Part shown: positions 1 through 64,000 of the stretch, one piece after another | How the letters are laid out: each line of letters begins with the position of its first letter | Numbering within the stretch: position 1 is the first letter of the stretch | From: Pseudomonadota bacterium | GTDB taxonomy: Bacteria; Pseudomonadota; Gammaproteobacteria; Steroidobacterales; Steroidobacteraceae | Reading direction: 5' to 3' | DNA length: 64,000 bases | Assembly (NCBI GenBank): GCA_018241505.1 | Contig: JAFEDS010000029.1 | Span: 105,739 to 169,738, forward strand | Translations under genes and position numbers: made by a program | The notes under the pieces: generated by a model | What the model saw: the letters and a program-made list of their open reading frames with translations, nothing else | What the model was told of the DNA's origin: nothing | Database searches by the model: none

Positions 1-1736
1 AAGATATGTTGCAGATCCTCGGCCGCAATGCCAGGGCCGGTATCTTCAACGGCAAAACGCAGCAGACAACTCTTCGCGTCCACCTCGCGAGCGTCTACCT
101 CGAACTTCACGCCGCCCTGCCGCGTGAACTTGACGGCATTGCCGAGCAAATTGAGCAGGATCTGCCGGATCCCGCGCTCATCGCCGCGGACTTCACTCGG
201 CAGCGGTCCCGTGACTGTGTAGTTGAATGTCAGGCCGGCTTGCGCGGCTCGCACCGAAGCGAGTCCGGCCACGTGTTTCAACAACTGCGGCAGGTCGAGG
301 GGCGAACTTTGTAGGTCGAGTCGCCCCGCCTCGACCTTCGCCAGATCCAGAAGGTCGTTGATCAACGTCAGCAGATGCTCTCCGGAGCGGGTGATCATGG
401 CTACCCTCTCCTGTTGTTGGGAATCCAGGCGCGTGTCACGCGCCAGCAATTGGGTATAACCGAGAATTCCGTTCAGGGGAGTTCGCAGCTCGTGGCTCAT
501 GTGAGCCAGGAAATTGCTCTTGGCCTGACTCGCGGCCTCGGCCGCTTCTTTTGCCTTCGCCAACTGTTCCTCCATGTCCAGCCGCGCCGCCACTTCCCGG
601 CGCAGCGCCGCGTTCGCCTTTTGAAATTGAGTCATGGTGTTTTCGAGCCGGTCCTCGTGCTCGCAGCGCTTGAATTCGGCGGCCGCCCGGGTCGCGAACA
701 ATCGCAAAATGCCGAAATCGGTCTCGTTCCATTCGCGCTCGCGGGTATCCTGAACCGCGATGTGGCCGATGACTCCACCGGTGTCGTCCACGATGGGAAT
801 CGCGAGGAAACTCTGGATGTTCAAGCGCTCCAGAGTGGCACGAGCGCCCGGAAAGAGCTGGGCCACACGACGCGGAAAAGCGGCGATTCGCCCGTCCAGG
901 ATCGACTCACAGGGCGTGGCCGCGAGATTGAACCGCATCGGCTCACCGAAGTCGCCGTTGACCCAGATCGCACGAACGTCGGCTTCGTACTCGGCCGAGT
1001 CGATCTTCGAAACAAACACAACCGCGGCTTCCAATGCCTGGGCGAGAGCGCGGACCAGGTCGCGGAAGAAGCCCGTTCCCGTGTTCGAGGTAATCCCCTC
1101 GTTGAGAATCCGCACGAGCTCCGCTACATGCTCGCTCTGACCTTTGCTGTTGGCCAACTCATCTTCCGTCTCGAGGCGCTGTGCAACTTCACGCCGCAAT
1201 TGCGCATTGGCCTTCTGCAGGGCGAGGTTCGCACCCTCCAGGCGTTTCTCGTAGTGGCGGCGGCCGATTTCGGCGCCAGCGCGAACCGAGAAGATGCGCA
1301 GGATTTCAAAATCCACCTCGCCCCAGTCACGCTCCCGCCTGTCGAGCACAGCCAGGTGGCCATGCACCTTACCCTCCTCGTTGCACAACGGGATGGCCAG
1401 GAAGCTCTGCGCATCCATGGTCTCGAACCACTTACGGTCCTTCGGAAACATTTCGCGGATGTTGCGTGGAAAGGCAACAATTTCGTTGTCGAGCACGCAT
1501 TCGCACGGCGTGCCCGACAGATTGTAGACAAACGGGTCGCGGACCTTGCCCTCGCACCAGTAAGCAAGCACGTGGGCCTCGTAGGTTTCAGGGGTGATCT
1601 CGGAAACGTACGCGCACGTTGCCTCGAGCGTTCTCGCAAGCGAGCTCACAAGATGAGGAAAAAAGGTTGTGCCGCTGCGGCTGGCGACTCCTTCGTCGAG
1701 CGCCTTCAGCAGCTTGAGTGCCTGAAAGTCCGGCAT
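1..1736 (-). CDS. Sensor histidine kinase with two tandem GAF domains (3' end outside window)
   Basis: About 578 residues are visible and the gene runs off the left edge. Starting at MPDFQALK, two similar GAF-type sensory blocks follow (about residues 18-165 and 215-365); both carry a TPCE..LD motif, a QSFLAIP motif and a DF.ILR..(S/T).RA motif. Each is followed by a coiled linker. Then come a HisKA domain with the phospho-acceptor His in [10 protein letters not shown] (near residue 414), an N box ([11 protein letters not shown]) and a G1 box (DTGPGI) of the ATPase domain. There is no signal peptide or membrane span in the visible part, so it is predicted to be a soluble kinase sensing a small ligand, redox state or light. 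A receiver domain could lie beyond the edge. The neighbour upstream is the bufferin operon, 57 bases away, so co-transcription is possible. Confidence 0.9.
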
Positions 1737-1793
1737 AGTCTGTCTCAGCCCCCGACCGGCGTCCCGGCGCCGGTCCAGTGAGAGTACACCTCC

Positions 1794-2291
1794 TTACGCG
1801 GGAATCGCAGGACTCGAGGGGCGGCAGCGAGCGGCATTCCGGCGCTCGAGCCAGGCATCCAGTGAAATGCGGCCCGGGCCGAATACCGCCAATGCCAGCA
1901 ACATGAATCCCCACAGCACATGCTGCCCCAATGCAGCCTCTGAGCCCTCGGCCAGCAGAACCTGCCGGTAAGAAATAACGGCCATCGCGTTCACAAAGAA
2001 CGCTCCGAGCGCGCCGACGCGGCCGAACAGACCTAGAAACAGGAGCGCCGGAAAGAACAGCTCTCCGGAAGCCCCCGTAACCGCTGCAATCTCAGGTGGC
2101 AGGACCGGTACGTGATATTCCGTGCGGAACAGATCGAGCGTGCTGCTCCAGGATGAGACTTTGAGCCAGCCCGATTTCCAGAACTGCCAGCCGACGTAGA
2201 AACGTGTCGCCAGCAGCAGCATAGAGCGCAAGTGATCCAGCAGGCGGCCCAATGCCGCGTGCGCGGCGGTCAGGTTCAACAGGAGAGTCAT
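1794..2291 (-). CDS. DoxX family membrane protein, last gene of the bufferin operon
   Basis: The 165-residue protein has about four hydrophobic segments and the DoxX pattern (RFYVGWQFWKSGWLKV, then GELFFPALLFLGLFGRVGAL, then a C-terminal GPGRISLDAWL). DoxX proteins are the usual fourth member of DUF2282-DUF692-DUF2063 operons, known as gig in gold/copper-responsive bacteria and buf in Caulobacter. Its exact job there is unsettled; suggestions include quinone-linked redox and peptide or metal handling in the inner membrane. The start ATG overlaps the bufC stop as ATGA, indicating translational coupling. Family call is firm; function is inferred from context. Confidence 0.85.
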   Translation of the reverse strand: MTLLLNLTAAHAALGRLLDHLRSMLLLATRFYVGWQFWKSGWLKVSSWSSTLDLFRTEYHVPVLPPEIAAVTGASGELFFPALLFLGLFGRVGALGAFFVNAMAVISYRQVLLAEGSEAALGQHVLWGFMLLALAVFGPGRISLDAWLERRNAARCRPSSPAIPA

Positions 2292-3070
2292 GGCAAAATT
2301 CCTTTGTTGGCAAATGGAGGGGCAGTTTGAAGTTCGGAAATCATTCCGGACGCAATCAGGCGGCGCAGTGCATTCCCCAGGTCGAATGCAGGCTCCACCC
2401 GCTGCAGCGTGCTCAGGGCTTCGCCCAGAGTCTCGTTATGTGCAAAACATTCGAGCAGACGATAGTCACCGTACGGCACCCGAATCAACTCAACACCGCG
2501 AGCTGTGCGTCTGGTGACCAGATAGTCGGGTCCTGTGGCTAGATCCACTGTGAGATCAGGGTCCGCGTCAACCTGGTTGACCTGCCAGATCCGCAGGATG
2601 GGGTAGCTGGAGCTGGCCAGGTGACAGGCAGGGTGCAAGTTGAAGCGCAGCTCGCCGTATTCATCCGGCCTGACGCGCGCTAACGAACGCACATCGAATA
2701 CTGGCGCGTCAGCCGCAATCGAGGCTTGCTCATACGCCCATTCGAGCGCTGCGACATCTGGAAGGTAGGCGTATTCGGTCCCCGCGAAGCACCTCCTCAG
2801 GTAGTTCGGAAACGGCGCGCCGATCGCATGCAGATCACCTGCCTGTGAAGGGTGCGCACGAAGGAAATTTCGCGCCAGTTGGCGGAAGTAGTCCTCGCCG
2901 ACGAGCCGCTGGATCACTGGGAATTCCAATGCCAACGCCTTCAGGAAGCCCTCATTCAGATTGTTGACATAGATTTCGAACCCTGCTGCGGTTTGCGTCT
3001 CGCCCGGCACGGGCAACTCATTGAAGAGCGCCCCGACGAACCGTCTCTGCAAATCACGCAGCGATGACAT
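2288..3070 (-). CDS. bufC: BufC-type DUF2063 protein, partner of the peptide-modifying enzyme
   Basis: The 260-residue protein starts at MSSLRDLQRRFVGALF. The N-terminal half is the DUF2063 (putative DNA-binding-like) domain; motifs include YVNNLNEGFLKALALEFPVIQRLVGEDYF and FLRAHPSQAGDLHAIGAPFPNYL. The C-terminal half is a beta-rich domain. In MNIO-modified peptide systems this protein presents the precursor to the DUF692 oxygenase; despite the old domain name it is not a transcription factor. A longer frame opens at 3142, but the chosen ATG overlaps the bufB end by only 17 bases and matches the normal family N-terminus. Role follows from family knowledge and from the adjacent bufA and bufB. 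Confidence 0.88.
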   Translation of the reverse strand: MSSLRDLQRRFVGALFNELPVPGETQTAAGFEIYVNNLNEGFLKALALEFPVIQRLVGEDYFRQLARNFLRAHPSQAGDLHAIGAPFPNYLRRCFAGTEYAYLPDVAALEWAYEQASIAADAPVFDVRSLARVRPDEYGELRFNLHPACHLASSSYPILRIWQVNQVDADPDLTVDLATGPDYLVTRRTARGVELIRVPYGDYRLLECFAHNETLGEALSTLQRVEPAFDLGNALRRLIASGMISELQTAPPFANKGILP

Positions 3071-3947
3071 GTTTGTGCTCCGCAATCCGGTCGGCCTTGC
3101 TGGCCTCCGCAACCAGCACTTCGAGTGCCGGAATATCCGCATCCCATTCGATCAGTGTCGGCACTCGCCCGAAAAGCTGCACAGCAAAGGCATACAGCTC
3201 CCAGACGGCATCGCACACGCGCTGATTGTGGGTATCTATCAACAATTGGCGTTCCCCAATCCGGCGCGCCATGTGTCCAGCCAGATGCATCTCTTCGACA
3301 GCGGCAACCGGCAGTGAACGCAGATAGACCTTGGGATCAAACCCGTGGTTTTGCGCGCTCACATACGCGTTATTGATATCCAGGAGGATCCCGCACCCGG
3401 ACCGGTCGGCTAACTCGGTCAGGAACTCCCATTCCGCAAGCGTCGAATGGCGGAACTGCAAATAACTGGATACGTTCTCGATGAGGATCCGCCGCCCTAG
3501 AATCTCCTGTACATAACACACGCGGAAAACCAGATGCCGCAACGCTTCCTCCGTGTAGGGCAGAGGCAGCAGATCGTTCGTGAAGCGTCCGTCGACTGAG
3601 CTCCACGAGAGGTGCTCGGAGATCAACAGGGGCTCGAATTGCCGCACCAGGTTCGCCAGTTGCTGCAGATGCGCGCGGCTCAACGGATCTGTGGACCCGA
3701 GCGAAAGACCGACCCCGTGCAGGCTCAGTGGGTAGATCGACCGAAGTTGCTCCAGGTATTGACGCTGAACACCCCCTGCCGCGAAATAATTCTCGCTGTG
3801 CGCTTCAATCCAACCTACTGCCGGCCTTTTCTGCAGCAGTTCCTCCTGATGTTGCGCGCGAAGACCGATACCGGCTCGCAGCGGACGATCCGCTGCGACC
3901 GAGTATGACGTGTATCCGTCCACAGGCGTTCGGCTGCCCCAAATCAC
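3054..3947 (-). CDS. bufB: BufB-type DUF692 multinuclear iron oxygenase (MNIO)
   Basis: The 297-residue protein has the TIM-barrel DUF692 pattern: GIGLRAQHQEELL, IEAHSENYF, LHGVGLSLGS, SEHLSWSS, NVSSYLQF, DINNAYVSAQNHGFDP, EMHLAGH, IDTHNQRV and TLIEWDADIP. The His, Glu and Asp residues in these motifs are the usual iron ligands. Family members (MbnB, HvfB, BufB) oxidise cysteines of a small precursor to metal-chelating heterocycles; for bufferins the product is reported to be thiooxazole. The start is a GTG that overlaps the bufA stop as GTGA. Substrate is most likely the preceding bufA product, and possibly also the orphan bufA at 18.2 kb. Confidence 0.92.
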   Translation of the reverse strand: MIWGSRTPVDGYTSYSVAADRPLRAGIGLRAQHQEELLQKRPAVGWIEAHSENYFAAGGVQRQYLEQLRSIYPLSLHGVGLSLGSTDPLSRAHLQQLANLVRQFEPLLISEHLSWSSVDGRFTNDLLPLPYTEEALRHLVFRVCYVQEILGRRILIENVSSYLQFRHSTLAEWEFLTELADRSGCGILLDINNAYVSAQNHGFDPKVYLRSLPVAAVEEMHLAGHMARRIGERQLLIDTHNQRVCDAVWELYAFAVQLFGRVPTLIEWDADIPALEVLVAEASKADRIAEHKHVIAA

Positions 3948-4195
3948 TTGGACGTCAGGCTACCGCCGACCAGGCGCTCGCAGGTGCCCTTCGGCAGCTT
4001 GACGAACTCCTTGGTGCTGCCGTCCTTGGTGGCCTGCCCGGCACACGCGTGCGCAGCGCCGGCGCAGTCGTTCTTGGCCGCTTTCGCGACTCCGTAACAC
4101 TTTTCCGAGTTGGCATCATCGGCGGCGAGTACCGGGCCGGCCAACGCGAACAGGCTGCCGACGGCCGCGATGAGAAGGGTGGTCTTTGAAGTCAT
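3944..4195 (-). CDS. bufA: BufA (DUF2282) bufferin precursor peptide
   Basis: The 83-residue secreted small protein begins with a Sec signal peptide ending near LAGPVLAAD. The mature part has four cysteines in the DUF2282 pattern (EKCYGVAK..KNDC, HACAG, LPKGTCERLVGGS). DUF2282 proteins are the ribosomally made precursors of bufferins, which sequester copper in the periplasm after cysteine modification. It heads the bufA-bufB-bufC-doxX operon, in which three junctions overlap. Upstream lies a clear sigma-54 promoter. Family assignment is strong; the metal bound here is inferred. Confidence 0.92.
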   Translation of the reverse strand: MTSKTTLLIAAVGSLFALAGPVLAADDANSEKCYGVAKAAKNDCAGAAHACAGQATKDGSTKEFVKLPKGTCERLVGGSLTSK

Positions 4196-4265
4196 GTCTT
4201 GGATCCTCAGTTGCTTCAGTGATTTTCAGTGGCGCCGGCGGCTTTTGCCGCTGCGGCACATCGGT

Positions 4266-4284
4266 AAAGCAACGGCCGTGCCAA
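4266..4284 (-). promoter_or_regulatory. Sigma-54 (-24/-12) promoter of the bufferin operon
   Basis: On the minus strand the sequence reads TTGGCACGGCCGTTGCTTT. It has the invariant GG and GC separated by exactly ten bases and matches the RpoN consensus TGGCAC-N5-TTGCW fully. The predicted start of transcription is near 4257, giving a leader of about 60 bases before bufA. Two near-identical copies precede the orphan bufA and a 41-residue peptide gene. A perfect GGGCTGC-G-GCAGCCC palindrome at 4355-4369, about 75-90 bases further upstream, is at a distance suited to an enhancer-binding activator, but it is not shared by the other two promoters. Confidence 0.85.
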
Positions 4285-4483
4285 GTGACCAACCCTATGC
4301 AATTCAACGGGTTATGGATCCGACCCGCCCCAACGGACACCGGTCGGCCGTCACGGGCTGCGGCAGCCCACAATCGGTTGAGGGTGTCGGAAACCCGTTG
4401 CCCTGCGGCTCAACCAGGATCCGATTCGCAACCGGGTCGGGTAATCGTAGGCAGGAGAGCCGCGTCCAGGGCAAACTGACCTT

Positions 4484-5755
4484 TCACGGCAACTGCGCGT
4501 TACGCCGCAGGCTGCGGCGGTAACCGAAATGAGAGATGTCGGGCGGAAAGAACATCGCCCAATTCCACTCGAGAAACAGACGCGACTTGCGCGCCAGTGT
4601 CGGAATGCGCAGCAAGTACAGCCCGCGCCACATCAGCCACGCCACGAAACCGGAGATTTTGAGTCCGAACACTTCGGCTACGGCCTTGTTGTGGCCCACC
4701 GAGGACAACTGGCCCTTGGGACGATAGCTGAATGTTGTGGTGGGTTGACCATTCAGGCGGGCGACAATGTTGGCGGCGAGCACCGTAGCTTGCGCATCCG
4801 CGAATTGCGCGGTTGGAGGGGACACTTTGCCGTCCAACGCGTTGATCACGGCCGCGCAATCACCTGCCGCCCAGACTCCGTCCACTCCAGGAACTGACAT
4901 ATCGGCATTGACGACGAGACGGCCGCGAGCCTTTGGCGCAGGAATCTGCTCGAGCAGTGAATTCGGCTGTGTACCGATCGTACAAATGACCGTACCACCA
5001 TTGATGATCTCTCCACCAACCAGCTCGACGCCGCGATCGGTTACGTTGTCAGCCCGCGCGTTCAATCGAACATCGATACCGCGGGCGCGCATCTTTCGGA
5101 CTGTGAAATGTCCCAATTTCGCTGACAATTCCGGCAGGAGTCGCTCGCCACTATGCAGCAACACAATGCGCAAGTCATCGGCCGAAATCCGCCTGTAGTA
5201 ACGCAAGCTGGCGTAAAGGAAATCCGCGAGCTCGCCGGCCGTCTCTACCCCGCTGAAACCACCTCCCACGACTATGAAAGTCGTCAGCCACCGCCTGTGC
5301 ATCCGGTCAGGCTGCAACTCTGCCTGCTCCAAGCGGGCAATGATTCGATTTCGCAAGAACAGGGCATCGCCCAGCGTCTTCAAGGGCAGCGCATAGGATC
5401 CCATTCCCTTGACCACGTCCAGGTTTGCGTTGGTACCGCAGGCCAGCACCAGTTGATCGTAGTGCATGACCCCGGATCCTTCACCCAAGTACTGAATGGT
5501 CCGCGCGCTCGTATCGATTTCCGTTACTTGTGCCATGCAGACGTGGCTGCAGTGAATCATCTGCCGATGTGGCGCAATCACGTGTCCTGGAAGAATCGAA
5601 GCCCCCACGACCTCCGGTAGCAAAGGATTGAACGTGATGAAATTTTCCTGACTCACCAGAGTCAGTGTCCAATCCGGCGGAAGTGTGTGCTCGAGAGCCC
5701 GCGTCACGCGAGTGCCTGCGAACCCACCTCCGACGACCACTAAGTTCTTCAACAT
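4484..5755 (-). CDS. ndh: Type II NADH dehydrogenase (NDH-2), FAD-dependent
   Basis: The 423-residue protein has two dinucleotide-binding folds: VVVGGGFAGTRVTRALE at the N-terminus for FAD and FIVVGGGFSGVETAGEL near residue 160 for NADH. A GVWAAGDCAAV motif closes the FAD site. The C-terminal stretch with LMWRGLYLLRIPTLARKSRLF is the amphipathic membrane-docking region typical of NDH-2. It transfers electrons from NADH to quinone without pumping protons. The ATG is preceded by AGGAG; a longer frame upstream would overlap the VOC gene and is not used. It is the last gene of the long sugar operon, where it could re-oxidise NADH made by the SDR. Confidence 0.9.
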   Translation of the reverse strand: MLKNLVVVGGGFAGTRVTRALEHTLPPDWTLTLVSQENFITFNPLLPEVVGASILPGHVIAPHRQMIHCSHVCMAQVTEIDTSARTIQYLGEGSGVMHYDQLVLACGTNANLDVVKGMGSYALPLKTLGDALFLRNRIIARLEQAELQPDRMHRRWLTTFIVVGGGFSGVETAGELADFLYASLRYYRRISADDLRIVLLHSGERLLPELSAKLGHFTVRKMRARGIDVRLNARADNVTDRGVELVGGEIINGGTVICTIGTQPNSLLEQIPAPKARGRLVVNADMSVPGVDGVWAAGDCAAVINALDGKVSPPTAQFADAQATVLAANIVARLNGQPTTTFSYRPKGQLSSVGHNKAVAEVFGLKISGFVAWLMWRGLYLLRIPTLARKSRLFLEWNWAMFFPPDISHFGYRRSLRRNAQLP

Positions 5756-5766
5756 GAGGTGTTCTC

Positions 5767-6741
5767 CTAGTTTCGAGGTTGGGGAGCGGCGACCGCCAAC
5801 AGGCTTGCGTGGCCGTCCGGGTCGTGAGTGAGCAGCCCCGACGCCCATCCCAAACGACTCTCGTGAAGCTCCCTGAATTCGGGCGATGGAGTTGCGGCGC
5901 GCAGATTGATCTGCCAGTACCACAGATCATCGGCCTGGGTATCCGGCGGCGAGACGCGCCCGGAGCGCGGCGCCAGATATTCGAGGAATTCCACGCCCGG
6001 CCCCTCGGCGGCCCGCAGGCTCGTGATGCGCAGGTGAGCGCCGAACACGTTGTTCAAATGCTCCTGCTCCGTGCCGTAGTTCTCGCTCGTTCCAACCACT
6101 CGCAGCCCGAGAACATCCCGATAGAAATGCAAACTCGCAGCGGTATCAGACACCACAATGGCCGTGTGATCGATGCCAAGAAACAAGTTGCGGTTGCCCT
6201 CGTGCCACTTCGCAAGTCCCTTGCCGGCAGGAAAGGCGAGCACCTCCAGGTAGTGGCCGTCCGGGTCCCGAAAATAGAAGGCCTCGATGCCTCCGGCAGC
6301 GGTATTCCAGTCGGGGAGTCTCTGTGGACCGCTCGAGGCATGCTCCACCTTGAAACTGCGCAGCCGTGAATACGCGGCGCGCATATCGCTGACTACGATC
6401 GCAATGTGCTGAAACCAGCGATCGTTGCTCCGCGAATCAACTGGAAACGGTCGTCCCCGGGGCGCCAGGAATTGAACCAGCTCAATGTACTCATTCCCCA
6501 ACCGCAGCCGCACTGCACGCAGCCTCAATCCGAAAACACCCAGGAGGCGCTCATAGTCTTCTCCTGCAACTTCGCGATCAGCAACCTTTTCGAATGCCAG
6601 CACACGTGTGTAGAAGTCGACAGCCTTCTCCATATCACTTACCGTAAGCGACACGGAGTCCACTGCACTCACGCGTGGTTCGACCGCGTTGCTGTCATGA
6701 ACTAGCAGTGACAACAGAATCGATAACAACAATCTACGCAT
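5767..6741 (-). CDS. Secreted two-domain VOC (glyoxalase/bleomycin-resistance fold) protein
   Basis: The 324-residue protein begins MRRLLLSILLSLLVHDSNA, a plausible signal peptide. Two VOC domains follow (about residues 22-165 and 175-320), with repeats VDSVSLTVSDMEKAVDFYTRVLAFEKV and IDHTAIVVSDTAASLHFYRDVLGLRV, and FRDPDGHYLEVL versus THDPDGHASLL. VOC proteins are metal-dependent lyases, isomerases, dioxygenases or binding proteins, so the reaction cannot be assigned. Its start overlaps the GMC gene by eight bases and its end is 11 bases before ndh. Export is unusual for this fold. Confidence 0.8.
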   Translation of the reverse strand: MRRLLLSILLSLLVHDSNAVEPRVSAVDSVSLTVSDMEKAVDFYTRVLAFEKVADREVAGEDYERLLGVFGLRLRAVRLRLGNEYIELVQFLAPRGRPFPVDSRSNDRWFQHIAIVVSDMRAAYSRLRSFKVEHASSGPQRLPDWNTAAGGIEAFYFRDPDGHYLEVLAFPAGKGLAKWHEGNRNLFLGIDHTAIVVSDTAASLHFYRDVLGLRVVGTSENYGTEQEHLNNVFGAHLRITSLRAAEGPGVEFLEYLAPRSGRVSPPDTQADDLWYWQINLRAATPSPEFRELHESRLGWASGLLTHDPDGHASLLAVAAPQPRN

Positions 6742-8182
6742 GTCTGAATCCCCCCGCGAACTGTTTGGCGACCCGGTCCGCCACACGCAAGCCCCACGCA
6801 TAGATGGTCAGTGACGGGTTTACTCGGCTGGAACGCGGCAGAACGCTTCCGTCGACCACATATAGGCCAGCCATCCCGTGCACTTGCCCATGTCGATCAA
6901 CAACCGAACTGCTTGCATGCTCGCCGCATACGAGCGAGCCGCAGGCGTGAGCCGTACCGTTGAGTCCAATCCGGCGGGTAAACGTCAGAAATCCGGCTTT
7001 GGCGAGAGCCCACTGAAATGCACGCGTGAATGCCTTGTGCTCACGTGCCGCGCTCGGGGTCCGATCTTCGTCGTAGTCGAGTACAGGATGATCCGCCCCA
7101 TTGATCGCGCCGATGACGCGGTTGCGCGGGTCTGATCCGTCTTCGGTTTGAAGGAAGAATCCGTACGATCGTCGACCCACTTGCCGCCGAAGGTATTCGG
7201 GCACGGCCTTGGGTACCAATGTGGCAATCAGCTCCGAATCGAAACCCAGCGGCTGGACACTGGAATGCCCGAATTGCTCGTGCGTGATCACAACCGTCTT
7301 GCGCAGGAGATCGGTCATCGAGCGGCCGGACAGTGCAATCAGGGCGGTCAGTAAATGCAACTTCACGTTACGGCCGATATGCGCTCCAATCGGCAGCAGC
7401 TTGCCGAGCCCTGCGAATTCCAGGTACCGACCGAGGATACGAGGCGAGTGCAATGCTCCAGCGGCAAGAAACACCCGTGGTGCCAGAATCCGGCGTCCAT
7501 CAGTCAACTCGACTCCAACGATGGTTGCCGGCGAGGCGGCATGCCCGAGCAGCGAAAACACCTCGGCGTTCACAGATAAGGTGAAACCGGGATGACCTCT
7601 CAACAACGAAAGAATCGATCCATCGGCCTCACCTTTGAGCCCGGCCACTGAGGCAAATCCATCAAAGTGCGTAGCTTCCACTCGGTCGGCGGTAATGCAG
7701 GGGGCGAGCGATAGAGGAATAGGCTCCACGTCCCACTTACCTTTTAATCTACACAGAATGTCGGCAAGGTTCGGTTCGGTATCAAACAGGCGAACGCCCA
7801 GCAATCGCTCCGCTTCCTGGTAGTAGGGCTCCATGTCGGCCAGTGAGACAGGCCAGCTCGTGCATTGATGGACGGAGTCCGCCTGAAACTCATGCGCGCC
7901 GAAGCGCAGCAGCGCGGCCCCATACCACTTGGTCTTCCCTCCGACATTGAAGTGTTCCTCCGGGCAGACACTACGACCTCGGCCATCCTTCCAGATCTCG
8001 CGGCTGAGGAACTTGCCCTCGTGAACCACACGTTGGATGTCGAGAGTACTGCCGTCGACCGGCAAGTGATCGCCCTTCTCCAACAAGATGACCTTGAGTC
8101 CACCCTGAACCAGGCGATATGCGGTAGCCGCGCCTCCCGCGCCTGAGCCGATGACAATCGCGTCGTACTGAGGCGCGTTCAT
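6734..8182 (-). CDS. GMC family FAD-dependent oxidoreductase (cytoplasmic type)
   Basis: The 482-residue flavoprotein has the Rossmann motif AIVIGSGAGGAATAYRL at the N-terminus, an FAD-contact region (HFNVGGKTKWYGAALLRF), the C-terminal signature LYVVDGSVLPRSSRVNPSLTIYAWG, and the candidate catalytic pair NGTAHACGS and NPSLT. Family members oxidise sugars, polyols, choline or sterols. No signal peptide is visible. It is coupled to the aquaporin gene by ATGA and to the VOC gene by an 8-base overlap. In this operon a sugar or polyol substrate is most likely, but this is inference. Confidence 0.85.
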   Translation of the reverse strand: MNAPQYDAIVIGSGAGGAATAYRLVQGGLKVILLEKGDHLPVDGSTLDIQRVVHEGKFLSREIWKDGRGRSVCPEEHFNVGGKTKWYGAALLRFGAHEFQADSVHQCTSWPVSLADMEPYYQEAERLLGVRLFDTEPNLADILCRLKGKWDVEPIPLSLAPCITADRVEATHFDGFASVAGLKGEADGSILSLLRGHPGFTLSVNAEVFSLLGHAASPATIVGVELTDGRRILAPRVFLAAGALHSPRILGRYLEFAGLGKLLPIGAHIGRNVKLHLLTALIALSGRSMTDLLRKTVVITHEQFGHSSVQPLGFDSELIATLVPKAVPEYLRRQVGRRSYGFFLQTEDGSDPRNRVIGAINGADHPVLDYDEDRTPSAAREHKAFTRAFQWALAKAGFLTFTRRIGLNGTAHACGSLVCGEHASSSVVDRHGQVHGMAGLYVVDGSVLPRSSRVNPSLTIYAWGLRVADRVAKQFAGGFRHA

Positions 8183-8985
8183 GACTTGCTACCCCCAATG
8201 GCAGGGTCGTAGCCGCAGTGGATGCACCGCTGATCATCAGCATGCAGGAGCTTTGCGCATGCCAACCTGCGTACACCGCGAATGGCAAGAAACATCTGTG
8301 CGGCGGTTAGCATGCCAATCAACGGCGCACACACATAAATCCAATAGTAGTCCCATTGCATCGCGGGCGCCGCGGATGCGAACGTGCGTGCGGGATTCAT
8401 GCTCATGCCGGAGAGCGGCGATTCGAAACTGATGTACAGCGCCACGAGCGTGCCGGCCGCAAAGCCCGTCAGCCCCGCGAAGCGCGGCGTGCCCGACAGA
8501 GTCAGAATCACAAACATCAACACGGCTGAGATGATCATCTCAGCCACAAAAGCGACTGCCGCGCCGCCGGTTCCGGGCATGGTCGCGGCGTAGCTCACAG
8601 GAGCGTCGGTAAATGCAGGTCCTAACAGAGAGGCCACCAGAAGCACGCCCGCCGTTCCTCCTGCAAGCTGGGCGATGACATAGAACAGGGCATCCCAGCC
8701 ATGGGTCTTGCCCAACCGCAGGAATGTGAGAGTCACCGCGGGATTCAGATGGGCGCCCGATCGCCTCCCCCACGGGGAGTGGATCAACGCAATTGCGGTG
8801 AGTCCCATCGCGATCCCCGCGACGACATTGCGCAGCAGGGGATCGACCACCATCCTGCTCAGCGACGATGTGGGCGACCCCAGTGCCGTGGCTACGAGCC
8901 CCGCGGCGATCATGAAGGAACCCAGGCCCCAGGCTTCGATGAGATACTCCGGCCAATGAGTGCGTAATGCCTGTAAGGGGGTCAT
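8179..8985 (-). CDS. MIP family channel (aquaporin / glycerol facilitator type)
   Basis: The 268-residue membrane protein has the two half-helix motifs HLNPAVT and SMNPART and about six hydrophobic segments. It passively conducts water, glycerol or other small neutral solutes. An ATG at 8985 is preferred because GGGAGG lies five bases before it and only one base separates it from the SDR stop; an alternative start is at 9003. The C-terminus carries a small CIHCGYDP cysteine motif that is not usual for MIP channels and could bind metal. Position inside a sugar-oxidation operon suggests solute or polyol uptake. Confidence 0.9.
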   Translation of the reverse strand: MTPLQALRTHWPEYLIEAWGLGSFMIAAGLVATALGSPTSSLSRMVVDPLLRNVVAGIAMGLTAIALIHSPWGRRSGAHLNPAVTLTFLRLGKTHGWDALFYVIAQLAGGTAGVLLVASLLGPAFTDAPVSYAATMPGTGGAAVAFVAEMIISAVLMFVILTLSGTPRFAGLTGFAAGTLVALYISFESPLSGMSMNPARTFASAAPAMQWDYYWIYVCAPLIGMLTAAQMFLAIRGVRRLACAKLLHADDQRCIHCGYDPAIGGSKS

Positions 8986-8986
8986 G

Positions 8987-9847
8987 TCAGCCTCCCGTCT
9001 CAAAGCCGGGGTACAGCGTCATACCCCCGTCGACAAACAGGCTGATCCCGTGAACGTAGTCAGCGTAGTCAGACGCCAACCACGTGGCCGCGCGCCCAAT
9101 CTCTTCAGCCTCTCCGATCCGCTTGTACGGAATCAGCTTCATCAGCTCCTGGTACGCCGCGGGCGTATCCCAGGCTTCCATGTTGATCGGCGTCCGTATG
9201 GCGCCCGGACAGATGGAATTGACCCGGATGCGATACGGGGCTACTTCCTGCGCAAGGCTCTTCATCATCAACATCACGCCTCCCTTGGAGGCTGCATAGT
9301 TGACGTGTCCCGCCCATGGAATCACTTCGTGAACCGAGCTGATGCACAGGATCTTGCCGGCCGAGCACGAGACTTCAGGGTTCACACCGCGTCGGCGGAA
9401 CTCCCGGACGGCCTCGCGAGCGCACAGAAACTGGCCCGTCAGATTGACACCCAGTACCCGGTTCCACTGCGCCAGTGTCAATTCGTGAAACGGAGCATCC
9501 TGCTGCAAACCCGCGTTGTTGACGAGGATATCGACAGTACCGAACTCTGCGATCATTGTTGAGAACATGCTCGACACCTGGCGCTCATCCGAAACGTCGG
9601 CCCGGATCGCCATTGCACGAGTTCCCTTCTCGCGCAGTTCCTGCGCGAGCGCCTGAGCCTTGTCCTCGCCTGAAACGTAGTTGATTACGACGTCCGCGCC
9701 TGCATCGGCGAGCGACATTGCAATAGCCCGGCCAATACCGGAACTGGCACCCGTGACGAGTGCCTTTTGGCCGCCCAACAGCTTTTGCGCGGGACAACGG
9801 GGCATGACGGGTTCTGGAAGATGAGCGTAGCGAGCGGGAGCGTTCAT
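8987..9847 (-). CDS. Short-chain dehydrogenase, glucose 1-dehydrogenase-like
   Basis: The 286-residue protein shows the classical SDR features: cofactor motif TGASSGIG near residue 36, VNNAG, catalytic Ser in CISSVHE, and Tyr/Lys in NYAASKGG, with a C-terminal FVDGGMTLYPGF. The closest familiar pattern is glucose 1-dehydrogenase of the Bacillus type, including the roughly 30-residue extension at the N-terminus seen in YghA-like relatives. It would oxidise glucose to glucono-1,5-lactone with NAD(P). The operon also encodes a gluconolactonase-type protein and two glucosidases, which supports this. Substrate is inferred. Confidence 0.88.
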   Translation of the reverse strand: MNAPARYAHLPEPVMPRCPAQKLLGGQKALVTGASSGIGRAIAMSLADAGADVVINYVSGEDKAQALAQELREKGTRAMAIRADVSDERQVSSMFSTMIAEFGTVDILVNNAGLQQDAPFHELTLAQWNRVLGVNLTGQFLCAREAVREFRRRGVNPEVSCSAGKILCISSVHEVIPWAGHVNYAASKGGVMLMMKSLAQEVAPYRIRVNSICPGAIRTPINMEAWDTPAAYQELMKLIPYKRIGEAEEIGRAATWLASDYADYVHGISLFVDGGMTLYPGFETGG

Positions 9848-9867
9848 GGTGAGACCCTCGAGTTGAA

Positions 9868-12522
9868 TCAGGATTTGAGCTCGGTGTGGGCATAGCGGGG
9901 CATCAGTAGTTTCGCGACCAGACCGGTCCAGCCGGTCTGATGCGAGGCGCCGACGCCCCGGCCCGTATCGCCGTGAAAGTATTCGTAGAAGAGCAGGTGA
10001 TCCCGGAAGTGCGGGTCGGTCTGCATGCGGGGGTGGTGCCCGAAAGCCGGCCGGCTGCCGTCGCGATCCGCGAGGAAGATCCGAGTCAGGCGCGCCGCGA
10101 CCTCATTCGCCGCCTCGTTCAAAGAGACGAAATGTCCGGAACCGGTCGGGCACTCGACCTTGAACTCATCGCCATAGTAGTGATGGAATTTTTGCAGCGA
10201 CTCGATGATGAGGAAGTTGACGGGAAACCAGATGGGTCCGCGCCAGTTCGAGTTGCCGCCAAACAGGCCACTATCCGATTCGGCGGGCTGATAGCGCACC
10301 GTCAGGTCCATGCCGTCATGGTTATAGATATAAGGATCGCGCTCGTGCACCCGTGACAGCGCGCGAATGCCGTAGTTCGACAGGAATTCGGTCTCGTCCA
10401 GCATGCGGCGGAGCAAGCGCTTCATGCGATGTCCGCGCAGCAAGGACAGCAGCCGCCGATGACCGCGCCCTTCCTCGTTCCAGTGTGAAACCAAAGCCGC
10501 CAGGTCAGGGCGATATTTCAGGAACCACTCCAAGCGGCGCTTGAAGTCCGGCACCTTATCGAGCAACTCGGGCTCGAGCGTCTCGACCGCGAACAGCGGA
10601 ATGAGACCGACCATCGAGCGAATCTTCAGCGACTGCATGCGCCCGTCGGGAAGATGCAGGACATCGTAGAAGAACTCGTCCTCATCATCCCACAGCCCGA
10701 CACCCAGGCCGTTTTCACCGCCAATGTGATTCATTGCTTCTGCGATGTGCAGAAAGTGCTCAAAGAACTTGGTAGCGATGTCCTCATAAACCCGGTTGCG
10801 CTGCGCCAACTCCAGGGCGATGCGCATCAGGTTCAGGGCGTACATGGCCATCCAACTGGTGCCGTCGGCCTGATCGATGTGGCCACCCGTCGGCAGTTGA
10901 CTGCTGCGATCAAACACCCCGATGTTATCCAGGCCGAGGAATCCTCCCTGAAACACGTTGCGCCCTTCGGCATCCTTGCGATTGACCCACCAGGTGAAAT
11001 TCAGCATCAACTTGTGGAGGATACGTTCGAGGAATTCGAGGTCGCCGTCGCCGCCGCGCTGTTTGCGGTCGATCTGGAACACCCGCCACGCCGCCCAGGC
11101 GTGTACGGGCGGATTGACGTCTCCGAATGCCCATTCGTAGGCCGGCATCTGGCCATTCGGATGCATGTACCACTCGCGAGTCAGTAAAATCAGTTGCTCC
11201 TTGGCGAATGAAGCATCGAGGTGTGCCAGGGGGATGCAATGAAACGCCAGGTCCCAGGCGGCGTACCAGGGATATTCCCACTTGTCCGGCATGGACAGGA
11301 CATCCGCGTTATTGAGATGCAGCCACTCACGGTTGCGGCCGTGGCGCCGGCCATTCGGTGGTGGCGGTTGCGCCGGATCTCCGTTCAACCATTGCGGGAC
11401 GTCGAAATGGAAAAACTGCTTGCTCCAGATCATTCCTGCAAACGCCTGACGCTGGACTCGACACGCGTCCGCACTCTCGATGCCCTTCTGCAGGTCCGCA
11501 TAGAATTCATCGGCTTCGCGGATTCGCCGGTTGAATACCTGCGAGAAGTCAGCGAACGGCTTTGTCAACTCACTGCGCGTCAAGCGCAACCGAAACTCGG
11601 CGCGGCCGTTGACCGGCACTCTCTCGCGGTACCAGACGGCCGCCTTGGTCCCGGTGTGATTCGGATTCACAGCATCGGTCCGGCTGTTGACCACACGCTC
11701 GTGAATCGCATCCTTGGGGTAGGCCGGTCCGGACGGGTCGTTCCAAAGCTTGCTCGTGTTGGTTTCGTTGTCGCAGAACAGGAGATCTTCGGGACGTCCA
11801 TCCGCATACAGAAAGTACGTTCCCAAACCAGCGTGCTCTGCCCTGATCACCTGCGCGCCCGATGAAGTGAGCTCCGGTTTGGTCCGCCCCTCCTTCCAGC
11901 TCCAGGTGTTGCGAAACCAAAGGTGAGGCAGCACGTGAATGTGCGCGGGCTCCGGCCCCCGATTCTGGACGCTCACGCGCATCAGGATGTCGTCCGGGCC
12001 CGCCTGCGCATACTCCACGTACACATCGAAATAGCGGTTGTCCTCAAACAGCCCCGTGTCGATCAGCTCATACTCGGACCGCCCTATGCCCCGACTCCGG
12101 TTCTCCTGCAGCAGATGGCCATACGGGTACTCGCGCTGCGGGTACTTGTAGAGCATCTTCAGATAGGAGTGGCTGGGGGTGGCATCGAGGTAGTAGTAGA
12201 GCTCTTTAACATCCTCTCCGTGATTGCCTTCGCCGTTCGTCAGACCGAACAGCCGCTCTTTCAGGATGGGATCGCACGTGTTCCACACGGCAACGGCAAG
12301 ACAGAGCCGTTGTCGGGAATCGGAGAGTCCGGCAATGCCGTCTTCACCCCAGCGATAAGCTCTGCTGCGGGCGTGGTCGTGTGGGAAGTAATCCCAAGCA
12401 TTCCCATGCGGGCTGTAGTCTTCGCGAACGGTTCCCCATTGACGCTCCGACAGATACGGCCCCCAATTCTTCCATCCGATTGCCGTCTCCAGTCGAGATT
12501 GCTCGACATTCTTATGTGTCAT
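9868..12522 (-). CDS. GH63-type glucosidase (MGH1-like (alpha/alpha)6 hydrolase)
   Basis: The 884-residue protein opens with the conserved block WGPYLSERQWGTVREDYS...WDYFPHDHARSRAYRWGEDG, found in bacterial GH63 'glucosidases'. Later motifs include MPDKWEYPWYAAWDLAFHCIPLAH (catalytic-domain Trp/Asp cluster), EWAFGDVNPPVHAWA, and NSNWRGPIWFPVNFL near the C-terminus. GH63 enzymes hydrolyse terminal alpha-glucosides or glucosylglycerate-type substrates by inversion. No signal peptide, so cytoplasmic. The ATG overlaps the preceding debranching enzyme gene as ATGA; this pair commonly occurs together. Confidence 0.88.
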   Translation of the reverse strand: MTHKNVEQSRLETAIGWKNWGPYLSERQWGTVREDYSPHGNAWDYFPHDHARSRAYRWGEDGIAGLSDSRQRLCLAVAVWNTCDPILKERLFGLTNGEGNHGEDVKELYYYLDATPSHSYLKMLYKYPQREYPYGHLLQENRSRGIGRSEYELIDTGLFEDNRYFDVYVEYAQAGPDDILMRVSVQNRGPEPAHIHVLPHLWFRNTWSWKEGRTKPELTSSGAQVIRAEHAGLGTYFLYADGRPEDLLFCDNETNTSKLWNDPSGPAYPKDAIHERVVNSRTDAVNPNHTGTKAAVWYRERVPVNGRAEFRLRLTRSELTKPFADFSQVFNRRIREADEFYADLQKGIESADACRVQRQAFAGMIWSKQFFHFDVPQWLNGDPAQPPPPNGRRHGRNREWLHLNNADVLSMPDKWEYPWYAAWDLAFHCIPLAHLDASFAKEQLILLTREWYMHPNGQMPAYEWAFGDVNPPVHAWAAWRVFQIDRKQRGGDGDLEFLERILHKLMLNFTWWVNRKDAEGRNVFQGGFLGLDNIGVFDRSSQLPTGGHIDQADGTSWMAMYALNLMRIALELAQRNRVYEDIATKFFEHFLHIAEAMNHIGGENGLGVGLWDDEDEFFYDVLHLPDGRMQSLKIRSMVGLIPLFAVETLEPELLDKVPDFKRRLEWFLKYRPDLAALVSHWNEEGRGHRRLLSLLRGHRMKRLLRRMLDETEFLSNYGIRALSRVHERDPYIYNHDGMDLTVRYQPAESDSGLFGGNSNWRGPIWFPVNFLIIESLQKFHHYYGDEFKVECPTGSGHFVSLNEAANEVAARLTRIFLADRDGSRPAFGHHPRMQTDPHFRDHLLFYEYFHGDTGRGVGASHQTGWTGLVAKLLMPRYAHTELKS

Positions 12523-14480
12523 GATTGCTCACTCAGGTAGTGCCAGGCGCGAAGTGTTTCAGCGACGCTCCAGGCTTGCGCAAAACAACCCCGTGGCGCA
12601 TGCGGTGCGTCGCCATCAAAGATTTCACTGACTGTGCCCAGACACGCATCATCCAGATGAAGTGCGAGGCCTTCGAGGAGGCTCAGAGCCTGCGGCGCAT
12701 TGCGAAAGACGCGATGGTGCGCAAGCGCAAACGGGCCCAGTAGCCAACTCCACACGGTACCTTGGTGATAGACCGCATCCCGCTGCCCCGCGCCTCCGAC
12801 ATACGATCGCGCGTACCTGGAGTCACTGGAAGCAAGGCTTCGCAGCCCCACGGGTGTCAGCAATTCGCGCGCGCATACTTCAACCACAGCACGCTCGTGG
12901 GATGGATCGAGCAAGCCCGTGCCGAGGGAGACGGCGAAAATCTGGTTGGGCCGAAGAGCCGTATCCTTGCCGGGCGCATCCGGTCCACCAATGACGTCGT
13001 ATAGATAACCGCCTTCCTCGAACCAGAAAGCGGCCTGGAACGCCTGTTTGACCCGGTCGGCGGCCGACCCGAAATGGGCAGCGCCAGACGAATCATTCAA
13101 CTCATTCGCCCACTCAGCCATCTTCATGAGCCCAAAGTGCCAAAGCGCGTTGATCTCTACTGCTTTACCGATACGTGGAGTGACGACCCAATCTCCAATC
13201 TTTGCATCCATCCAAGTTAGCTGAACGCCTGTTGCACCTGCTCGCAACAAGCCGTCCGTCGGATCAACCCGGATGCCGTGGCGCGTCCCACGCTCGTGCC
13301 AGTCCACGATCTGCTTCAGTGTCCGGTAGATTTCCCCCAGCAGTGACCGATTCGGGGTGGCATCGAGGTAGGTGGATACGGCATGAAAAAACCACAATGC
13401 CGCATCGACCGTGTTGTACTCGGGCGCCTCGCCACTGTCGGGGAAGCGGTTGGGCAACATCCCCTGATCGGCATGCCGCGCGAACGTGCGCAGAATCTCG
13501 GCCGCATCCTCCAGCCGGCCGGTCGGGATAGTCAGTCCTGGCAGCGCAATCATGGTGTCGCGGCCCCAATCGCTGAACCAGGGATAACCTGCAATGACCG
13601 TCTTCCCGGCGGGCGCTCGATTTACAATGAATTGATCGGCAGCCAATGTGAGTCGTCGGATCCACGACGGCGCCCTTGCAGGAACCGTCTTCAACACCGA
13701 CTCTGTGCGCGTGGAGTGACTGCGCAGGGCTGCTTCGGCAGCCAGCGGCTCACCCGCTTCTGAGGTAGCTATCAAGGTGGCTGTCTCTCCCTGTTTCAAG
13801 GCACAAAGGAAAGTACCCACACTGAGCAAATCTTCGGAATCATCCAGGCCGCGTTGGCCTTCTGCGCGATGCTTGAATCGCCAATACCATTCGGGTTGCA
13901 GCCGGAACTCGCCACGGTCCAGCAGCAGACGATAAGGTCGAGCACCACTGAAGGCTGCAACAGCACATCCTCCCGCTTCGGCGCGAACATCGAGCGACCA
14001 GCCCCCTTGGGCGTGACTGTGATAGTCGCGGTATGTGCACAGCGGATTCAGGTCGAGCCCGATCGCCGTCCCGGCAACCAGAAGACGGAAGCTGACGTAT
14101 GTCGTGTTGCGACCTTCCGCCATCCACAGACGCTGCTCGAGCACCGCGCCTTCGATGACGTAGCGCCATGTTGGAATACCGTCGACAACACGGAAGTTCG
14201 CGAGGAACTGAAAGCCCTGCGGGGCTATCGTGCCGTCGGTAAACTCATTGCAACTGAGCTGGTAGCGCCGCTCACCCAGAGTGACGGTCACGTCTGCTTT
14301 GGCCAACATGACCACCCTGTCTACCGGCGGCCGCAGCGAAGCGGTCAGCCAGCTATGATAGCGTCGTGTATTGGCCTGGGAAATTGTTCCGCAGGCGAAT
14401 CCACCGATGCCATTTGTCACCAGCCATTCCCGTGCGAGTGCATCGGGTTCCTGAGCAATACAAGATCGGGGGAGCGTCAT
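12519..14480 (-). CDS. Amylo-alpha-1,6-glucosidase (GDE-type debranching enzyme)
   Basis: The 653-residue protein has an N-terminal GDE domain (EWLVTNGIGGFACGTISQANTRRYHSWL) and a C-terminal (alpha/alpha)6 barrel with AGYPWFSDWGRDTMIALPGL, RFPDSGEAPEYNTVDAALWF, and the late GTVWSWLLGPFALAH block. Asp and Glu residues in SDWGRD and SEIFDGDAPHAPRGC are the likely catalytic acids of this family. It removes alpha-1,6-linked glucose branches or hydrolyses other glucosides. The ATG at 14480 overlaps the lactonase stop (ATGA) and matches the family N-terminus; a frame extension to 14636 is rejected. Confidence 0.9.
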   Translation of the reverse strand: MTLPRSCIAQEPDALAREWLVTNGIGGFACGTISQANTRRYHSWLTASLRPPVDRVVMLAKADVTVTLGERRYQLSCNEFTDGTIAPQGFQFLANFRVVDGIPTWRYVIEGAVLEQRLWMAEGRNTTYVSFRLLVAGTAIGLDLNPLCTYRDYHSHAQGGWSLDVRAEAGGCAVAAFSGARPYRLLLDRGEFRLQPEWYWRFKHRAEGQRGLDDSEDLLSVGTFLCALKQGETATLIATSEAGEPLAAEAALRSHSTRTESVLKTVPARAPSWIRRLTLAADQFIVNRAPAGKTVIAGYPWFSDWGRDTMIALPGLTIPTGRLEDAAEILRTFARHADQGMLPNRFPDSGEAPEYNTVDAALWFFHAVSTYLDATPNRSLLGEIYRTLKQIVDWHERGTRHGIRVDPTDGLLRAGATGVQLTWMDAKIGDWVVTPRIGKAVEINALWHFGLMKMAEWANELNDSSGAAHFGSAADRVKQAFQAAFWFEEGGYLYDVIGGPDAPGKDTALRPNQIFAVSLGTGLLDPSHERAVVEVCARELLTPVGLRSLASSDSRYARSYVGGAGQRDAVYHQGTVWSWLLGPFALAHHRVFRNAPQALSLLEGLALHLDDACLGTVSEIFDGDAPHAPRGCFAQAWSVAETLRAWHYLSEQS

Positions 14481-16099
14481 GGCCGAATCCCGGGAATCAG
14501 AAGTTGCACTCGGTAGAGCGCGCTTCTTGCGCACAAATACAGCGTTCGGCCGTCTTCTGCGCCCCAGGCGAAGTTGTGGACCGGCTTGGGCGCGCGAATC
14601 GTTCCGAGGTGCTTGCCGGTGGCATCGAATATCCACACACCGCCGGGAGCCGACAGATACAGGTTGCCCCTGACATCGGCCTTCATCCCATCCAGAGCCT
14701 CGTCGCCGGGAATCTGGCGCGTCAGATCAATGAAGACTTCGCCCTTACCCACGCTGCCATCGGGCATGACGCGATAGCGCGTCACTGTCTTTGCAGCGGG
14801 GTCCCAATTGCTCACATAGAGATACTTCTCGTCCGGGGAAAAGGCGATGCCATTTGGACCTTTGAGGTCTTTGGTCAGGAGCTGCAAGTGACCTGACTTC
14901 CAGCGGAAAACGCCGCTGTAAGGCAACTCCCTGCGAGGGTCGTCGAAGAACTTGGGCAATCCAAAGGGCGGATCCGTGAAGTACAGCGAGCCGTCCGACT
15001 TGTAGACCAGATCATTTGGGCTGTTGAGACGCTTCCCCTCGAATGAGGCGGCCAGTACGGTCAGCGAGCCATCGCGCTCGAGCCGGGTGACTCTATGACG
15101 GCCGTGCTCGTTGATTGTCAGCCGCCCTTCTCGGTCCAATGTCAGCCCGTTTGAACCGGGTTGACCGTATTCCGCAATATCGGCGCCGTCATAACCGCTC
15201 TTCTCGCGGAACACGGCGAGCGGCTTGCCTTCTGTATATTGGTAGATGGTGTTGTGATTGGGATCGCTGAAGAGCAACGCCTGTTGTTGGCGAATCCAGA
15301 TCGGCCCCTCGGTGAACTGGAAGCCCTCAGCCACTTTGAACAGCTTCGCGTTGGCGGGCACAATGGCTTCTATGGCGGGGTCGTCGCGCTCCACCGCGAT
15401 GTTGACTTCGTGGGGTGAGACAGCAACCGGAGACTCGCTGCCGGGCAGGAACTGCAGCTTCGCTTCATGTATGAATATATAGTTGGTGGGCGCATCGGAA
15501 ATCGGCCCATTCATCCCGAAGACGGCCAATTGGATGTGCTGGCCGGGCTGGGCATCCCTGGCAATCAGCACACGATTGGGTGCGTTCCAGCCGGCGACTA
15601 CGGAGCCGCCGCTTTGACCGAACTGCCGCCCAATTTCGCCGTCCACCCACACTTCGGCATAGTCGTCCAAGCGGGTCTCGAACCAAACTGAAGATCCCTT
15701 TGTGTCAATTCCGCCCACGCTGTCGGGCAGCGTCAGGTTGATCCGGTACCAATTAAAGGAGACACGGCCTGTGCCCCGGCGCGCGGCGAGGGAAGTCGGT
15801 TCGATCGTTTGCCAATGCGAGTCATCGAAGTCGGCTGGACCCGCGTGTGGTTCGATGTCATTGGTTGTCCGCTCACGCCCGGTCGGTTGTCCTGCGGCGT
15901 CAGGCGCGCGGAAGGCGGTCTCGACGATTCGCGCGTCGGAGTATCTCCACGAGCCCTTTACCGCAGCGATACCGGAATCAGTTGCAAGGTCGACCGTGGC
16001 GAGCGGCGTTGTCATCGATTCGTGGTCGCTCACAGTTCCAGCCAGCGCCGGCGCCATGACGGCAATACTCAACAGGAGTTGGATCGCCAGGGATCTCAT
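14477..16099 (-). CDS. Secreted SMP-30/gluconolactonase-like protein with N-terminal jelly-roll domain
   Basis: The 540-residue protein has a signal peptide (MRSLAIQLLLSIAVMAPALAG). Residues about 35-220 form a beta-galactosidase-like carbohydrate-binding module (FNWYRINLTLPDSVGG, VWFETRLDDYAEVWVDGEIG). Residues about 245-540 form the SMP-30 six-blade propeller, with FTEGPIWIRQQQALLFSDP, GSNGLTLDREGRLTINEHG, LNSPNDLVYKSDGSLYFTDPPFG and GPNGIAFSPDEKYLYVSNWD carrying the metal ligands. Family members hydrolyse sugar lactones. Here it is presumably periplasmic. Overlaps its neighbours as ATGA on both sides. Confidence 0.88.
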   Translation of the reverse strand: MRSLAIQLLLSIAVMAPALAGTVSDHESMTTPLATVDLATDSGIAAVKGSWRYSDARIVETAFRAPDAAGQPTGRERTTNDIEPHAGPADFDDSHWQTIEPTSLAARRGTGRVSFNWYRINLTLPDSVGGIDTKGSSVWFETRLDDYAEVWVDGEIGRQFGQSGGSVVAGWNAPNRVLIARDAQPGQHIQLAVFGMNGPISDAPTNYIFIHEAKLQFLPGSESPVAVSPHEVNIAVERDDPAIEAIVPANAKLFKVAEGFQFTEGPIWIRQQQALLFSDPNHNTIYQYTEGKPLAVFREKSGYDGADIAEYGQPGSNGLTLDREGRLTINEHGRHRVTRLERDGSLTVLAASFEGKRLNSPNDLVYKSDGSLYFTDPPFGLPKFFDDPRRELPYSGVFRWKSGHLQLLTKDLKGPNGIAFSPDEKYLYVSNWDPAAKTVTRYRVMPDGSVGKGEVFIDLTRQIPGDEALDGMKADVRGNLYLSAPGGVWIFDATGKHLGTIRAPKPVHNFAWGAEDGRTLYLCARSALYRVQLLIPGIRP

Positions 16100-16977
16100 G
16101 ACTGCGTTTCACCTGATGACTTGATGACGTAGTAGCGGAAAGGCGCGTGAACCACCTTGAACCAGTGGGGGACTCCATTTGGGATTGTCATCACGTCGCC
16201 TTTAACGAGCTTCTGCTCGGTGCCTCCTTCGATTTCTCTACCCCGAATTTCGCCGGGCGACTGTTCATGTGGTTCAACAACTCGCCCACCGGTGACGACA
16301 GTCGCGGTGCCTTCGAGCACATAGAGAATGTCCGTATCGGCGAGATGGACCTCCGCCTCGCCCGATCCTTCGCGTCTGCTTGCGTTGACACTGAATCCGG
16401 GGCCTGTCGCAACCGTGCTGCCCGTAGTGCCGGCCGAATACGCATTGGTCACCGCAGCCGCGGGTACGTGATTCACCTTTGCCGTGGAGTGGTTTGCATC
16501 GATGGCCGCAGCGCCTGCCATCGCGACCTCTTCATCCTGTTGGGCACTCGAGGCACCACTCACACCGATTCCACCGACGATCTGGCCCGCCGCGACAATA
16601 GGCACACCACCCTGAAGCGGTGTAAACCAGGTGACGGCGGCCACATCGACCATCGCGGTCCGCCCTTTGTTGATACCCTCTTCGATGCCGCGAGTTGGCC
16701 GCTTGAATACAACCGCTGTGCGTGCCTTTCCAACAGAGATGTCACTTCCCGCTGAAAAGGTGCCGTCGAGCCGCTCGACATAGATCGTATGCCCACCCGC
16801 ATCCACCACCGCGATGGAAGCGCCCGGGGCGTTGTGTGTCCTCGCGAACTCCACTGCCGCGGCTGCCACGCGCTTAGCCCCCTCCAGAGTCAAAGAAGGC
16901 TGATTCACAATGTCAGCACCGAGCGCCACATGAGAGGCGATGAGAGTGAACAGACCCACAGCTAAAGACGATCTCAT
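16096..16977 (-). CDS. Secreted GlcG/HbpS-like domain fused to a cupin domain
   Basis: The 293-residue protein has a signal peptide (MRSSLAVGLFTLIASHVALGAD). Residues about 28-165 form a GlcG/HbpS (DUF336) domain: LTLEGAKRVAAAAVEFAR, SIAVVDAGGHTIYVERLDG and a GGIGVSGASSAQQDEEVA tail. Residues about 190-290 form a cupin with DILYVLEGTATVVTGG, GDVMTIPNGVPHWFKV and a YYVIK end. GlcG-type proteins bind heme or small molecules; cupins bind metals and often act on sugars. The fusion could sense or isomerise a periplasmic product. The ATG at 16977 is used because it overlaps the previous stop and begins the signal peptide. Confidence 0.83.
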   Translation of the reverse strand: MRSSLAVGLFTLIASHVALGADIVNQPSLTLEGAKRVAAAAVEFARTHNAPGASIAVVDAGGHTIYVERLDGTFSAGSDISVGKARTAVVFKRPTRGIEEGINKGRTAMVDVAAVTWFTPLQGGVPIVAAGQIVGGIGVSGASSAQQDEEVAMAGAAAIDANHSTAKVNHVPAAAVTNAYSAGTTGSTVATGPGFSVNASRREGSGEAEVHLADTDILYVLEGTATVVTGGRVVEPHEQSPGEIRGREIEGGTEQKLVKGDVMTIPNGVPHWFKVVHAPFRYYVIKSSGETQS

Positions 16978-17972
16978 GGCGTGCTCCCCAAATTGGCTGG
17001 CCCAAGACGGGCATGTTGCGCGGCAAGGTTGATGAAGGCCGGCGGCCGCGCGGCACCCGACGGCAGTCGCGAGTGCATATGGGTTCGCGAGCTCAATCGT
17101 TCGAGCCTGCGCAAAGTCTCGCCAAGCCGCTTGGGTGTACCGAGGTCCGACCATCCGCATAGCGGTGCGGCGACGACACTCAGCGACTGCTCGGAGCCCT
17201 GTGTAATCGCGCTCGAGAAGTCGATTGACGGCAAAGTGGCGTACATCTCACGCAGCGCTCGAGCAGAGTCCGCGCGCGCCAGGGCAGTCGCCATGGCCTC
17301 GACGCTGTCAGGCATCCTGCGGCGGAATATCCCCAGCAGAGACGGACCATCCGCCGCAAAAATGAAGCTATTCCACAGTGCTCCAGCACAGAGCAGCTCC
17401 CTGGCCCGGGCCGGGTCGGGCTTCTCTACGAAGCGCAACACCGCGTACGTGTCGGCGGCCAGCATCCGGCCAGGCACGATGTAACCGAGATCCGGATCCG
17501 GTTCCTCCGGTTCGATGCCGACCATCGCCAGTCCGCGTGCTTCGTTTCCTACACGGGTGACGGCAGTGCGGGCTGCACTGGCCAAAGCGCTTTCATCACG
17601 CACATGGTGATCGGCAGGCAGGAACAAAATTCGCGCGAACGGATCGCGCGCAAGGATTGCCAGAACGGCAAGCAAAATTCCGTGGGCGGTACCGCAATTG
17701 GTCGGTTGCACGAGGGTGTTGGCTTCGCGCATCGCCCAGCGCATCCGCGCCCAGTAGCGGCGATGCTGATCGGAAACCATCACGTAAACCCGTTCGGCAG
17801 GCACAACCTTGGAGGCGCGGGAGACGGCTTCCTCGAGCAGCGATCGGCCGCCATCGAGGGAGCAAAATTGTTTTGGCACCGCATTGCCGGCGGGATCGGT
17901 GGTGAGCGTGGCGAGCCGAGTGCCATCGCCTGCGGCGAGCACGACGGCCCAGGTATTTCGGCACGCTCTCAT
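16974..17972 (-). CDS. Mannose-1-phosphate guanylyltransferase-like nucleotidyltransferase
   Basis: The 332-residue protein carries the nucleotide-sugar pyrophosphorylase signature VVLAAGDGTRLATLT...VPKQFC, the metal-site region LFLPADHHV, PDLGYIVPG, and FVEKPDPARARELL. It lacks the C-terminal isomerase domain of bifunctional ManC, so it makes only the GDP-mannose step if it is active on mannose-1-phosphate. A start at 17972 keeps the canonical N-terminus and overlaps the preceding small ORF (ATGA); its own end overlaps the GlcG-cupin gene. Its presence in an otherwise catabolic operon is unexpected. Confidence 0.85.
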   Translation of the reverse strand: MRACRNTWAVVLAAGDGTRLATLTTDPAGNAVPKQFCSLDGGRSLLEEAVSRASKVVPAERVYVMVSDQHRRYWARMRWAMREANTLVQPTNCGTAHGILLAVLAILARDPFARILFLPADHHVRDESALASAARTAVTRVGNEARGLAMVGIEPEEPDPDLGYIVPGRMLAADTYAVLRFVEKPDPARARELLCAGALWNSFIFAADGPSLLGIFRRRMPDSVEAMATALARADSARALREMYATLPSIDFSSAITQGSEQSLSVVAAPLCGWSDLGTPKRLGETLRRLERLSSRTHMHSRLPSGAARPPAFINLAAQHARLGPANLGSTP

Positions 17973-18166
17973 TGCAGCCGCCCTTGGGATGCGCGTCCCG
18001 AGCGATGCCAGGAAATCCCCCGCGCCCCGCGAGTCAACCAATGCTCATGCAACGTCGTCAGATCGTGCGGCAGGTTCGCTGGCGGCCAGCTCTTGTGGGT
18101 TGGCACAGTCACAATCAATGCCTGTTCACGATAGGTATCGATGGGTCGATCCGGCTCATTTTTCAC
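17969..18166 (-). CDS. Small hypothetical protein, first gene of the sugar operon
   Basis: This 65-residue frame begins MKNEPDRPIDTYREQALIVTV from a GTG with AAGGGAG about eight bases upstream; the same frame stays open to a weaker GTG at 18214. The product is basic and His/Trp-rich (HDLTTLHEHWLTRGARG), without a signal peptide or membrane span. Its stop overlaps the guanylyltransferase ATG as ATGA, exactly like most junctions downstream, and codon use looks coding. I recognise no family. It could be a regulator or leader peptide, or a small enzyme subunit. Confidence 0.55.
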   Translation of the reverse strand: MKNEPDRPIDTYREQALIVTVPTHKSWPPANLPHDLTTLHEHWLTRGARGISWHRSGRASQGRLQ

Positions 18167-18232
18167 GGCTGCGGCTCCCTTCGGCGACAGCGTGTTCAGG
18201 CGTTTGCCAGACACACTGTCGCCGAATTGAAT

Positions 18233-18517
18233 TTACTGTTTGGGTGTTGGATCCTTGACGTTGACGACACGTCCGCCGGAAAGCCGTTCGCAGGTTCCCT
18301 TCGGCAGGTAAACCCAGGCTTCCGCGCTCGAGTCGGCGGTCGCATGCCCATGACAGGCATTCGTGCTGGTGGCACAGTCGTTCTTGCCGGCCTTGACGAT
18401 GCCCGCACACTGCTCCTTGCCATCCTCGGCGGCGAGGACCGTGCCTGCGACCGCGAGGCTGGAAAAAGCCAACACGCCGGCGATGACGGCGCGAATTTTC
18501 GAATCATGTTGTGACAT
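18233..18517 (-). CDS. Second, orphan BufA (DUF2282) bufferin precursor paralogue
   Basis: The 94-residue protein has a signal peptide (MSQHDSKIRAVIAGVLAFSSLAVAGTVLAAED) and the DUF2282 pattern with four cysteines: EQCAGIVKAGKNDC, NACHGHATAD and LPKGTCERLSGG. The spacing and the KNDC and LPKGTCERL.GG motifs match the BufA of the operon at 4 kb. No DUF692 or DUF2063 gene is next to it, so modification would have to come from the distant bufB-bufC. It ends 66 bases before the first sugar-operon ORF. A sigma-54 promoter precedes it. A start further upstream (frame open to 18670) would destroy the signal peptide and cross the promoter. Confidence 0.88.
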   Translation of the reverse strand: MSQHDSKIRAVIAGVLAFSSLAVAGTVLAAEDGKEQCAGIVKAGKNDCATSTNACHGHATADSSAEAWVYLPKGTCERLSGGRVVNVKDPTPKQ

Positions 18518-18571
18518 TGAATGCTCCACGAGTTGGATGTTGCGACGATGCGCGTCGCCCGCGGCGTACCT

Positions 18572-18590
18572 AAAGCAACGCTTGTGCCAA
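18572..18590 (-). promoter_or_regulatory. Sigma-54 (-24/-12) promoter of the orphan bufA
   Basis: Reads TTGGCACAAGCGTTGCTTT on the minus strand, a full match to TGGCAC-N5-TTGCW with ten bases between GG and GC. Predicted transcription start is near 18563, leaving a leader of about 46 bases. Upstream at 18699-18714 lies a perfect inverted repeat, CCGCAA-TGGG-TTGCGG, at an enhancer-like distance of about 110 bases. Confidence 0.83.
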
Positions 18591-18858
18591 ACAACCGAAG
18601 GTAAGCCAAAAATCTTGTAACTCCTTGAGCTATCTGGATCTTTGTCTATCTGCAGGAGAATCAGGCGCACTGCGCTGATACCCGCGAGGAGGCCAGCGCC
18701 GCAATGGGTTGCGGCTGCTGACAGCGGGTTACGGGCGCGTACAGTCAGAAGTTAGTCAGACCAGGGCGGGCGCAATGGCCCGAGCGAATTGGGTCAAAAG
18801 GCGCGCAGGCCATACATCGGCGGCAGGGGCACCGGGGGTGTTGAACTTGCGGGTCGCG
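18591..18858. other. Intergenic region upstream of the orphan bufA
   Basis: No convincing gene. A plus-strand frame starting at 18709 runs through here but looks non-coding, being rich in Arg, Ser and His and crossing a gene on the other strand. The region would hold any enhancer for the sigma-54 promoter; the clearest candidate is the 6-base-arm inverted repeat at 18699-18714. Confidence 0.4.
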
Positions 18859-18984
18859 TCAGCGTCCACGAACCTCGGACCGGGACTCAAATGCCGCATG
18901 CAGCCCGATGGCCAGCAATATCGGCGCGGCAATCAGAAACAGTACAGGTGTGATGATGAATGTTCGTATCAATACCCAGGCCAT
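18859..18984 (-). CDS. 41-residue single-pass membrane peptide under a sigma-54 promoter
   Basis: The predicted peptide starts MAWVLIRTFIITPVLFLIAA, continues with a second hydrophobic stretch (PILLAIGLHAAF) and ends in a charged tail (ESRSEVRGR), so it has one long membrane span. The ATG is preceded by GGGGAGA at about seven bases. A sigma-54 promoter lies 58-76 bases upstream of the ATG, with the same sequence and distance as for the two bufA genes. No known family was recognised. It may assist bufferin export, anchoring or signalling; this is inferred only from the shared promoter. Confidence 0.65.
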   Translation of the reverse strand: MAWVLIRTFIITPVLFLIAAPILLAIGLHAAFESRSEVRGR

Positions 18985-19041
18985 GATCGCTCTCCCCATC
19001 GGGGCGGCCTCGCCCATCGAGCCCGCCGGTTGATAACAGCG

Positions 19042-19060
19042 AAAGCAACGGACATGCCAA
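19042..19060 (-). promoter_or_regulatory. Sigma-54 (-24/-12) promoter of the 41-residue membrane peptide gene
   Basis: Reads TTGGCATGTCCGTTGCTTT on the minus strand. GG and GC are ten bases apart and all conserved positions match, with one C-to-T change at the end of the -24 box. Predicted transcription start is near 19033. An inverted repeat CGCTGA-CCG-TCAGCG lies at 19161-19175, about 105 bases upstream. Confidence 0.8.
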
Positions 19061-19367
19061 GAGCTCGCGTGCGCCGTGAAACGCGACAACCTGTTAATTG
19101 CCCAACAACTCGGGACTCTGTCGCCGGCGGTGCAATGCCTCGAGCCGCAAGCGGCCACGGCGCTGACCGTCAGCGGCTGCGGGCACTGCAAATAGTTGCG
19201 GCCCGGTCATATCGCGCCGCTCATCTATTTCGGGGAGACTGTCGACCCAGCGCCACCGCGGACTCCAACGAACCAGTTGACTTTAGGCACTGTTGTCGTC
19301 ACCCATTGGCATGGAAGCATGCAGGTGACAGAAAACAACTTTCTTTTCTAACGCGGAGTTTTAAATT
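19061..19367. other. Divergent intergenic region (membrane peptide / secreted protein)
   Basis: About 300 bases without a gene, between the sigma-54 promoter and the plus-strand gene starting at 19368. It holds the 6-base-arm inverted repeat at 19161-19175. Near 19306 there is a sigma-54-like sequence facing right, but its GG-GC spacing is eleven bases rather than ten, so I do not call it a promoter. Confidence 0.4.
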
Positions 19368-19748
19368 GTGAACAAATTTACAGTCGGATTGTCGCTGGCC
19401 GCCGTCCTGGCGGCCCAAGCGGCCAATGCAGGCCTACATTACTCATCCCCGATAACAGTCAGCGGCACCGTCGCGTATGGCCAAGTGCGCGCGGCCCGGT
19501 TCAGCGCCGATAGCAAGCAGTTCATCGGGTGCTCTGCCTACGGTGCCGTCAATACATACAGCACATACGTGGCGTGCTCAGCATCAGATGCTGCAGGTCA
19601 CACCCTCTACTGCTCTACTTACAACCCAAACTACTACGTGTGGCAAGCTGCCATGTCGGTCAACGAAAGCAGCAGCATCATTTTCAACGCGGACTCGCAC
19701 GGCAACTGCATCTACGTTTACGTCAGCAATACCTCACCGAATCTCTAA
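19368..19748 (+). CDS. Secreted hypothetical protein, cysteine-containing
   Basis: The 126-residue protein has a clean signal peptide (MNKFTVGLSLAAVLAAQAANAG). The mature part is rich in Ser, Tyr, Asn and Thr with four cysteines (FIGCSAYG, YVACSASD, LYCSTYN, GNCIYVYV), consistent with a small beta-sandwich with two disulfides. The start is GTG with CGGAG about nine bases upstream. The next gene begins 12 bases after the stop, so the two form an operon. No family recognised; periplasmic or extracellular location is likely. Confidence 0.75.
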   Translation: MNKFTVGLSLAAVLAAQAANAGLHYSSPITVSGTVAYGQVRAARFSADSKQFIGCSAYGAVNTYSTYVACSASDAAGHTLYCSTYNPNYYVWQAAMSVNESSSIIFNADSHGNCIYVYVSNTSPNL

Positions 19749-19759
19749 GGGGAAGCACC

Positions 19760-20245
19760 ATGGTCAGATCGTGGTCCGTTTGTACATTGTCTGCGGTAAT
19801 CGGAATCTGCAGTGGTTGGATTTTGCACGGGTTTGATTCTCCCGACGCGAATCAGTCGGCAGCACCAGCCACAGCGCAAGTTGCACCGCCGCTGTTTCCT
19901 CAGCCCCAGGCCGCGGCACAATCCGGACTCGATCTGGCTCAACTGCACGCCGCGATCAGGGAGGAGCTGGCGGCTGTGAAATCGCAACCTGTGAATGAGC
20001 GTCAGCCAGCCCCTGCGGCCAAGGCAGGCGCGCCTGCGTCTCCAGAGCTGATCGCGCAACGGCGCGAGGCGGTGCAAGACCTTCAGGCAATGATCACCGC
20101 GGGTGAGTGGGGCAATGCTGAACGCGCCCAGTTTCAGCAGAAGTTCCTATTGCTGGACCCGGAACAGGCCCGTCAAGTGTTGCAGCAGATTACAATGGGG
20201 CTCAACAACGGAACCATCCACTCGCAGATCGATCTGCCGCTGTGA
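19760..20245 (+). CDS. Membrane-anchored hypothetical protein with Ala/Gln-rich linker
   Basis: The 161-residue protein starts MVRSWSVCTLSAVIGICSGWIL, an uncleaved N-terminal anchor, after AAGGGGAAG. A Pro/Ala/Gln-rich linker (residues about 30-65) is followed by a helical region (LDLAQLHAAIREELAAVK; LIAQRREAVQDLQAMITAGEWGNAERAQFQQKF) that is likely coiled. The C-terminus resembles a short regulatory or scaffold domain. It is co-transcribed with the secreted protein upstream. No family recognised; it likely faces the periplasm. Confidence 0.75.
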   Translation: MVRSWSVCTLSAVIGICSGWILHGFDSPDANQSAAPATAQVAPPLFPQPQAAAQSGLDLAQLHAAIREELAAVKSQPVNERQPAPAAKAGAPASPELIAQRREAVQDLQAMITAGEWGNAERAQFQQKFLLLDPEQARQVLQQITMGLNNGTIHSQIDLPL

Positions 20246-20256
20246 CGCAGTGTGGG

Positions 20257-22101
20257 TTACGTCGCCGGTGCTCTCGCCCCGTGCGGCGAACTCGATATCT
20301 TCTTCACGAGCGTGCCCCAACGCGGGTCCCCGTGCAAAGATGCAAAGACCGGGTCTACTGGCGTGTGCAAGGATAGATCGCGATTGGCGTAGGCTTTGTT
20401 CAGCCACCGGAATGCCTCGTCCTTCTCTCCACGCATCGTATAAGCTGTCGCAATCCAATAGGCGTCACCGTCGCCGACTTTTTGGGTGACGGCGGCGAGA
20501 AGTTCGTCAGATTCGTGTTTGTGACCGAGCGCGAATTGGATGCCCGCTAAAAACGATTGGCGGGCTGGGCTCGATTCCTCAACAGTGGCCTCTGTAAATG
20601 CGTCGGCCAATTGCCCCCGGTAGTAGAGCACCTGCGCCAGGTAGAGATGGCTGTAGCCAAATGTCGGACTGATGCTGATACTCTGGCGAAATGCGCGCTC
20701 AGCACCGGCGAGATCTCCGGCATCGCGCAACACGGCGCCGAGACCCTGGTAAGCGTCAGGACTGAGCGGGTCGCTGATGACGGCCTGATGAATCAACCGC
20801 TCAGCGACATCCATTCGGCGCACAACGGCTGCGATCCATGCGCTGTACATCAGCGCGACTGGATCGTTGACTCTGCTGGCGAGAGCGGAATCGAGCTCGT
20901 GATTGCAGCCCGCAAGATCGTAATCGTAATACGCGTGCACCCAAGCAAGCGCGCTATGTGCGAACACTGAGGTTGGATTCCGGCGCACGATGTCCTGGGC
21001 AAGATCGCGTACGAGTGGCCATCCAGTCGTCGATGGAATTCCGTTGTCATACACCAGGTTCAGATCGGCCAGGAGCAGGCCCTCCGCAGCGCGCGTCAGC
21101 GCCGGTTCGAGCGCGAGCGCCTGCTCAAAGTCGGCCTGCGACTCCCGCAGGGCACTCATATCGCCGCGGTCGAACGCGAGGCGGCCGCGCAGGTAAAGCA
21201 TGTACGCCTCGGGATTGCGCACCGATTCATTGGCAGGTTGATTCGATGGGGTTACGACCACCCGCAGCTCCCGCGCAATGCTGGTCGCCACCTCATCCTG
21301 CAATACCAACACGTCATGAAAGTCGCGGTCGTAGCTCTCCGACCAAACGTGAGATCCAGTGTGGCTGTCAATTAGCTGCGCCGTCACCCTGACACGCGGC
21401 CCGGATGTGCGGACACTGCCTTCTACAATGTAGGCCACACCCAGTTTCGTGCCGACAGTGCGCAAATCCTCGTTTTTTCCCTTGAACTGGAAGGCGGAGG
21501 TGCGGCCAATCACATTCAGTTGCGGAATCCGGGTCAGCAGGTCGAGAATTTCCTCCGCCATGCCGTCGGCCAGATAGTCCTGATCATGGGCCTGGCTCAG
21601 GTCCAAAAACGGCAAAACGGCGAGTGCCTTGTTTGATTCACTGAGGGTCCCTGCAGACTCACGGTTGTCGTGGTTGTGAGTTGAGCGTGAAAGAACCCAG
21701 AGCACGCTGCCTGCAATCAGCAGTAGCGCCACGAGGATCGAGATCTCCGCGCGGCTGACGCGATGCTGTGCACGATGGCCGTGATACCAGGCGAGCGTCA
21801 CGGCAAACGGAAGGCCTAGCAACAGGACATAGAACGTAAACCGGGGAACGCTGGACGGCCACTCGAAGGCTTCGCGCAACATCTGCGAGCCGTGCAAGGC
21901 GGCATATCCGAACGCGACATACGCTAACGACCACTCGACGACCTTGTGCCGCTTGACGCGATCCCAAACCGAATCTCCAACGACCGCGGCGCGTTCGGTA
22001 AACGGCTGCGGCTTCGGCGCCTCCGCTGCGTTTTGCTGCGCTGCACTTTCTTCTTGATTCGCCATGGCCCCGGCTTGCGCTGAACGTGCGCTTGGCAGCA
22101 T
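20257..22101 (-). CDS. Membrane protein with TolB/FlgO-like domain and TPR repeats
   Basis: The 614-residue protein has two membrane segments (about residues 85-105 and 121-139). Next comes a TolB-N/FlgO-like domain (residues about 165-295: ALAVLPFLDLSQAHDQDYLADGMAEEILDLLTRI, VGTKLGVAYIVEGSVR, RVRVTAQLIDSHTGSHVWSESYDRD), and then several TPR-like helices to the C-terminus. Such proteins are common in Xanthomonadales-type genomes next to or fused with adenylate cyclase or winged-helix domains; here no cyclase domain is present. A second possible start is the Met at 22065. It converges on the upstream two-gene operon with an 11-base gap. Confidence 0.82.
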   Translation of the reverse strand: MLPSARSAQAGAMANQEESAAQQNAAEAPKPQPFTERAAVVGDSVWDRVKRHKVVEWSLAYVAFGYAALHGSQMLREAFEWPSSVPRFTFYVLLLGLPFAVTLAWYHGHRAQHRVSRAEISILVALLLIAGSVLWVLSRSTHNHDNRESAGTLSESNKALAVLPFLDLSQAHDQDYLADGMAEEILDLLTRIPQLNVIGRTSAFQFKGKNEDLRTVGTKLGVAYIVEGSVRTSGPRVRVTAQLIDSHTGSHVWSESYDRDFHDVLVLQDEVATSIARELRVVVTPSNQPANESVRNPEAYMLYLRGRLAFDRGDMSALRESQADFEQALALEPALTRAAEGLLLADLNLVYDNGIPSTTGWPLVRDLAQDIVRRNPTSVFAHSALAWVHAYYDYDLAGCNHELDSALASRVNDPVALMYSAWIAAVVRRMDVAERLIHQAVISDPLSPDAYQGLGAVLRDAGDLAGAERAFRQSISISPTFGYSHLYLAQVLYYRGQLADAFTEATVEESSPARQSFLAGIQFALGHKHESDELLAAVTQKVGDGDAYWIATAYTMRGEKDEAFRWLNKAYANRDLSLHTPVDPVFASLHGDPRWGTLVKKISSSPHGARAPAT

Positions 22102-22194
22102 GCCCGGACCTTGGGCCTAGCGCAAATCAACTCAAAGCCTGCAGCGCGGCCCACTATCGGGTGTGGGCGCGCGCTCCACAGGGGACTGGCGGCC

Positions 22195-22401
22195 CTAATT
22201 CCAATGGTTGCGTTGGCGGAACTCCTTCGCTTGCCGTTCGGCTTCGTCTCGCCCCAACCCATATCTCTCCTGCAACTTGCCGGCGAGCTGCTCACTCTTC
22301 CCCTCGAGCTGCTGCAAATCATCGTCGGTCAGCTTGCCCCACTGTTCCTTCACCTTACCCTTGATCTGATGCCAGTTACCCGCCATACGGTCATTGTTCA
22401 T
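22195..22401 (-). CDS. CsbD family stress protein
   Basis: The 68-residue hydrophilic helical protein shows the CsbD pattern MNNDRMAGNWHQIKGKVKEQWGKL...DDLQQLEGKSEQLAGKLQERYG. CsbD-like proteins accumulate under general stress and in stationary phase; a biochemical role is not known. It lies upstream of the TolB/TPR gene and downstream of a 26-residue peptide gene on the same strand. Confidence 0.92.
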   Translation of the reverse strand: MNNDRMAGNWHQIKGKVKEQWGKLTDDDLQQLEGKSEQLAGKLQERYGLGRDEAERQAKEFRQRNHWN

Positions 22402-22510
22402 GACAACTCCTCGTGATATTGAAGGAGCTCATTGTAGGGAGTGTCAGCGGCCCGGCTAAACATCCTCAGCCTGATTCCGGCGTCGGACAGTTTTGACAAC
22501 TCGGGCCACC

Positions 22511-22591
22511 TCAGTGATGGGAGCACATCGCAAGCAGGAGGATGATTGGAATAGGCACCCCTAACAGCCACAGCAGAATTCCCCGACCCAT
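22511..22591 (-). CDS. 26-residue hydrophobic peptide
   Basis: The frame MGRGILLWLLGVPIPIILLL ending AMCSHH follows GGAGA at about seven bases and would form one short membrane helix with a C-terminal Cys-His-His. Peptides of this kind (MGRGILLWLLG...) recur as unannotated small membrane proteins next to stress genes in Proteobacteria. No function known. Too short for confident coding statistics. Confidence 0.5.
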   Translation of the reverse strand: MGRGILLWLLGVPIPIILLLAMCSHH

Positions 22592-22693
22592 AACAATTCT
22601 CCGAATTGAACGTTGACTGTGCATTCAACGTCCAGCACGCATCCCTGTTCCCGGATTCATCGGGCACGACCGGTGTCGAGCGGTTGCAATCAG

Positions 22694-23581
22694 TCAGTGG
22701 CTCGACAAGGCGTGCCAGAATTCGTCAATCCGCTCTCGAAGCCCCGCGGAGACGCTGTTCAGATCACCGATTTCGAGTTGTGCCCTCTGCAGCACCTGCG
22801 GGCCGAAGTCGGAGCGGCCCTCCAACGTGAAACCACAGCCGCAGGATGTTGCAAGGTGCGTTGCAATATTCACCAATGCGACGAGCGGCCTGTCGGCAGC
22901 GGGCGCTTCTTCCGGCTCATGATGGTGGGCCGCCACAGAGACCAACCGCGCCGGTAACTGCCACGCTTCCAGAACCACCCCACCACAGAGCTCGTGAGAG
23001 GTGCTCGAATGGGCACTTTCCAGGTCCCGTACTGCGGTTGTGCTCCCGGCTCTCCTTGCCTGGTCCAGTTCGCGAATACCGCGGGAGTCGACGCAGGCTT
23101 GCAGCGCAACGCCAATGTTGTGAAGTATGCCGGCCGTAAATGCCTCCTCTCGGTTCGGCAGGTGCGCAGCGCCCGCCAACGACTCCGCCGCCACTGCAGT
23201 AGCCACACTGTGCCGCAGAAAGCTGGTCGCCTCACCCAAAGTGTCCTGCAGCCGCTGCACCGTGATACGGTCAAAGCAGCAGGTGACGGCAATCGCGCGA
23301 ATGGCCTGCGTTCCAAGTACTGCGACTGCACGCTGAATCGTTGCCACCTCCCGGTGATGACCGTAGTACGCGGAGTTGGCCACCCGCAGGACCCGCGCCG
23401 CCAGAAAAGGCTGTCGCTCGATGAGCGAGACAATGCGCTCAACTTCCGTCTGTTCATTGCAGAGCAGGGAAATCAGCTCGGCGAGCGATTGAGCGCCGGT
23501 GGATACCGGACCCAGTAGCGCGGCCGAATGCAATAAGAACGGGCGGTCGAGCGGTGGCCGGTGTTCGTTTACCCTCTTCAT
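22694..23581 (-). CDS. HDOD domain signalling protein
   Basis: The 295-residue protein has an HDOD domain (about residues 25-225): LISLLCNEQTEVERIVSLIERQPFLAARVLRVANSAYYG, AVLGTQAIRAIAVTCCF, AFTAGILHNIGVALQ, AAHHHEPE. The HD metal motif is degenerate (LHNIG in place of LHDIG), as is usual for HDOD proteins, which act as non-catalytic c-di-GMP or motility regulators. It lies head to head with the GGDEF-EAL gene 142 bases away, suggesting linked signalling. The start at MKRVNEHR is chosen over longer in-frame starts. Confidence 0.85.
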   Translation of the reverse strand: MKRVNEHRPPLDRPFLLHSAALLGPVSTGAQSLAELISLLCNEQTEVERIVSLIERQPFLAARVLRVANSAYYGHHREVATIQRAVAVLGTQAIRAIAVTCCFDRITVQRLQDTLGEATSFLRHSVATAVAAESLAGAAHLPNREEAFTAGILHNIGVALQACVDSRGIRELDQARRAGSTTAVRDLESAHSSTSHELCGGVVLEAWQLPARLVSVAAHHHEPEEAPAADRPLVALVNIATHLATSCGCGFTLEGRSDFGPQVLQRAQLEIGDLNSVSAGLRERIDEFWHALSSH

Positions 23582-23723
23582 CCGGCAAGTATCTCGCTCC
23601 ACCTGCATTAAATATCGTGAAGTGCGTCTCATGCTGTGGTCAGGCAAGCGCGCCCGCGTCACGGGAAAAGGACAACCGCAGGTCGCGCGGTACGCGTTCC
23701 GGTGTCATGCTTAGAGTCAGCTA

Positions 23724-25847
23724 ATGAACGCCAAAGCAGACCCCGAATTGGCACGCATACCGCAACCGCGGAATCATCGGCGACGGGCGTTAATTGAATC
23801 ATTCAGCCTCGTGGCAACGATGCTGTTGGCCGTTGCTGCCGGTGTCGGCGGTGTGTGGCTGGGTTCCAAGGCCGCTATCACGGCAAACTTTCGACACTAT
23901 CTGACGGGTCTGGCTCAGACTGCTGCCACCTTGGTCGACCCCGAGTTACACGAACTTCTGCGCCGCCCCGAGCAGCTCAATGACGCGCAATACACCCGCG
24001 CGGTGGGCCCCTTGCGAAGAATGCGCAAAGCGGTGCCCGACATTCACTACCTATACACGTTGGTTCGCGATGGCTCTGAAGTGCGATTCGTCCTGGACGC
24101 CGCCGAGCCAGGCGCGAAAACGGCAACCGGCAGCGCCGATCAGTCGGGGGTCTGGGAAACGTACAGCCATGAAAGCCCTGCACTTCAGCAAGCTCTGGGC
24201 CGCCAAGGCGAGCCGGGACAGGTGGCCAGCGATGAGGCGCCCACCTCGGATGAATGGGGCACGTTCATGACGGGACTCGCACCTCTTCGCGATCGCGCGG
24301 GACACCAAATTGGGGTGATCGGTGTCGACGTGGATGCCTCCAACTATCTCGGTCGCCTGATGCGCGCGCGTGAACGGCTTCTCCTGGGCCTCCTGCCCGC
24401 CGGGGCGCTGACAGTCATCTTCGGCTGCGTGTTCTACCGGGTTAGGCTACGCGGCTTGTTGGACGCACACACGGCGTACTCCAGCGAGCAAGCCGCTCGG
24501 CAAGCAGCGGAGCGTTTGGCGGCGGACGCCCAGAAGGATCGGTTGACCCAGCTAGCTACCCGCGGGGTACTCATCGAACGGCTCGAAGCGTCGCTCACGC
24601 GCGTGCGCCAACACCAGCAGCCGTGCCTGGCCGTGTTGTTTTTGGACTTCGACCGGTTCAAGTTGCTGAATGATTCACTGGGCCACGAAGCCGGGGATGA
24701 GCTGTTGCGGTGTATCGCGGAACGCCTGCGCAGCTCGTTGCGTTACCGTGATTCCGACACAGCCGACACGCGAGGGAATATCGTCTGTCGCTTCGGTGGC
24801 GACGAGTTCATCGTTCTATTGAACGATCTGAACGAGCCTGCGGATGCTCTGACGATCGCTCAGCGTCTGCTCAACAGCTTGGCGCAAGCCTACAAGATAT
24901 TTGGCACAGAGGTCCAATCCAGCGCGAGTATCGGCATTGTCACGAGCCACGATGGCAACCTGACCGCGAGCGAAACGATCAGAAATGCCGATGTGGCCAT
25001 GTACGAGGCAAAGCGGGCCGGGCGGGGCTGCAGTGTTGTGTTTGATGAGACCATGCAGGCGCGCCTCCAGAGGCAAACGGCTCTGGAACGCGAGCTGCGC
25101 GGCGCGATCGGCACCGAACAACTCTATCTCGAATACCAACCCGTCGTCGACTTGAGCTCCGGCCGGCAAGTGTATGTGGAGGCCCTGTTGCGATGGCGGC
25201 ACTCCACTCTCGGGCTGATTTCGGTGGACGAATTCATGCCCATTGTCGAAGAGCACGGGCTCAGCGCCGCACTCGGACAGTGGACCCGCGAGTCCGCCTG
25301 CCGGTCACTCGCCAGGATCGGCGAATCAGGCCCTGCATCCGTCCCGCAGGTGGTGAGCCTCAAGCTGTCCCAAGCGGAGCTCGCAATGGGGCTGGCGCTG
25401 TTGGACCAAGTGACTTCCGCTTTGCAGGCCTGCAATCTGGCCCCCTCACGCCTGCAGCTCGAGATCTCCGAGCGGGATGTCATGCGCGACCCGACCTCGG
25501 TGGTGAAATTTCTGCGCGAGTTTCAGGCGCGGGGCGTGCGGCTCGCGATGCACGAGTTCGGCTCTGGACTCTCGTCGTGGTCGTGGCTGCGCGGCTCTCC
25601 TTTCAACACCATCAAGATCGATCGCTCTTTGCTGCGCGATCTGGGCACGAGTCGCGAAGTGCTCTCGGTGATGCAGGCAGCCATACACCTGATCGAGAAC
25701 CTGGGCATGATGAGTGTGGCCGAGGGTGTTGAAAACCCCCTGCAAGTCTCCATGCTGCAATCACTGGGCTGCCGGTGTGCTCAAGGCGAGCACTTTGGTC
25801 GTTCCCTGAGCGCGGCGGATGTCGCCGAACGCCGCAGCCACGGATAG
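23724..25847 (+). CDS. Membrane GGDEF-EAL protein with periplasmic sensor and degenerate EAL site
   Basis: The 707-residue protein has an N-terminal membrane segment (residues about 27-48), a periplasmic Cache-like sensor (about 50-210, with PDIHYLYTLVRDGSEVRFVLDA and GVIGVDVDAS), and a second membrane segment near 220-240. A GGDEF domain follows with intact RFGGDEF. The EAL domain has EALLRW, LEISE, KIDRSL and AEGVEN motifs, but the DDFG metal motif is replaced by HEFGSG. The diguanylate cyclase half is probably active. The phosphodiesterase half may be inactive or only bind c-di-GMP. No RxxD inhibitory site is seen before GGDEF. Confidence 0.9.
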   Translation: MNAKADPELARIPQPRNHRRRALIESFSLVATMLLAVAAGVGGVWLGSKAAITANFRHYLTGLAQTAATLVDPELHELLRRPEQLNDAQYTRAVGPLRRMRKAVPDIHYLYTLVRDGSEVRFVLDAAEPGAKTATGSADQSGVWETYSHESPALQQALGRQGEPGQVASDEAPTSDEWGTFMTGLAPLRDRAGHQIGVIGVDVDASNYLGRLMRARERLLLGLLPAGALTVIFGCVFYRVRLRGLLDAHTAYSSEQAARQAAERLAADAQKDRLTQLATRGVLIERLEASLTRVRQHQQPCLAVLFLDFDRFKLLNDSLGHEAGDELLRCIAERLRSSLRYRDSDTADTRGNIVCRFGGDEFIVLLNDLNEPADALTIAQRLLNSLAQAYKIFGTEVQSSASIGIVTSHDGNLTASETIRNADVAMYEAKRAGRGCSVVFDETMQARLQRQTALERELRGAIGTEQLYLEYQPVVDLSSGRQVYVEALLRWRHSTLGLISVDEFMPIVEEHGLSAALGQWTRESACRSLARIGESGPASVPQVVSLKLSQAELAMGLALLDQVTSALQACNLAPSRLQLEISERDVMRDPTSVVKFLREFQARGVRLAMHEFGSGLSSWSWLRGSPFNTIKIDRSLLRDLGTSREVLSVMQAAIHLIENLGMMSVAEGVENPLQVSMLQSLGCRCAQGEHFGRSLSAADVAERRSHG

Positions 25848-25920
25848 ACGTACCAGCCCGCAAGGAGAATCAGCAACAAGGTCATTCGCACGCATTTTTC
25901 ATGCGCCACGCCCCACTCTA

Positions 25921-27066
25921 TCACCACCCGCCAATGCGTGGCCATTGTTCGATCCCCTTCCCAGCGCGCAGCACCTCGTAGGAAGCGTAGGCTGCACAAG
26001 TCAGGCAGGCATGGTTAGGTAGAATTCGCACCAGGCTCCCTATAGGAAGTCGCGCAAACCAGCTTTCATCGGGCAGCGGCACAGAACCATGCTCCTGGTG
26101 CACTGTGCCGACAGTCAGCGAGCCAAGCGGCTGCACCGTATCGACATCGCAAACCCAGCCGTAGCCGGCATTCGGCATGAAGTGGTTGGCGCCGATGTCC
26201 TTGGACAGCGCGAGCGCGCCGGCATCGAGAATCAGGCTTGGACCGCGGCGCTGGTGGCCAATCACTGTCGCGAGCACTGAGATCGCAATATCTTCCAACG
26301 TGCAGACACCGCGCGACAGTTGAGAAAGATCCCAGAACAGGTAGACGCCCGCGCGGACTTCGGTAATACCCTCGAGGTGCTCAGCAAAGAGCACAGTCGG
26401 CGTCGAGCCGATGCTGACAATTGGGCATGCGTGGCCGCCCGCGCGCAGCAAACCGGCGGATGCAACTGCCGCAAGTCGCTCGACTTCAGCGAGACCCCTG
26501 ATCCGCGGCAATTCGTCCAAGGCGTAGGAATGACCCGCGTGGGTCATAACACCCATGAGCTCGAGATGTGGCGCACAGGCCTCAATGATTTCGGCGAGTG
26601 CGATGAGCTCGCGCGATGCAGGCTCAACGCCACTGCGATGTTCGCCGCAATCGATCTCCACGAGGACGCCAAAGCGAGCATCAAGCGACGCTGCGGCGCG
26701 GCCTATGGCAGCAGCCGCATCCCTGTCATCCAAGACCAACAGCACGCGCGCTCCGTGCTCACGTTGAATCCGATCGGCGCGCGCCAGCTTTGCAGGAACA
26801 ATGGCGGTCGAGTAGAGAATGTCGCGCCACCCTGCAGCAGCGAAGTACTCCGCTTCAGCCAGCGTGGAGACTGTGATGGGCCCCCGGTTGCCGCCAGCGG
26901 CAACGCGGGCCACCTCCAGCGACTTGGCGGTTTTCAGATGCGGACGAAGCGTTACACCCAACTCTTCGCAGCGTGCGCGCATGCGAGCCGCATTCCGATC
27001 CAACCTGTCCGCGTCGAGCAGCAGGCGCGGAGTGCTCCATCCTTCGATCTGCGCTGTTGGGTTCAT
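25921..27066 (-). CDS. DSD1/D-threonine aldolase family PLP enzyme
   Basis: The 381-residue protein has an alanine-racemase-like N-terminal barrel with the PLP lysine in RPHLKTAKS, GITVSTL-like and GVLVEIDCGEHRSGV motifs, MGVMTHAGHSY, and a C-terminal metal site in TVHQEHGSV and PNHACLTC. Family members cleave D-threonine or D-3-hydroxyaspartate, or dehydrate D-serine, and need a divalent metal. The ATG overlaps the stop of the upstream HAD gene as ATGA, so the two are coupled. Exact substrate is open. Confidence 0.88.
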   Translation of the reverse strand: MNPTAQIEGWSTPRLLLDADRLDRNAARMRARCEELGVTLRPHLKTAKSLEVARVAAGGNRGPITVSTLAEAEYFAAAGWRDILYSTAIVPAKLARADRIQREHGARVLLVLDDRDAAAAIGRAAASLDARFGVLVEIDCGEHRSGVEPASRELIALAEIIEACAPHLELMGVMTHAGHSYALDELPRIRGLAEVERLAAVASAGLLRAGGHACPIVSIGSTPTVLFAEHLEGITEVRAGVYLFWDLSQLSRGVCTLEDIAISVLATVIGHQRRGPSLILDAGALALSKDIGANHFMPNAGYGWVCDVDTVQPLGSLTVGTVHQEHGSVPLPDESWFARLPIGSLVRILPNHACLTCAAYASYEVLRAGKGIEQWPRIGGW

Positions 27067-27695
27067 CGTACCAGCTCCGCAAGCGGATCCAACGTATCGG
27101 CAATCAAAAGCGGCCGCGCTTTGTCCGAGACCGGAGACAATCCCGCCCTGTTGTGCCAGAACACAGGCATGCCGACACCGGCCGCACCGGGAATGTCGGC
27201 CGGCGAGCCCGCGACGAAGAGTGTCCGAGCGGGATCCGTTCCGAGCCGGTCGAGGACCGCGCGATATGGTTCCGGTCGCGGCTTGTAGTAGCCGGCTTCT
27301 TCCGCAGTAACAACCACCTCGAAAGGAGCGCCCACCCGTTCCGCGGCCTCTCGTCCCAGGATGAGGGAGCAGTTTGTGACGACACCGAGCCGGACGCCGC
27401 GAGTAGTCAGATCGCCCAATATATGCGGTGCCTCGGGCCATGGTTGAAGCGTGCCCCAAAGTGAGACTAACGCGTCGGCGCAGGCCGCAGCGACACCAGC
27501 CTCAACAGCGGCCTCGCGAACCAGGTTCTCATATGGCCGGTATGCACCGCATCCGTAGGTCAACTGCAGATAGGTGCGACGCCATCGTAAACCGTCGGCG
27601 TCGGAACCGGCGGCACGGTTCCACACCGACCACGAGTCAAGAAGCGCAGTGAGCAAGTCAAAGACCACGGCTTCAACTGGAGCGATCTGTTTCAT
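27063..27695 (-). CDS. HAD-superfamily hydrolase (haloacid dehalogenase-like)
   Basis: The 210-residue protein has motif I VVFDLLTALLDSW with the nucleophilic Asp, motif II VVTNCS, the Lys of motif III in GYYKPRPEPY and a motif IV-like region VAGSPADIPGA. The second acidic residue of motif I (DxD) is absent, as in L-2-haloacid dehalogenases, which do not use phosphate transfer. Its gene is coupled to the DSD1-type enzyme, so a hydroxy- or amino-acid-derived substrate is plausible. Confidence 0.82.
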   Translation of the reverse strand: MKQIAPVEAVVFDLLTALLDSWSVWNRAAGSDADGLRWRRTYLQLTYGCGAYRPYENLVREAAVEAGVAAACADALVSLWGTLQPWPEAPHILGDLTTRGVRLGVVTNCSLILGREAAERVGAPFEVVVTAEEAGYYKPRPEPYRAVLDRLGTDPARTLFVAGSPADIPGAAGVGMPVFWHNRAGLSPVSDKARPLLIADTLDPLAELVR

Positions 27696-27782
27696 ATTTT
27701 AGAGGCCACTCCCAGGCAGTATGAGCGGACGACTCACACCCCGGCAGAGGGTAGCGGCTATCTACAGTGAATAGGTCAGACT

Positions 27783-28712
27783 TTACAATCCAGAACGCCA
27801 GGGAATGGGTAGAAGAGCTTTCCTCAGCAGCGTCAGGAAGGCCTCCGCTCGCGCCGTGCGCCCGCCACGCTTGCCGAGAAGCGCGACGATGTCCGCCGGT
27901 GGCAAGCGATAGCGCGGTAGCACTCGACGTAGCCGCCCCCCACGAATATCGTCGGCGACGTCCCACTCGGAGCGGACAATCACGCCCAGGCCGCTCAGGG
28001 CCCAACCCCGCACCGCGTCACCGTCGTTGCTCGACATGACCGGCGAAACGCGCATCGGAATGATTTTGCGATGACGATCCGTGAATCGCCATAAAGTCAC
28101 GTCTTCCTCGTTCTCCCGCAATGCGAGGCAGGCATGCCCGCCCAAATCCTGCGGCTCTGCGGGCTCGCCGTGCTCGAGCAGATATTTGGGAGATGCACAC
28201 GCGATTCGAGCATTGGGTGCCAGGCGCACCATGACAAGAGATGAGTCACGGAGCTCTCCGATATGGATCACCAAATCGTAGTAGTGGTCGTGAGCCGAGA
28301 CGGTCGGGCGATCGGTCAGCGTTAGTTCGACCGTGACATCCGGGTGGAGCCTGCGAAACTCACCGATGACGGGGGAGACGAACCTGCGCCCAAAGCCCAA
28401 TGGAGCCGCCACGCGTAGATGTCCGCTGATGACATCGGTACGAACACCCAGGGTGTCGGCAAGCTCCTCCAGGTCCCGCAACACGCGGTCAGCTCTGCTG
28501 AGCAGTAACAGGCCCTCTTCCGTCAGCCGCAAGTGGCGTGTCGAACGGTCCAGCAATCGACAACGCAAACGTTGCTCGAGGTGTGCGAGGCGTTGTCCGA
28601 CCGCCGCGCGCGAGACATCGAGCGCGCGAGATGCCGAAGCCAATGAGGGCGCCCCGGCTACCACCGTAAAGAATCTCAGGTCTTCGGAGCTCAGGGGAAT
28701 ACGAGTGGCCAC
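27783..28712 (-). CDS. LysR family transcriptional regulator
   Basis: The 309-residue protein has an N-terminal winged helix-turn-helix (LRFFTVVAGAPSLASASRALDVSRAAVGQRLAHLEQRL) and a periplasmic-binding-like effector domain (LRVAAPLGFGRRFVSPVIGEFRRLHPDVTVELTLTD; GLGVIVRSEWDVADDIRGGRLRRVLP). A GTG at 28712 gives the family N-terminus; the frame stays open to an ATG at 28778. It is encoded in the same direction as the HAD-DSD1 pair, 87 bases upstream of the HAD gene, and may regulate it. Confidence 0.9.
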   Translation of the reverse strand: MATRIPLSSEDLRFFTVVAGAPSLASASRALDVSRAAVGQRLAHLEQRLRCRLLDRSTRHLRLTEEGLLLLSRADRVLRDLEELADTLGVRTDVISGHLRVAAPLGFGRRFVSPVIGEFRRLHPDVTVELTLTDRPTVSAHDHYYDLVIHIGELRDSSLVMVRLAPNARIACASPKYLLEHGEPAEPQDLGGHACLALRENEEDVTLWRFTDRHRKIIPMRVSPVMSSNDGDAVRGWALSGLGVIVRSEWDVADDIRGGRLRRVLPRYRLPPADIVALLGKRGGRTARAEAFLTLLRKALLPIPWRSGL

Positions 28713-28808
28713 GCACGATAGTATACCGTTCGCTAAGGCTGCGCAGACTCCAGAGCATTGCCCCGATCCAGAACCCATTGCGGAAACGCCGGCGCGCCCT
28801 GAGGAGGC

Positions 28809-29190
28809 TTACCTAACGTAATCGCCCAACCGATAACGCCTTATGCGAAGCAGCTCCAGCAAGTCCGCAATATGGTCAGCCTCGAGAAGATTTGCATGGA
28901 GCATGGAGCAGGAGAATCTGCTTGGGCTCGTAGCCGATTGTTCGCTGGGACAGCCCTTCTTCATAAGAGAAGACTGAGTTGCTATGAGCCAGGTACGAGT
29001 CCACAAACTTGCGTTCGAGGGCAGCGTCCCCGCGCTTTTTCGCATCTTCATACACTCTGGTGAACATCCAGTCCCACGCATCCAACGTGACTGGCGCGAT
29101 GTGGTAGCCTCGTGCAGTCAGAAATGCCTCGGCTTCCCGGCGTGTTTGAAGATCCCGTCCCGTATCCAGATAGGGATGCCCGAAGGCCGG
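28809..29190 (-). pseudogene. Polysaccharide deacetylase remnant (N-terminal half lost, frameshifted)
   Basis: Read on the minus strand, the piece begins near GHPYLDTGRDLQTRREAEAFL and continues GYHIAPVTLDAWDWMFTRVYEDAKKRGD...QRTIGYEPKQILLLHA, the C-terminal part of a NodB-type polysaccharide deacetylase. A tandem duplication of the 7-mer GCATGGA at 28894-28907 breaks the frame; removing one copy restores LLLHANLLEADHIADLLELL. The 5' half with the catalytic Asp and His residues is missing, replaced by the MFS gene end. The C-terminus is also short. Confidence 0.75.
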
Positions 29191-30332
29191 CGGGAGACGG
29201 TCATGGCCGCAACCAGGGCCAGCGCGGCAATGACACATGCGAAGCTCATATGCGCAGTCCACCGTCCGAGCGAAGCGGACAAAAGGCCAACCCCCAGTAC
29301 GGGCAAGGAATTCCCCACGTAGCAAACCAGGAGATAAGTGGAAACTACTTCCGCCCGCCGGTCGTCCGGGGCAATTTCATTGACTACCTGCAGGCTGCCC
29401 CGATAGCCCAGAGCCATGGCCCCACCGCAGATCAGGCTGGCGAGCAGCAACAGCGGCAGCGACGCCCGTACTTCGGCGAACATGAGCAGCATCACTCCCA
29501 GAAACAGGAGCGCAGTGCCCCCTAACATACAGAGGCGGCTGGCCAGTGAACGAGTCATCAGGGCAATGACGGCCGCTGCTACGAAATATAGTCCGACAAC
29601 CCCGCCAACCACGGCGATATTGGAGTTATGCAGCGTTTCCGTGATCAGTCCTGGAACGAGCGACGCATAGAAACCGCCCAGGGCGAAGGCAGCGAGCGCC
29701 ATGCAGGCAGGCGCCACAAAAGCAAGACGAATTTCCCGGGGGATGCCGATACGCGGACGGAGTGAGACCTCTCGCAGCTCACGGATCGGATTTGCGACCG
29801 TCTCGCCAACCCGATAGACGAGTAGCCCGACCAACACCAGCAGCGCCAGGTAGGCGACAAATATGGAACGCAGTGGCCACGGCAGGTATTGCCCCAAAAG
29901 CCCGGCTGCAACACTACCGCATGCAAGGCCGGCCAGATTACCCGCACTGACAATGACTGCTGCATGGGCGCGATCACCTCGAGGCTCGAGCTCTGCGGCC
30001 CAAGCAGTCAACGCTCCCGCTCCGAGCCCCGCGGCGAAGCCGTTCAGCACTCGCCCGAGCAGCAGGCCGTCGATGCTTTTTGAGGCCAGGAAACATAGGG
30101 CACTCAACGCTGTGAGCGCTAGCGCCGCGAGGGTAGTCACGCGCCGCCCGATCTGATCCGACATCCGCCCGAAAGCCGCCAGGACAGCCAGATTACCGAC
30201 AACATAGATCGCATACACCTCGACCACGGCAAGCTCGGACATACCGAACTCGCGCCGATAGATCGGATACAGCGGCGTCAGTATCGTGCTGCCTACATAC
30301 AGTACGGCAATTGCGAGGACGGTTATGGCCAT
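29118..30332 (-). CDS. MFS transporter with a chimeric C-terminus
   Basis: The 404-residue protein has about 12 membrane segments and an MFS loop (GRMSDQIGRRVTTLAAL) between helices 2 and 3. It begins MAITVLAIAVLYVGSTILTPLYP. Its predicted role is efflux or uptake of a small solute; the substrate is unknown. After AAMTVSRR the frame reads through the deacetylase remnant in another phase, adding about 23 unrelated residues (PSGIPIWIRDGIFKHAGKP...). So a deletion joined the two genes and removed the original stop. The transporter core appears intact. Confidence 0.85.
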   Translation of the reverse strand: MAITVLAIAVLYVGSTILTPLYPIYRREFGMSELAVVEVYAIYVVGNLAVLAAFGRMSDQIGRRVTTLAALALTALSALCFLASKSIDGLLLGRVLNGFAAGLGAGALTAWAAELEPRGDRAHAAVIVSAGNLAGLACGSVAAGLLGQYLPWPLRSIFVAYLALLVLVGLLVYRVGETVANPIRELREVSLRPRIGIPREIRLAFVAPACMALAAFALGGFYASLVPGLITETLHNSNIAVVGGVVGLYFVAAAVIALMTRSLASRLCMLGGTALLFLGVMLLMFAEVRASLPLLLLASLICGGAMALGYRGSLQVVNEIAPDDRRAEVVSTYLLVCYVGNSLPVLGVGLLSASLGRWTAHMSFACVIAALALVAAMTVSRRPSGIPIWIRDGIFKHAGKPRHF

Positions 30333-30375
30333 GACTGGAATCCTTCAGCATGAAAGATTCCCATCACTTGGTGAC

Positions 30376-31296
30376 TCAATGAGCGAGGGATTCGTGGCGC
30401 GGGCGCGCTTCGATGAAAATCCGCTTGACCGCCGGATGCGCGGAGCGAATAGCCTCTTCTATTCGCATCACTGCGCGCATTTGCTCATCTGCGGGGCTAT
30501 GTGTACGAAACTCAACCTCGAGATTGAGGAGTATCTCATCAGGCCCGAGGTGCATGGTCAGAGGCGTACGTACCGCTGCGACTGCGGGGTCACGAGCGGC
30601 AATGCTGGCTATCGTTTCCGTAACCGCTGGATCCGCGCTTTCCCCAATCAACAGGCCCCGGCTCTCGTAGACCAGCGCCAACGCGACCCCACAGAGGATC
30701 ACCCCGATGAGAATGGAAGCCGCTCCATCGTAGTGAGGATTGCCGAGTTTGTGGCCGAGATAGATGCCAAGAAACGCGACCACCAGCCCCAACAGGGCAG
30801 CGGCATCCTCAAAGAACACGACAAAGACCGAGGGGTCTTTGCTGTCATGAAGTCGTTGTAGGAGGCCGCCTCGTCCGCGACGCCCGAGCGCCCTCCACGA
30901 CAGCGCCAGTGGAACCGATTCACAGACGGCCGCGATTCCCAAGACCAGGTACGCCCAAAACGCGCTCTGCAGGGGCCTTGGATGAATGAGTTGCACGATC
31001 CCCTCGTAGAGGGCCATACCCCCACCCGCACTGAACAACAGCACGGCGACAATCAGGCTCCAGAAATACACCTCGCGGCCGTAGCCGAAGGGAAACAGCG
31101 CATCCGGCGGCTTTCGGCTGTGCCGCAAGCCATATAACAAAAGCAACTGATTCAGAGTGTCCAGGACCGAGTGAATCGCCTCGGCCAGCATGGCCGAGCT
31201 GCCCGAGATGGCCGCCGCAACAAATTTCGTTACCGCAATGGCGCAATTTCCGCCAACAGCGGCCAGGACCGGAAGCTTACTGGAGTGGGCAGCCAA
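30376..31296 (-). CDS. Cation diffusion facilitator (CDF) metal efflux protein
   Basis: The 306-residue protein has six membrane segments, the CDF signature region SGSSAMLAEAIHSVLDTLNQ with the metal-site His and Asp in helix 2, and EDAAALLGLVVAFLG in helix 5. A cytoplasmic domain closes the protein (PAVAAVRTPLTMHLGPDEILLNLEVEF). CDF proteins exchange Zn2+, Fe2+, Mn2+ or Co2+ for protons. In this window it is the only metal efflux gene besides the bufferin systems. It lies 43 bases after the MFS start on the same strand. Confidence 0.92.
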   Translation of the reverse strand: MAAHSSKLPVLAAVGGNCAIAVTKFVAAAISGSSAMLAEAIHSVLDTLNQLLLLYGLRHSRKPPDALFPFGYGREVYFWSLIVAVLLFSAGGGMALYEGIVQLIHPRPLQSAFWAYLVLGIAAVCESVPLALSWRALGRRGRGGLLQRLHDSKDPSVFVVFFEDAAALLGLVVAFLGIYLGHKLGNPHYDGAASILIGVILCGVALALVYESRGLLIGESADPAVTETIASIAARDPAVAAVRTPLTMHLGPDEILLNLEVEFRTHSPADEQMRAVMRIEEAIRSAHPAVKRIFIEARPRHESLAH

Positions 31297-31305
31297 CCAT
31301 CCGAC

Positions 31306-31767
31306 TCACTCGGGATTTCTGTTCCGGTCGCGAACCTGGGGCGCGACCATTACACGTCCGATCCAGCTCAACGCGGATGTTTCCTCCTCTGCCGCGGCAT
31401 GCTCCAGCGTCTGTTTGTTGAGATCGCGAGCCTTGATCTCGAGGGGATCGGCGTCATTCAGGATCTGCACCGCCCGCTCCGTCTCGACTTGGCCTCGCGG
31501 GAGCACCGCAATGACGGCATGCCCCGTCTCGACGGCGTTCCGCAACTGCCGCACCCCCGTCTCAGTATGGCTTTCCGGGAACAACTGCCGGAAGTACTCA
31601 GTGAGTTTGTCTCCGGTGCGCGTCGCGGGGACCAGCTTGGCCTGGCCCAATTCCTGACGCGAGGTCAATTCGACGCGGTCGGTCGGAAACCCGTCTTTGA
31701 CCAATCGCACGCGAACGGCCTCGGCGGCACTGTGGTTGTCATAGACAGCAGCCAGCACTGCACTCAT
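31306..31767 (-). CDS. YflT-like general stress protein
   Basis: The 153-residue soluble protein contains the short alpha/beta domain of Bacillus YflT/GsiB-neighbour 'heat-induced stress' proteins: VLAAVYDNHSAAEAVRVRLVKDGFPTDRVELTSR and GHAVIAVLPRGQVETERAVQILND. The C-terminal 45 residues are charged and may be disordered. It sits with DUF3309 and YihY/BrkB genes on the same strand, a grouping that suggests a stress response. Function is not known. Confidence 0.75.
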   Translation of the reverse strand: MSAVLAAVYDNHSAAEAVRVRLVKDGFPTDRVELTSRQELGQAKLVPATRTGDKLTEYFRQLFPESHTETGVRQLRNAVETGHAVIAVLPRGQVETERAVQILNDADPLEIKARDLNKQTLEHAAAEEETSALSWIGRVMVAPQVRDRNRNPE

Positions 31768-31810
31768 AGATGCCCCCTACGAATGGTTGTCCCGTCCGAG
31801 CACGCGCCTG

Positions 31811-31963
31811 TCAAATCCGGCCCATCAGCAACAGGATCACCACAATGAGCAGAACTAGACCCAAACCGCCACTGGGGTAGTAACCCCACCCGCTGCTGTA
31901 CGGCCAAGTTGGCAGTGCGCCCAGAAGGAGCACCAGGAGTATCACAACGATGATTGTTGACAT
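31811..31963 (-). CDS. DUF3309 small membrane protein
   Basis: The 50-residue protein reads MSTIIVVILLVLLLGALPTW, then the Gly/Tyr motif PYSSGWGYYPSGG, then LGLVLLIVVILLLMGRI. This is the standard DUF3309 layout of two hydrophobic helices around a conserved Gly/Tyr loop. It is widespread in Proteobacteria, often near stress genes; its role is unknown. Confidence 0.92.
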   Translation of the reverse strand: MSTIIVVILLVLLLGALPTWPYSSGWGYYPSGGLGLVLLIVVILLLMGRI

Positions 31964-31999
31964 GAAGTACCAACTCCCAATCCCCCAACCGGTTCCGAA

Positions 32000-32914
32000 T
32001 CAGCGTAGCTCACCCCGCCGCCTGCCATCCGGATTGTGCACTGCCGGCTCCTCATGCCCCGCGCGGATCCCCGCCAAACAAGCGGTGAATTCCGCCCCGA
32101 ACAGGAAAATCTGCGCGGTGTAGTACAGCCACAGTAACAGCGCCGCGAACGATGCCGCCGCCCCAAACGCCGACGGTTGGGTGGAGTGTGCCAGGTAGAG
32201 ACTGATCGCCCAGCGTCCCAGGTCAAATAGCACCGCGGTCAGGAAGCCGCCGAGGATCACGACCTTCCAGGGCACCCGCCGCGCCGGCATGTAGCGATAG
32301 ATCAATGTGAACAGAGCGGTCACGATGACGAGGGACACACCGAAGTCAGTCAATCCCAGCAGGGTAACCAGTGCCGGGTGACGATGAGCCAACGCACTCC
32401 GTACGTTCGACAGTGCTGTTGAGATCGTCAACGAAATCAGCAAGAGAAAGGCCAGCGTCAGAATGAAGCCAAAAGACAACAATCGCGACCACAAGACGCC
32501 TTTGACGCCGCTGAGTACGGCCTTACCGCTTTCCCATATTGTGTTCAGCGCGGTTTGCAAGGCACTGAGGACAGTCGATGCTCCTACAAGCAACGTAACG
32601 ATGCTGATGGACGTTGAGATCCACCCTTGACTGTGCTGAGAGGCCCGCACGGCGCCCATCACGGTTTTCGCGGTTGACGGCCCAAAGAGCCCCTGGAGTT
32701 GGTCTTGCAGTTGACCAAACGCCGCTTGTTCTCCAACCACCACCCCGGCAATGGCCAGCAGGATCACGAGTAGTGGCGCCAGCGAAAAGGCACAGAAGAA
32801 GGCGAGCGCCGCGCCGGTCGTCGACGCATTGTCGGCATTCCAATGAATCCCCGCGCAAACCAGCAAGTGCCCGCTTCGCCGCCAGCCGCTCACCCTTAGA
32901 GACCGGTGTTGCAT
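32000..32914 (-). CDS. YihY/BrkB family inner-membrane protein
   Basis: The 304-residue protein has about six membrane segments and the family patterns GAALAFFCAFSLAPLLVILLAIAG, LVGASTVLSALQTALNTIW and RYMPARRVPWKVVILGGFLTAVLFDLGRWAISLYL. BrkB-like proteins were linked to serum resistance and are often mis-annotated as RNase BN; the actual function is unclear. It is divergent from the flavoprotein gene, 97 bases apart. The ATG at 32914 is used; a longer frame to 33076 would overlap that promoter region. Confidence 0.88.
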   Translation of the reverse strand: MQHRSLRVSGWRRSGHLLVCAGIHWNADNASTTGAALAFFCAFSLAPLLVILLAIAGVVVGEQAAFGQLQDQLQGLFGPSTAKTVMGAVRASQHSQGWISTSISIVTLLVGASTVLSALQTALNTIWESGKAVLSGVKGVLWSRLLSFGFILTLAFLLLISLTISTALSNVRSALAHRHPALVTLLGLTDFGVSLVIVTALFTLIYRYMPARRVPWKVVILGGFLTAVLFDLGRWAISLYLAHSTQPSAFGAAASFAALLLWLYYTAQIFLFGAEFTACLAGIRAGHEEPAVHNPDGRRRGELR

Positions 32915-33011
32915 GATCTCAACAACGATTGGCCCGAGGCCAAGGTCCCTGGTCCGCTGCGATGAGGGGGCCTCGACTCGGGCTGGGCCCAAGAATTGCG
33001 GCCCTCGGCAC

Positions 33012-34085
33012 ATGAGCCACCCGCCTGAGCCGCGTAAGGGGATGCCGAGTCCGAAACTCCCCGAGGTGGAGTTCAAAAGACGCTTTCTCGCCCAATATGC
33101 CGACCCGGCATTTGCGCCGCTCTCCCAGGAGTTGGACCGAATCGCGGCCGCGGCCTGGGACGGTTATTCCAACGGACGCAAGAGCCCGCGAACCCGCAAA
33201 GCCGGCCAGGGGTTCGCTGATCCCGACTATGACTTGGCCGTTGATTGGCTCAATGCCCGGGCAGCCATTGTAACGGCACAGGCACAGCACGCTGACCCAG
33301 CGGGACCGGCGCGGTTTCTGCTGATCAACGCCTCGAGCCGCAGCGAGCACACTTGTCCGGGTGAAATGTCCAAGTCGTATCGGCTGACGCAGTTGGCCCG
33401 AGAGGTCATTGCCCGAGAAGCCGATGCGCATATTGAAGAGCTCGATCTGAGTCGGCTGGCAGCCGAGTACGGCCGGAGAATCCTGCCCTGCAAGGCCTGC
33501 TACTCGACGGCAGCGGCACTCTGTCACTGGCCCTGCTCCTGCTATCCCAACTACTCACTCGGTCAGACCCAGGACTGGATGAATGACATCTATCCCCTGT
33601 GGGTCGCGGCGCATGGCGTCATGATCATTACACCGGTCAATTGGTACCAGGTGTCATCACCCCTCAAGCTGATGATGGATCGACTCGTATGCGCGGATGG
33701 AGGCAACACGGATCCGACGAGCACTCACGGCAAGGATGCGCAGACCGCCAAGAAACTGGAGTTGGCGGGATGGCCGTACCGTCGGCATCTGAAAGGACGG
33801 CAGTTTGCTGTAGTCGTGCACGGCGATGCAGAGGGAGCTGAAGGAGTCAGACGCAGTCTCTCGGATTGGCTGACGTCAATGGAGCTCACCGCCGCGGCTT
33901 GCCTCGATCGCTATATCGGCTACTGGAGGCCCTATGCGACCAGTCACGAGGAGTTGGATCGGGATGTAGCGGTCCAGGAGGAAGTCCGCAACGCCGCCCG
34001 TGCTCTGGTCGAAGCCGTTCACGCCGGCAGAAGCGGCAAACAGGTCGTGCCCGGCGCGGACTTGCAACCGCCCCGTGACAAGTGA
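33012..34085 (+). CDS. Flavodoxin-fold NAD(P)H/FMN oxidoreductase with cysteine cluster
   Basis: The 357-residue protein has a flavodoxin-type core (about residues 95-300): RFLLINASSRSEHTCPGEMSKSYRL, then HGVMIITPVNWYQVSSPLKLMMDRL, and GRQFAVVVHGDAEGAEGVRRSL. Between them lies a Cys cluster, CKACYSTAAALCHWPCSC, spaced C-x2-C-x7-C-x3-C-x-C, that could hold an Fe-S cluster as in iron-sulfur flavoproteins. The N-terminal 90 residues are helical and polar (EFKRRFLAQYADPAF). Expected reaction is two-electron reduction of quinones, nitro compounds or metals; substrate unknown. Confidence 0.8.
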   Translation: MSHPPEPRKGMPSPKLPEVEFKRRFLAQYADPAFAPLSQELDRIAAAAWDGYSNGRKSPRTRKAGQGFADPDYDLAVDWLNARAAIVTAQAQHADPAGPARFLLINASSRSEHTCPGEMSKSYRLTQLAREVIAREADAHIEELDLSRLAAEYGRRILPCKACYSTAAALCHWPCSCYPNYSLGQTQDWMNDIYPLWVAAHGVMIITPVNWYQVSSPLKLMMDRLVCADGGNTDPTSTHGKDAQTAKKLELAGWPYRRHLKGRQFAVVVHGDAEGAEGVRRSLSDWLTSMELTAAACLDRYIGYWRPYATSHEELDRDVAVQEEVRNAARALVEAVHAGRSGKQVVPGADLQPPRDK

Positions 34086-34099
34086 GTCGCGGCACCGTG

Positions 34100-34127
34100 G
34101 GCGCGCGCCTGCGCGCCTATTTCTTCT
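34100..34127 (+). terminator. Likely intrinsic terminator after the flavoprotein gene
   Basis: Stem GGCGCGC with loop GCCT and arm GCGCGCC, followed by a T-rich run. It lies 15 bases after the flavoprotein stop and reaches into the last codons of the convergent DUF6496 gene. Confidence 0.6.
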
Positions 34128-34314
34128 TGCGCCCGGTCTTTTTCTTCTTCGGAACTTTCGCCCCCGAGCGGCGGGCCTCTGAGAGTCCGATGGCAATCGC
34201 CTGCTTTTTGCTTTTGACCTTCCGGCCGGAACGGCCGCTGCGCAGCGTACCCTTCTTGCGTTCATGCATCGCGCGTTTGACCTTGGAGCCTGCCTTCTTA
34301 CCGTAACGAGCCAT
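34117..34314 (-). CDS. DUF6496 small basic protein
   Basis: The 65-residue, very Lys/Arg-rich protein reads MARYGKKAGSKVKRAMHERK, then KGTLRSGRSGRKVKSKKQAIAIGLSEARRSGAKVPKKKK. This is the DUF6496 layout of an N-terminal ARYGKKA motif, a central QAIAIGLSEAR motif and a poly-Lys tail. Likely nucleic-acid binding, possibly stress-linked, but the role is unknown. GAGAGG precedes the ATG at a suitable distance. Confidence 0.88.
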   Translation of the reverse strand: MARYGKKAGSKVKRAMHERKKGTLRSGRSGRKVKSKKQAIAIGLSEARRSGAKVPKKKKTGRKKK

Positions 34315-34388
34315 CAACCTCTCCCGGTAGTTTCGACAGTAGGCCCGCAGCAAATACCGCTCCCATCAGGACTGCTCCGCAACAGCGC

Positions 34389-35651
34389 TCAATTGCTGCG
34401 TGCCTGCAAATCCTCGCGCGCCGCACGGACATCGCCCGCGCTGACAGACGAAGCAGCGTTGCCCCAACTATTGCGAACGTAGGTGCTGACATCCGCTATC
34501 TGCTGATCAGTGAGTTGCCATCCATAACCCGGCATTGCGGGTGCCGTCGGTTCTGACTGAGTGGCAGCGGTACGAGTGCCGCGAATGATGACCCGCAGGA
34601 CTGAGGTGGGTTCAGTAGCGGCAACGGACGCCGCCACTTTCAGATTGGGAATCAGATGCGACACGCCTGCGCCGTCCTGGTGATGGCAGGCGGCGCACAG
34701 GTCCTGGTAGATCGCACCTCCCGCCTTCATCCGCGGATTGTCCGCCGACAGTGGACGATCCTCCGGGGATGAATGTCCCGGCATACTCTTCAGATACTGA
34801 GCTATTGCGTTGAGATCGGCCTCCGTCATGTTGGAGCTGGAATGCACCACTTCGTCGGCCATCGGCCCAGCCGCCCCGGCGAAGCGGTTATGGCCGCTCC
34901 TGAGAAACTCGCTCACATCGGCGGGTGACCACTCGCCCAGGCCTCGGCGCTCATCGTTGGTGATGTCGGGTGCGAACCAGCCCTGCAATGAATACCCCTG
35001 CAGAGCCCGCTTGTTCTTGTCGCCACCGAAAGTTCCTTTCGGCGTGTGGCAACTGCCACAGTGGCCCGGGCCTTCCACCAGATATGCACCGCGATTCCAG
35101 GCAGGCGATCTGGACGGATCGGCAACGAAAGGGCCGGGCTCGAAATACAGTGAATTCCATAGACGCATACCCCAGCGAATACTGAATGGGAACGGCAGTT
35201 GATTCGTCTCCACGTCGTGGTGCACGGCGGGAATCGTGTTGAGGTAGGCGCGAATCGCCTGCACGTCCGCGGCGCTCATTTTCGTGTAGTACACATATGG
35301 CATGGCAGGATACAGGCGCTTGCCGTCGCGCCGCTTTCCCTGCCTGACAGCGTCATCGAACTGCTTCGCGGTCCAATCTCCGATGCCCGTCTGCGCATCC
35401 GGAGTGATGTTGGCCGAGACCACGATGCCGAAGGGTGTTTCAATGGGCCGGCCGCCGGCGAACGACTTGCCGCCATCAGGGTTGGTATGACAGGCGACAC
35501 AGTCGGCGGCAGACGTCAGGTAGCGGCCGCGCTCGATCTCGGTGAAGTCCTGACCGCCCGGCGGGTTTCCCGCGCTCACGGCTGGCACGCGGCAGGCGGC
35601 CAACAGCAGCGCCGCACCAAGCGAAAGTGCCTTGCGAACCGGATCAGGCAT
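34389..35651 (-). CDS. Triheme cytochrome c subunit of a gluconate/alcohol dehydrogenase-type complex
   Basis: The 420-residue protein has three heme c motifs: CVACH, CGSCH and CAACH at about residues 53, 198 and 324. A lipoprotein-like leader (LLLAAC) suggests anchoring to the outer face of the inner membrane. The order and spacing match the cytochrome subunit of three-part flavoprotein dehydrogenases (gluconate, 2-keto-gluconate, sorbitol, alcohol), which pass electrons to quinone or other cytochromes. Its start overlaps the end of the GMC gene by eight bases. Confidence 0.92.
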   Translation of the reverse strand: MPDPVRKALSLGAALLLAACRVPAVSAGNPPGGQDFTEIERGRYLTSAADCVACHTNPDGGKSFAGGRPIETPFGIVVSANITPDAQTGIGDWTAKQFDDAVRQGKRRDGKRLYPAMPYVYYTKMSAADVQAIRAYLNTIPAVHHDVETNQLPFPFSIRWGMRLWNSLYFEPGPFVADPSRSPAWNRGAYLVEGPGHCGSCHTPKGTFGGDKNKRALQGYSLQGWFAPDITNDERRGLGEWSPADVSEFLRSGHNRFAGAAGPMADEVVHSSSNMTEADLNAIAQYLKSMPGHSSPEDRPLSADNPRMKAGGAIYQDLCAACHHQDGAGVSHLIPNLKVAASVAATEPTSVLRVIIRGTRTAATQSEPTAPAMPGYGWQLTDQQIADVSTYVRNSWGNAASSVSAGDVRAAREDLQARSN

Positions 35652-37422
35652 GCACGAGCGGCCCGGGCTCTTTCAGGTAGCGATTGCGGATGGCATCCAG
35701 TGACCAGTACGCGAGGGCCGCCACGGTGCCCGTCGGGTTGTAACCTGCATTCTGCGGAAAGGCGCTGGCTCCCATGACAAAGAGATTGGGAATGTCCCAG
35801 CTCTGCAGGTAACGGTTCAACGCGCTCGTATGAGGGTCGGTGCCCATCACGGCGCCGCCGCAAAGATGCGTCGTCTGGTATTTCGTGATGTCGTAGGGCC
35901 CGTTGCGATATTCCTTCACCACCTGTTGCGCTCCCATCGCGCGGAAGATCTCGGCGAACTTGTCGGTGAGAAACCGGTTCTGCGCCAGCTCGTTGTCGTG
36001 GAAATCCATGGTGATGCGCACCAACGGCCGGTCATGCCGGTCGCGATAGTCCGGGTCTAGGTCGACATACACGTCGCGATAGCTGTACATACTGCCGTGA
36101 ACACCTGTACCGGGCTTCAACGCGCTCAGATAGTTGTCGCGGACCTGTTGTTTCCATTTCGCGCCCCACCGGGGCGTACCCGGGGGTACGGGCGTCGTTT
36201 CAATTGGGCGTCCGTTCGTCTGCACCTGCCCCATGTAGCCGCCACCCACGAAACCGTGCGGCCCATGGTCGAAGTTGTCGCCATTGAACTCGTCGATACA
36301 CGTTCCAATCGAGCCCGAGGCAATGAAGGGATTGAATACAAACTTGCTCTTGTCAAAAAAGCTGGTGACATCCGAAATCGTCTGATGCGTGAAGTTGCGG
36401 CCGATGACGCCGCGGTTCGCGACCGGATCGTAGGCAGTACCGATGCCCGACAGCAGCAGGAGCTGCACGTTGAAAATGGTGTAAGCCGCTACAATTACCA
36501 GGTCCGCCGGCTGCTCCCATTGCTCTCCCTGCGTGTCGACGAAAGTCACACCGGTGGCGCGTTTGCCAGCCGGGTCCTTGTTGATGCGAATCACTTCGCA
36601 GTTGTCACGTGCCTGGAAGTTGGGCTTGCGCACCAATACCGGCAGAATCGTGGTCTGCGGGCTCGCCTTCGAGTAGTTCGCACAGCCGAACCACTCGCAA
36701 AAGCCGCAATAGGTACAGGGCCCCAGCCTCACGCCCAGCGGATTGCGATACTCCCTGGACATGTTTCCCGAAGGCTGTGGGAATGGCTTGTAGCCTAACT
36801 CCGAGGCCGCCTTGGCAAACAACGTGTGACTGAAGGGCTGCAGTTGAGCGGGATTCGGATAGGGTCGCGAACGAGCTCCCTCGTAGGGGTTGCCCCCCGG
36901 CTGAATCTGGCCGCGCAGGTTCCCTGCCGTACCCGACGTGCCGCACAGATACTCAAACCGGTCGTAATGCGGCTCGAGCTCCTCATACGTGACTCCCCAA
37001 TCCTGAATGGTCATGTCCTTGGGAAGGAGGCGCTCGCCGTAGCGCTGCTTCAAGTGAGACTTCAGCACGAAGTCCGAGGGCAGGAACCGCCAGGTCTCTC
37101 CATTCCAGTGAACACCCCCGCCGCCCACGCCATTCGGAGGCATGAACGCGCCCCACGTGCGGATCGGAAGGGCCGTATCCGACATCTTGTTGCGGAAAGT
37201 GAAGGTCGTTTGATCGGGACGCAGAAACAACTCGTGTCGGATGCGATAACGAAGCTCATCCTGGGCGAAGTTGGGGGCGTAGTCGGTAGCGGTGTCGCGC
37301 CAGGGTCCGCGCTCGATGGCAACTACATCCAACCCCGCCTCGGCCAGCTCGTACGCCGCAATGGAGCCAGTCCACCCCAAGCCTACGATTACGACATCCT
37401 TGGGCGGCAACTTGCGTGCCAT
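35644..37422 (-). CDS. GMC flavoprotein large subunit, gluconate 2-dehydrogenase type
   Basis: The 592-residue protein begins with VVIVGLGWTGSIAAYELAEAGLDVVAIERG (FAD Rossmann fold), continues with RTWGAFMPPNGVGGGGVHWNGETWRF and CTYCGFCEWFGCANYSKASP, and ends with HLCGGAVMGTDPHTSALNRY and FPQNAGYNPTGTVAALAYW, the GMC C-terminal signature with catalytic His and Asn. Substrate is most likely gluconate or a related sugar acid, polyol or alcohol. The ATG at 37422 lies eight bases after the subunit-3 stop. Translocation could occur as a complex via the Tat signal of subunit 3. Confidence 0.92.
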   Translation of the reverse strand: MARKLPPKDVVIVGLGWTGSIAAYELAEAGLDVVAIERGPWRDTATDYAPNFAQDELRYRIRHELFLRPDQTTFTFRNKMSDTALPIRTWGAFMPPNGVGGGGVHWNGETWRFLPSDFVLKSHLKQRYGERLLPKDMTIQDWGVTYEELEPHYDRFEYLCGTSGTAGNLRGQIQPGGNPYEGARSRPYPNPAQLQPFSHTLFAKAASELGYKPFPQPSGNMSREYRNPLGVRLGPCTYCGFCEWFGCANYSKASPQTTILPVLVRKPNFQARDNCEVIRINKDPAGKRATGVTFVDTQGEQWEQPADLVIVAAYTIFNVQLLLLSGIGTAYDPVANRGVIGRNFTHQTISDVTSFFDKSKFVFNPFIASGSIGTCIDEFNGDNFDHGPHGFVGGGYMGQVQTNGRPIETTPVPPGTPRWGAKWKQQVRDNYLSALKPGTGVHGSMYSYRDVYVDLDPDYRDRHDRPLVRITMDFHDNELAQNRFLTDKFAEIFRAMGAQQVVKEYRNGPYDITKYQTTHLCGGAVMGTDPHTSALNRYLQSWDIPNLFVMGASAFPQNAGYNPTGTVAALAYWSLDAIRNRYLKEPGPLVHA

Positions 37423-37429
37423 GGTCACC

Positions 37430-38176
37430 TCAGCTCTGGTGCGAATTCCAATCATCGCGTCCGGCGATGCTGACGGGTGGGTGCGGATAACGTTCGTTGT
37501 GGCGCCCGACCCAATCGGTGTAGTCATAGCGGGCGCCCGGAAAGCCGATCATCTTCCAGCCGCACATGTCGTGATTGCCACCATAGATAGGATCGGCGAA
37601 GAAGCCCTGCTGCACGTCCTTCAGAATCTGCTCAAAGAAGGTGGGACCCTCCACGCCCTCGAGCTGCACCGTGGCACTCTCCAAGCCCTGCAGCACCTCG
37701 TCCTGCTGCTCGGCCGTGAGCTGCACGAAAATGTTATCTTCCGCGCCTCCCAACTTGCCGGAGCGACAGTACCGGTCGAGCGCAAGCAGGCCGCTGCGGT
37801 ACAGATCCCGCGGTGTCTGCGGCGACTGCGGGCCCTGAGACTTGGCGCCCTTGTGAAAAGGACCGCGGACGTACAGTCCTTCGCGGCTGCCATAGCCTCC
37901 GGCGAGCTGCCGGTCGATAAACACAACACAACCGGCATCTTTGCCGCCCAAGGTGACCGGATCGGGCGGAATCAGACGATCCGCGATTGCCCCCACAGCC
38001 GCCGCTTCAGCAGCGGAAAAGAATTCCCAGCGGCCCGGTTGCACCGGGCGCGGCGCTGACGGCGAGCCCGGTCGCCAGGGGAGTTGGCCCTCGACTTCCC
38101 GGGCACGCGGCACCCGCGAGCCCACCAATAACAAGGCGGTTCCCGTGAGCAGATCGCGGCGGCCGAGTTTTGTCAT
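37430..38176 (-). CDS. Gluconate 2-dehydrogenase subunit 3 family protein (Tat signal)
   Basis: The 248-residue protein has a twin-arginine leader (TKLGRRDLLTGTALLLVGS) and the subunit-3 motifs FFSAAEAAAVGAIADRLIPPD, GCVVFIDRQLAGGYG, and GFFADPIYGGNHDMCGWKMIGFPGARYDYTD. In this complex the small subunit is exported by Tat and carries the flavoprotein along. It is the first of a three-gene operon (subunit 3, GMC, cytochrome). Confidence 0.92.
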   Translation of the reverse strand: MTKLGRRDLLTGTALLLVGSRVPRAREVEGQLPWRPGSPSAPRPVQPGRWEFFSAAEAAAVGAIADRLIPPDPVTLGGKDAGCVVFIDRQLAGGYGSREGLYVRGPFHKGAKSQGPQSPQTPRDLYRSGLLALDRYCRSGKLGGAEDNIFVQLTAEQQDEVLQGLESATVQLEGVEGPTFFEQILKDVQQGFFADPIYGGNHDMCGWKMIGFPGARYDYTDWVGRHNERYPHPPVSIAGRDDWNSHQS

Positions 38177-38280
38177 GAAGGCACTTTGTTTTCCCAGGAT
38201 CCGAGTTGCAATCGATGTACCTGACGGAAGTAACCTGGGTTAAACACTACGCCTCGGCGCGAGCTGTGTGAGTCGGCCGA

Positions 38281-38823
38281 TTACACCCTGCTCTCGGCAG
38301 ATCGTCGTGCCGCGGCGCGCAATGTCGAGCCCGAGCTTGCCATCAACTCCGCCTTGCGTGCCGCCAACTGCTCACCGAGGGCCGACAGGTCCATGTCCGA
38401 CTGCTTGGCCTTGGCGAACATACCGCCGCGCTTCTCTTCTTCATTGACGTGGTGTTTGATCATTTCCGACAACACATGCACCTTGGCATTGTAGTAATCA
38501 TCCTCCGGCCCGCTCCCTTCAATCTCAGCAATCAGTTTCTCGGCACCCTCGTGCTCCACCTCCGCTTCGTGGTGAATATCCTCTTCTTCAGTTGCCTGCA
38601 GGAACGCCGGATAGAAGATCTCATCCTCAATCTGCGTGTGAACTCTGAGTGCCTGGCAGATCTGGGCAGCGAGCGCTCGCTTGCGCTCGAGCGAGCGTGC
38701 GGACTCAAATTGCGAGAACCACTCTTCCACCTGGCGGTGATCCGCTTTCAACAGGGAAATTGCATCGGTGCGCGGACGTTGCCGGGTTGAACGCCCGCCT
38801 GATTTCTTCTTCGCCTTGGCCAT
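38281..38823 (-). CDS. Hemerythrin-like HHE cation-binding protein
   Basis: The 180-residue protein has the HHE four-helix pattern: LLKADHRQVEEWFSQFE, HTQIEDEIFYPAF, HHEAEVEHEGAEKLIAEIE and MIKHHVNEEEKRGGMF. These His and Glu residues can form a di-iron site. An N-terminal basic segment (AKAKKKSGGRSTRQRPR) precedes it. Such proteins act in oxygen, NO or iron stress responses. The ATG at 38823 follows GGAG; an upstream GTG gives four extra residues. Confidence 0.88.
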   Translation of the reverse strand: MAKAKKKSGGRSTRQRPRTDAISLLKADHRQVEEWFSQFESARSLERKRALAAQICQALRVHTQIEDEIFYPAFLQATEEEDIHHEAEVEHEGAEKLIAEIEGSGPEDDYYNAKVHVLSEMIKHHVNEEEKRGGMFAKAKQSDMDLSALGEQLAARKAELMASSGSTLRAAARRSAESRV

Positions 38824-38975
38824 TGATGTCTCCACAGTAAATTGTTGATGCGATCGCTACCGAAGCAAACGGCGCGACCCTCATCCAGTTCCCCACCGGC
38901 CTCATCTATCAGTCGTCAGACAGCCAATCCGTTCGCGCGGTACCAGTCGACCGACCCGGCGACCTGACGTGACGC

Positions 38976-40097
38976 TCAATGAGTCTCGCCAGGCGGTAGC
39001 AGGACCAGGCTGCCCACGTGCTTCTTCTCCAGGAATTCACTCTGCGCGGCCCGGATATCCGAGAGCGGCCATGTCTTCGTACTGAACGGCGTGATCCGGC
39101 CTCGTTTGACGAGGTCGATCAAACGCGGCAAGGTCTCTCGCAAGTAGACGGCAGACCCAAACAACGTCAGGTTTTTCAGATAGAGGGTGCGAAGATCCAG
39201 CTCCACCTTCGGGCCGCCGATCGCGCCCGCCGTGACATAGCGGCCGCCGCGCCTCAGGAGTTTGAGCAGGTCTGAAAACTGACTGCCGCCCACCACATCC
39301 GCAACCAGACTGATCCTGCGGCCGCCGGTCACGGTAAGCACGCGTGCGACGAGGTCACCGCCGTCGCGGTCGATTACGTGCCGGGCGCCGAGCCTGGCGA
39401 CGGCTTCCATCTTGGACTTTGCCACGATGGCGAGCACCTCCGCGCCCAATGCTTCGAGTATTTGCACCAGAAATGTGCCCACACCCCCAGAAGCCCCCGT
39501 CACCAGGGCAAGGTCGCCAGCCCCGGCGTTCGCCAACATCAACATGTTCATGGCGGTGCCGCCGGAACAGGGCAAGGTCGCGAGTGCCGCATCCGACAAT
39601 GGCAGATCTTTGGGGACTGTCAGCGCGTTGACCGCAGGCACAACTGTATATTGCGCAAATGCGCCGTCGTATTCTGACCCGAGAAAGCCGGCGCTCGCAA
39701 ATCCCTCAATATCATTCGGGTCCCGAATGTAGGGATCGCAGACAACTCGCTCACCGATGCGCTCGACGCCGACTCCTTCACCTACGGCGGCGATATAACC
39801 AACCGCATCGGCGCCTTGTATCCGAGGGAAAGCGAGCCTACCCTCCCAATCACCCATGCCCTTTTCGGACACACCGAATCCGCGCTGACCGCCTTCGGCC
39901 GTCGTCCCCGAGCTGACGGACTGGTTATACCAGCCAGTCCGCGTATTGATGTCGGTGTTGTTCATGCCAGCCGCGGACACTCTGACCAGGACCTGCCGTT
40001 CGCCGGGTGTTGGTACAGGCGCATCGTGGCGCACCACGAGCTTTTCGAGGCCGCCATGGCCCGTCAGATGCACTGCCGTCATTGTTCTTGGAATCAT
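38976..40097 (-). CDS. Zinc-independent MDR oxidoreductase (quinone oxidoreductase-like)
   Basis: The 373-residue protein has the MDR fold: an N-terminal GroES-like domain with QVLVRVSAAGMNNTDINTRTGW and IQGADAVGYIAAVGEGV, and a Rossmann domain with ALVTGASGGVGTFLVQILEALG. The zinc-site GHE is replaced by GAD and no structural-zinc Cys cluster is present, so an NADPH quinone reductase or enoyl reductase activity is more likely than alcohol dehydrogenase. It is transcribed away from a PadR gene with a palindrome between them. Confidence 0.9.
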   Translation of the reverse strand: MIPRTMTAVHLTGHGGLEKLVVRHDAPVPTPGERQVLVRVSAAGMNNTDINTRTGWYNQSVSSGTTAEGGQRGFGVSEKGMGDWEGRLAFPRIQGADAVGYIAAVGEGVGVERIGERVVCDPYIRDPNDIEGFASAGFLGSEYDGAFAQYTVVPAVNALTVPKDLPLSDAALATLPCSGGTAMNMLMLANAGAGDLALVTGASGGVGTFLVQILEALGAEVLAIVAKSKMEAVARLGARHVIDRDGGDLVARVLTVTGGRRISLVADVVGGSQFSDLLKLLRRGGRYVTAGAIGGPKVELDLRTLYLKNLTLFGSAVYLRETLPRLIDLVKRGRITPFSTKTWPLSDIRAAQSEFLEKKHVGSLVLLPPGETH

Positions 40098-40121
40098 GAG
40101 CGCCCCTCGACTTGACCGATA

Positions 40122-40141
40122 AACTCTACATATGTAGAGTT
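40122..40141. promoter_or_regulatory. PadR-type operator, perfect 20-base palindrome
   Basis: AACTCTACATATGTAGAGTT is a perfect inverted repeat lying between the divergent oxidoreductase and padR genes, five bases before the regulator start. The ACAT-ATGT centre resembles known PadR-family sites. It would overlap both promoters, so the regulator is expected to repress both genes. Confidence 0.8.
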
Positions 40142-40146
40142 ACTAC

Positions 40147-40461
40147 ATGATACGCGACCGAAAGTGTTCGGACCAGACATTGGCTCTGCTGACCGCCCTC
40201 GCGAAAAGCCCTCGCCTTTGGCGTCATGGCTATGACCTTTCCAGTGAAACGAGCCTGAAATCCGGAACGCTATATCCCATTTTGATGCGACTCAGCGACC
40301 GGGGTCTGCTGGATTCAAAGTGGACGCCCCATGAGCGTGAAGGTCGCCCGCCACGTCATATGTACCGCCTAACAACGCAAGGCATCGCCTTCGCCCGAGA
40401 ACAGTTGACCTCTAGTGCTTTAACAGTCTCGGCATCTTTGTCCAAGGGCAGTCCCGCATGA
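40147..40461 (+). CDS. PadR family transcriptional regulator
   Basis: The 104-residue protein is a short winged-helix PadR domain: ALLTALAKSPRLWRHGYDLSSETSLKSGTLYPILMRLSDRGLLDSKW...GRPPRHMYRLTTQGIAF. It lacks the long C-terminal dimer helix, so it belongs to the shorter PadR class. Divergent to a quinone-oxidoreductase-like gene; the palindrome at 40122 is the likely site. PadR proteins usually respond to phenolics or other toxic ligands. Its stop overlaps the next ATG as ATGA. Confidence 0.92.
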   Translation: MIRDRKCSDQTLALLTALAKSPRLWRHGYDLSSETSLKSGTLYPILMRLSDRGLLDSKWTPHEREGRPPRHMYRLTTQGIAFAREQLTSSALTVSASLSKGSPA

Positions 40462-40818
40462 AGGACACCTCATCACTCGAGCGACGGCTGGCGTTCCCGC
40501 TGTTGCGATGCGCCCAAGCGTTGCTGCCCGCATCCAGGCGCTGCTCTCGGACTGTTCGGTCCGCTGGGCCTGCTCAGCGCATTGCGCTGGATCGCGACAG
40601 GCCGCCCTCCGAGCGTTCGATGGTATCGCGCCGCACTGGTGGCCGGACCAACTCTGTATGGAGCGTTGATCCTGGTGTCGCGATTGGCAATGAGCGGCAC
40701 CCACGGTTTGTCCTTCGGCGCCTCTGACAGCTTCGATTTCTGGAGTGGCATTCTCCTTCTCGCAGCACTGCCTGCATTGGGCGCGGCGCATATTCTCGTC
40801 CGTCACACAACAACGTGA
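40458..40818 (+). pseudogene. Frameshifted small membrane protein downstream of padR
   Basis: A frame starts at the ATG overlapping the padR stop (MKDTSSLERRLAFPLLRCAQALLPASRR) and is sensible up to about 40545, then turns Arg/Ser-rich. A second frame, one base out of phase, becomes sensible at about 40550 (GLFGPLGLLSALRWIATG) and runs to 40818 with two hydrophobic helices (GPTLYGALILVSRLA, FWSGILLLAALPALGAAHIL). Together they look like one broken membrane protein that followed padR in an operon. If the break is a sequencing error the gene would be intact, about 120 residues. Confidence 0.4.
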
Positions 40819-41166
40819 CACTTATAGATGCTGCAACCGGCAACACCGCGCCATCTCGAGGAATCTTCACGGACCCAAGTCCAACTTTTTGAGTTGCACC
40901 CGCCCAGTTGATTGACGGCTACCATAGGGAACGGACACAATCCCCGCACGCATCGTCAATGGAGTTGGATGGGTTGATAGACGATGCCATCGCGAAAGGC
41001 TGCAATTGACACCGAGTCAAATCAGATAGCCGACGTCGCAAGGAGCTTCGATTCGATTTTGAACGATCCAGTCGCATCCCCATAGCCGGCCCGGTTCGGG
41101 CCCGATAAATGATTCTCTTGCGGTGATCCCGGGAGCGCAGCGCCCTGCCGGGAAGCAGGTACGCGT
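40819..41166. other. Intergenic region and leader before the glycosyltransferase
   Basis: About 350 bases without a credible gene. A hairpin GGCCCG-GTT-CGGGCC lies at 41088-41102, about 65 bases before the GTG start of the glycosyltransferase, without a U-tract. It could be a leader structure. Nothing else stands out. Confidence 0.4.
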
Positions 41167-42852
41167 GTGTCCATAGAAGAGCTCAGAATACCGACCCCGC
41201 TCCAGCCCGAGCAGGTCTCCAGTCAATCCCGCGCCCGCTCCTGGCTGACTGCCGTCCCGATTGCCGGCCTAAGTGTCCTGTTGTTGTATCTGTTGGTCCG
41301 CAGCCGCCACTGGGAATATGACCACGATACGCCCCTGTTGCAGTACTGCGGGTTCCTGATGCATCGGTACGGGTGGATGCCGTACCGTGACTTCTTCGAA
41401 ACCAGCATGCCCGGCACTTTCCTGTTCCACGACGCGCTCGTGACCGCGTTTGGCACCGGCAATCTCCCCTTCATGCTGGTCAATGAGTGCCTGCTCGGGT
41501 TCGTGCTGTCCACGTCCTATTTGTGGATGCGGCATCTATCCCGCCCCGGCGCAATCCTTTTCGTCTGCTGGTACGGCGCGTTCTATCTCGCCGCCGGCCC
41601 CGGTGAGCTGCTGCAACGAGACTGGCTCACGATACTGCCGATCGCCACCGCCTTTGCAATCGTGGCAAATACCCGTGCCGCGACGCTCGGCACCGCTTTC
41701 AGAGTTGGATTGCTGGTCGGCATGTGTGCCTGCATCAAGCCGCAATTGGCGGCGGCGGCGACACCAATTGTCATTGGACTGCATCTGTTGCGCGATCGGG
41801 TGGTTGCGCAAACACGCGCGCAGGCACTCCGAGAGTTTCTGCTGCGAACGGCGCTGCCAGCCGCGGCCGGATTCACAGTGCCGCTTGCCGCGGTACTTGC
41901 CTGGCTAGCGTACCGCGGCGCCTTGGACGCGTTCGTAGCGATGGTGCATGAATACCTGCCGCTGCACATTCAGCAGACCGGCGATCACGTGTTCCTGTCG
42001 CCGGCTGAGCGCTTGCGGTATCTGGCAGTCCATGCAGTCCAGCTAAACAACCTGTGGCCGATGGCGCTGGCGGCGGCGATCGGATTCGTTATCATAGGTC
42101 GTCAGTTCGCGGCCCAGCCGCGTAATCAACTGCTGTTCCGGCTCGCCTGCTCGATGCTGGCGATCTATGCGGTCGAACCCGTGCTCTCGGGACAATTCTG
42201 GGCGTACCACTACGACCCCTTTCAGTATTGGCTCGTCGCCGTCCTGTCCCTGCTCGTCGTACCGATTCTCGGTGACTTCCGCTACTTTGCGATGCCCGGG
42301 CTGCTGCTGCTCTCATCCATTGGCTACAGCTTTACGCTTCACCACGAGATACGTCAGCACCGAGCCGAACATGGCATCGTTGCGGACATGACCGGCGCTA
42401 TCAACAAGAACGTCCCTGCGGGCGTGCCTGTGCAGCCCATTGATTGGACTTCGGGCGCGGTACAGGCTCTGTTGCGCACACAGCACCCCATCGGGACTCG
42501 GTTCCTGTATGACTATCACTTCTATCATCACGTTCAGACGCCGGTCATTCAGAAGTTGCGGACCGAGTTCGTGTCACAACTGATCGCGTCTCGCGTACCT
42601 TTTGTGCTCGAGGTACGCCGAGGCTACAAGGATGTGATGACCGGCATCAACACATCGGACCGCTTTGATGAGCTCGATCGCGTTCTGACCGAGCGCTATG
42701 CGTCCGTGTATGAAGGCGAAAGCTACCGTCTCCTGCGCCTGAAACCGCTTACCACGCCTGACAGCGCTTTGACGCCGGCCGGATCATCTGAGACGGCGTC
42801 TTGCACGAGAACGCCTGCTGAAACTCCGGCGAATTCGCCAGGGGGCCGATAA
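41167..42852 (+). CDS. Polytopic membrane glycosyltransferase-like protein (GT-C fold)
   Basis: The 561-residue protein has about ten membrane segments after an N-terminal cytoplasmic tail. The first periplasmic loop carries the acidic motif WEYDHDTPLLQYCGFLMHRYGWMPYRDFFETSMPG, which matches the D-x-D-like and PYRDF motifs of lipid-linked sugar transferases (GT39/GT83/GT87-type). It would move a sugar from a polyprenyl carrier to an envelope acceptor. The start is a GTG. The last 104 bases overlap the 3' end of the convergent M13 peptidase gene, giving a Pro/Ser/Thr-rich C-terminus. Confidence 0.75.
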   Translation: MSIEELRIPTPLQPEQVSSQSRARSWLTAVPIAGLSVLLLYLLVRSRHWEYDHDTPLLQYCGFLMHRYGWMPYRDFFETSMPGTFLFHDALVTAFGTGNLPFMLVNECLLGFVLSTSYLWMRHLSRPGAILFVCWYGAFYLAAGPGELLQRDWLTILPIATAFAIVANTRAATLGTAFRVGLLVGMCACIKPQLAAAATPIVIGLHLLRDRVVAQTRAQALREFLLRTALPAAAGFTVPLAAVLAWLAYRGALDAFVAMVHEYLPLHIQQTGDHVFLSPAERLRYLAVHAVQLNNLWPMALAAAIGFVIIGRQFAAQPRNQLLFRLACSMLAIYAVEPVLSGQFWAYHYDPFQYWLVAVLSLLVVPILGDFRYFAMPGLLLLSSIGYSFTLHHEIRQHRAEHGIVADMTGAINKNVPAGVPVQPIDWTSGAVQALLRTQHPIGTRFLYDYHFYHHVQTPVIQKLRTEFVSQLIASRVPFVLEVRRGYKDVMTGINTSDRFDELDRVLTERYASVYEGESYRLLRLKPLTTPDSALTPAGSSETASCTRTPAETPANSPGGR

Positions 42853-44719
42853 CCCGGAAGCGCGGCACCGGATGTGGATCGCTACTGATGAGTTGGCGCT
42901 GTGCCTCCGGGGTCATGGCAGCGCCAGTGGCCTGCCCCCACGATATGAAGAACTGCTGTTCGGGCGTAAATCCGTCCACGACTGGAACAGGGTGCGTCCG
43001 CATCGACTGCTCCAGCGCCGCATACGCAATATGGACGCCGGCGAGATCGGCAAACGCCTCGCCCAACACCCGCTTCCCATCGAGGTGTGTGCCCGGCTCG
43101 ACAATATAGTTCTCAAACTGATCCACGACACACTGACTGTGCTGTGTGAATTGTTGGCGATCGGCATCGGTCCACCAATTGGTAGGATACCCCTGCACAT
43201 CGTTGGCAGCCCCCAGGCTATCAATGAAATGAGTCAGATCGTGCGCAACGGTTATGCCGAACGCGCCGTAATTGACCGCATCGGTGGCATCAGGATTGAA
43301 AAAAGGCGGCTGCAGCAGGCCCGCAGGCAAGACCATCTTGTTGAGCTCCACTATGAGATACCCATCGGCCGATGACGGCGTCGGAGCGGGCAGCCAGAAG
43401 TCGCGCGGGGCGGGCTTACCAACCTGTCGCCGGTCCTGCTCCACGTTGAAGCGACGACCCGCTACGACGTTCAGCCAAAGCGTATCCCGCCGGACGAGGA
43501 CGCCTGAATAGTCCTTCCAATGATCGGGATATCCCACCTGCACGTCGGTGGTCGCCAGTTTTTGCAGAGCGATTGCTTTCGTCTTCGGTGCCATCCACTG
43601 CACCGTACTGAATTGTTCCCTGAGTGACGCTCTCAAATTGCGCACCACCTCTTCGGCTTTCGCCTTGGCCGCTGGCGGGAAATAGACCTTCACATACTCC
43701 TGGGCGAGTGCATCGCCAAACAAAGAGTCGGTTGTCTCCACACACGCTTGCGCACGCCCCTGCTTGGTGCCGCCGGGAAGGAACGGCGACGCCGCTTCCA
43801 ACAGACGCCACTGGAGGTATGCCTTCCACGTCGCAATGGGTTTGTGCGCCAGCTCGGTGTCGAACTGCCGCAGAAGCTTGGGTTCCGCTATGTTGACCGG
43901 GACCTTGGGCAAGCCGGCCTCGTTGAAATACGCATCCCAGTCGAAGTGAGGCGCCAAGGCCTTCAGTTGCGCGAGCGTCATCATGTGGTCGGTGGCCACC
44001 GGGTCCGCGGCCGTGGCGCTGTCCATCGAAGCCGCCGCGAGCCGTGTCTCCAGCGACAAAATGTCGGCTGCTGCCGCTCGGGCCCGCTCATTGGATAGCC
44101 CACCTGACTTCAAAACGGTCGCCACATGTGCCAGATAGGTATCACGCGCCTGCACGAAGCGGGGTTCGCTGCGCGAGTAAGCGTCACGATCGGGCAGACC
44201 CAGCGCGGCGGCGTTGAAGGCGGCCACGAAATGCAATGGATCGTGATACCCGGGCGTGCTGCTGCTGTCGAAACCCACCGTGATCGCCAGATCTTGTAGG
44301 CGACGGATGTTGCGCTCCAGGTCGGCCAAAGTGCGCACCTGGTCAATCTGTGCCAACAGCGGCTGAAGCGGAACAATACCCGCGGTCCTTACGGCCGCTT
44401 CATCCATGCACGAGGCATAGAAGTCACCCGCCACCTGCTGTGGGCTACCCCGGGGCCAACTCTTCCTGGCGGCTGTCGCCTCCAACACCCGCTGTTGCCG
44501 ATGCCAGTTGTCATTGTGCGAGGCAACTCGCCGGCTCCATCTCGGTAACGAGGCGGGAACGGGGTTCTGCGCGCGCCAGGTACCGTTTGCAAACTCGTAG
44601 AAGTCGGTGCACGCCGCGACTTTTCGGTCCAAATCGCGGCTTTGAATCCCCTCGAGGGCAGCGTCGGCCATCGGGGTCACCAACGCCAGCGCGAAAGAAA
44701 TGCCGAGAGTCCTGAGCAT
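42749..44719 (-). CDS. M13 (neprilysin-like) metallopeptidase with altered active-site motif
   Basis: The 656-residue secreted protein has a signal peptide (MLRTLGISFALALVTPMADA), the N-terminal DFYEFANGTW motif, a YLIVELNKMVLPAGLLQPPFF region, and a C-terminal GEAFADLAGVHIAYAAL and SKRCQAW ending. The zinc motif normally HExxH reads HDLTH here, with Asp for the catalytic Glu. M13 enzymes cleave peptides in the periplasm. This copy is likely weak or inactive and could act as a binding or chaperone-like protein. Otherwise full length. Confidence 0.9.
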   Translation of the reverse strand: MLRTLGISFALALVTPMADAALEGIQSRDLDRKVAACTDFYEFANGTWRAQNPVPASLPRWSRRVASHNDNWHRQQRVLEATAARKSWPRGSPQQVAGDFYASCMDEAAVRTAGIVPLQPLLAQIDQVRTLADLERNIRRLQDLAITVGFDSSSTPGYHDPLHFVAAFNAAALGLPDRDAYSRSEPRFVQARDTYLAHVATVLKSGGLSNERARAAAADILSLETRLAAASMDSATAADPVATDHMMTLAQLKALAPHFDWDAYFNEAGLPKVPVNIAEPKLLRQFDTELAHKPIATWKAYLQWRLLEAASPFLPGGTKQGRAQACVETTDSLFGDALAQEYVKVYFPPAAKAKAEEVVRNLRASLREQFSTVQWMAPKTKAIALQKLATTDVQVGYPDHWKDYSGVLVRRDTLWLNVVAGRRFNVEQDRRQVGKPAPRDFWLPAPTPSSADGYLIVELNKMVLPAGLLQPPFFNPDATDAVNYGAFGITVAHDLTHFIDSLGAANDVQGYPTNWWTDADRQQFTQHSQCVVDQFENYIVEPGTHLDGKRVLGEAFADLAGVHIAYAALEQSMRTHPVPVVDGFTPEQQFFISWGQATGAAMTPEAQRQLISSDPHPVPRFRVIGPLANSPEFQQAFSCKTPSQMIRPASKRCQAW

Positions 44720-44936
44720 GCGGCGTTCCGGGTATAGCGGCTAACTCCCGAAAGTGTGCGCCGTCGCGGCGAGCAGTTACGAGGCTCTCGAGGGTCAAAC
44801 ATGGGACAAAAAAGGCCACTGCCGGCGTCAGGGGAACGCCGTGTCTGTTTCGGTCCGCTGCGTGGCGTCGTTGAGCATTTTCGCAACGGCCGATCTCTCG
44901 CACTCTTCCGGAAACAACATCTAGAGGACGCTGCGC

Positions 44937-47753
44937 ATGCAACTCGAACGTACCACGGCCGGCCATTGTCTCGGATTCGGAACGGTCGCCGGCGCCTGGA
45001 TCATGGCGGGCCTGCTGTCACCCGCTTACGCGCAAACACCCCGGGTGGCCGCGTCCGATATCCCGATGACGGAGGTGGTAGTAACGGGCTCCATGCTGCG
45101 CCGAACCGACACCGAAACTGAGTCGCCTGTCACAACACTTACGTCTGAAGACATTCAAAAGAGCGGGCTCACAACCATTGCCGACGTGGTGCGCACCGTC
45201 TCAGCGGACAACAGCGGCACCATTCCAACCGCGTTCGGCGCCGGATTTGCCGCCGGAGCATCCGGCGTAGCGCTACGCGGGCTGACAGTCAATTCGACCC
45301 TGGTGTTGATCGACGGCCGGCGCGCCGCACCGTATGCGGTGGCCGACGACGGGCAACGCTCGTTCGTTGATCTGAACACCATCCCGCTCGATTCCGTTGA
45401 GCGCGTGGAAGTGCTGAAGGATGGCGCATCGTCGATCTACGGTGCGGACGCGATCGCCGGCGTCGTCAACGTCATTCTCAAGAAAGAATATCGAGGGGCG
45501 GAGCTGTATGCCGAGGCAGGCAAGGGCCAACATCCAGGCGGTGGCACGGAGCGCTTCACAGCGAGCCTCGGCACCGGGGAGCTGACCACCGATCGTTTCA
45601 ACGCCTACGTCAATTTCGAGTTTCAAGGCGATTCGCGTGTCCTGACACGCGATCGCCCGTTTCCGTTCAACACCTTTGACCTGTCGCCCATTGGTGGGAC
45701 CAACTCCCTGGCCGGGTTCCCGGGGTCCTTCACGGGAACCCCGACGGCCATCGTCGCGCCCGCCACGCTGGCGCCCGACGCACCCGCTCCAGGTTATCTG
45801 AACACGACTTTGGCCGGCGCGTACCGCCTTCTAGGATCAGGGCGGTGCGCCGGGCTGGCGAGCACCGCCGCCTCGGCGCCGTCACAGATCGACACCCTGA
45901 CTGACAACTACTGCCTGCAGAATCGAGCCGCCTATATCGATGATCAGCCGGCGCAGCAACGGGTCGGCGTGTCGGCGCGCTTCACGGTCCAGCTCGGCAA
46001 CGATATCAATGCCTACACGAACGCCAGCTACTACCAGAACACCGTCATCATCGACGCTCCGCCTTCGTCGATCCAGGCGCCGGTCTCGGTCAACACGAAC
46101 AACATCGCCCTGCCACCGACCTTGCCGGGCGGCGGACTGAACCCCAACAATCCTTTTGCCGCCGCCGGTCAATATGCACTGATTCAATACGCGTTCGGCG
46201 ACATCCCCGCTCTGAATATTCTCGAGAATCACAACCTGCGCTGGGTGACCGGCCTCAAGGGCTCGAAGTGGGGCTGGGATTTCGATACCGGGCTCGTGAT
46301 CAATCACACCTGGCTGGACACGGACACGCGAGGCTTGTTGAACGGACCGGCCTTGTTGGCCGCCGTCACGAACGGTACGTACAACTTTGTAGACCCGTCC
46401 GCCAATACCGCTGCCGAGCGCGCAGCCCTGTCACCGGATTTGATCAAGACGTCCACCACCGACCTGGATTCATTCGATCTGAAGCTCTCGCGCGAGCTGT
46501 GGAACCTTCCCGGCGGCCCGTTAGGCTTGGGTTTGGGCGCCGAGGTTCGCTACGAGGCACAGGCCGACCCTGCGCTCAACCCGAACAACGAGGTGCAGGG
46601 CCTGGGCATCGCCCAAACCGCGGGCTCACGCCGCGTCGAGGCGGCCTACTTCGAAGTCGGCGCGCCGCTCATCAAGATGCTGAATGTCGATGTGTCCGGA
46701 CGCTATGACCACTACTCGGATTTCGGCAATGCCTTCACGCCGAAGGTGGGATTCAAGCTCAATCCCATCCGGCAAATTGCGCTGCGGGGAACCTATTCCC
46801 GAGGGTTCCGCGCGCCTGCCTTTGCGGAGAATGGTTCGAGCTCCTCGGAAGGCTTCATCACCAAGCAACTGCCTGCGTTCTTCTGTGCGCTTCACAGTGC
46901 GGCGTACTGCCTGCCCTACCCGTTGGCGCTGTTGTCCTCCGCCAATCCCAACATCCAACCGGAAAAGTCGGACAGCTATACCTTCGGGGTGGTTCTCGAA
47001 CCCTCGACGCACTTCAGTGCATCGATCGATGCCTACGCCATCAAGAAAAGCAACGTTATCACGGCGCCGGACGCGCGCGTTGCGCTGACACCCTATCTGC
47101 TGGGTCAGCCACTGCCACCCGGATCGAGTGTGATTCCAGACCTGCCGGACCCGGCAAACCCTACGGCCCTGGCACGTCCCGCGGTCCTCGTCGGGCTGTA
47201 TGCCAATGCGAACTCACTGCGAACCGATGGCCTCGACCTCGATCTACGCGGCAACTTCACGTTTGGCGACTACGGCAAGTGGACCAGCGATCTTTCGCTG
47301 ACCAAGATATTCAGTTTCAAGTTGGTTTTTCCGGACGGCACGAGTGACCAGTATGTCGGTACACAGGCACCCTATGCCCTGTCCTCAGGTGCGGGAACTC
47401 CACGCTATCGCGGCGCCTGGGTCAACTCCTATGCGATGGGTCCCGTTTCCTTGACATTGACAACCTACTACACCAGCGGCTTTCGCGAGACCGCCATCGA
47501 CGCCACCGGCGATCCCCAGGCGTGCCTGTACAGCGACACCTTCTGCCATGTCGCCTCATTTATCGATATGGACTTGACCGGTATCTACAAATTCAACGAT
47601 CACCTGAGCACATCTTTCACCGTGGCGAACCTCCTGGATCGCCTGCCACCGATCGACCCGGCGGACTACGCCGGGCAGAACTACAATCCCACTTACGCAC
47701 AAGCGGGCATCATCGGGCGCTTCTTCAAGATTGGTGTGAGCTACAAGCTCTAG
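44937..47753 (+). CDS. TonB-dependent outer-membrane receptor
   Basis: The 938-residue protein has a signal peptide ending at SPAYA, a TonB-box-like MTEVVVTGS, a plug domain (ESPVTTLTSEDIQKSGLTTIADVVRTVS; LRGLTVNSTLVLIDGRRAAP; VERVEVLKDGASSIYGADAIAGVVNVIL) and a beta-barrel ending with GRFFKIGVSYKL, whose C-terminal aromatic-hydrophobic strand is standard. Long-barrel, iron- or polysaccharide-type receptor; the ligand is unknown. It is divergent from the M13 peptidase gene (217 bases) and followed by a remnant and the haloperoxidase gene. Confidence 0.95.
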   Translation: MQLERTTAGHCLGFGTVAGAWIMAGLLSPAYAQTPRVAASDIPMTEVVVTGSMLRRTDTETESPVTTLTSEDIQKSGLTTIADVVRTVSADNSGTIPTAFGAGFAAGASGVALRGLTVNSTLVLIDGRRAAPYAVADDGQRSFVDLNTIPLDSVERVEVLKDGASSIYGADAIAGVVNVILKKEYRGAELYAEAGKGQHPGGGTERFTASLGTGELTTDRFNAYVNFEFQGDSRVLTRDRPFPFNTFDLSPIGGTNSLAGFPGSFTGTPTAIVAPATLAPDAPAPGYLNTTLAGAYRLLGSGRCAGLASTAASAPSQIDTLTDNYCLQNRAAYIDDQPAQQRVGVSARFTVQLGNDINAYTNASYYQNTVIIDAPPSSIQAPVSVNTNNIALPPTLPGGGLNPNNPFAAAGQYALIQYAFGDIPALNILENHNLRWVTGLKGSKWGWDFDTGLVINHTWLDTDTRGLLNGPALLAAVTNGTYNFVDPSANTAAERAALSPDLIKTSTTDLDSFDLKLSRELWNLPGGPLGLGLGAEVRYEAQADPALNPNNEVQGLGIAQTAGSRRVEAAYFEVGAPLIKMLNVDVSGRYDHYSDFGNAFTPKVGFKLNPIRQIALRGTYSRGFRAPAFAENGSSSSEGFITKQLPAFFCALHSAAYCLPYPLALLSSANPNIQPEKSDSYTFGVVLEPSTHFSASIDAYAIKKSNVITAPDARVALTPYLLGQPLPPGSSVIPDLPDPANPTALARPAVLVGLYANANSLRTDGLDLDLRGNFTFGDYGKWTSDLSLTKIFSFKLVFPDGTSDQYVGTQAPYALSSGAGTPRYRGAWVNSYAMGPVSLTLTTYYTSGFRETAIDATGDPQACLYSDTFCHVASFIDMDLTGIYKFNDHLSTSFTVANLLDRLPPIDPADYAGQNYNPTYAQAGIIGRFFKIGVSYKL

Positions 47754-47771
47754 AAGCGCCCGACTCAGCTC

Positions 47772-47960
47772 TCAGCGCGTGGTAATCGCGAAGCCAGCCG
47801 TTGCGAACGACGTTGCGCTGGTCTTCGCTCCCAGGATGGCACCCGGCCCTGCATTGCCCCCCCACCAGAATGGTGTCGGCCGCAACGTCACTGTCCAGCA
47901 CCTGGCTGATCGACCGACAGGCGGCCGCCTGTGCGCGACCCGGAACACTCGCTTCGCCAC
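47772..47960 (-). pseudogene. Remnant of a beta-helix protein gene (related to the gene at 57.9 kb)
   Basis: Minus-strand translation gives ACRSISQVLDSDVAADTILVG in one phase and, after a run of seven C/G, AKTSATSFATAGFAITTR then stop in the next. The intact beta-helix protein at 57.9 kb has PCRSISQAIENASPGDTISVG near its start and FKPFATGDFAITTVP at its end. So the start and end of such a gene survive with the middle deleted and one frameshift at the homopolymer. Confidence 0.5.
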
Positions 47961-48031
47961 TCACGCGAATAACTCCCTCAAAACCACAGTCCTGATCCGA
48001 AGGGAGAGAACCATTCACGAGGGAGAGGCTC

Positions 48032-49366
48032 ATGCTGCGATTCTGGCTGTCGGCGGCGCTCTTGTGCGCCAGCGCGTTGGTGTCGGCGAATCCACTACCC
48101 AACCCCGATTCCGCAATGGAGTCGAGCGATGAGGTGGTGCAGTGGAACAAGACTCTGCTTTCCATAGTTCGCATGAAGGGAGCACAACCGGCGACGTTAC
48201 ACCCCACGCGCAGCTTCGCGATGCTGCATGTCGCCATTTACGACGCGGTCAATTCAATCGAACCTACACACAAGCCGTATCTCGTCCATATTGAGCGCGT
48301 CTCGCCGCATGCATCGCGGCGGGCAGCAATCGCCAGCGCCGCGCATGAGATCCTGGTCACTCTCTATCCGACGTTTCAAACGACGCTCGACCAACAATTC
48401 GAGATGACGTTGGCGGATATCGCAGACGGACCGGAAAAATCCGCTGGAACCGCTGTGGGTCGAGCCGTGGGCCTGGCGACGTTGGCGGCCCGGAAAGACG
48501 ACGGCTCCGGCGAAATGCCCATTCCCTATGTGTTCGGCACCCATCCCGGAGACTATCAAAGCACTCCGACCAACTTCCCCAAGCAGCCCCAATTTACACA
48601 CTGGTCGCGAGTCACCCCCTTCGTCCTCGAGCGAGCCAGGCAATTCCGACCTGCCCCGCCACCGCTACTGACGAGCCCCGAATACACCGCGGCGTTCAAA
48701 CAGGTGAAGGAAGTGGGTATCGCCAGTACCGCCAATCCGCCATCCGAAACCACAACCATCGGCTTGTTCTGGAACGGCGCCATTCAGAACTATTGGAACG
48801 AGATTACCCAGACAGAAGTCAAGGCGCGTCACCTCACGACCGCACAGACTGCGCGCGCCTTTGCACTTCTAAATGTTACTTTGGCCGATGAAGTGATCGC
48901 GTTCTATGACGCCAAGTACACCTACAACTTCTGGCGCCCCGTAACCGCGATTCGCGCGGCGGACAAAGACGGGAATCCCCAGACTGTGAAAGATGCGAAC
49001 TGGTTGCCGCAATCCATGAATACTGCGCCCGACCCATCCTATCCCGGCGCACATGCCGCCATCAGCGCAGGTGGCGCGTTCGTACTGACGAAGCTCTTCG
49101 GTCACCACAGGTTGCATTTGAAAGTCACGTCCGAAACGCTTCCGGGCGTCATCCGGTCATTTGACAGCTTCGCGGCCGTCAGGGACGAAGCGAGCGTGAG
49201 TCGCGTCTTCGCGGGACAACATTTCAGTACGGACGAGGCGGCAGGCGAGGTGCTCGGCAAAGCCGTGGCTGAATTTGCGGTTAGAAACGTGATGACTCGC
49301 GCCAAGCGAGGCGATCGCGATGATGACAACGACCGCGACGACGACTCATCCGGAGACGATGAGTGA
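48032..49366 (+). CDS. Secreted vanadium-dependent haloperoxidase-like (PAP2) protein
   Basis: The 444-residue protein has a signal peptide (MLRFWLSAALLCASALVSA). The vanadate-binding motifs are present: K and R in KYTYNFWRP, the Ser/Gly/His loop PSYPGAHAAIS, and RVFAGQHFSTDEAAG with Arg and catalytic His. Such enzymes oxidise halides with H2O2, or act as acid phosphatases. The C-terminus adds a highly acidic tail (RGDRDDDNDRDDDSSGDDE), which may bind Ca2+ or be disordered. Convergent with the DUF885 gene with a 21-base overlap. Confidence 0.9.
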   Translation: MLRFWLSAALLCASALVSANPLPNPDSAMESSDEVVQWNKTLLSIVRMKGAQPATLHPTRSFAMLHVAIYDAVNSIEPTHKPYLVHIERVSPHASRRAAIASAAHEILVTLYPTFQTTLDQQFEMTLADIADGPEKSAGTAVGRAVGLATLAARKDDGSGEMPIPYVFGTHPGDYQSTPTNFPKQPQFTHWSRVTPFVLERARQFRPAPPPLLTSPEYTAAFKQVKEVGIASTANPPSETTTIGLFWNGAIQNYWNEITQTEVKARHLTTAQTARAFALLNVTLADEVIAFYDAKYTYNFWRPVTAIRAADKDGNPQTVKDANWLPQSMNTAPDPSYPGAHAAISAGGAFVLTKLFGHHRLHLKVTSETLPGVIRSFDSFAAVRDEASVSRVFAGQHFSTDEAAGEVLGKAVAEFAVRNVMTRAKRGDRDDDNDRDDDSSGDDE

Positions 49367-51169
49367 GCTGCGAGTGATCCACTCTTCGATGACCCGCTCG
49401 AGAACCTCGAGCGGGACTCGACCACAGGCCAGGCCGGCCTCATGGAAGCTCCGGATGTCGTACCGCGAGCCCAGTGCCTTCTGTGCCTTGGCTCGCTGCG
49501 CGGTCCAAACTGTGTGGCCCAACTTGTAACTGCAGGCCTGGCCGGGTTCGACGCAATAGCGCTCCACCTCGCGTGTTGCGAATCCCGCGGTCTCGCCGTC
49601 GAGCTCAGTGAGGTAGCGGATCGCGCGTTCTCGACTCCACCCGAGGTGGTGAATACCCGTATCCACCACGCACCGGCCGGCGCGAAACAATTGGAATCGC
49701 AAATACCCGATACGGCTCGCGGGATCATCCGCATACATACCCATTTCGTCGGCGAGTTGCTCGGCGTACAGCGCCCACCCTTCTGCGTAGCCGGAAAACC
49801 CGTTGCCCCGTCGGATCAGGGGTAGATCCCTCTGGGACAGCGCCAGCCCACCCTGCAGTTGATGTCCGGGCAGCCCCTCGTGAAAGATCGTCGTGGCGAG
49901 TGACCATTTCGGCCACTCCGCACTGTTGTGCAAATTGATGTAGACAATGCCCGGACGCGAGCCATCGAGAGAAGGACTCTCGCTCGAGGCCGCGGAGGCC
50001 CCCGCCTCGAGTTGCGCCGGCACCCGGCGCACCTCGAACCGGTAGGGCGGCAGGCTCTTGAATACCCTTGTCAGCCGCGGCCGAATGGCGTCCAAGCGGC
50101 CATTACAATAGCGAATTGCCTCGGCCTTACCCGCATCCGTATTTGGAAAGAATGAGTCGGGATCGGCGTAAAGCGCCTGAATGCGCTTTGCAATCGTCCC
50201 CTGAGTCAGTCCGCGCAACTCGAGCACCGCATCGAGCCGCCCGCCGATCTCAGCAGCCTGATCCAAACCGAGCTGATGCACCTCAGCGGGGCTGAGCGAG
50301 GTCGTGGTGTTTGATTTCAATGCCGCGGCGTAGAATGCAGGCCCTGCCGCGAAACGGCCGACGCCGGCTTCATGAGTTGCGCTGGTACGAATGGCCTGCA
50401 CTGCTGCGATCTGCCTGTGTAACGCCGGACGCACTCGCTGGTCGAAGAGGCGCTCGGCCTTCTCACCAAAGGAGGCACTCAGACCGAGGCTTCGGGCACG
50501 CCGTGCGATCGAAGTAACAATTACGGTTTGGCCGGCAGGTTTGTTCAGGGCGGCCATCTGCCCCAGGGCTAGATCGAGAATAAAATCCGGCGGCCTCACG
50601 CCCGCCGCACTGTCATGCCGCAGACGCTGCGTCTCCTGGTCCAACTGGACGGCGAAGGCCGAAACCCGGCTCAGGTACGCCTCCGCGTCGCCCACTCCCG
50701 CGATCTGGTGTTGGGTGTCGAGAAACTCCGGTACGCTCTGATAAGCACCCGAGCGTTGACTGATCACATACGGAGACGGGTGATAGCCCAGTGAACCGAA
50801 TCGAAACCGCAGCAGCGCGAGTTGCGCCTCGCGTTCATAGAGCACCGAGTCGTAGTTGATCCGCTCGGTTGCGGTCAGTCCGTCACGGTTGACCGACTTC
50901 AAGAGGCGCAGCCCGGATTCCGCCGCGGTCACGCGTGCCGCGAAGCCCTCGAGCGACTCATCCCGCAGCCGGCCCTTGAGAGCCGCCCGCGCACCGTTGT
51001 CGACTCCCAGTTCAGTGGCACGCTCGGGATCGCGTTTCAACTCAGCATCGAGTATGCGTTCGAACACCTCGTCGAGTTGAACCGCCGCGCGGGCGAGTCC
51101 GTCGGACGGCAGGAGTGCCGTCGACAGGGCCGATAGCAGAAAATCGCGACGATCGAGCATTCTCACCAC
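49346..51169 (-). CDS. Tat-secreted DUF885 family protein (putative metallopeptidase)
   Basis: The 607-residue protein has a twin-arginine leader (LDRRDFLLSALSTALLPSDG) and the DUF885 pattern with the HExxH-like FHEGLPGHQLQ motif, the downstream GYAEGWALYAEQLADEMGMY motif with a possible Glu ligand, and GRCVVDTGIHHLGWSRERA. The family is related to thermolysin-like M32/M3-type peptidases, and members are reported or assumed to be aminopeptidase-like or carboxypeptidase-like. Location periplasmic. The start may be the Met at 51160 rather than 51169. Confidence 0.88.
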   Translation of the reverse strand: MVRMLDRRDFLLSALSTALLPSDGLARAAVQLDEVFERILDAELKRDPERATELGVDNGARAALKGRLRDESLEGFAARVTAAESGLRLLKSVNRDGLTATERINYDSVLYEREAQLALLRFRFGSLGYHPSPYVISQRSGAYQSVPEFLDTQHQIAGVGDAEAYLSRVSAFAVQLDQETQRLRHDSAAGVRPPDFILDLALGQMAALNKPAGQTVIVTSIARRARSLGLSASFGEKAERLFDQRVRPALHRQIAAVQAIRTSATHEAGVGRFAAGPAFYAAALKSNTTTSLSPAEVHQLGLDQAAEIGGRLDAVLELRGLTQGTIAKRIQALYADPDSFFPNTDAGKAEAIRYCNGRLDAIRPRLTRVFKSLPPYRFEVRRVPAQLEAGASAASSESPSLDGSRPGIVYINLHNSAEWPKWSLATTIFHEGLPGHQLQGGLALSQRDLPLIRRGNGFSGYAEGWALYAEQLADEMGMYADDPASRIGYLRFQLFRAGRCVVDTGIHHLGWSRERAIRYLTELDGETAGFATREVERYCVEPGQACSYKLGHTVWTAQRAKAQKALGSRYDIRSFHEAGLACGRVPLEVLERVIEEWITRSSLIVSG

Positions 51170-51299
51170 CCACTTTGGACTTCACGCCGGCTACGATGCC
51201 GCGCCAATTCACGGCCCACAGTTCCTTGGACGCGACCGCGCCCGGCGGTTTCACAACGACTCAGCGCCGTAGAACGTCGTTTGGTCGCGAAGCGGCCGC

Positions 51300-52427
51300 C
51301 TATTTCGTTGGGGGGATAGGCCGTGCGCCGGAATCAGGTCCGGTGACAACCTGCGATGCGCGCTTGGCATCGGCATCGGGAATAAACTGTTTCGCAATCG
51401 CCAGGGCAACCGTGTAAGGCTCCGGATCATTGCGATTCGTCAGGACAATCACCGTGAAATGACTCTTGGGATAACGGACGATGACGTTACGGAAACCCTG
51501 CGTCTCGCCCGAGTGCCACACGGTCGCTCCGCTGATTCGCCAGCCAAACCCGTAATCGACATTCGGATCATCCGTGTGGGTCACGGCCGTAAAGGCGAGC
51601 CGCAGCGACTCCTTGCGCAGCGGCCCATTGCCGTAGAGGGCGTTGTCCCACTTGGCAAGATCGTCGATTGACGAATAGATCCCGCCATCCCCGAGCACGG
51701 CGCTGGTCAGGCTTTGATCGGTCCTCGTCCATGACGGCGTCCCAACACCTGCGCTGTAGCCGTAGGCACGATTCGCGACCCGGGAGACCCCCTCCTGATA
51801 CGCAACCGTTGTCTGCATACCCAGCGGTTGAAATATCCGCTCGTGCAGGAATGAGGCGAAGTCAGTGCCGGCCGCCTTCGCCACAATCAGCGACAACAAC
51901 GAGTAGCCGGTATTGCTGTAAAGATACCGCGTACCCGGCTGAAAGTAGGTATGGTCCTGCTTCTCGAGCAAATGCAGCACGTCAATGTCGTGCAGTTGCC
52001 GCACGGTGTCCGCGGGCATCACCTCTTCATAGTCGATGAGGCCCGATGTGTGTGTCAGAAGTTGGCGGATGGTAATAGCGGCGGTTGCTTCGGGAAGTGT
52101 GGGCAACCATTTCCGGATCGGATCATCCAGGGACAGGCGCCGATCCTGGACCAGGATCAGCACGGCCGCCGCGGTAAACTGTTTGGTCATCGAGGCCAGT
52201 CGATAGTTGGTTGCTGCACTGGCAGGCACAGAGCTCTCGAGATCCGCCATGCCATAGGCCCGGCGCAGAATCGCCCGCCCATCGCGCAATACCAGCACCG
52301 AGGCGCCCGGAACATTTCCCTGGTAGGCGCGCATGAGCCTGTCGATGACGGCGCCAGGGTCGGCGTGGCCGGACCGGCACGCCAGTAGTACCACGCTCGC
52401 AGCGATAGCTCTCAGAAACGGCCGCAT
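51300..52427 (-). CDS. Secreted serine hydrolase, beta-lactamase / esterase class C fold
   Basis: The 375-residue protein has a signal peptide (RAIAASVVLLACRSGHA), the catalytic SxxK tetrad in RLASMTKQF, YSN in RYLYSNTGYS, and HSGETQG in the KTG position. The family covers penicillin-binding proteins, D-aminopeptidases, esterases and beta-lactamases. The third motif reads HSG instead of KTG, more typical of esterases and peptidases than of true AmpC. It lies 30 bases after the NIPSNAP gene on the same strand. Confidence 0.88.
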   Translation of the reverse strand: MRPFLRAIAASVVLLACRSGHADPGAVIDRLMRAYQGNVPGASVLVLRDGRAILRRAYGMADLESSVPASAATNYRLASMTKQFTAAAVLILVQDRRLSLDDPIRKWLPTLPEATAAITIRQLLTHTSGLIDYEEVMPADTVRQLHDIDVLHLLEKQDHTYFQPGTRYLYSNTGYSLLSLIVAKAAGTDFASFLHERIFQPLGMQTTVAYQEGVSRVANRAYGYSAGVGTPSWTRTDQSLTSAVLGDGGIYSSIDDLAKWDNALYGNGPLRKESLRLAFTAVTHTDDPNVDYGFGWRISGATVWHSGETQGFRNVIVRYPKSHFTVIVLTNRNDPEPYTVALAIAKQFIPDADAKRASQVVTGPDSGARPIPPTK

Positions 52428-52457
52428 ATCCGCTCGAGCCTACCGCGGCGGGCGGTA

Positions 52458-53276
52458 CTAACGCAACGCCGAGCGGGGTGTCGGCGCGAGCTCCAGCACC
52501 TGGGCCGGCCGCTCTTCAAACTGCTGAAGCCGCGGGGCAATGTCATGAACCCACTCGTTGCTTGCCGTCGCGCGCCCCATAGCGGCGCGAAACGCCCCAA
52601 TGTCCGCCGCTCGCGTAAACCAAACGAAGACGTTCTCGGTTTGGCGGACAGGCAAGCGTGGAAAGTTATTCGGTGTGCGCTCGGGCACAAACGCCCCAAT
52701 GACAGGCACACCGGCGCCTTCCAGTTGCGGCCGTACGTGTTCGAGAAAATATCCGGCGAACTCCTGCGCCGGATCCTTCCAAAGATAATGGATGTTCACG
52801 ACGAACATACCCGCGGGACCTGCAGACGCGCCGATCGCTGCGCGTGGCTTCGAGTATTTATTGTTGAAGTCGAGTCCCGCCGCGGCCGGACGCAATAGCA
52901 GGACGTTGTCGTTATCGTCCAACAGCGCGTTGGCTTCGTTTCGATGGGCCTTCCACACAGGGCCGAAATAGAATGCGCTCAATGCGCGCTCACGCATATC
53001 CATATCGGCGAACTCCCGGATCCACGTGAAGCGATCCGGGTCATGCTGGTCCCGGAACTGCCCGACGAGTCGCGCGCCGACCACCTCCTGGCTCTCAACG
53101 AACTCCCGTTCGAACAGAGCGATCATCGCATCCCGCTTGCCGGGCAGAATCTTGTACTGCCGCAGCTCCACCACCGGTGCCGGGGCCTCGGGGGCGCAAT
53201 TTTCCGCGTGCGCCCCGGTAGCCCAAAAGCCCGTGACCGCCATGACTGCGAATAAAGGCATGCGCGCTTTGTACAT
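52458..53276 (-). CDS. Secreted double-NIPSNAP domain protein
   Basis: The 272-residue protein has a signal peptide (MPLFAVMAVTGFWATGAHA). Two ferredoxin-like NIPSNAP domains follow: VVELRQYKILPGKRDAMIALFEREFVE...VGQFRDQHDPDRFTWIREF, then VNIHYLWKDPAQEFAGYFLEHVRPQLEGAG...VFVWFTRAADIGAF. NIPSNAP proteins bind small ligands and some act as dioxygenase-like or oxidoreductase partners; function here is unknown. The ATG follows AGGGGG. It is divergent from a TetR gene. Confidence 0.83.
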   Translation of the reverse strand: MYKARMPLFAVMAVTGFWATGAHAENCAPEAPAPVVELRQYKILPGKRDAMIALFEREFVESQEVVGARLVGQFRDQHDPDRFTWIREFADMDMRERALSAFYFGPVWKAHRNEANALLDDNDNVLLLRPAAAGLDFNNKYSKPRAAIGASAGPAGMFVVNIHYLWKDPAQEFAGYFLEHVRPQLEGAGVPVIGAFVPERTPNNFPRLPVRQTENVFVWFTRAADIGAFRAAMGRATASNEWVHDIAPRLQQFEERPAQVLELAPTPRSALR

Positions 53277-53301
53277 GTGTCCCCCTGTCGTTCCGGTAAT
53301 T

Positions 53302-53319
53302 ACAGGATGGTCATCCTGT
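53302..53319. promoter_or_regulatory. TetR-type operator, copy 1 (ACAGGATG-GT-CATCCTGT)
   Basis: Perfect inverted repeat with 8-base arms between the divergent NIPSNAP and TetR genes. Copy 2 begins 31 bases further on, so two dimers could bind on the same helix face. Confidence 0.75.
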
Positions 53320-53332
53320 TTTGTCAACCGGA

Positions 53333-53350
53333 AAAGGATGACTGTCCTGT
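53333..53350. promoter_or_regulatory. TetR-type operator, copy 2 (AAAGGATGACTGTCCTGT)
   Basis: Partial inverted repeat that matches copy 1 at most positions (AGGATG on the left, TCCTGT on the right). It ends 13 bases before the regulator's predicted start codon, so autorepression is likely. Confidence 0.65.
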
Positions 53351-53363
53351 TTCCTGCGATAAA

Positions 53364-53990
53364 ATGCCCGGCATGCGCAAGCGAGTCGCCAAGGCAAGAA
53401 TCAATGACCCGCAGGGCCTGCGCAATCGCGTGCTGGATGTCGCTGCAGTCTCGTTTCAGCGGCACGGGTACTCGGGCACCAGCATCCAGGACATCGTGCG
53501 CGAGGCCAACACTTCGGGCGGCGCGCTGGCACATCACTTTCCCACCAAGAAGGAAATTGCCCTGGCGGTCATTGCCGAACGAGTGGGCGCCGAAATCGGC
53601 TCAACCTGGGTGCAAAAGGTCGAAGCCGCCGCGAGCGTTTCCGAGGGTATCGTGCAGGTATTCGAGGACGTCATCAGCCAGCTCGACCGTGCAGCCCATG
53701 TCACCGGATGTCCGTTGAACAATCTGGCGCTGGAGCTTTCACTCGCCGACAAGGACTTCCGAGGCGCGATCGCACATGAGTACGACGTGTGGCGTAGAGC
53801 GATCGAACGTCGAATACGCGCCGAGATGAGCTCGGGCAGCGCTTCGTATGCCGGCGGCGACCCTTCAGGCTTCGCAACCTACGTGGTGGCTTTGTTCTCG
53901 GGTGCCATTACCATCGCAAAAGCAGAGCAACGAACCATTCCGCTGAAAGTCTGTCTCGCGCAATTGAAGCGGGTCATAGCGGTTAAATGA
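53364..53990 (+). CDS. TetR family transcriptional regulator
   Basis: The 208-residue protein has the N-terminal helix-turn-helix RNRVLDVAAVSFQRHGYSGTSIQDIVREANTSGGALAHHFPTKKEIALAVI and an all-helical ligand-binding domain with a TetR_C-like HVTGCPLNNLALELS motif. Start at MPGMRKRVAK; the Met three codons later is an alternative. It is the first gene of a TetR-MFS-BlaI-BlaR1 operon. Two inverted repeats precede it. It probably controls the MFS gene and the divergent NIPSNAP gene. Confidence 0.92.
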   Translation: MPGMRKRVAKARINDPQGLRNRVLDVAAVSFQRHGYSGTSIQDIVREANTSGGALAHHFPTKKEIALAVIAERVGAEIGSTWVQKVEAAASVSEGIVQVFEDVISQLDRAAHVTGCPLNNLALELSLADKDFRGAIAHEYDVWRRAIERRIRAEMSSGSASYAGGDPSGFATYVVALFSGAITIAKAEQRTIPLKVCLAQLKRVIAVK

Positions 53991-55159
53991 CACCGGCACA
54001 CCGTAAGTTGGTCACGGGCGCGACCGCCGGTTACATCAGCGACGGTTACACGCTGGGTGTAGTGGGCATCGCCCTCGCGTCCGCCCAATCCCAACTCGCC
54101 CTCACGGCCACCTGGCTCGGTGCCATAGGCTCGAGCTCCCTGGCTGGCCTGTTTGTCGGCGCACTGCTCAGCGGCTGGGGCGCCGACCGCTGGGGCCGCC
54201 GCCCCATTTTCGCCTACAACATGGTCGCGTTCGTCGGACTCAGCCTGCTGCAGCTTCGGGTCGATTCCGCCACCGCGCTGTTGGTTATCCGCTTCTTGCT
54301 CGGCCTGGTGCTCGGGACGGACTACGTTGTCTGCAAGGCGCTGCTCGCCGAATGTATTCCCCCTCTCAACCGAGGCCGCGCCTTGAGCTTGATGGGTGTT
54401 TCCTGGGCGGTGGGTTACGCGTTGGCCTACATAGTCGGCATGATGCTCGAAGGCTCCAGCCCGGACGCCTGGCGTTGGATTCTCGCCAGCAGCGCCATTC
54501 CCGCACTCATCTCCGTCCCATTACGCTTGGCGGCGCCGGAGTCGCCACTGTGGCTGACAGGTTCCGCGGCAAAAACGAGATTGCGCGAGGTGTTCACCCG
54601 CCAGCATAGAGCGGCCACCCTGGTAGCGTCCATATTGTTCTTCTGCCTGGTAGTGCCCTACTTTGCCGTCAGCACATTCATTCCCCAGGTCATGGCGGCG
54701 CTCCACGTCAACGGGAACAAGGTTGCCGGACTGATTTACATTCTCGGCCTCATGCTGGGATCGGTAGCCGGCTTCCTCGTTGTCGACTGGCTCGCGCGGC
54801 GGGTGTTTGTCATCGGCAGCTTCGCGGTCACCAGTGTCGCGCTCATTCTCTCGAGCACCCTGCCCAACGCACTGGTGGTGGTATCGTTCGCGGTGTTCTC
54901 GTGTGTTCTGTCGGCGGCTCAAGCGCAAATCTACGTCTATCTACCCGAGCTGTTCCCGACCTCGATCCGGGCATCCGGACTGGGAGTTGCCGTGGCCGTG
55001 AGCCGCCTGGGTGCCGCGGCCGGTACGTTCCTGCTGCCGCTGTGTGTGCAGCATTTCGGCGCTGGAGTAGCGCTTCACGTTTGCACGAGCACGTTGATCC
55101 TGGGCGGAATTGTTGCCTTCGGGTGGGCGCCCGAGACCCGTCGCATCCATCTTGATTGA
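53987..55159 (+). CDS. MFS transporter (sugar-porter/SV2-like)
   Basis: The 390-residue protein has 12 membrane segments with the loop-2 motif GWGADRWGRRPIFAYN, a sugar-porter-like LLGLVLGTDYVVCKALLAECIPPLNRGRALSLMG, and PELFPTSIRASGLGVAVAVSRLGAA in helix 10. This class moves organic acids, sugars or aromatic acids. Its ATG overlaps the TetR stop. It sits between a TetR and a BlaI/BlaR1 pair, so the transported compound may be both a ligand and an antibiotic-like stress. Confidence 0.9.
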   Translation: MTPAHRKLVTGATAGYISDGYTLGVVGIALASAQSQLALTATWLGAIGSSSLAGLFVGALLSGWGADRWGRRPIFAYNMVAFVGLSLLQLRVDSATALLVIRFLLGLVLGTDYVVCKALLAECIPPLNRGRALSLMGVSWAVGYALAYIVGMMLEGSSPDAWRWILASSAIPALISVPLRLAAPESPLWLTGSAAKTRLREVFTRQHRAATLVASILFFCLVVPYFAVSTFIPQVMAALHVNGNKVAGLIYILGLMLGSVAGFLVVDWLARRVFVIGSFAVTSVALILSSTLPNALVVVSFAVFSCVLSAAQAQIYVYLPELFPTSIRASGLGVAVAVSRLGAAAGTFLLPLCVQHFGAGVALHVCTSTLILGGIVAFGWAPETRRIHLD

Positions 55160-55170
55160 GGACAAATGCC

Positions 55171-55545
55171 ATGCGAATCGTTCTGGCCGACCGCGAAGCG
55201 GACTTGATGGAGGTCCTCTGGGATCATGGACCGGCGACCGTTGCTGAAGTGCGCGAGCGCCTGAAAGTCGACCTCGCCTACAACACGGTGCTGTCGATCC
55301 TCAGAACCCTGGAGAGCAAGGGTTACGTAGTGCACGAAGAGGCAGGGCGTGCACATCGCTACCAGGCCGGGATTGAGCGTGAGTCGGCGCGCCACAGCGC
55401 CCTCAAACAGCTTTCCGCCAAGCTTTTCAAGGGATCGGTTGCCCTGTTGTTGACCAGTGCCGTGGCCGACAAGGAGCTCTCCGCCGAGGAGATCAAGAAA
55501 ATCCGCAAGCTGCTGGACGAGCGTGCCAGGGGCGGCAAATCATGA
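55171..55545 (+). CDS. BlaI/MecI/CopY family repressor
   Basis: The 124-residue protein has the BlaI winged helix ADREADLMEVLWDHGPATVAEVRERLKVDLAYNTVLSILRTLESKGYVVHEEAGRAHRYQAGI and the C-terminal dimer helices KLFKGSVALLLTSAV. BlaI-type repressors are cut or released when a BlaR1 partner signals. The next gene encodes a BlaR1-like protein and overlaps as ATGA. An alternative upstream TTG start at 55156 is not favoured. Confidence 0.92.
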   Translation: MRIVLADREADLMEVLWDHGPATVAEVRERLKVDLAYNTVLSILRTLESKGYVVHEEAGRAHRYQAGIERESARHSALKQLSAKLFKGSVALLLTSAVADKELSAEEIKKIRKLLDERARGGKS

Positions 55546-57923
55546 TTGCCCACCTGATGATTTACGGTCTCGAGGTCGCGTCGCTCCTGGCAGCGGCGGC
55601 TTGGGCGATGGAACGTGTCGCCATCTGGCGCAGTCGGCCCAGACGTGTTGGCTGGGCGGCCGCCATGGTGTTGTCCGTGGCCATCCCCCTTGTTGGGGTC
55701 ATATCAGCACCGCCCATGGGCACGAGCCGGATTCGGCCACCAAGTCCCTCCCTACTGCCGACACCGGCCGGCCCGAGCGCGCACGCAATTGTGCCGGCGA
55801 GGAGATCCGCCCGGCCCGCCATGGCGCCGGCACGTGTCCCAGCGCCCCAAACTCAAACTGCGCCCCCGTTCAACTGGGAGAAGGGACTCGCGGCCGGCTG
55901 GCTGTTGACCTCGTGCGGGCTGCTGGTGGGCTTTATGTGCCTCGCCACGCGGCTGCGACTCGCAGCACGACGCTGGCGCCGCGAGAAGGTGGCAGACCAG
56001 GAGGTATGGATTACAGAGTCCCTCGGGCCCGCCGTTTATGGATTCATCGATCCCATGATTGTGTTGCCCCAGTGGCTGCTTCGAGCCAGTCACACTGAGC
56101 TTTCTGTGGCATTGGCTCATGAGAGAGCGCACCTGGCCGCTCGTGACCCCGCCCTGCTCTTGCTCGGTCTCATTGTGATAGTCATGGTGCCCTGGAACAT
56201 CCCGCTGTGGTGGCAACTGCGCCGGCTCCGATTTGCAATCGAAGTCGATTGCGATGCCCGGGTACTGCATCGAGGTCTGACACCCCGGGACTACGGCAGC
56301 GCGCTGCTCGCGATTGGTGAGCACGGCAACATCGCCCCACTTGGCGCGGTAGCGTTGACGGAACAACCGTCGCAACTCCGGCGGCGAATACAGATCATGA
56401 CCTCCGAGCCACCGAAGCGCGGCGCGGGCGCTATGTTGGGCACCGTTGCGCTGGCGGTGGCGTGCGTTGCAATCGCAGCGGCCACCCCGGCGCCTGCGTC
56501 ATTGCGTATCACGTCCATTGCAGAACTCCCTCGCAAACTTCCAATTGAAGCCGTCCACAACGATCCCCAAGTTGAAGCGCTTGTCCGTGCCACCTATCCC
56601 CACTTCTTCAGCGGCACGGGCAACACCCAACCTGTGTTGGTAACACTGTTCCTCAACCACGACGGATCGCTCTACAAGAGCATCTCGGAACCAATCGCCC
56701 CTCGGCCCTACGTTACTACTTCCTTCGCGGCATTTGACGACGCGGGCATCGACTTCGAACACCGTGGCCCCGACAAAAGACTGCGTATTCAGGGTGCATC
56801 CGGATTGCCCGTGGACGTCATAGCCTGGTATTTCCAGGCCCCGGCAGACCCCAGTCGCGATGTGGCAACGGTGCGAGCGAAGGCAAAGGCGCGCTACTCC
56901 AGCCTCCTCGACTCAACGGACACCGACAAAGTAGTCACGGCCCTGATGACGGAGGCAGGCGAGATTGACCGTGCGATCGTGGAACCTCTCAATGACCGCA
57001 GCCCCCGAAGCCTGGCGACAGCCCAACACTTCGCCGAATTGGGCCTCCCCGCCGACCGTCTCGGGCTGATGGGGGTCACACATTTGATCAAAGGCCACTT
57101 CAATGATGACCCCGACACCAGGACATTACCGATTGTGTACGCTTGGCCCCGCCGAGCGAACGAACACGGGTCGGTGTTCGAGGTTTTCAATCGCACGCTG
57201 CCCGCGGCACCGGGCGACGATCACACCGTCGACCGGCTCATTGCGGAGCGGTATTTCCCCGATCTCTACACTCACCCTGAGGAATGGCCGCGCGCCGATC
57301 CCTGGATTCTGCTGGACCCCAGCGGCAAGGTCCTGACAACCGGCCGGCGCGTGGTCAACAGCGCCGCCGATATTCAGCTCAATATCCAGTCACTGTATCC
57401 CGGCATCAAAACCGGCCGCCTGCAGCTCGTCACTTTCCAAGGCCCCCGCGGACAGCGGCCGGATCTTGCCTTTGTCTGGCTCGCTGCCGACTCCCCGGTC
57501 ACCGACCCGGCGAAAGCGGACTTCTCCAGGCAACCGGACGTGTTGATCTATGCGGACGTCAGCAACGGTGAAAAAACCTTCTACACTGAAATGCTGGCCA
57601 TGAAATTCGGTTCGACCGGTACCACCCGCTGCGCCTTGCGCAATCCGTTTGGAGTCGTGTACCTGCGCGTTACCCTCGACAAGGGTGATGCCAACGCTGC
57701 TGCTGTTCGCGTACGCTGGCAACACATGCCGCTTCCTGCGGGCGAATACATACCCGACCCCGCCGAAAACTCGTGGTCAGCCCAATCTGCCCCGATCCGC
57801 GCGGTCTACGGCGGACCCTCGGGAACCCAGCTCACGGATGCTGACGGGAAGAAATGGGATATCGTTTTGCACACGGACCGCATGACCCACTCAGCTCCGC
57901 GGCCCGCTACGGCACCGTTGTGA
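55542..57923 (+). CDS. BlaR1-like M56 peptidase with large C-terminal periplasmic domain
   Basis: The 793-residue protein has membrane helices (residues about 2-25, 35-55, 110-130, 200-225) around a cytoplasmic M56 domain with the zinc motif LAHERAHLAARDP and IEVDCDARVLHRGLTPRDYGSALLAIGEH. After a fourth anchor (about residues 292-310) a 480-residue domain follows with a TonB-C-like piece (VLVTLFLNHDGSLYKSISEPI). This C-terminal part is not the penicillin-binding sensor of BlaR1. An Ala/Pro-rich linker lies near residues 60-105. Coupled to the BlaI gene. Confidence 0.88.
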   Translation: MIAHLMIYGLEVASLLAAAAWAMERVAIWRSRPRRVGWAAAMVLSVAIPLVGVISAPPMGTSRIRPPSPSLLPTPAGPSAHAIVPARRSARPAMAPARVPAPQTQTAPPFNWEKGLAAGWLLTSCGLLVGFMCLATRLRLAARRWRREKVADQEVWITESLGPAVYGFIDPMIVLPQWLLRASHTELSVALAHERAHLAARDPALLLLGLIVIVMVPWNIPLWWQLRRLRFAIEVDCDARVLHRGLTPRDYGSALLAIGEHGNIAPLGAVALTEQPSQLRRRIQIMTSEPPKRGAGAMLGTVALAVACVAIAAATPAPASLRITSIAELPRKLPIEAVHNDPQVEALVRATYPHFFSGTGNTQPVLVTLFLNHDGSLYKSISEPIAPRPYVTTSFAAFDDAGIDFEHRGPDKRLRIQGASGLPVDVIAWYFQAPADPSRDVATVRAKAKARYSSLLDSTDTDKVVTALMTEAGEIDRAIVEPLNDRSPRSLATAQHFAELGLPADRLGLMGVTHLIKGHFNDDPDTRTLPIVYAWPRRANEHGSVFEVFNRTLPAAPGDDHTVDRLIAERYFPDLYTHPEEWPRADPWILLDPSGKVLTTGRRVVNSAADIQLNIQSLYPGIKTGRLQLVTFQGPRGQRPDLAFVWLAADSPVTDPAKADFSRQPDVLIYADVSNGEKTFYTEMLAMKFGSTGTTRCALRNPFGVVYLRVTLDKGDANAAAVRVRWQHMPLPAGEYIPDPAENSWSAQSAPIRAVYGGPSGTQLTDADGKKWDIVLHTDRMTHSAPRPATAPL

Positions 57924-59301
57924 TCGCAAAATCCCCGGTCGCAAACGGCTTGAATACAGTCACTCCGCCGTTCTGATCGCAAGGGCCGCCGGCGGCATCT
58001 CCGGGTCCTGCCGCGGACGGTCCCCGGGCCGAGCCCCAGAAATTATTGGACGCAGTTTGTACGACCTTGGGAGACGTCGGGTCGCCGTTCTGCGGTCCCG
58101 GTTGCCCCGGCGCGGCCGCCACCTTGCCGACGTTCAATATCCCACAATGCGCGGCAGGTCCCGGGTTCACCCCCGGAAAGTCACTCCCCACGCCATCTTC
58201 CAGAATCGTCATGGCCGGACGATTCCGATCGTTACCGAAGAAGTTGTTGTGATCGAACACCCGGATCTGGTCAATGGGATCGTTGTTGGTGTCGTCAAAG
58301 AGATCGGCCGAGTCCTGCACAATCATTCCAGGCCCACTGTTGCCAATGGCGGAGTTTCCCTGGAACACCGCGCCGGGAACCACGAGAAATCCGGCGTTGG
58401 TATTGGCAAATGCGGAGTTCCCCGTGATCGGACCAGTCAGCGCGAGCCGGAAACCATAGCCGTTGTGGATGGCCACGTTGTTGCTGAACGAGACGTTGCC
58501 TTCGCCCACTGCCGTACCGGTCTCGCTTTGCAACCCGACATCCGCCCAGAATCCGTTCTGCGCCCCCGTTGCAACATTGTTCTTGAATGACGCGCTGCCT
58601 GTGAAGGCATTGTCCTCGAAAGCGAATCCGGTGCCGTTGCCGCTGGCGTGGTTGCCGGTGAAAAAGACGGTCGCGGTCGCGAGGCACGACGGGTCCGGGC
58701 AGGGCCGGTCGGTAAACTGCAGGCCATTGAATGAGAACCCGGTGCCATCGCCCTGATCCACGTTGCCGGTAATGTTGATGTTCTTCTGCAGGACGGGATC
58801 TACCGCATCCTGATCCACATATACGCCGATACCGTTGCCACCCGTGATCGTGAACCCCTGACCCAGGCCGCCGAAAGTGACACCCGGGCTCGTAATTTGC
58901 ACGGTTGCGGGATAGGTCTGCGACGCTGTTCCAACAATGATGGTGGCCGAAGCGCCGTGCAGAGAGAGGACTTTCAACGACTTCGTGATGCAGATGATGC
59001 ACCCATCAGTCCCGCCCCGGCGGGGTCTGCCAACGAGTTGCGGATGCTCGTCACCCGGATGTGTGAACGAACCATCCCCACTGATGTTGCCGTAAACTCC
59101 GGCACCGACACTGATGGTGTCACCGGGCGATGCATTCTCAATTGCCTGACTGATGGATCTGCAAGGCGAGCTCGCACTGCCACAGGTTCCGCTGTCAGTT
59201 CCATCATTGGCAACGCGCCAGGTGGTCCCGGCGGCCCGGACATTGCCGGCCATCAGAGTCAGGAGGGCAGCAACCAAACACATCGATCCATGAATACGCA
59301 T
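57907..59301 (-). CDS. Secreted right-handed beta-helix (PbH1) protein
   Basis: The 464-residue protein has a signal peptide ending at GNVRA, a CGSASSPCRSISQAIENASPGDTISVGAGVYG motif typical of DUF1565/pectate-lyase-like N-termini, and repeated Asn/Gly-rich turns (FTGNHASGNGTGFAFEDNAF, FKNNVATGAQNGFWA, FSNNVAIHNGYGFRL, ITGNSAFANTNAGFLV). Such parallel beta-helices are extracellular sugar-binding or lyase-type proteins. Its last 17 bases overlap the convergent M56 gene. A related remnant lies at 47.8 kb. Confidence 0.85.
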   Translation of the reverse strand: MRIHGSMCLVAALLTLMAGNVRAAGTTWRVANDGTDSGTCGSASSPCRSISQAIENASPGDTISVGAGVYGNISGDGSFTHPGDEHPQLVGRPRRGGTDGCIICITKSLKVLSLHGASATIIVGTASQTYPATVQITSPGVTFGGLGQGFTITGGNGIGVYVDQDAVDPVLQKNINITGNVDQGDGTGFSFNGLQFTDRPCPDPSCLATATVFFTGNHASGNGTGFAFEDNAFTGSASFKNNVATGAQNGFWADVGLQSETGTAVGEGNVSFSNNVAIHNGYGFRLALTGPITGNSAFANTNAGFLVVPGAVFQGNSAIGNSGPGMIVQDSADLFDDTNNDPIDQIRVFDHNNFFGNDRNRPAMTILEDGVGSDFPGVNPGPAAHCGILNVGKVAAAPGQPGPQNGDPTSPKVVQTASNNFWGSARGPSAAGPGDAAGGPCDQNGGVTVFKPFATGDFAITTVP

Positions 59302-59405
59302 GTTTGAGCACCTCTAGTGATTATGTTTAGATTGAGGCGACGGCCACTGTACTCCCAACCTGCGGGCGCTGGGAACCCCTCCCCGCGCGCTGCCGTTCAA
59401 TTCCC

Positions 59406-60227
59406 ATGTCCCTGTCACCCCGCAAGTCGGCGGCCAAGCGTATTCGCAAGCAGTTGAAAAAGCGCATCGAGTCCGCTCTCCAGACTTCGAGCAAGAAGCA
59501 CCTGAGCGACACTGATGTGCACGAGGTCCGCAAAGCCCTGAAAAAGGCTCGCGCTTCGCTGCGGCTGCTGCGTCCCGGCCTGCGCAACTCCGACTATCGT
59601 CTGGAGAATTCGCGCCTGCGAGAAGCCGCGCGCCCGCTGGGACCCATACGCGATGCCAAGGTGCTGCCCGAGACCCTGCGCAAGCTCGCCCGGCACTATG
59701 GCACGCCGCTGCGAGCACTGAATGTGCAACTCAAACCGCAGGCCGGTTCATTCGACCTGGCTCACTCATGCCGACTCCTGCGCGAAGCCCGCGCGCACCT
59801 CGAACGCCTCGATGTCCATGACGACAACTGGAGCCTGGTAGGTCCGGCACTGAAGGAGATTTACAGACGCGGGCGCCGTGCTCTTGCCTGTGCACACGCC
59901 GCGAGCACGCCGCAGGCGTTCCATGAATGGCGCAAACAGGCCAAGTACCTGCGCTACACCTTGGAGACTCTCGAGCCACTGTGGCCCCCGGTCATCCACA
60001 CCCTGGCCGAAGAGGCACATCAGCTAACCAACTATCTCGGCGACGACCATGATCTGTCAGTGTTCTCACAGCAGCCCGCTCGGGAGGTGACACTCCATAC
60101 GATGATCGAGCATTGGCAGATCGAGCTGCGGCACGAGGCGGTGGCACTCGGTACGAAGCTCTACAAAGAAAAGCCCGCAGTGTTTACCCGGCGCTTTGGG
60201 CGATACTGGCGAGCGTGGCGCGGCTGA
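59406..60227 (+). CDS. CHAD domain protein
   Basis: The 273-residue, very basic all-helical protein shows the CHAD pattern: SDTDVHEVRKALKKARASLRLLRPGL, LREAARPLGPIRDAKVLPETL, STPQAFHEWRKQAKYLRYTLETL and LTNYLGDDHDLSVF. The conserved His/Arg/Lys residues bind polyphosphate; CHAD proteins localise to polyphosphate granules. It stands alone without the CYTH domain it is often fused to. Confidence 0.9.
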   Translation: MSLSPRKSAAKRIRKQLKKRIESALQTSSKKHLSDTDVHEVRKALKKARASLRLLRPGLRNSDYRLENSRLREAARPLGPIRDAKVLPETLRKLARHYGTPLRALNVQLKPQAGSFDLAHSCRLLREARAHLERLDVHDDNWSLVGPALKEIYRRGRRALACAHAASTPQAFHEWRKQAKYLRYTLETLEPLWPPVIHTLAEEAHQLTNYLGDDHDLSVFSQQPAREVTLHTMIEHWQIELRHEAVALGTKLYKEKPAVFTRRFGRYWRAWRG

Positions 60228-60241
60228 GGGCTGCGACGCTC

Positions 60242-60448
60242 TCACTCATTCGACGCCACATCATTCCAACTCCCCGCCGGCGGCGTATTTCGCACCGGCT
60301 CATCGACGTTGCCGCTGCGCACCCGCTTATCCTCGTCGGCGATGCCCGGCTGCGTCGTTCCCGCCTTGCGTCCGCCCGGGGAACTCTTGGACGGCAGTGG
60401 CTTCTCCGAGTCGTGCGGGATGTGCTGCTCGCGCGTATCAGGTTTCAT
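60242..60448 (-). CDS. Small hydrophilic, probably disordered protein
   Basis: The 68-residue protein reads MKPDTREQHIPHDSEKPLPS, with a charged, Pro/Gly/Ser-rich sequence and no hydrophobic segment (AGTTQPGIADEDKRVRSG...PPAGSWNDVASNE). GGAG lies about seven bases before the ATG. Similar unannotated small hydrophilic ORFs are common in stress islands of Proteobacteria. Function unknown. Confidence 0.65.
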   Translation of the reverse strand: MKPDTREQHIPHDSEKPLPSKSSPGGRKAGTTQPGIADEDKRVRSGNVDEPVRNTPPAGSWNDVASNE

Positions 60449-60609
60449 AGGAAGTCTCCAGGTTACTCCACGTTCGCGTAGCATCAATCGCGCCGCAACT
60501 CGCATGTCCGGTTCCGTCCTACACACAAAGTAGCCACAACGGACTCGCCTCGTGTTATTAACATGTGATGAAAATAGAGAGCGACACGGCTGCCGAGCTC
60601 AGGTAACAA

Positions 60610-62625
60610 ATGTTAGGAAGCGTGGCACAAAGGACGGTGCCGTTAACTGCGCGCGATGCAACAGAGCTTGTTGGCGTTCGCGAGCTCCGGACCGACATTG
60701 AGGCGCTGCGAGCGATAGCGATCCTCCTGGTAGTGGCTTTTCACTGCCACGTAGTCGGCATTCCGGGCGGCTTCATGGGTGTCGATGTGTTCTACGTGCT
60801 GTCCGGCTACTTGATCACCGGACTTCTGGTCACCGAGACCGAGCGTACAGCCACTCTGAGGCCGTTACGTTTCTACGCCAAGCGGGTCCGTCGGTTGTTA
60901 CCCGCCGCAGCGCTCGTTTCATTGACCACGCTCGTCGTGGGAGCGTTCCTGTTCGCGCCGCGCGAGCTGATGTTGACCGCGCACGCGGCACGCGCCAATG
61001 CGCTCTACGTGAGCAATCTATATTTCTCTGAGAGCGCTTCAGACTACTTTTCGGCGCGTGTAACCTTCAATCCTTTGTTGCACACCTGGTCGTTGTCGGT
61101 CGAAGAACAGTTCTATCTGCTATGGCCCCTCATCATTGCACTGGGGCTATTGGTGTGGCGTTCGAAGGGAGCACTCATCGCATCCATGGCGGTGCTGACG
61201 ATTGTATCATTCGCCGTCAACCTGTGGCTGACCGGTCACGATCGCGTCGTGGCATTCTATGCACTGCCCACCCGGGCTTGGGAATTCGGCCTCGGCGGTC
61301 TTGCTGCATTGATTCCCCGTGGCTCGCTGCGCTTCGGCCGGGCCACCTGGGTTGCCATCGGCTGGCTGGGATTGGCAGTGATTCTTGGCTCGGCGCTCCT
61401 GGTCCGCCCATCCATGGCGTTTCCCGGCTGGCTGGCACTGTTTCCGGTGATCGGTACCGCGCTCGCTTTGCTTGCGGGAGCCGAGTGTCCGCTGATTGGC
61501 GTCGGCACCCTGTTCAACACTGTGCCATTGCAAACCCTCGGGGGCCTGTCGTACTCCTGGTACCTGTGGCATTGGCCTTTCCTGGTATTCACTGCGGCAA
61601 TCTTTCCCGCTGCATCCGGGCTGACACGGGTAGTTGCGGCCTCGATATCCCTGGGCGTTGCCTACGTGACTCACCGCTGTTTCGAAAACCCGATTCGCCA
61701 CTACCCGGCGTTGGTCAAGAGCCCGAAGCTGACACTGGCCGTCGGCAGCGCCCTGACCGCGCTCTCGCTGGTGGTCGCGACACTGGCGCTTCATTTCAGC
61801 AATCATCTCGAGCGCACGCCGGCCATGAAAGCCCTCAACCTCGTGCGCGTCGACTTCGCCGATCTGTCGCGCAGCGATTGCATCAGCCAGGAGGGCTCCT
61901 CGGCAGTCAAGACCTGCTCGTTCGGCGCGGTCCATTCCTCGACACACCTTGTTCTATTCGGCGACTCTCACGCCGCCCAGTGGTTCGATACGCTGAGTCA
62001 GCTCGCGGAGCGCCGGCATTGGCGGCTCACCACGGTCATCAAGCTCGGCTGCGCCGCGGTCGACGTCAACCCGGGCATTGGAATCGATTCCGACCCGGAA
62101 TGCATCGCGTGGCGCGAGCAGGCGATTCACGACATCATCGGACTGAAGCCCTCGCTGATTGTGTTGGGCAGTGCAACCAACAAGTTGGATCGCCCCGAGA
62201 ATCCGGCGGCGTCTGTCGATTCGAGCCTGGCCGACGACGTCCGCGAAGGGGTGCTCAATACCTTGCGCGCGTTGCATCCGTCCGGTGCCACACTCGCATT
62301 GTTGCGCGACACACCGGAATTCCCATTCGATGTGAATTACTGCCTCGCGCGAGCCGCGCGGCACTCATGGTATCCGCATGGCGCCTGCGACATGCCGCGC
62401 GCAAAAGTCGTCGACCCGCGGATCTACTCCGCAGAACAAGCGGCCGCGCGCAGCGTGCCCAACGTGAGGCTCATCGACCTGACGGGAGAGCTGTGCCCAC
62501 AGGATGTGTGCAAGGCCGTCGTCGGTGGAATGGTGATGTATCGCGATACCCACCACCTTGCAGGAAGTTCCGCCGCTCGGCTGGGTCCGCTGCTGGATTC
62601 GCAAATTACCGCAGCATTGCACTAG
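60610..62625 (+). CDS. OafA-type membrane acyltransferase with C-terminal SGNH domain
   Basis: The 671-residue protein has an acyltransferase-3 domain of about ten membrane helices with LRAIAILLVVAFHCHVVGIPGGFMGVDVFYVLSGYLITGLL and HTWSLSVEEQFYLLWP. An SGNH hydrolase domain follows (about residues 430-670) with GDSHAAQWF and the catalytic DTHHLAG near the end. This fusion O-acetylates envelope polysaccharides such as O-antigen or exopolysaccharide in the periplasm. Confidence 0.92.
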   Translation: MLGSVAQRTVPLTARDATELVGVRELRTDIEALRAIAILLVVAFHCHVVGIPGGFMGVDVFYVLSGYLITGLLVTETERTATLRPLRFYAKRVRRLLPAAALVSLTTLVVGAFLFAPRELMLTAHAARANALYVSNLYFSESASDYFSARVTFNPLLHTWSLSVEEQFYLLWPLIIALGLLVWRSKGALIASMAVLTIVSFAVNLWLTGHDRVVAFYALPTRAWEFGLGGLAALIPRGSLRFGRATWVAIGWLGLAVILGSALLVRPSMAFPGWLALFPVIGTALALLAGAECPLIGVGTLFNTVPLQTLGGLSYSWYLWHWPFLVFTAAIFPAASGLTRVVAASISLGVAYVTHRCFENPIRHYPALVKSPKLTLAVGSALTALSLVVATLALHFSNHLERTPAMKALNLVRVDFADLSRSDCISQEGSSAVKTCSFGAVHSSTHLVLFGDSHAAQWFDTLSQLAERRHWRLTTVIKLGCAAVDVNPGIGIDSDPECIAWREQAIHDIIGLKPSLIVLGSATNKLDRPENPAASVDSSLADDVREGVLNTLRALHPSGATLALLRDTPEFPFDVNYCLARAARHSWYPHGACDMPRAKVVDPRIYSAEQAAARSVPNVRLIDLTGELCPQDVCKAVVGGMVMYRDTHHLAGSSAARLGPLLDSQITAALH

Positions 62626-62722
62626 CCATCGAGCCCATCTATCGCCACCATCGAAACTACCGTCAGCGCCGTGCCGCGGCGCGGAATATATTTCCCGGGA
62701 ACACTCAACGAGCCGGGAGTAG

Positions 62723-64000
<1,278 letters not shown>

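Follow-up and report, generated by a model that had tools for sequence, protein, structure and literature searches.

Three sigma-54-type promoters in the window (the whole 64,000-nucleotide stretch of DNA analysed here), together with a fourth beyond its left end, very probably belong to one small RpoN regulon run by a histidine kinase and an enhancer-binding protein (EBP) encoded in the same cluster. In the best reading of the sequence, this dedicated two-component/RpoN system would co-induce two bufferins, a sugar module and an EF-hand protein. Bufferins are widespread, recently recognised RiPPs that chelate copper, and earlier accounts either tie their control to ECF sigma factors or leave it open; control by an RpoN activator is described in none of the bufferin papers searched.

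Four promoters and the genes behind them

The three sites that a first-pass annotation had placed on the minus strand are real and carry perfect -24/-12 elements, with exactly ten bases between GG and GC as it had claimed (Table 1). The set has four members rather than three, one more lying to the left of the window, and the spacer it had given as N4 has to be corrected to N3: the consensus of the window sites is TTGGCAY-N3-CGTTGCTTT, and the literal N4 pattern, with up to three mismatches, matches none of the three. The sites agree with the sigma-54 promoter pattern TGGCAC-N5-TTGCW with GG-N10-GC, P3 reading TGGCAT, and lie about 70 (P1), 54 (P2) and 57 bases (P3) from the respective start codons. 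With up to three mismatches allowed, 0.91 matches were expected in the window after shuffling, and each of the three observed sites has no mismatch. In the genome-wide scan suggested by the annotation, the 18-mer TGGCAYN5TTGCTTT occurs six times in the 7.88-Mb genome, four of them within the 21-kb cluster, and the reversed-pattern control gave 0; the shorter TGGCAYN5TTGCW gave 27 matches in the genome and 8 for the control.

Table 1. Positions of genes, promoters and dyads in the window and immediately to its left
Feature	Position	Strand	Description
doxX (bufD-like)	1794..2291	-	PF07681
bufC	2288..3142	-	DUF2063 partner, PF09836; true start probably downstream of 3142
bufB	3054..3947	-	MNIO maturase, PF05114; NCBIfam MNIO_BufB 387.5, cut-off 310
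bufA1	3944..4195	-	DUF2282 bufferin precursor, 83 aa, 4 Cys; Pfam PF10048 77.6 bits, cut-off 22.4
Histidine kinase	1..1736	-	GAF-GAF-HisKA-HATPase, N-terminal part in window; gene end at window -414
EBP	window -1961..-411 (L007:18039-19589)		REC-AAA+-HTH, 516 aa
Probable continuation of the second bufA's operon	4484..18041	-	ten genes
Small ORF (TRGARGISWHR) after second bufA	17969..18214	-	follows the second bufA in two other genomes too (L080, L059; tblastn 32 and 41% identity)
Second bufA (bufA2)	18233..18517	-	DUF2282 bufferin precursor, 94 aa, 4 Cys; PF10048 75.1 bits; conserved neighbours
41-aa ORF	18859..18984	-	hydrophobic; ribosome-binding site good by eye
Promoter P1	4266..4284	-	5' of bufA1; exact match; TTGGCACGGCCGTTGCTTT
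Promoter P2	18572..18590	-	5' of second bufA; exact match; TTGGCACAAGCGTTGCTTT
Promoter P3	19042..19060	-	5' of 41-aa ORF; exact match; TTGGCATGTCCGTTGCTTT
Fourth site	L007:17920-17937 (window -2080)		same type, before EF-hand gene; 2.1 kb left of window
Dyads upstream of P1	4348..4383	-	tandem, 16 bp, 20-bp register
Further dyad upstream of P1	4388-4403	-	weaker
Dyads upstream of P2	18699..18734	-	tandem
Dyads upstream of P3	19167..19201	-	tandem, 19-bp register

Both bufA copies in the window encode DUF2282 precursors with four Cys, as in class 1 bufferins (BufA1). The adjacent MNIO and DUF2063 genes that also mark this class accompany the first copy, and the second has none in its own run. 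The name bufA2 here denotes the second copy and not the BufA2 family (NF050166), against which the two copies score 25.8 and 27.7 bits (cut-off 60). This second copy had been taken for an orphan; instead, it probably heads a 12-gene operon whose products would break down glucan and oxidise glucose, and its neighbours are conserved. The ten genes of the continuation encode an NTP transferase, an HbpS/cupin, a gluconolactonase-like protein, an amylo-1,6-glucosidase and a GH63/MGH1-like glucosidase, along with an SDR, an aquaglyceroporin, a GMC oxidoreductase, a glyoxalase and an NDH-2-like protein, with gaps of -160 to +20 bp between genes as measured on longest-ORF starts. The 41-aa ORF belongs to no Pfam family and has a tblastn match in none of the relatives' loci compared, and no match to the EF-hand protein was found in the relatives compared; assignment of the latter as Lanmodulin was rejected (35.6 bits, cut-off 135). 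The earlier description of the targets as metallophore-related is apt for the two bufA genes alone, because the set also includes the EF-hand protein and the glucan/glucose-oxidation operon; the 41-aa ORF, too, is without a known metal link.

Regulator genes and tandem dyads

The bufABC-doxX run is followed by the GAF-GAF kinase gene, which extends beyond the window, and then by the EBP gene, which lies wholly outside it; the last 4 bp of the kinase gene are shared with the start of the EBP gene. The domains of both proteins are intact. The EBP possesses the REC Asp (D53), the AAA+ Walker A motif (GETGTGKE), the GAFTGA loop and the Fis-type HTH of an RpoN enhancer-binding response regulator, its HTH_8 score of 21.2 being just below the 22-bit cut-off, and the genome has two rpoN genes. 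Equivalog assignments were rejected for AtoC (405 bits, NCBIfam cut-off 714) and NtrC (398, cut-off 558.6), as they were for ZraR and PrsR (see below).

Upstream of all four cluster promoters we identified tandem 16-bp dyads of the CCGCAACnnGTTGCGG type (CCGCAAC-nn-GTTGCGG), which span about -145 to -53 from the first base of TGGCAY and are putative EBP sites. The annotation had recorded neither these dyads nor the kinase and EBP genes. The pair pattern drawn from the four sites has genome-wide matches only at those four (control 0), and the tandem-dyad score is 22-26 at the four promoters. It never exceeds 17 at the genome's 23 remaining consensus sigma-54 sites, where dyad pairs are absent, or 19 in the 3907 windows drawn at random from the 84-kb stretch. 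The scored sites are also the four from which the consensus was built, which makes both its fit and its uniqueness in this genome partly circular, and the relatives are the only independent test. Only the tandem arrangement is informative: taken singly, CCGCAACnnGTTGCGG-type dyads give 157 matches with up to two mismatches, and the reversed control gives 169.

Eighteen sites of relatives were scored for dyads. Six of the first eight, all in genomes outside the definition set, gave p values under 0.05 (L080, 0.005; L081, 0.006 and 0.019; L078, 0.007 and 0.09; L079, 0.048; L105, 0.008 and 0.20). At the remaining ten, which go with more distant EBPs, the window-type pair reached this level in two (0.032, 0.048) and not in eight, and a CGATATATCG-like dyad, whose consensus was picked by eye from these same ten sites, reached it in four (0.020, 0.022, 0.020, 0.048). 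The upstream EBP sites of a sigma-54 promoter would be represented at the four cluster promoters by dyads of a self-derived consensus, and the picture in relatives is mixed.

Relatives and rival readings

In relatives, the promoter before bufA tends to occur where a homologue of the EBP is encoded nearby. Among bufA genes collected by stretch, it was present in 4/4 genes (three genomes) with an EBP homologue and in 0/78 without, counted in ±6-kb stretches that could miss an EBP as distant as that of L058 (6.8 kb), with the EBP-positive relatives having been found via the EBP and some upstream stretches being cut by contig ends. This set covers 82 of 86 places and leaves out the window's two, one weak match and one contig-end fragment. 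Among the named loci (93 of 95 bufA genes; those of L096 and L116 were dropped because they start no more than 100 bases from a contig end) the promoter precedes bufA in 9/18 genes with an EBP homologue and in 1/75 without (Fisher p 4.6e-7, or 2.6e-4 after removal of the genes common to the other set). The relatives are few and not independent, and three genomes are common to both sets (L078=L060, L079=L059, L080=L058). The other nine of the 18 EBP-linked genes lack a good sigma-54 site in the 250 bp next to bufA. Of the EBP-bearing Competibacteraceae loci, L097 and L112, which are among these, show no good site at all, and L113 and L131 each have one, behind the EBP gene. L081 shares the whole arrangement of bufABC-doxX, kinase, EBP, second bufA and sugar operon. 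A single origin of the bufferin-associated EBPs was not supported, as they form no one clean clade (AU p 0.037, long branches).

If the promoters are truly RpoN-dependent, their activator might be a different EBP whose gene lies outside this cluster, with the adjacent kinase and EBP as bystanders. There are several EBPs to choose from (at least nine matches at E<=1e-60, with 15 of 171 candidates scored); however, the dyad pairs are confined to the cluster, the fourth site lies directly after the EBP gene, and it is with homologues of the adjacent EBP that the promoter before bufA goes in relatives. We consider an activator from elsewhere improbable. Still less credible, in our view, is that the -24/-12 matches are fortuitous or relics, with bufA expression driven by sigma-70 or ECF promoters of the kind known from other bufferin operons. 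In favour of this reading, no sigma-54 site of at least 10/11 precedes bufA in the genome's third buf operon (C46) or at 78 of the 82 bufA genes in relatives, and Buf1 clusters can include sigma and NrsF anti-sigma genes (PMC12452194). Against it stand the four exact copies, each with its matching dyads, that share 21 kb, and their counterparts in several genomes. RpoN control by one common activator, as the first-pass annotation had proposed, is supported by the consensus promoters, the dyads at 4/4, the adjacent EBP and kinase and the co-occurrence in relatives.

A further reading, compatible with this regulon, is that its purpose is carbohydrate or stress metabolism (mobilising glucan and oxidising glucose to gluconate), the bufferins being accessory and copper not the inducer. 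P2 heads the probable operon in which one gene of 12 encodes a bufferin, and in the distant L105, L123 and L135 the buf genes and the EBP are again accompanied by SDR, GMC, GDE and/or GH63 genes. On C46, the buf operon that lacks an RpoN site likewise has GH63 and SDR genes (76 and 82% identity) in its vicinity. The kinase of the cluster carries GAF sensor domains. The EBP gene, however, follows the bufABC-doxX run and stays with buf genes in Competibacteraceae loci, and we regard the metabolic reading as a real possibility that falls somewhat short of being favoured.

The proposed circuit and known systems

For the regulon under the kinase/EBP pair, we propose that the probably cytosolic kinase, encoded in the bufABC-doxX run, would phosphorylate the adjacent EBP, whose HTH domain would bind the tandem dyads and open RpoN polymerase at the promoters. 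Four units would be induced, namely bufABC-doxX, probably plus the kinase and EBP genes with resulting positive feedback; the second bufA followed by the glucan-degradation/glucose-oxidation operon up to the NDH-2-like dehydrogenase; the secreted EF-hand protein; and the 41-aa membrane peptide. Both bufferins probably depend on BufB for maturation and would sequester periplasmic copper during expression of the sugar operon. Nothing in the sequence points to copper as the signal; induction by copper or redox stress appears rather doubtful, and the signal would otherwise be carbon starvation or stationary phase. More broadly, it might be speculated, on what we judge a nearly balanced case, that an RpoN-activator lineage works with bufferins across Gammaproteobacteria (Steroidobacteraceae, Competibacteraceae and others), swaps its sensory input part (a REC domain served by a GAF kinase in one form, GAF-PAS joined directly to AAA+ in the other) and links a copper-chelating RiPP with a glucan-to-gluconate oxidation module within a common stress programme.

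In the ZraS-ZraR-ZraP system of enterobacteria, a two-component kinase and an RpoN EBP control a periplasmic metal-binding protein. The present locus is similar in placing a metal-binding product under a kinase and an RpoN EBP, but has a GAF-GAF kinase and a metallophore RiPP in place of ZraP, and its EBP scores 363 bits against the ZraR cut-off of 760. Likewise, PrsK/PrsR of PEP-CTERM systems, a kinase and an RpoN response regulator, drive secreted products; the pairing is alike, with the EBP here at 331.3 bits against the PrsR cut-off of 502.6. The targets of Caulobacter SigF are reportedly bufferin genes. Compared with ECF-linked class 1 operons (Buf1, and Caulobacter SigF-NrsF, an ECF sigma factor system; PMC3511200), the DUF2282 precursor, MNIO BufB, DUF2063 BufC and DoxX are likewise encoded in one run. 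Neither a sigma-70-type factor nor an anti-sigma gene was found among the genes scanned at the locus; it has RpoN-type promoters, dyads and a kinase/EBP pair instead, and the second bufA heads a probable sugar-oxidation operon. The GIG operons of Legionella and Cupriavidus share the bufferin-type gene set and respond to gold and copper; for that of Legionella an influence of RpoS is described (PMC5413113), and the portions of the GIG-operon literature examined contain no mention of rpoN or sigma-54. The predicted RpoN circuit is different from the ECF control linked to bufferins so far. The kinase, activator, dyads, promoters and targets of this non-ECF circuit all lie within about 21 kb, and the hypothesis is therefore directly testable; regulon membership points to sugar oxidation as a physiological partner of the bufferins, a link that the bufABC operon alone would hide.

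Sigma-54 promoters and their upstream dyads

The three sigma-54 promoters described in the first-pass annotation are present, and GG and GC are ten bases apart in every one, but the spacer in their common form, TTGGCAY-N3-CGTTGCTTT, is three bases and not the four it had given. The genome-wide scan which that annotation proposed was carried out on the 7.88-Mb assembly (46 contigs; 93.9% complete, 5.67% contamination) and yielded six matches to TGGCAYN5TTGCTTT, four of them within a single segment of contig C21, and none for the reversed control. The fourth promoter is located 2.1 kb to the left of the window; the gene that begins about 45 bases downstream of it encodes an EF-hand protein which, as judged by eye, has a signal sequence. 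Of the 23 further matches to TGGCAYN5TTGCW in the genome, which harbors two rpoN genes, two precede, by eye, type IV pilin-like and flagellar rod protein-like genes; as such proteins are classical RpoN targets, this suggests that the sigma-54 consensus is valid in this organism.

All four promoters are preceded, between -145 and -53 from the first base of TGGCAY, by a pair of 16-bp dyads (CCGCAACnnGTTGCGG type) that repeat with a register of 19-20 bp. The pair scores 22-26 of 28 at these promoters versus at most 17 at the 23 other sites, and at most 19 in any of 3907 windows drawn at random from the 84-kb stretch formed by the window and its left neighbor (L007). Genome-wide, a degenerate pattern of the pair matched the four promoters only, and its reversed control nowhere; since pattern and motif were both derived from these same four sites, independent evidence has to come from relatives. 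Eighteen sigma-54 sites were scored there: the eight from the five loci nearest in activator or dyad gave p values for window-type dyads of 0.005, 0.006, 0.019, 0.007, 0.09, 0.048, 0.008 and 0.20, and two of the ten remaining sites (in L098, L102, L111, L116, L123 and L135) gave a p value under 0.05. Thus, dyads of the window type are characteristic of the nearer systems.

Positions of promoters, genes and related loci
Feature	Location	Strand	Remark
P1, before bufA1	4266-4284	-	~70 bases to start codon
P2, before second bufA	18572-18590	-	~54 bases to start codon
P3, before 41-aa ORF	19042-19060	-	~57 bases to start codon
Segment with four of six motif matches	C21:103658-124797
EF-hand protein gene	L007:17469-17876		weak lanmodulin match, 35.6 bits vs cut-off 135
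Small ORF between second bufA and NTP transferase	17969-18214	-	matches in L080, L059; without Pfam family
Putative secreted 126-aa protein	19368-19748	+	near P3 dyads, opposite strand; without Pfam family
Third bufA of source genome	L187:10145-10303		L187 = G000:C46:616000-635900; bufB, bufC, doxX matches behind
Competibacteraceae-type bufferin loci, GAF-PAS-type activator and sigma-54 sites	L116:4678-7205; L123:4746-7403; L135:13334-18257		some sites with CGATATATCG-like dyad ~100-155 bp upstream
Protoglobin-domain gene behind bufABC-doxX	L116:2616-3203		similar proteins in L123, L135 by eye
bufA-sugar gene run, distant groundwater genome	L105:9901-18885		sigma-54 site, then bufA, doxX, SDR, GMC, GDE, GH63 matches, one strand

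The candidate activator gene and its occurrence with bufA

Both bufA products of the window are DUF2282 proteins above the Pfam cut-off, and bufA1 is followed by genes for an MNIO maturase, which exceeds the NCBIfam BufB cut-off, a DUF2063 and a DoxX protein. Domain matches identify, after doxX and on the same strand, a GAF-GAF-HisKA-HATPase kinase and, overlapping its gene by 4 bp, a REC-AAA+-HTH enhancer-binding protein (EBP) of 516 residues with D53, GETGTGKE and GAFTGA.

DUF2282 is present in 74 of the 246 related genomes searched, and 82 of 86 such places were examined. With homologues of the EBP defined by at least 45% identity over at least 250 residues within the stretch, and promoters by a sigma-54 site scoring at least 10/11, a site was found at four of four bufA places with an EBP homologue (three genomes, found via the EBP, with stretches chosen around it) versus 0 of 78 without. 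In a named set of 79 loci, from the best 80 of 558 relatives, it was found at 9 of 18 bufA genes with an EBP in the locus versus 1 of 75 without (L116 excluded; Fisher p = 4.6e-7, or 2.6e-4 once genes common to the first set are excluded). Two of the nine EBP-linked genes lacking a site are from Azohydromonas, where the EBP is truncated by the locus end, and in L098 the site sits 256 bp upstream; the other six, in L097, L112, L113, L123, L131 and L135, are from Competibacteraceae or similar. In L123, L135 and L116, good sites stand in front of small secreted genes or other genes, a single one lies behind the EBP gene in L113 and L131, and none was found across L097 and L112.

The closest complete system, L081, has the order bufABC-doxX, kinase, EBP, second bufA, sugar operon. 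Its EBP forms a supported trio with the other REC-type EBPs, those of the window and L058, while the EBPs of L059, L060, L098, L102, L111 and L116 carry GAF and PAS domains without REC. Bufferin-associated EBPs cluster in the tree (3 changes vs 11.8 in shuffles); a single clade is not supported (AU p = 0.037). Three stretches of one related genome (L061, L062, L075; G066), fetched without a bufA match, encode several EBPs ~47-51% identical to that of the window.

Sugar genes, proposed circuit and known bufferin systems

Rather than being an orphan, as annotated at first pass, the second bufA heads a run of 11 further genes, the first 18 bp behind it, separated by -160 to +20 bp (starts taken as longest ORFs). 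These are, in order, a small ORF, NTP transferase, HbpS/cupin, gluconolactonase-like, amylo-1,6-glucosidase, GH63/MGH1-like glucosidase, SDR, aquaglyceroporin, GMC oxidoreductase, glyoxalase and NDH-2-like genes. At the third bufA, on a contig (C46) of uncertain origin given the 5.67% contamination, no sigma-54 site reaching 10/11 was found upstream. GH63 and SDR genes 4-8 kb from its operon share 76 and 82% identity with their window counterparts and, because they lie near a buf operon without such a site, the link between bufferin and sugar genes appears to be independent of RpoN. The link to sugar oxidation recurs in L105, where an EBP gene is located immediately upstream of the run.

The sequence supports the earlier proposal of a single activator and shared regulon: the kinase would act on the EBP, the EBP on the tandem dyads, and RpoN polymerase at the four promoters. 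Every biochemical step of this circuit, its signal and the co-transcription of its genes are inferences. The signal is likely cytosolic, since the first GAF match starts at residue 27 of the kinase, leaving scant room for a preceding membrane anchor; copper would be a guess. The sugar genes suggest that the bufferins are part of a programme that degrades glucan and oxidizes glucose, in which they would perhaps provide copper protection upon a change of the envelope redox state.

A literature search, with most subscription papers outside its reach, yielded no paper on DUF2282 together with RpoN. Among the matches listed, RpoN and enhancer-binding protein do not occur in the MNIO, DUF692 or bufferin papers checked, nor was bufferin paired with RpoN or sigma-54 in a broader search. 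According to PMC12452194, Buf1 clusters can carry sigma factor and NrsF genes, and many precursor genes are located away from MNIO genes. Thus, as far as these sources extend, the window pairs a known RiPP system with a regulatory variant that is new and uses a known kind of circuit.
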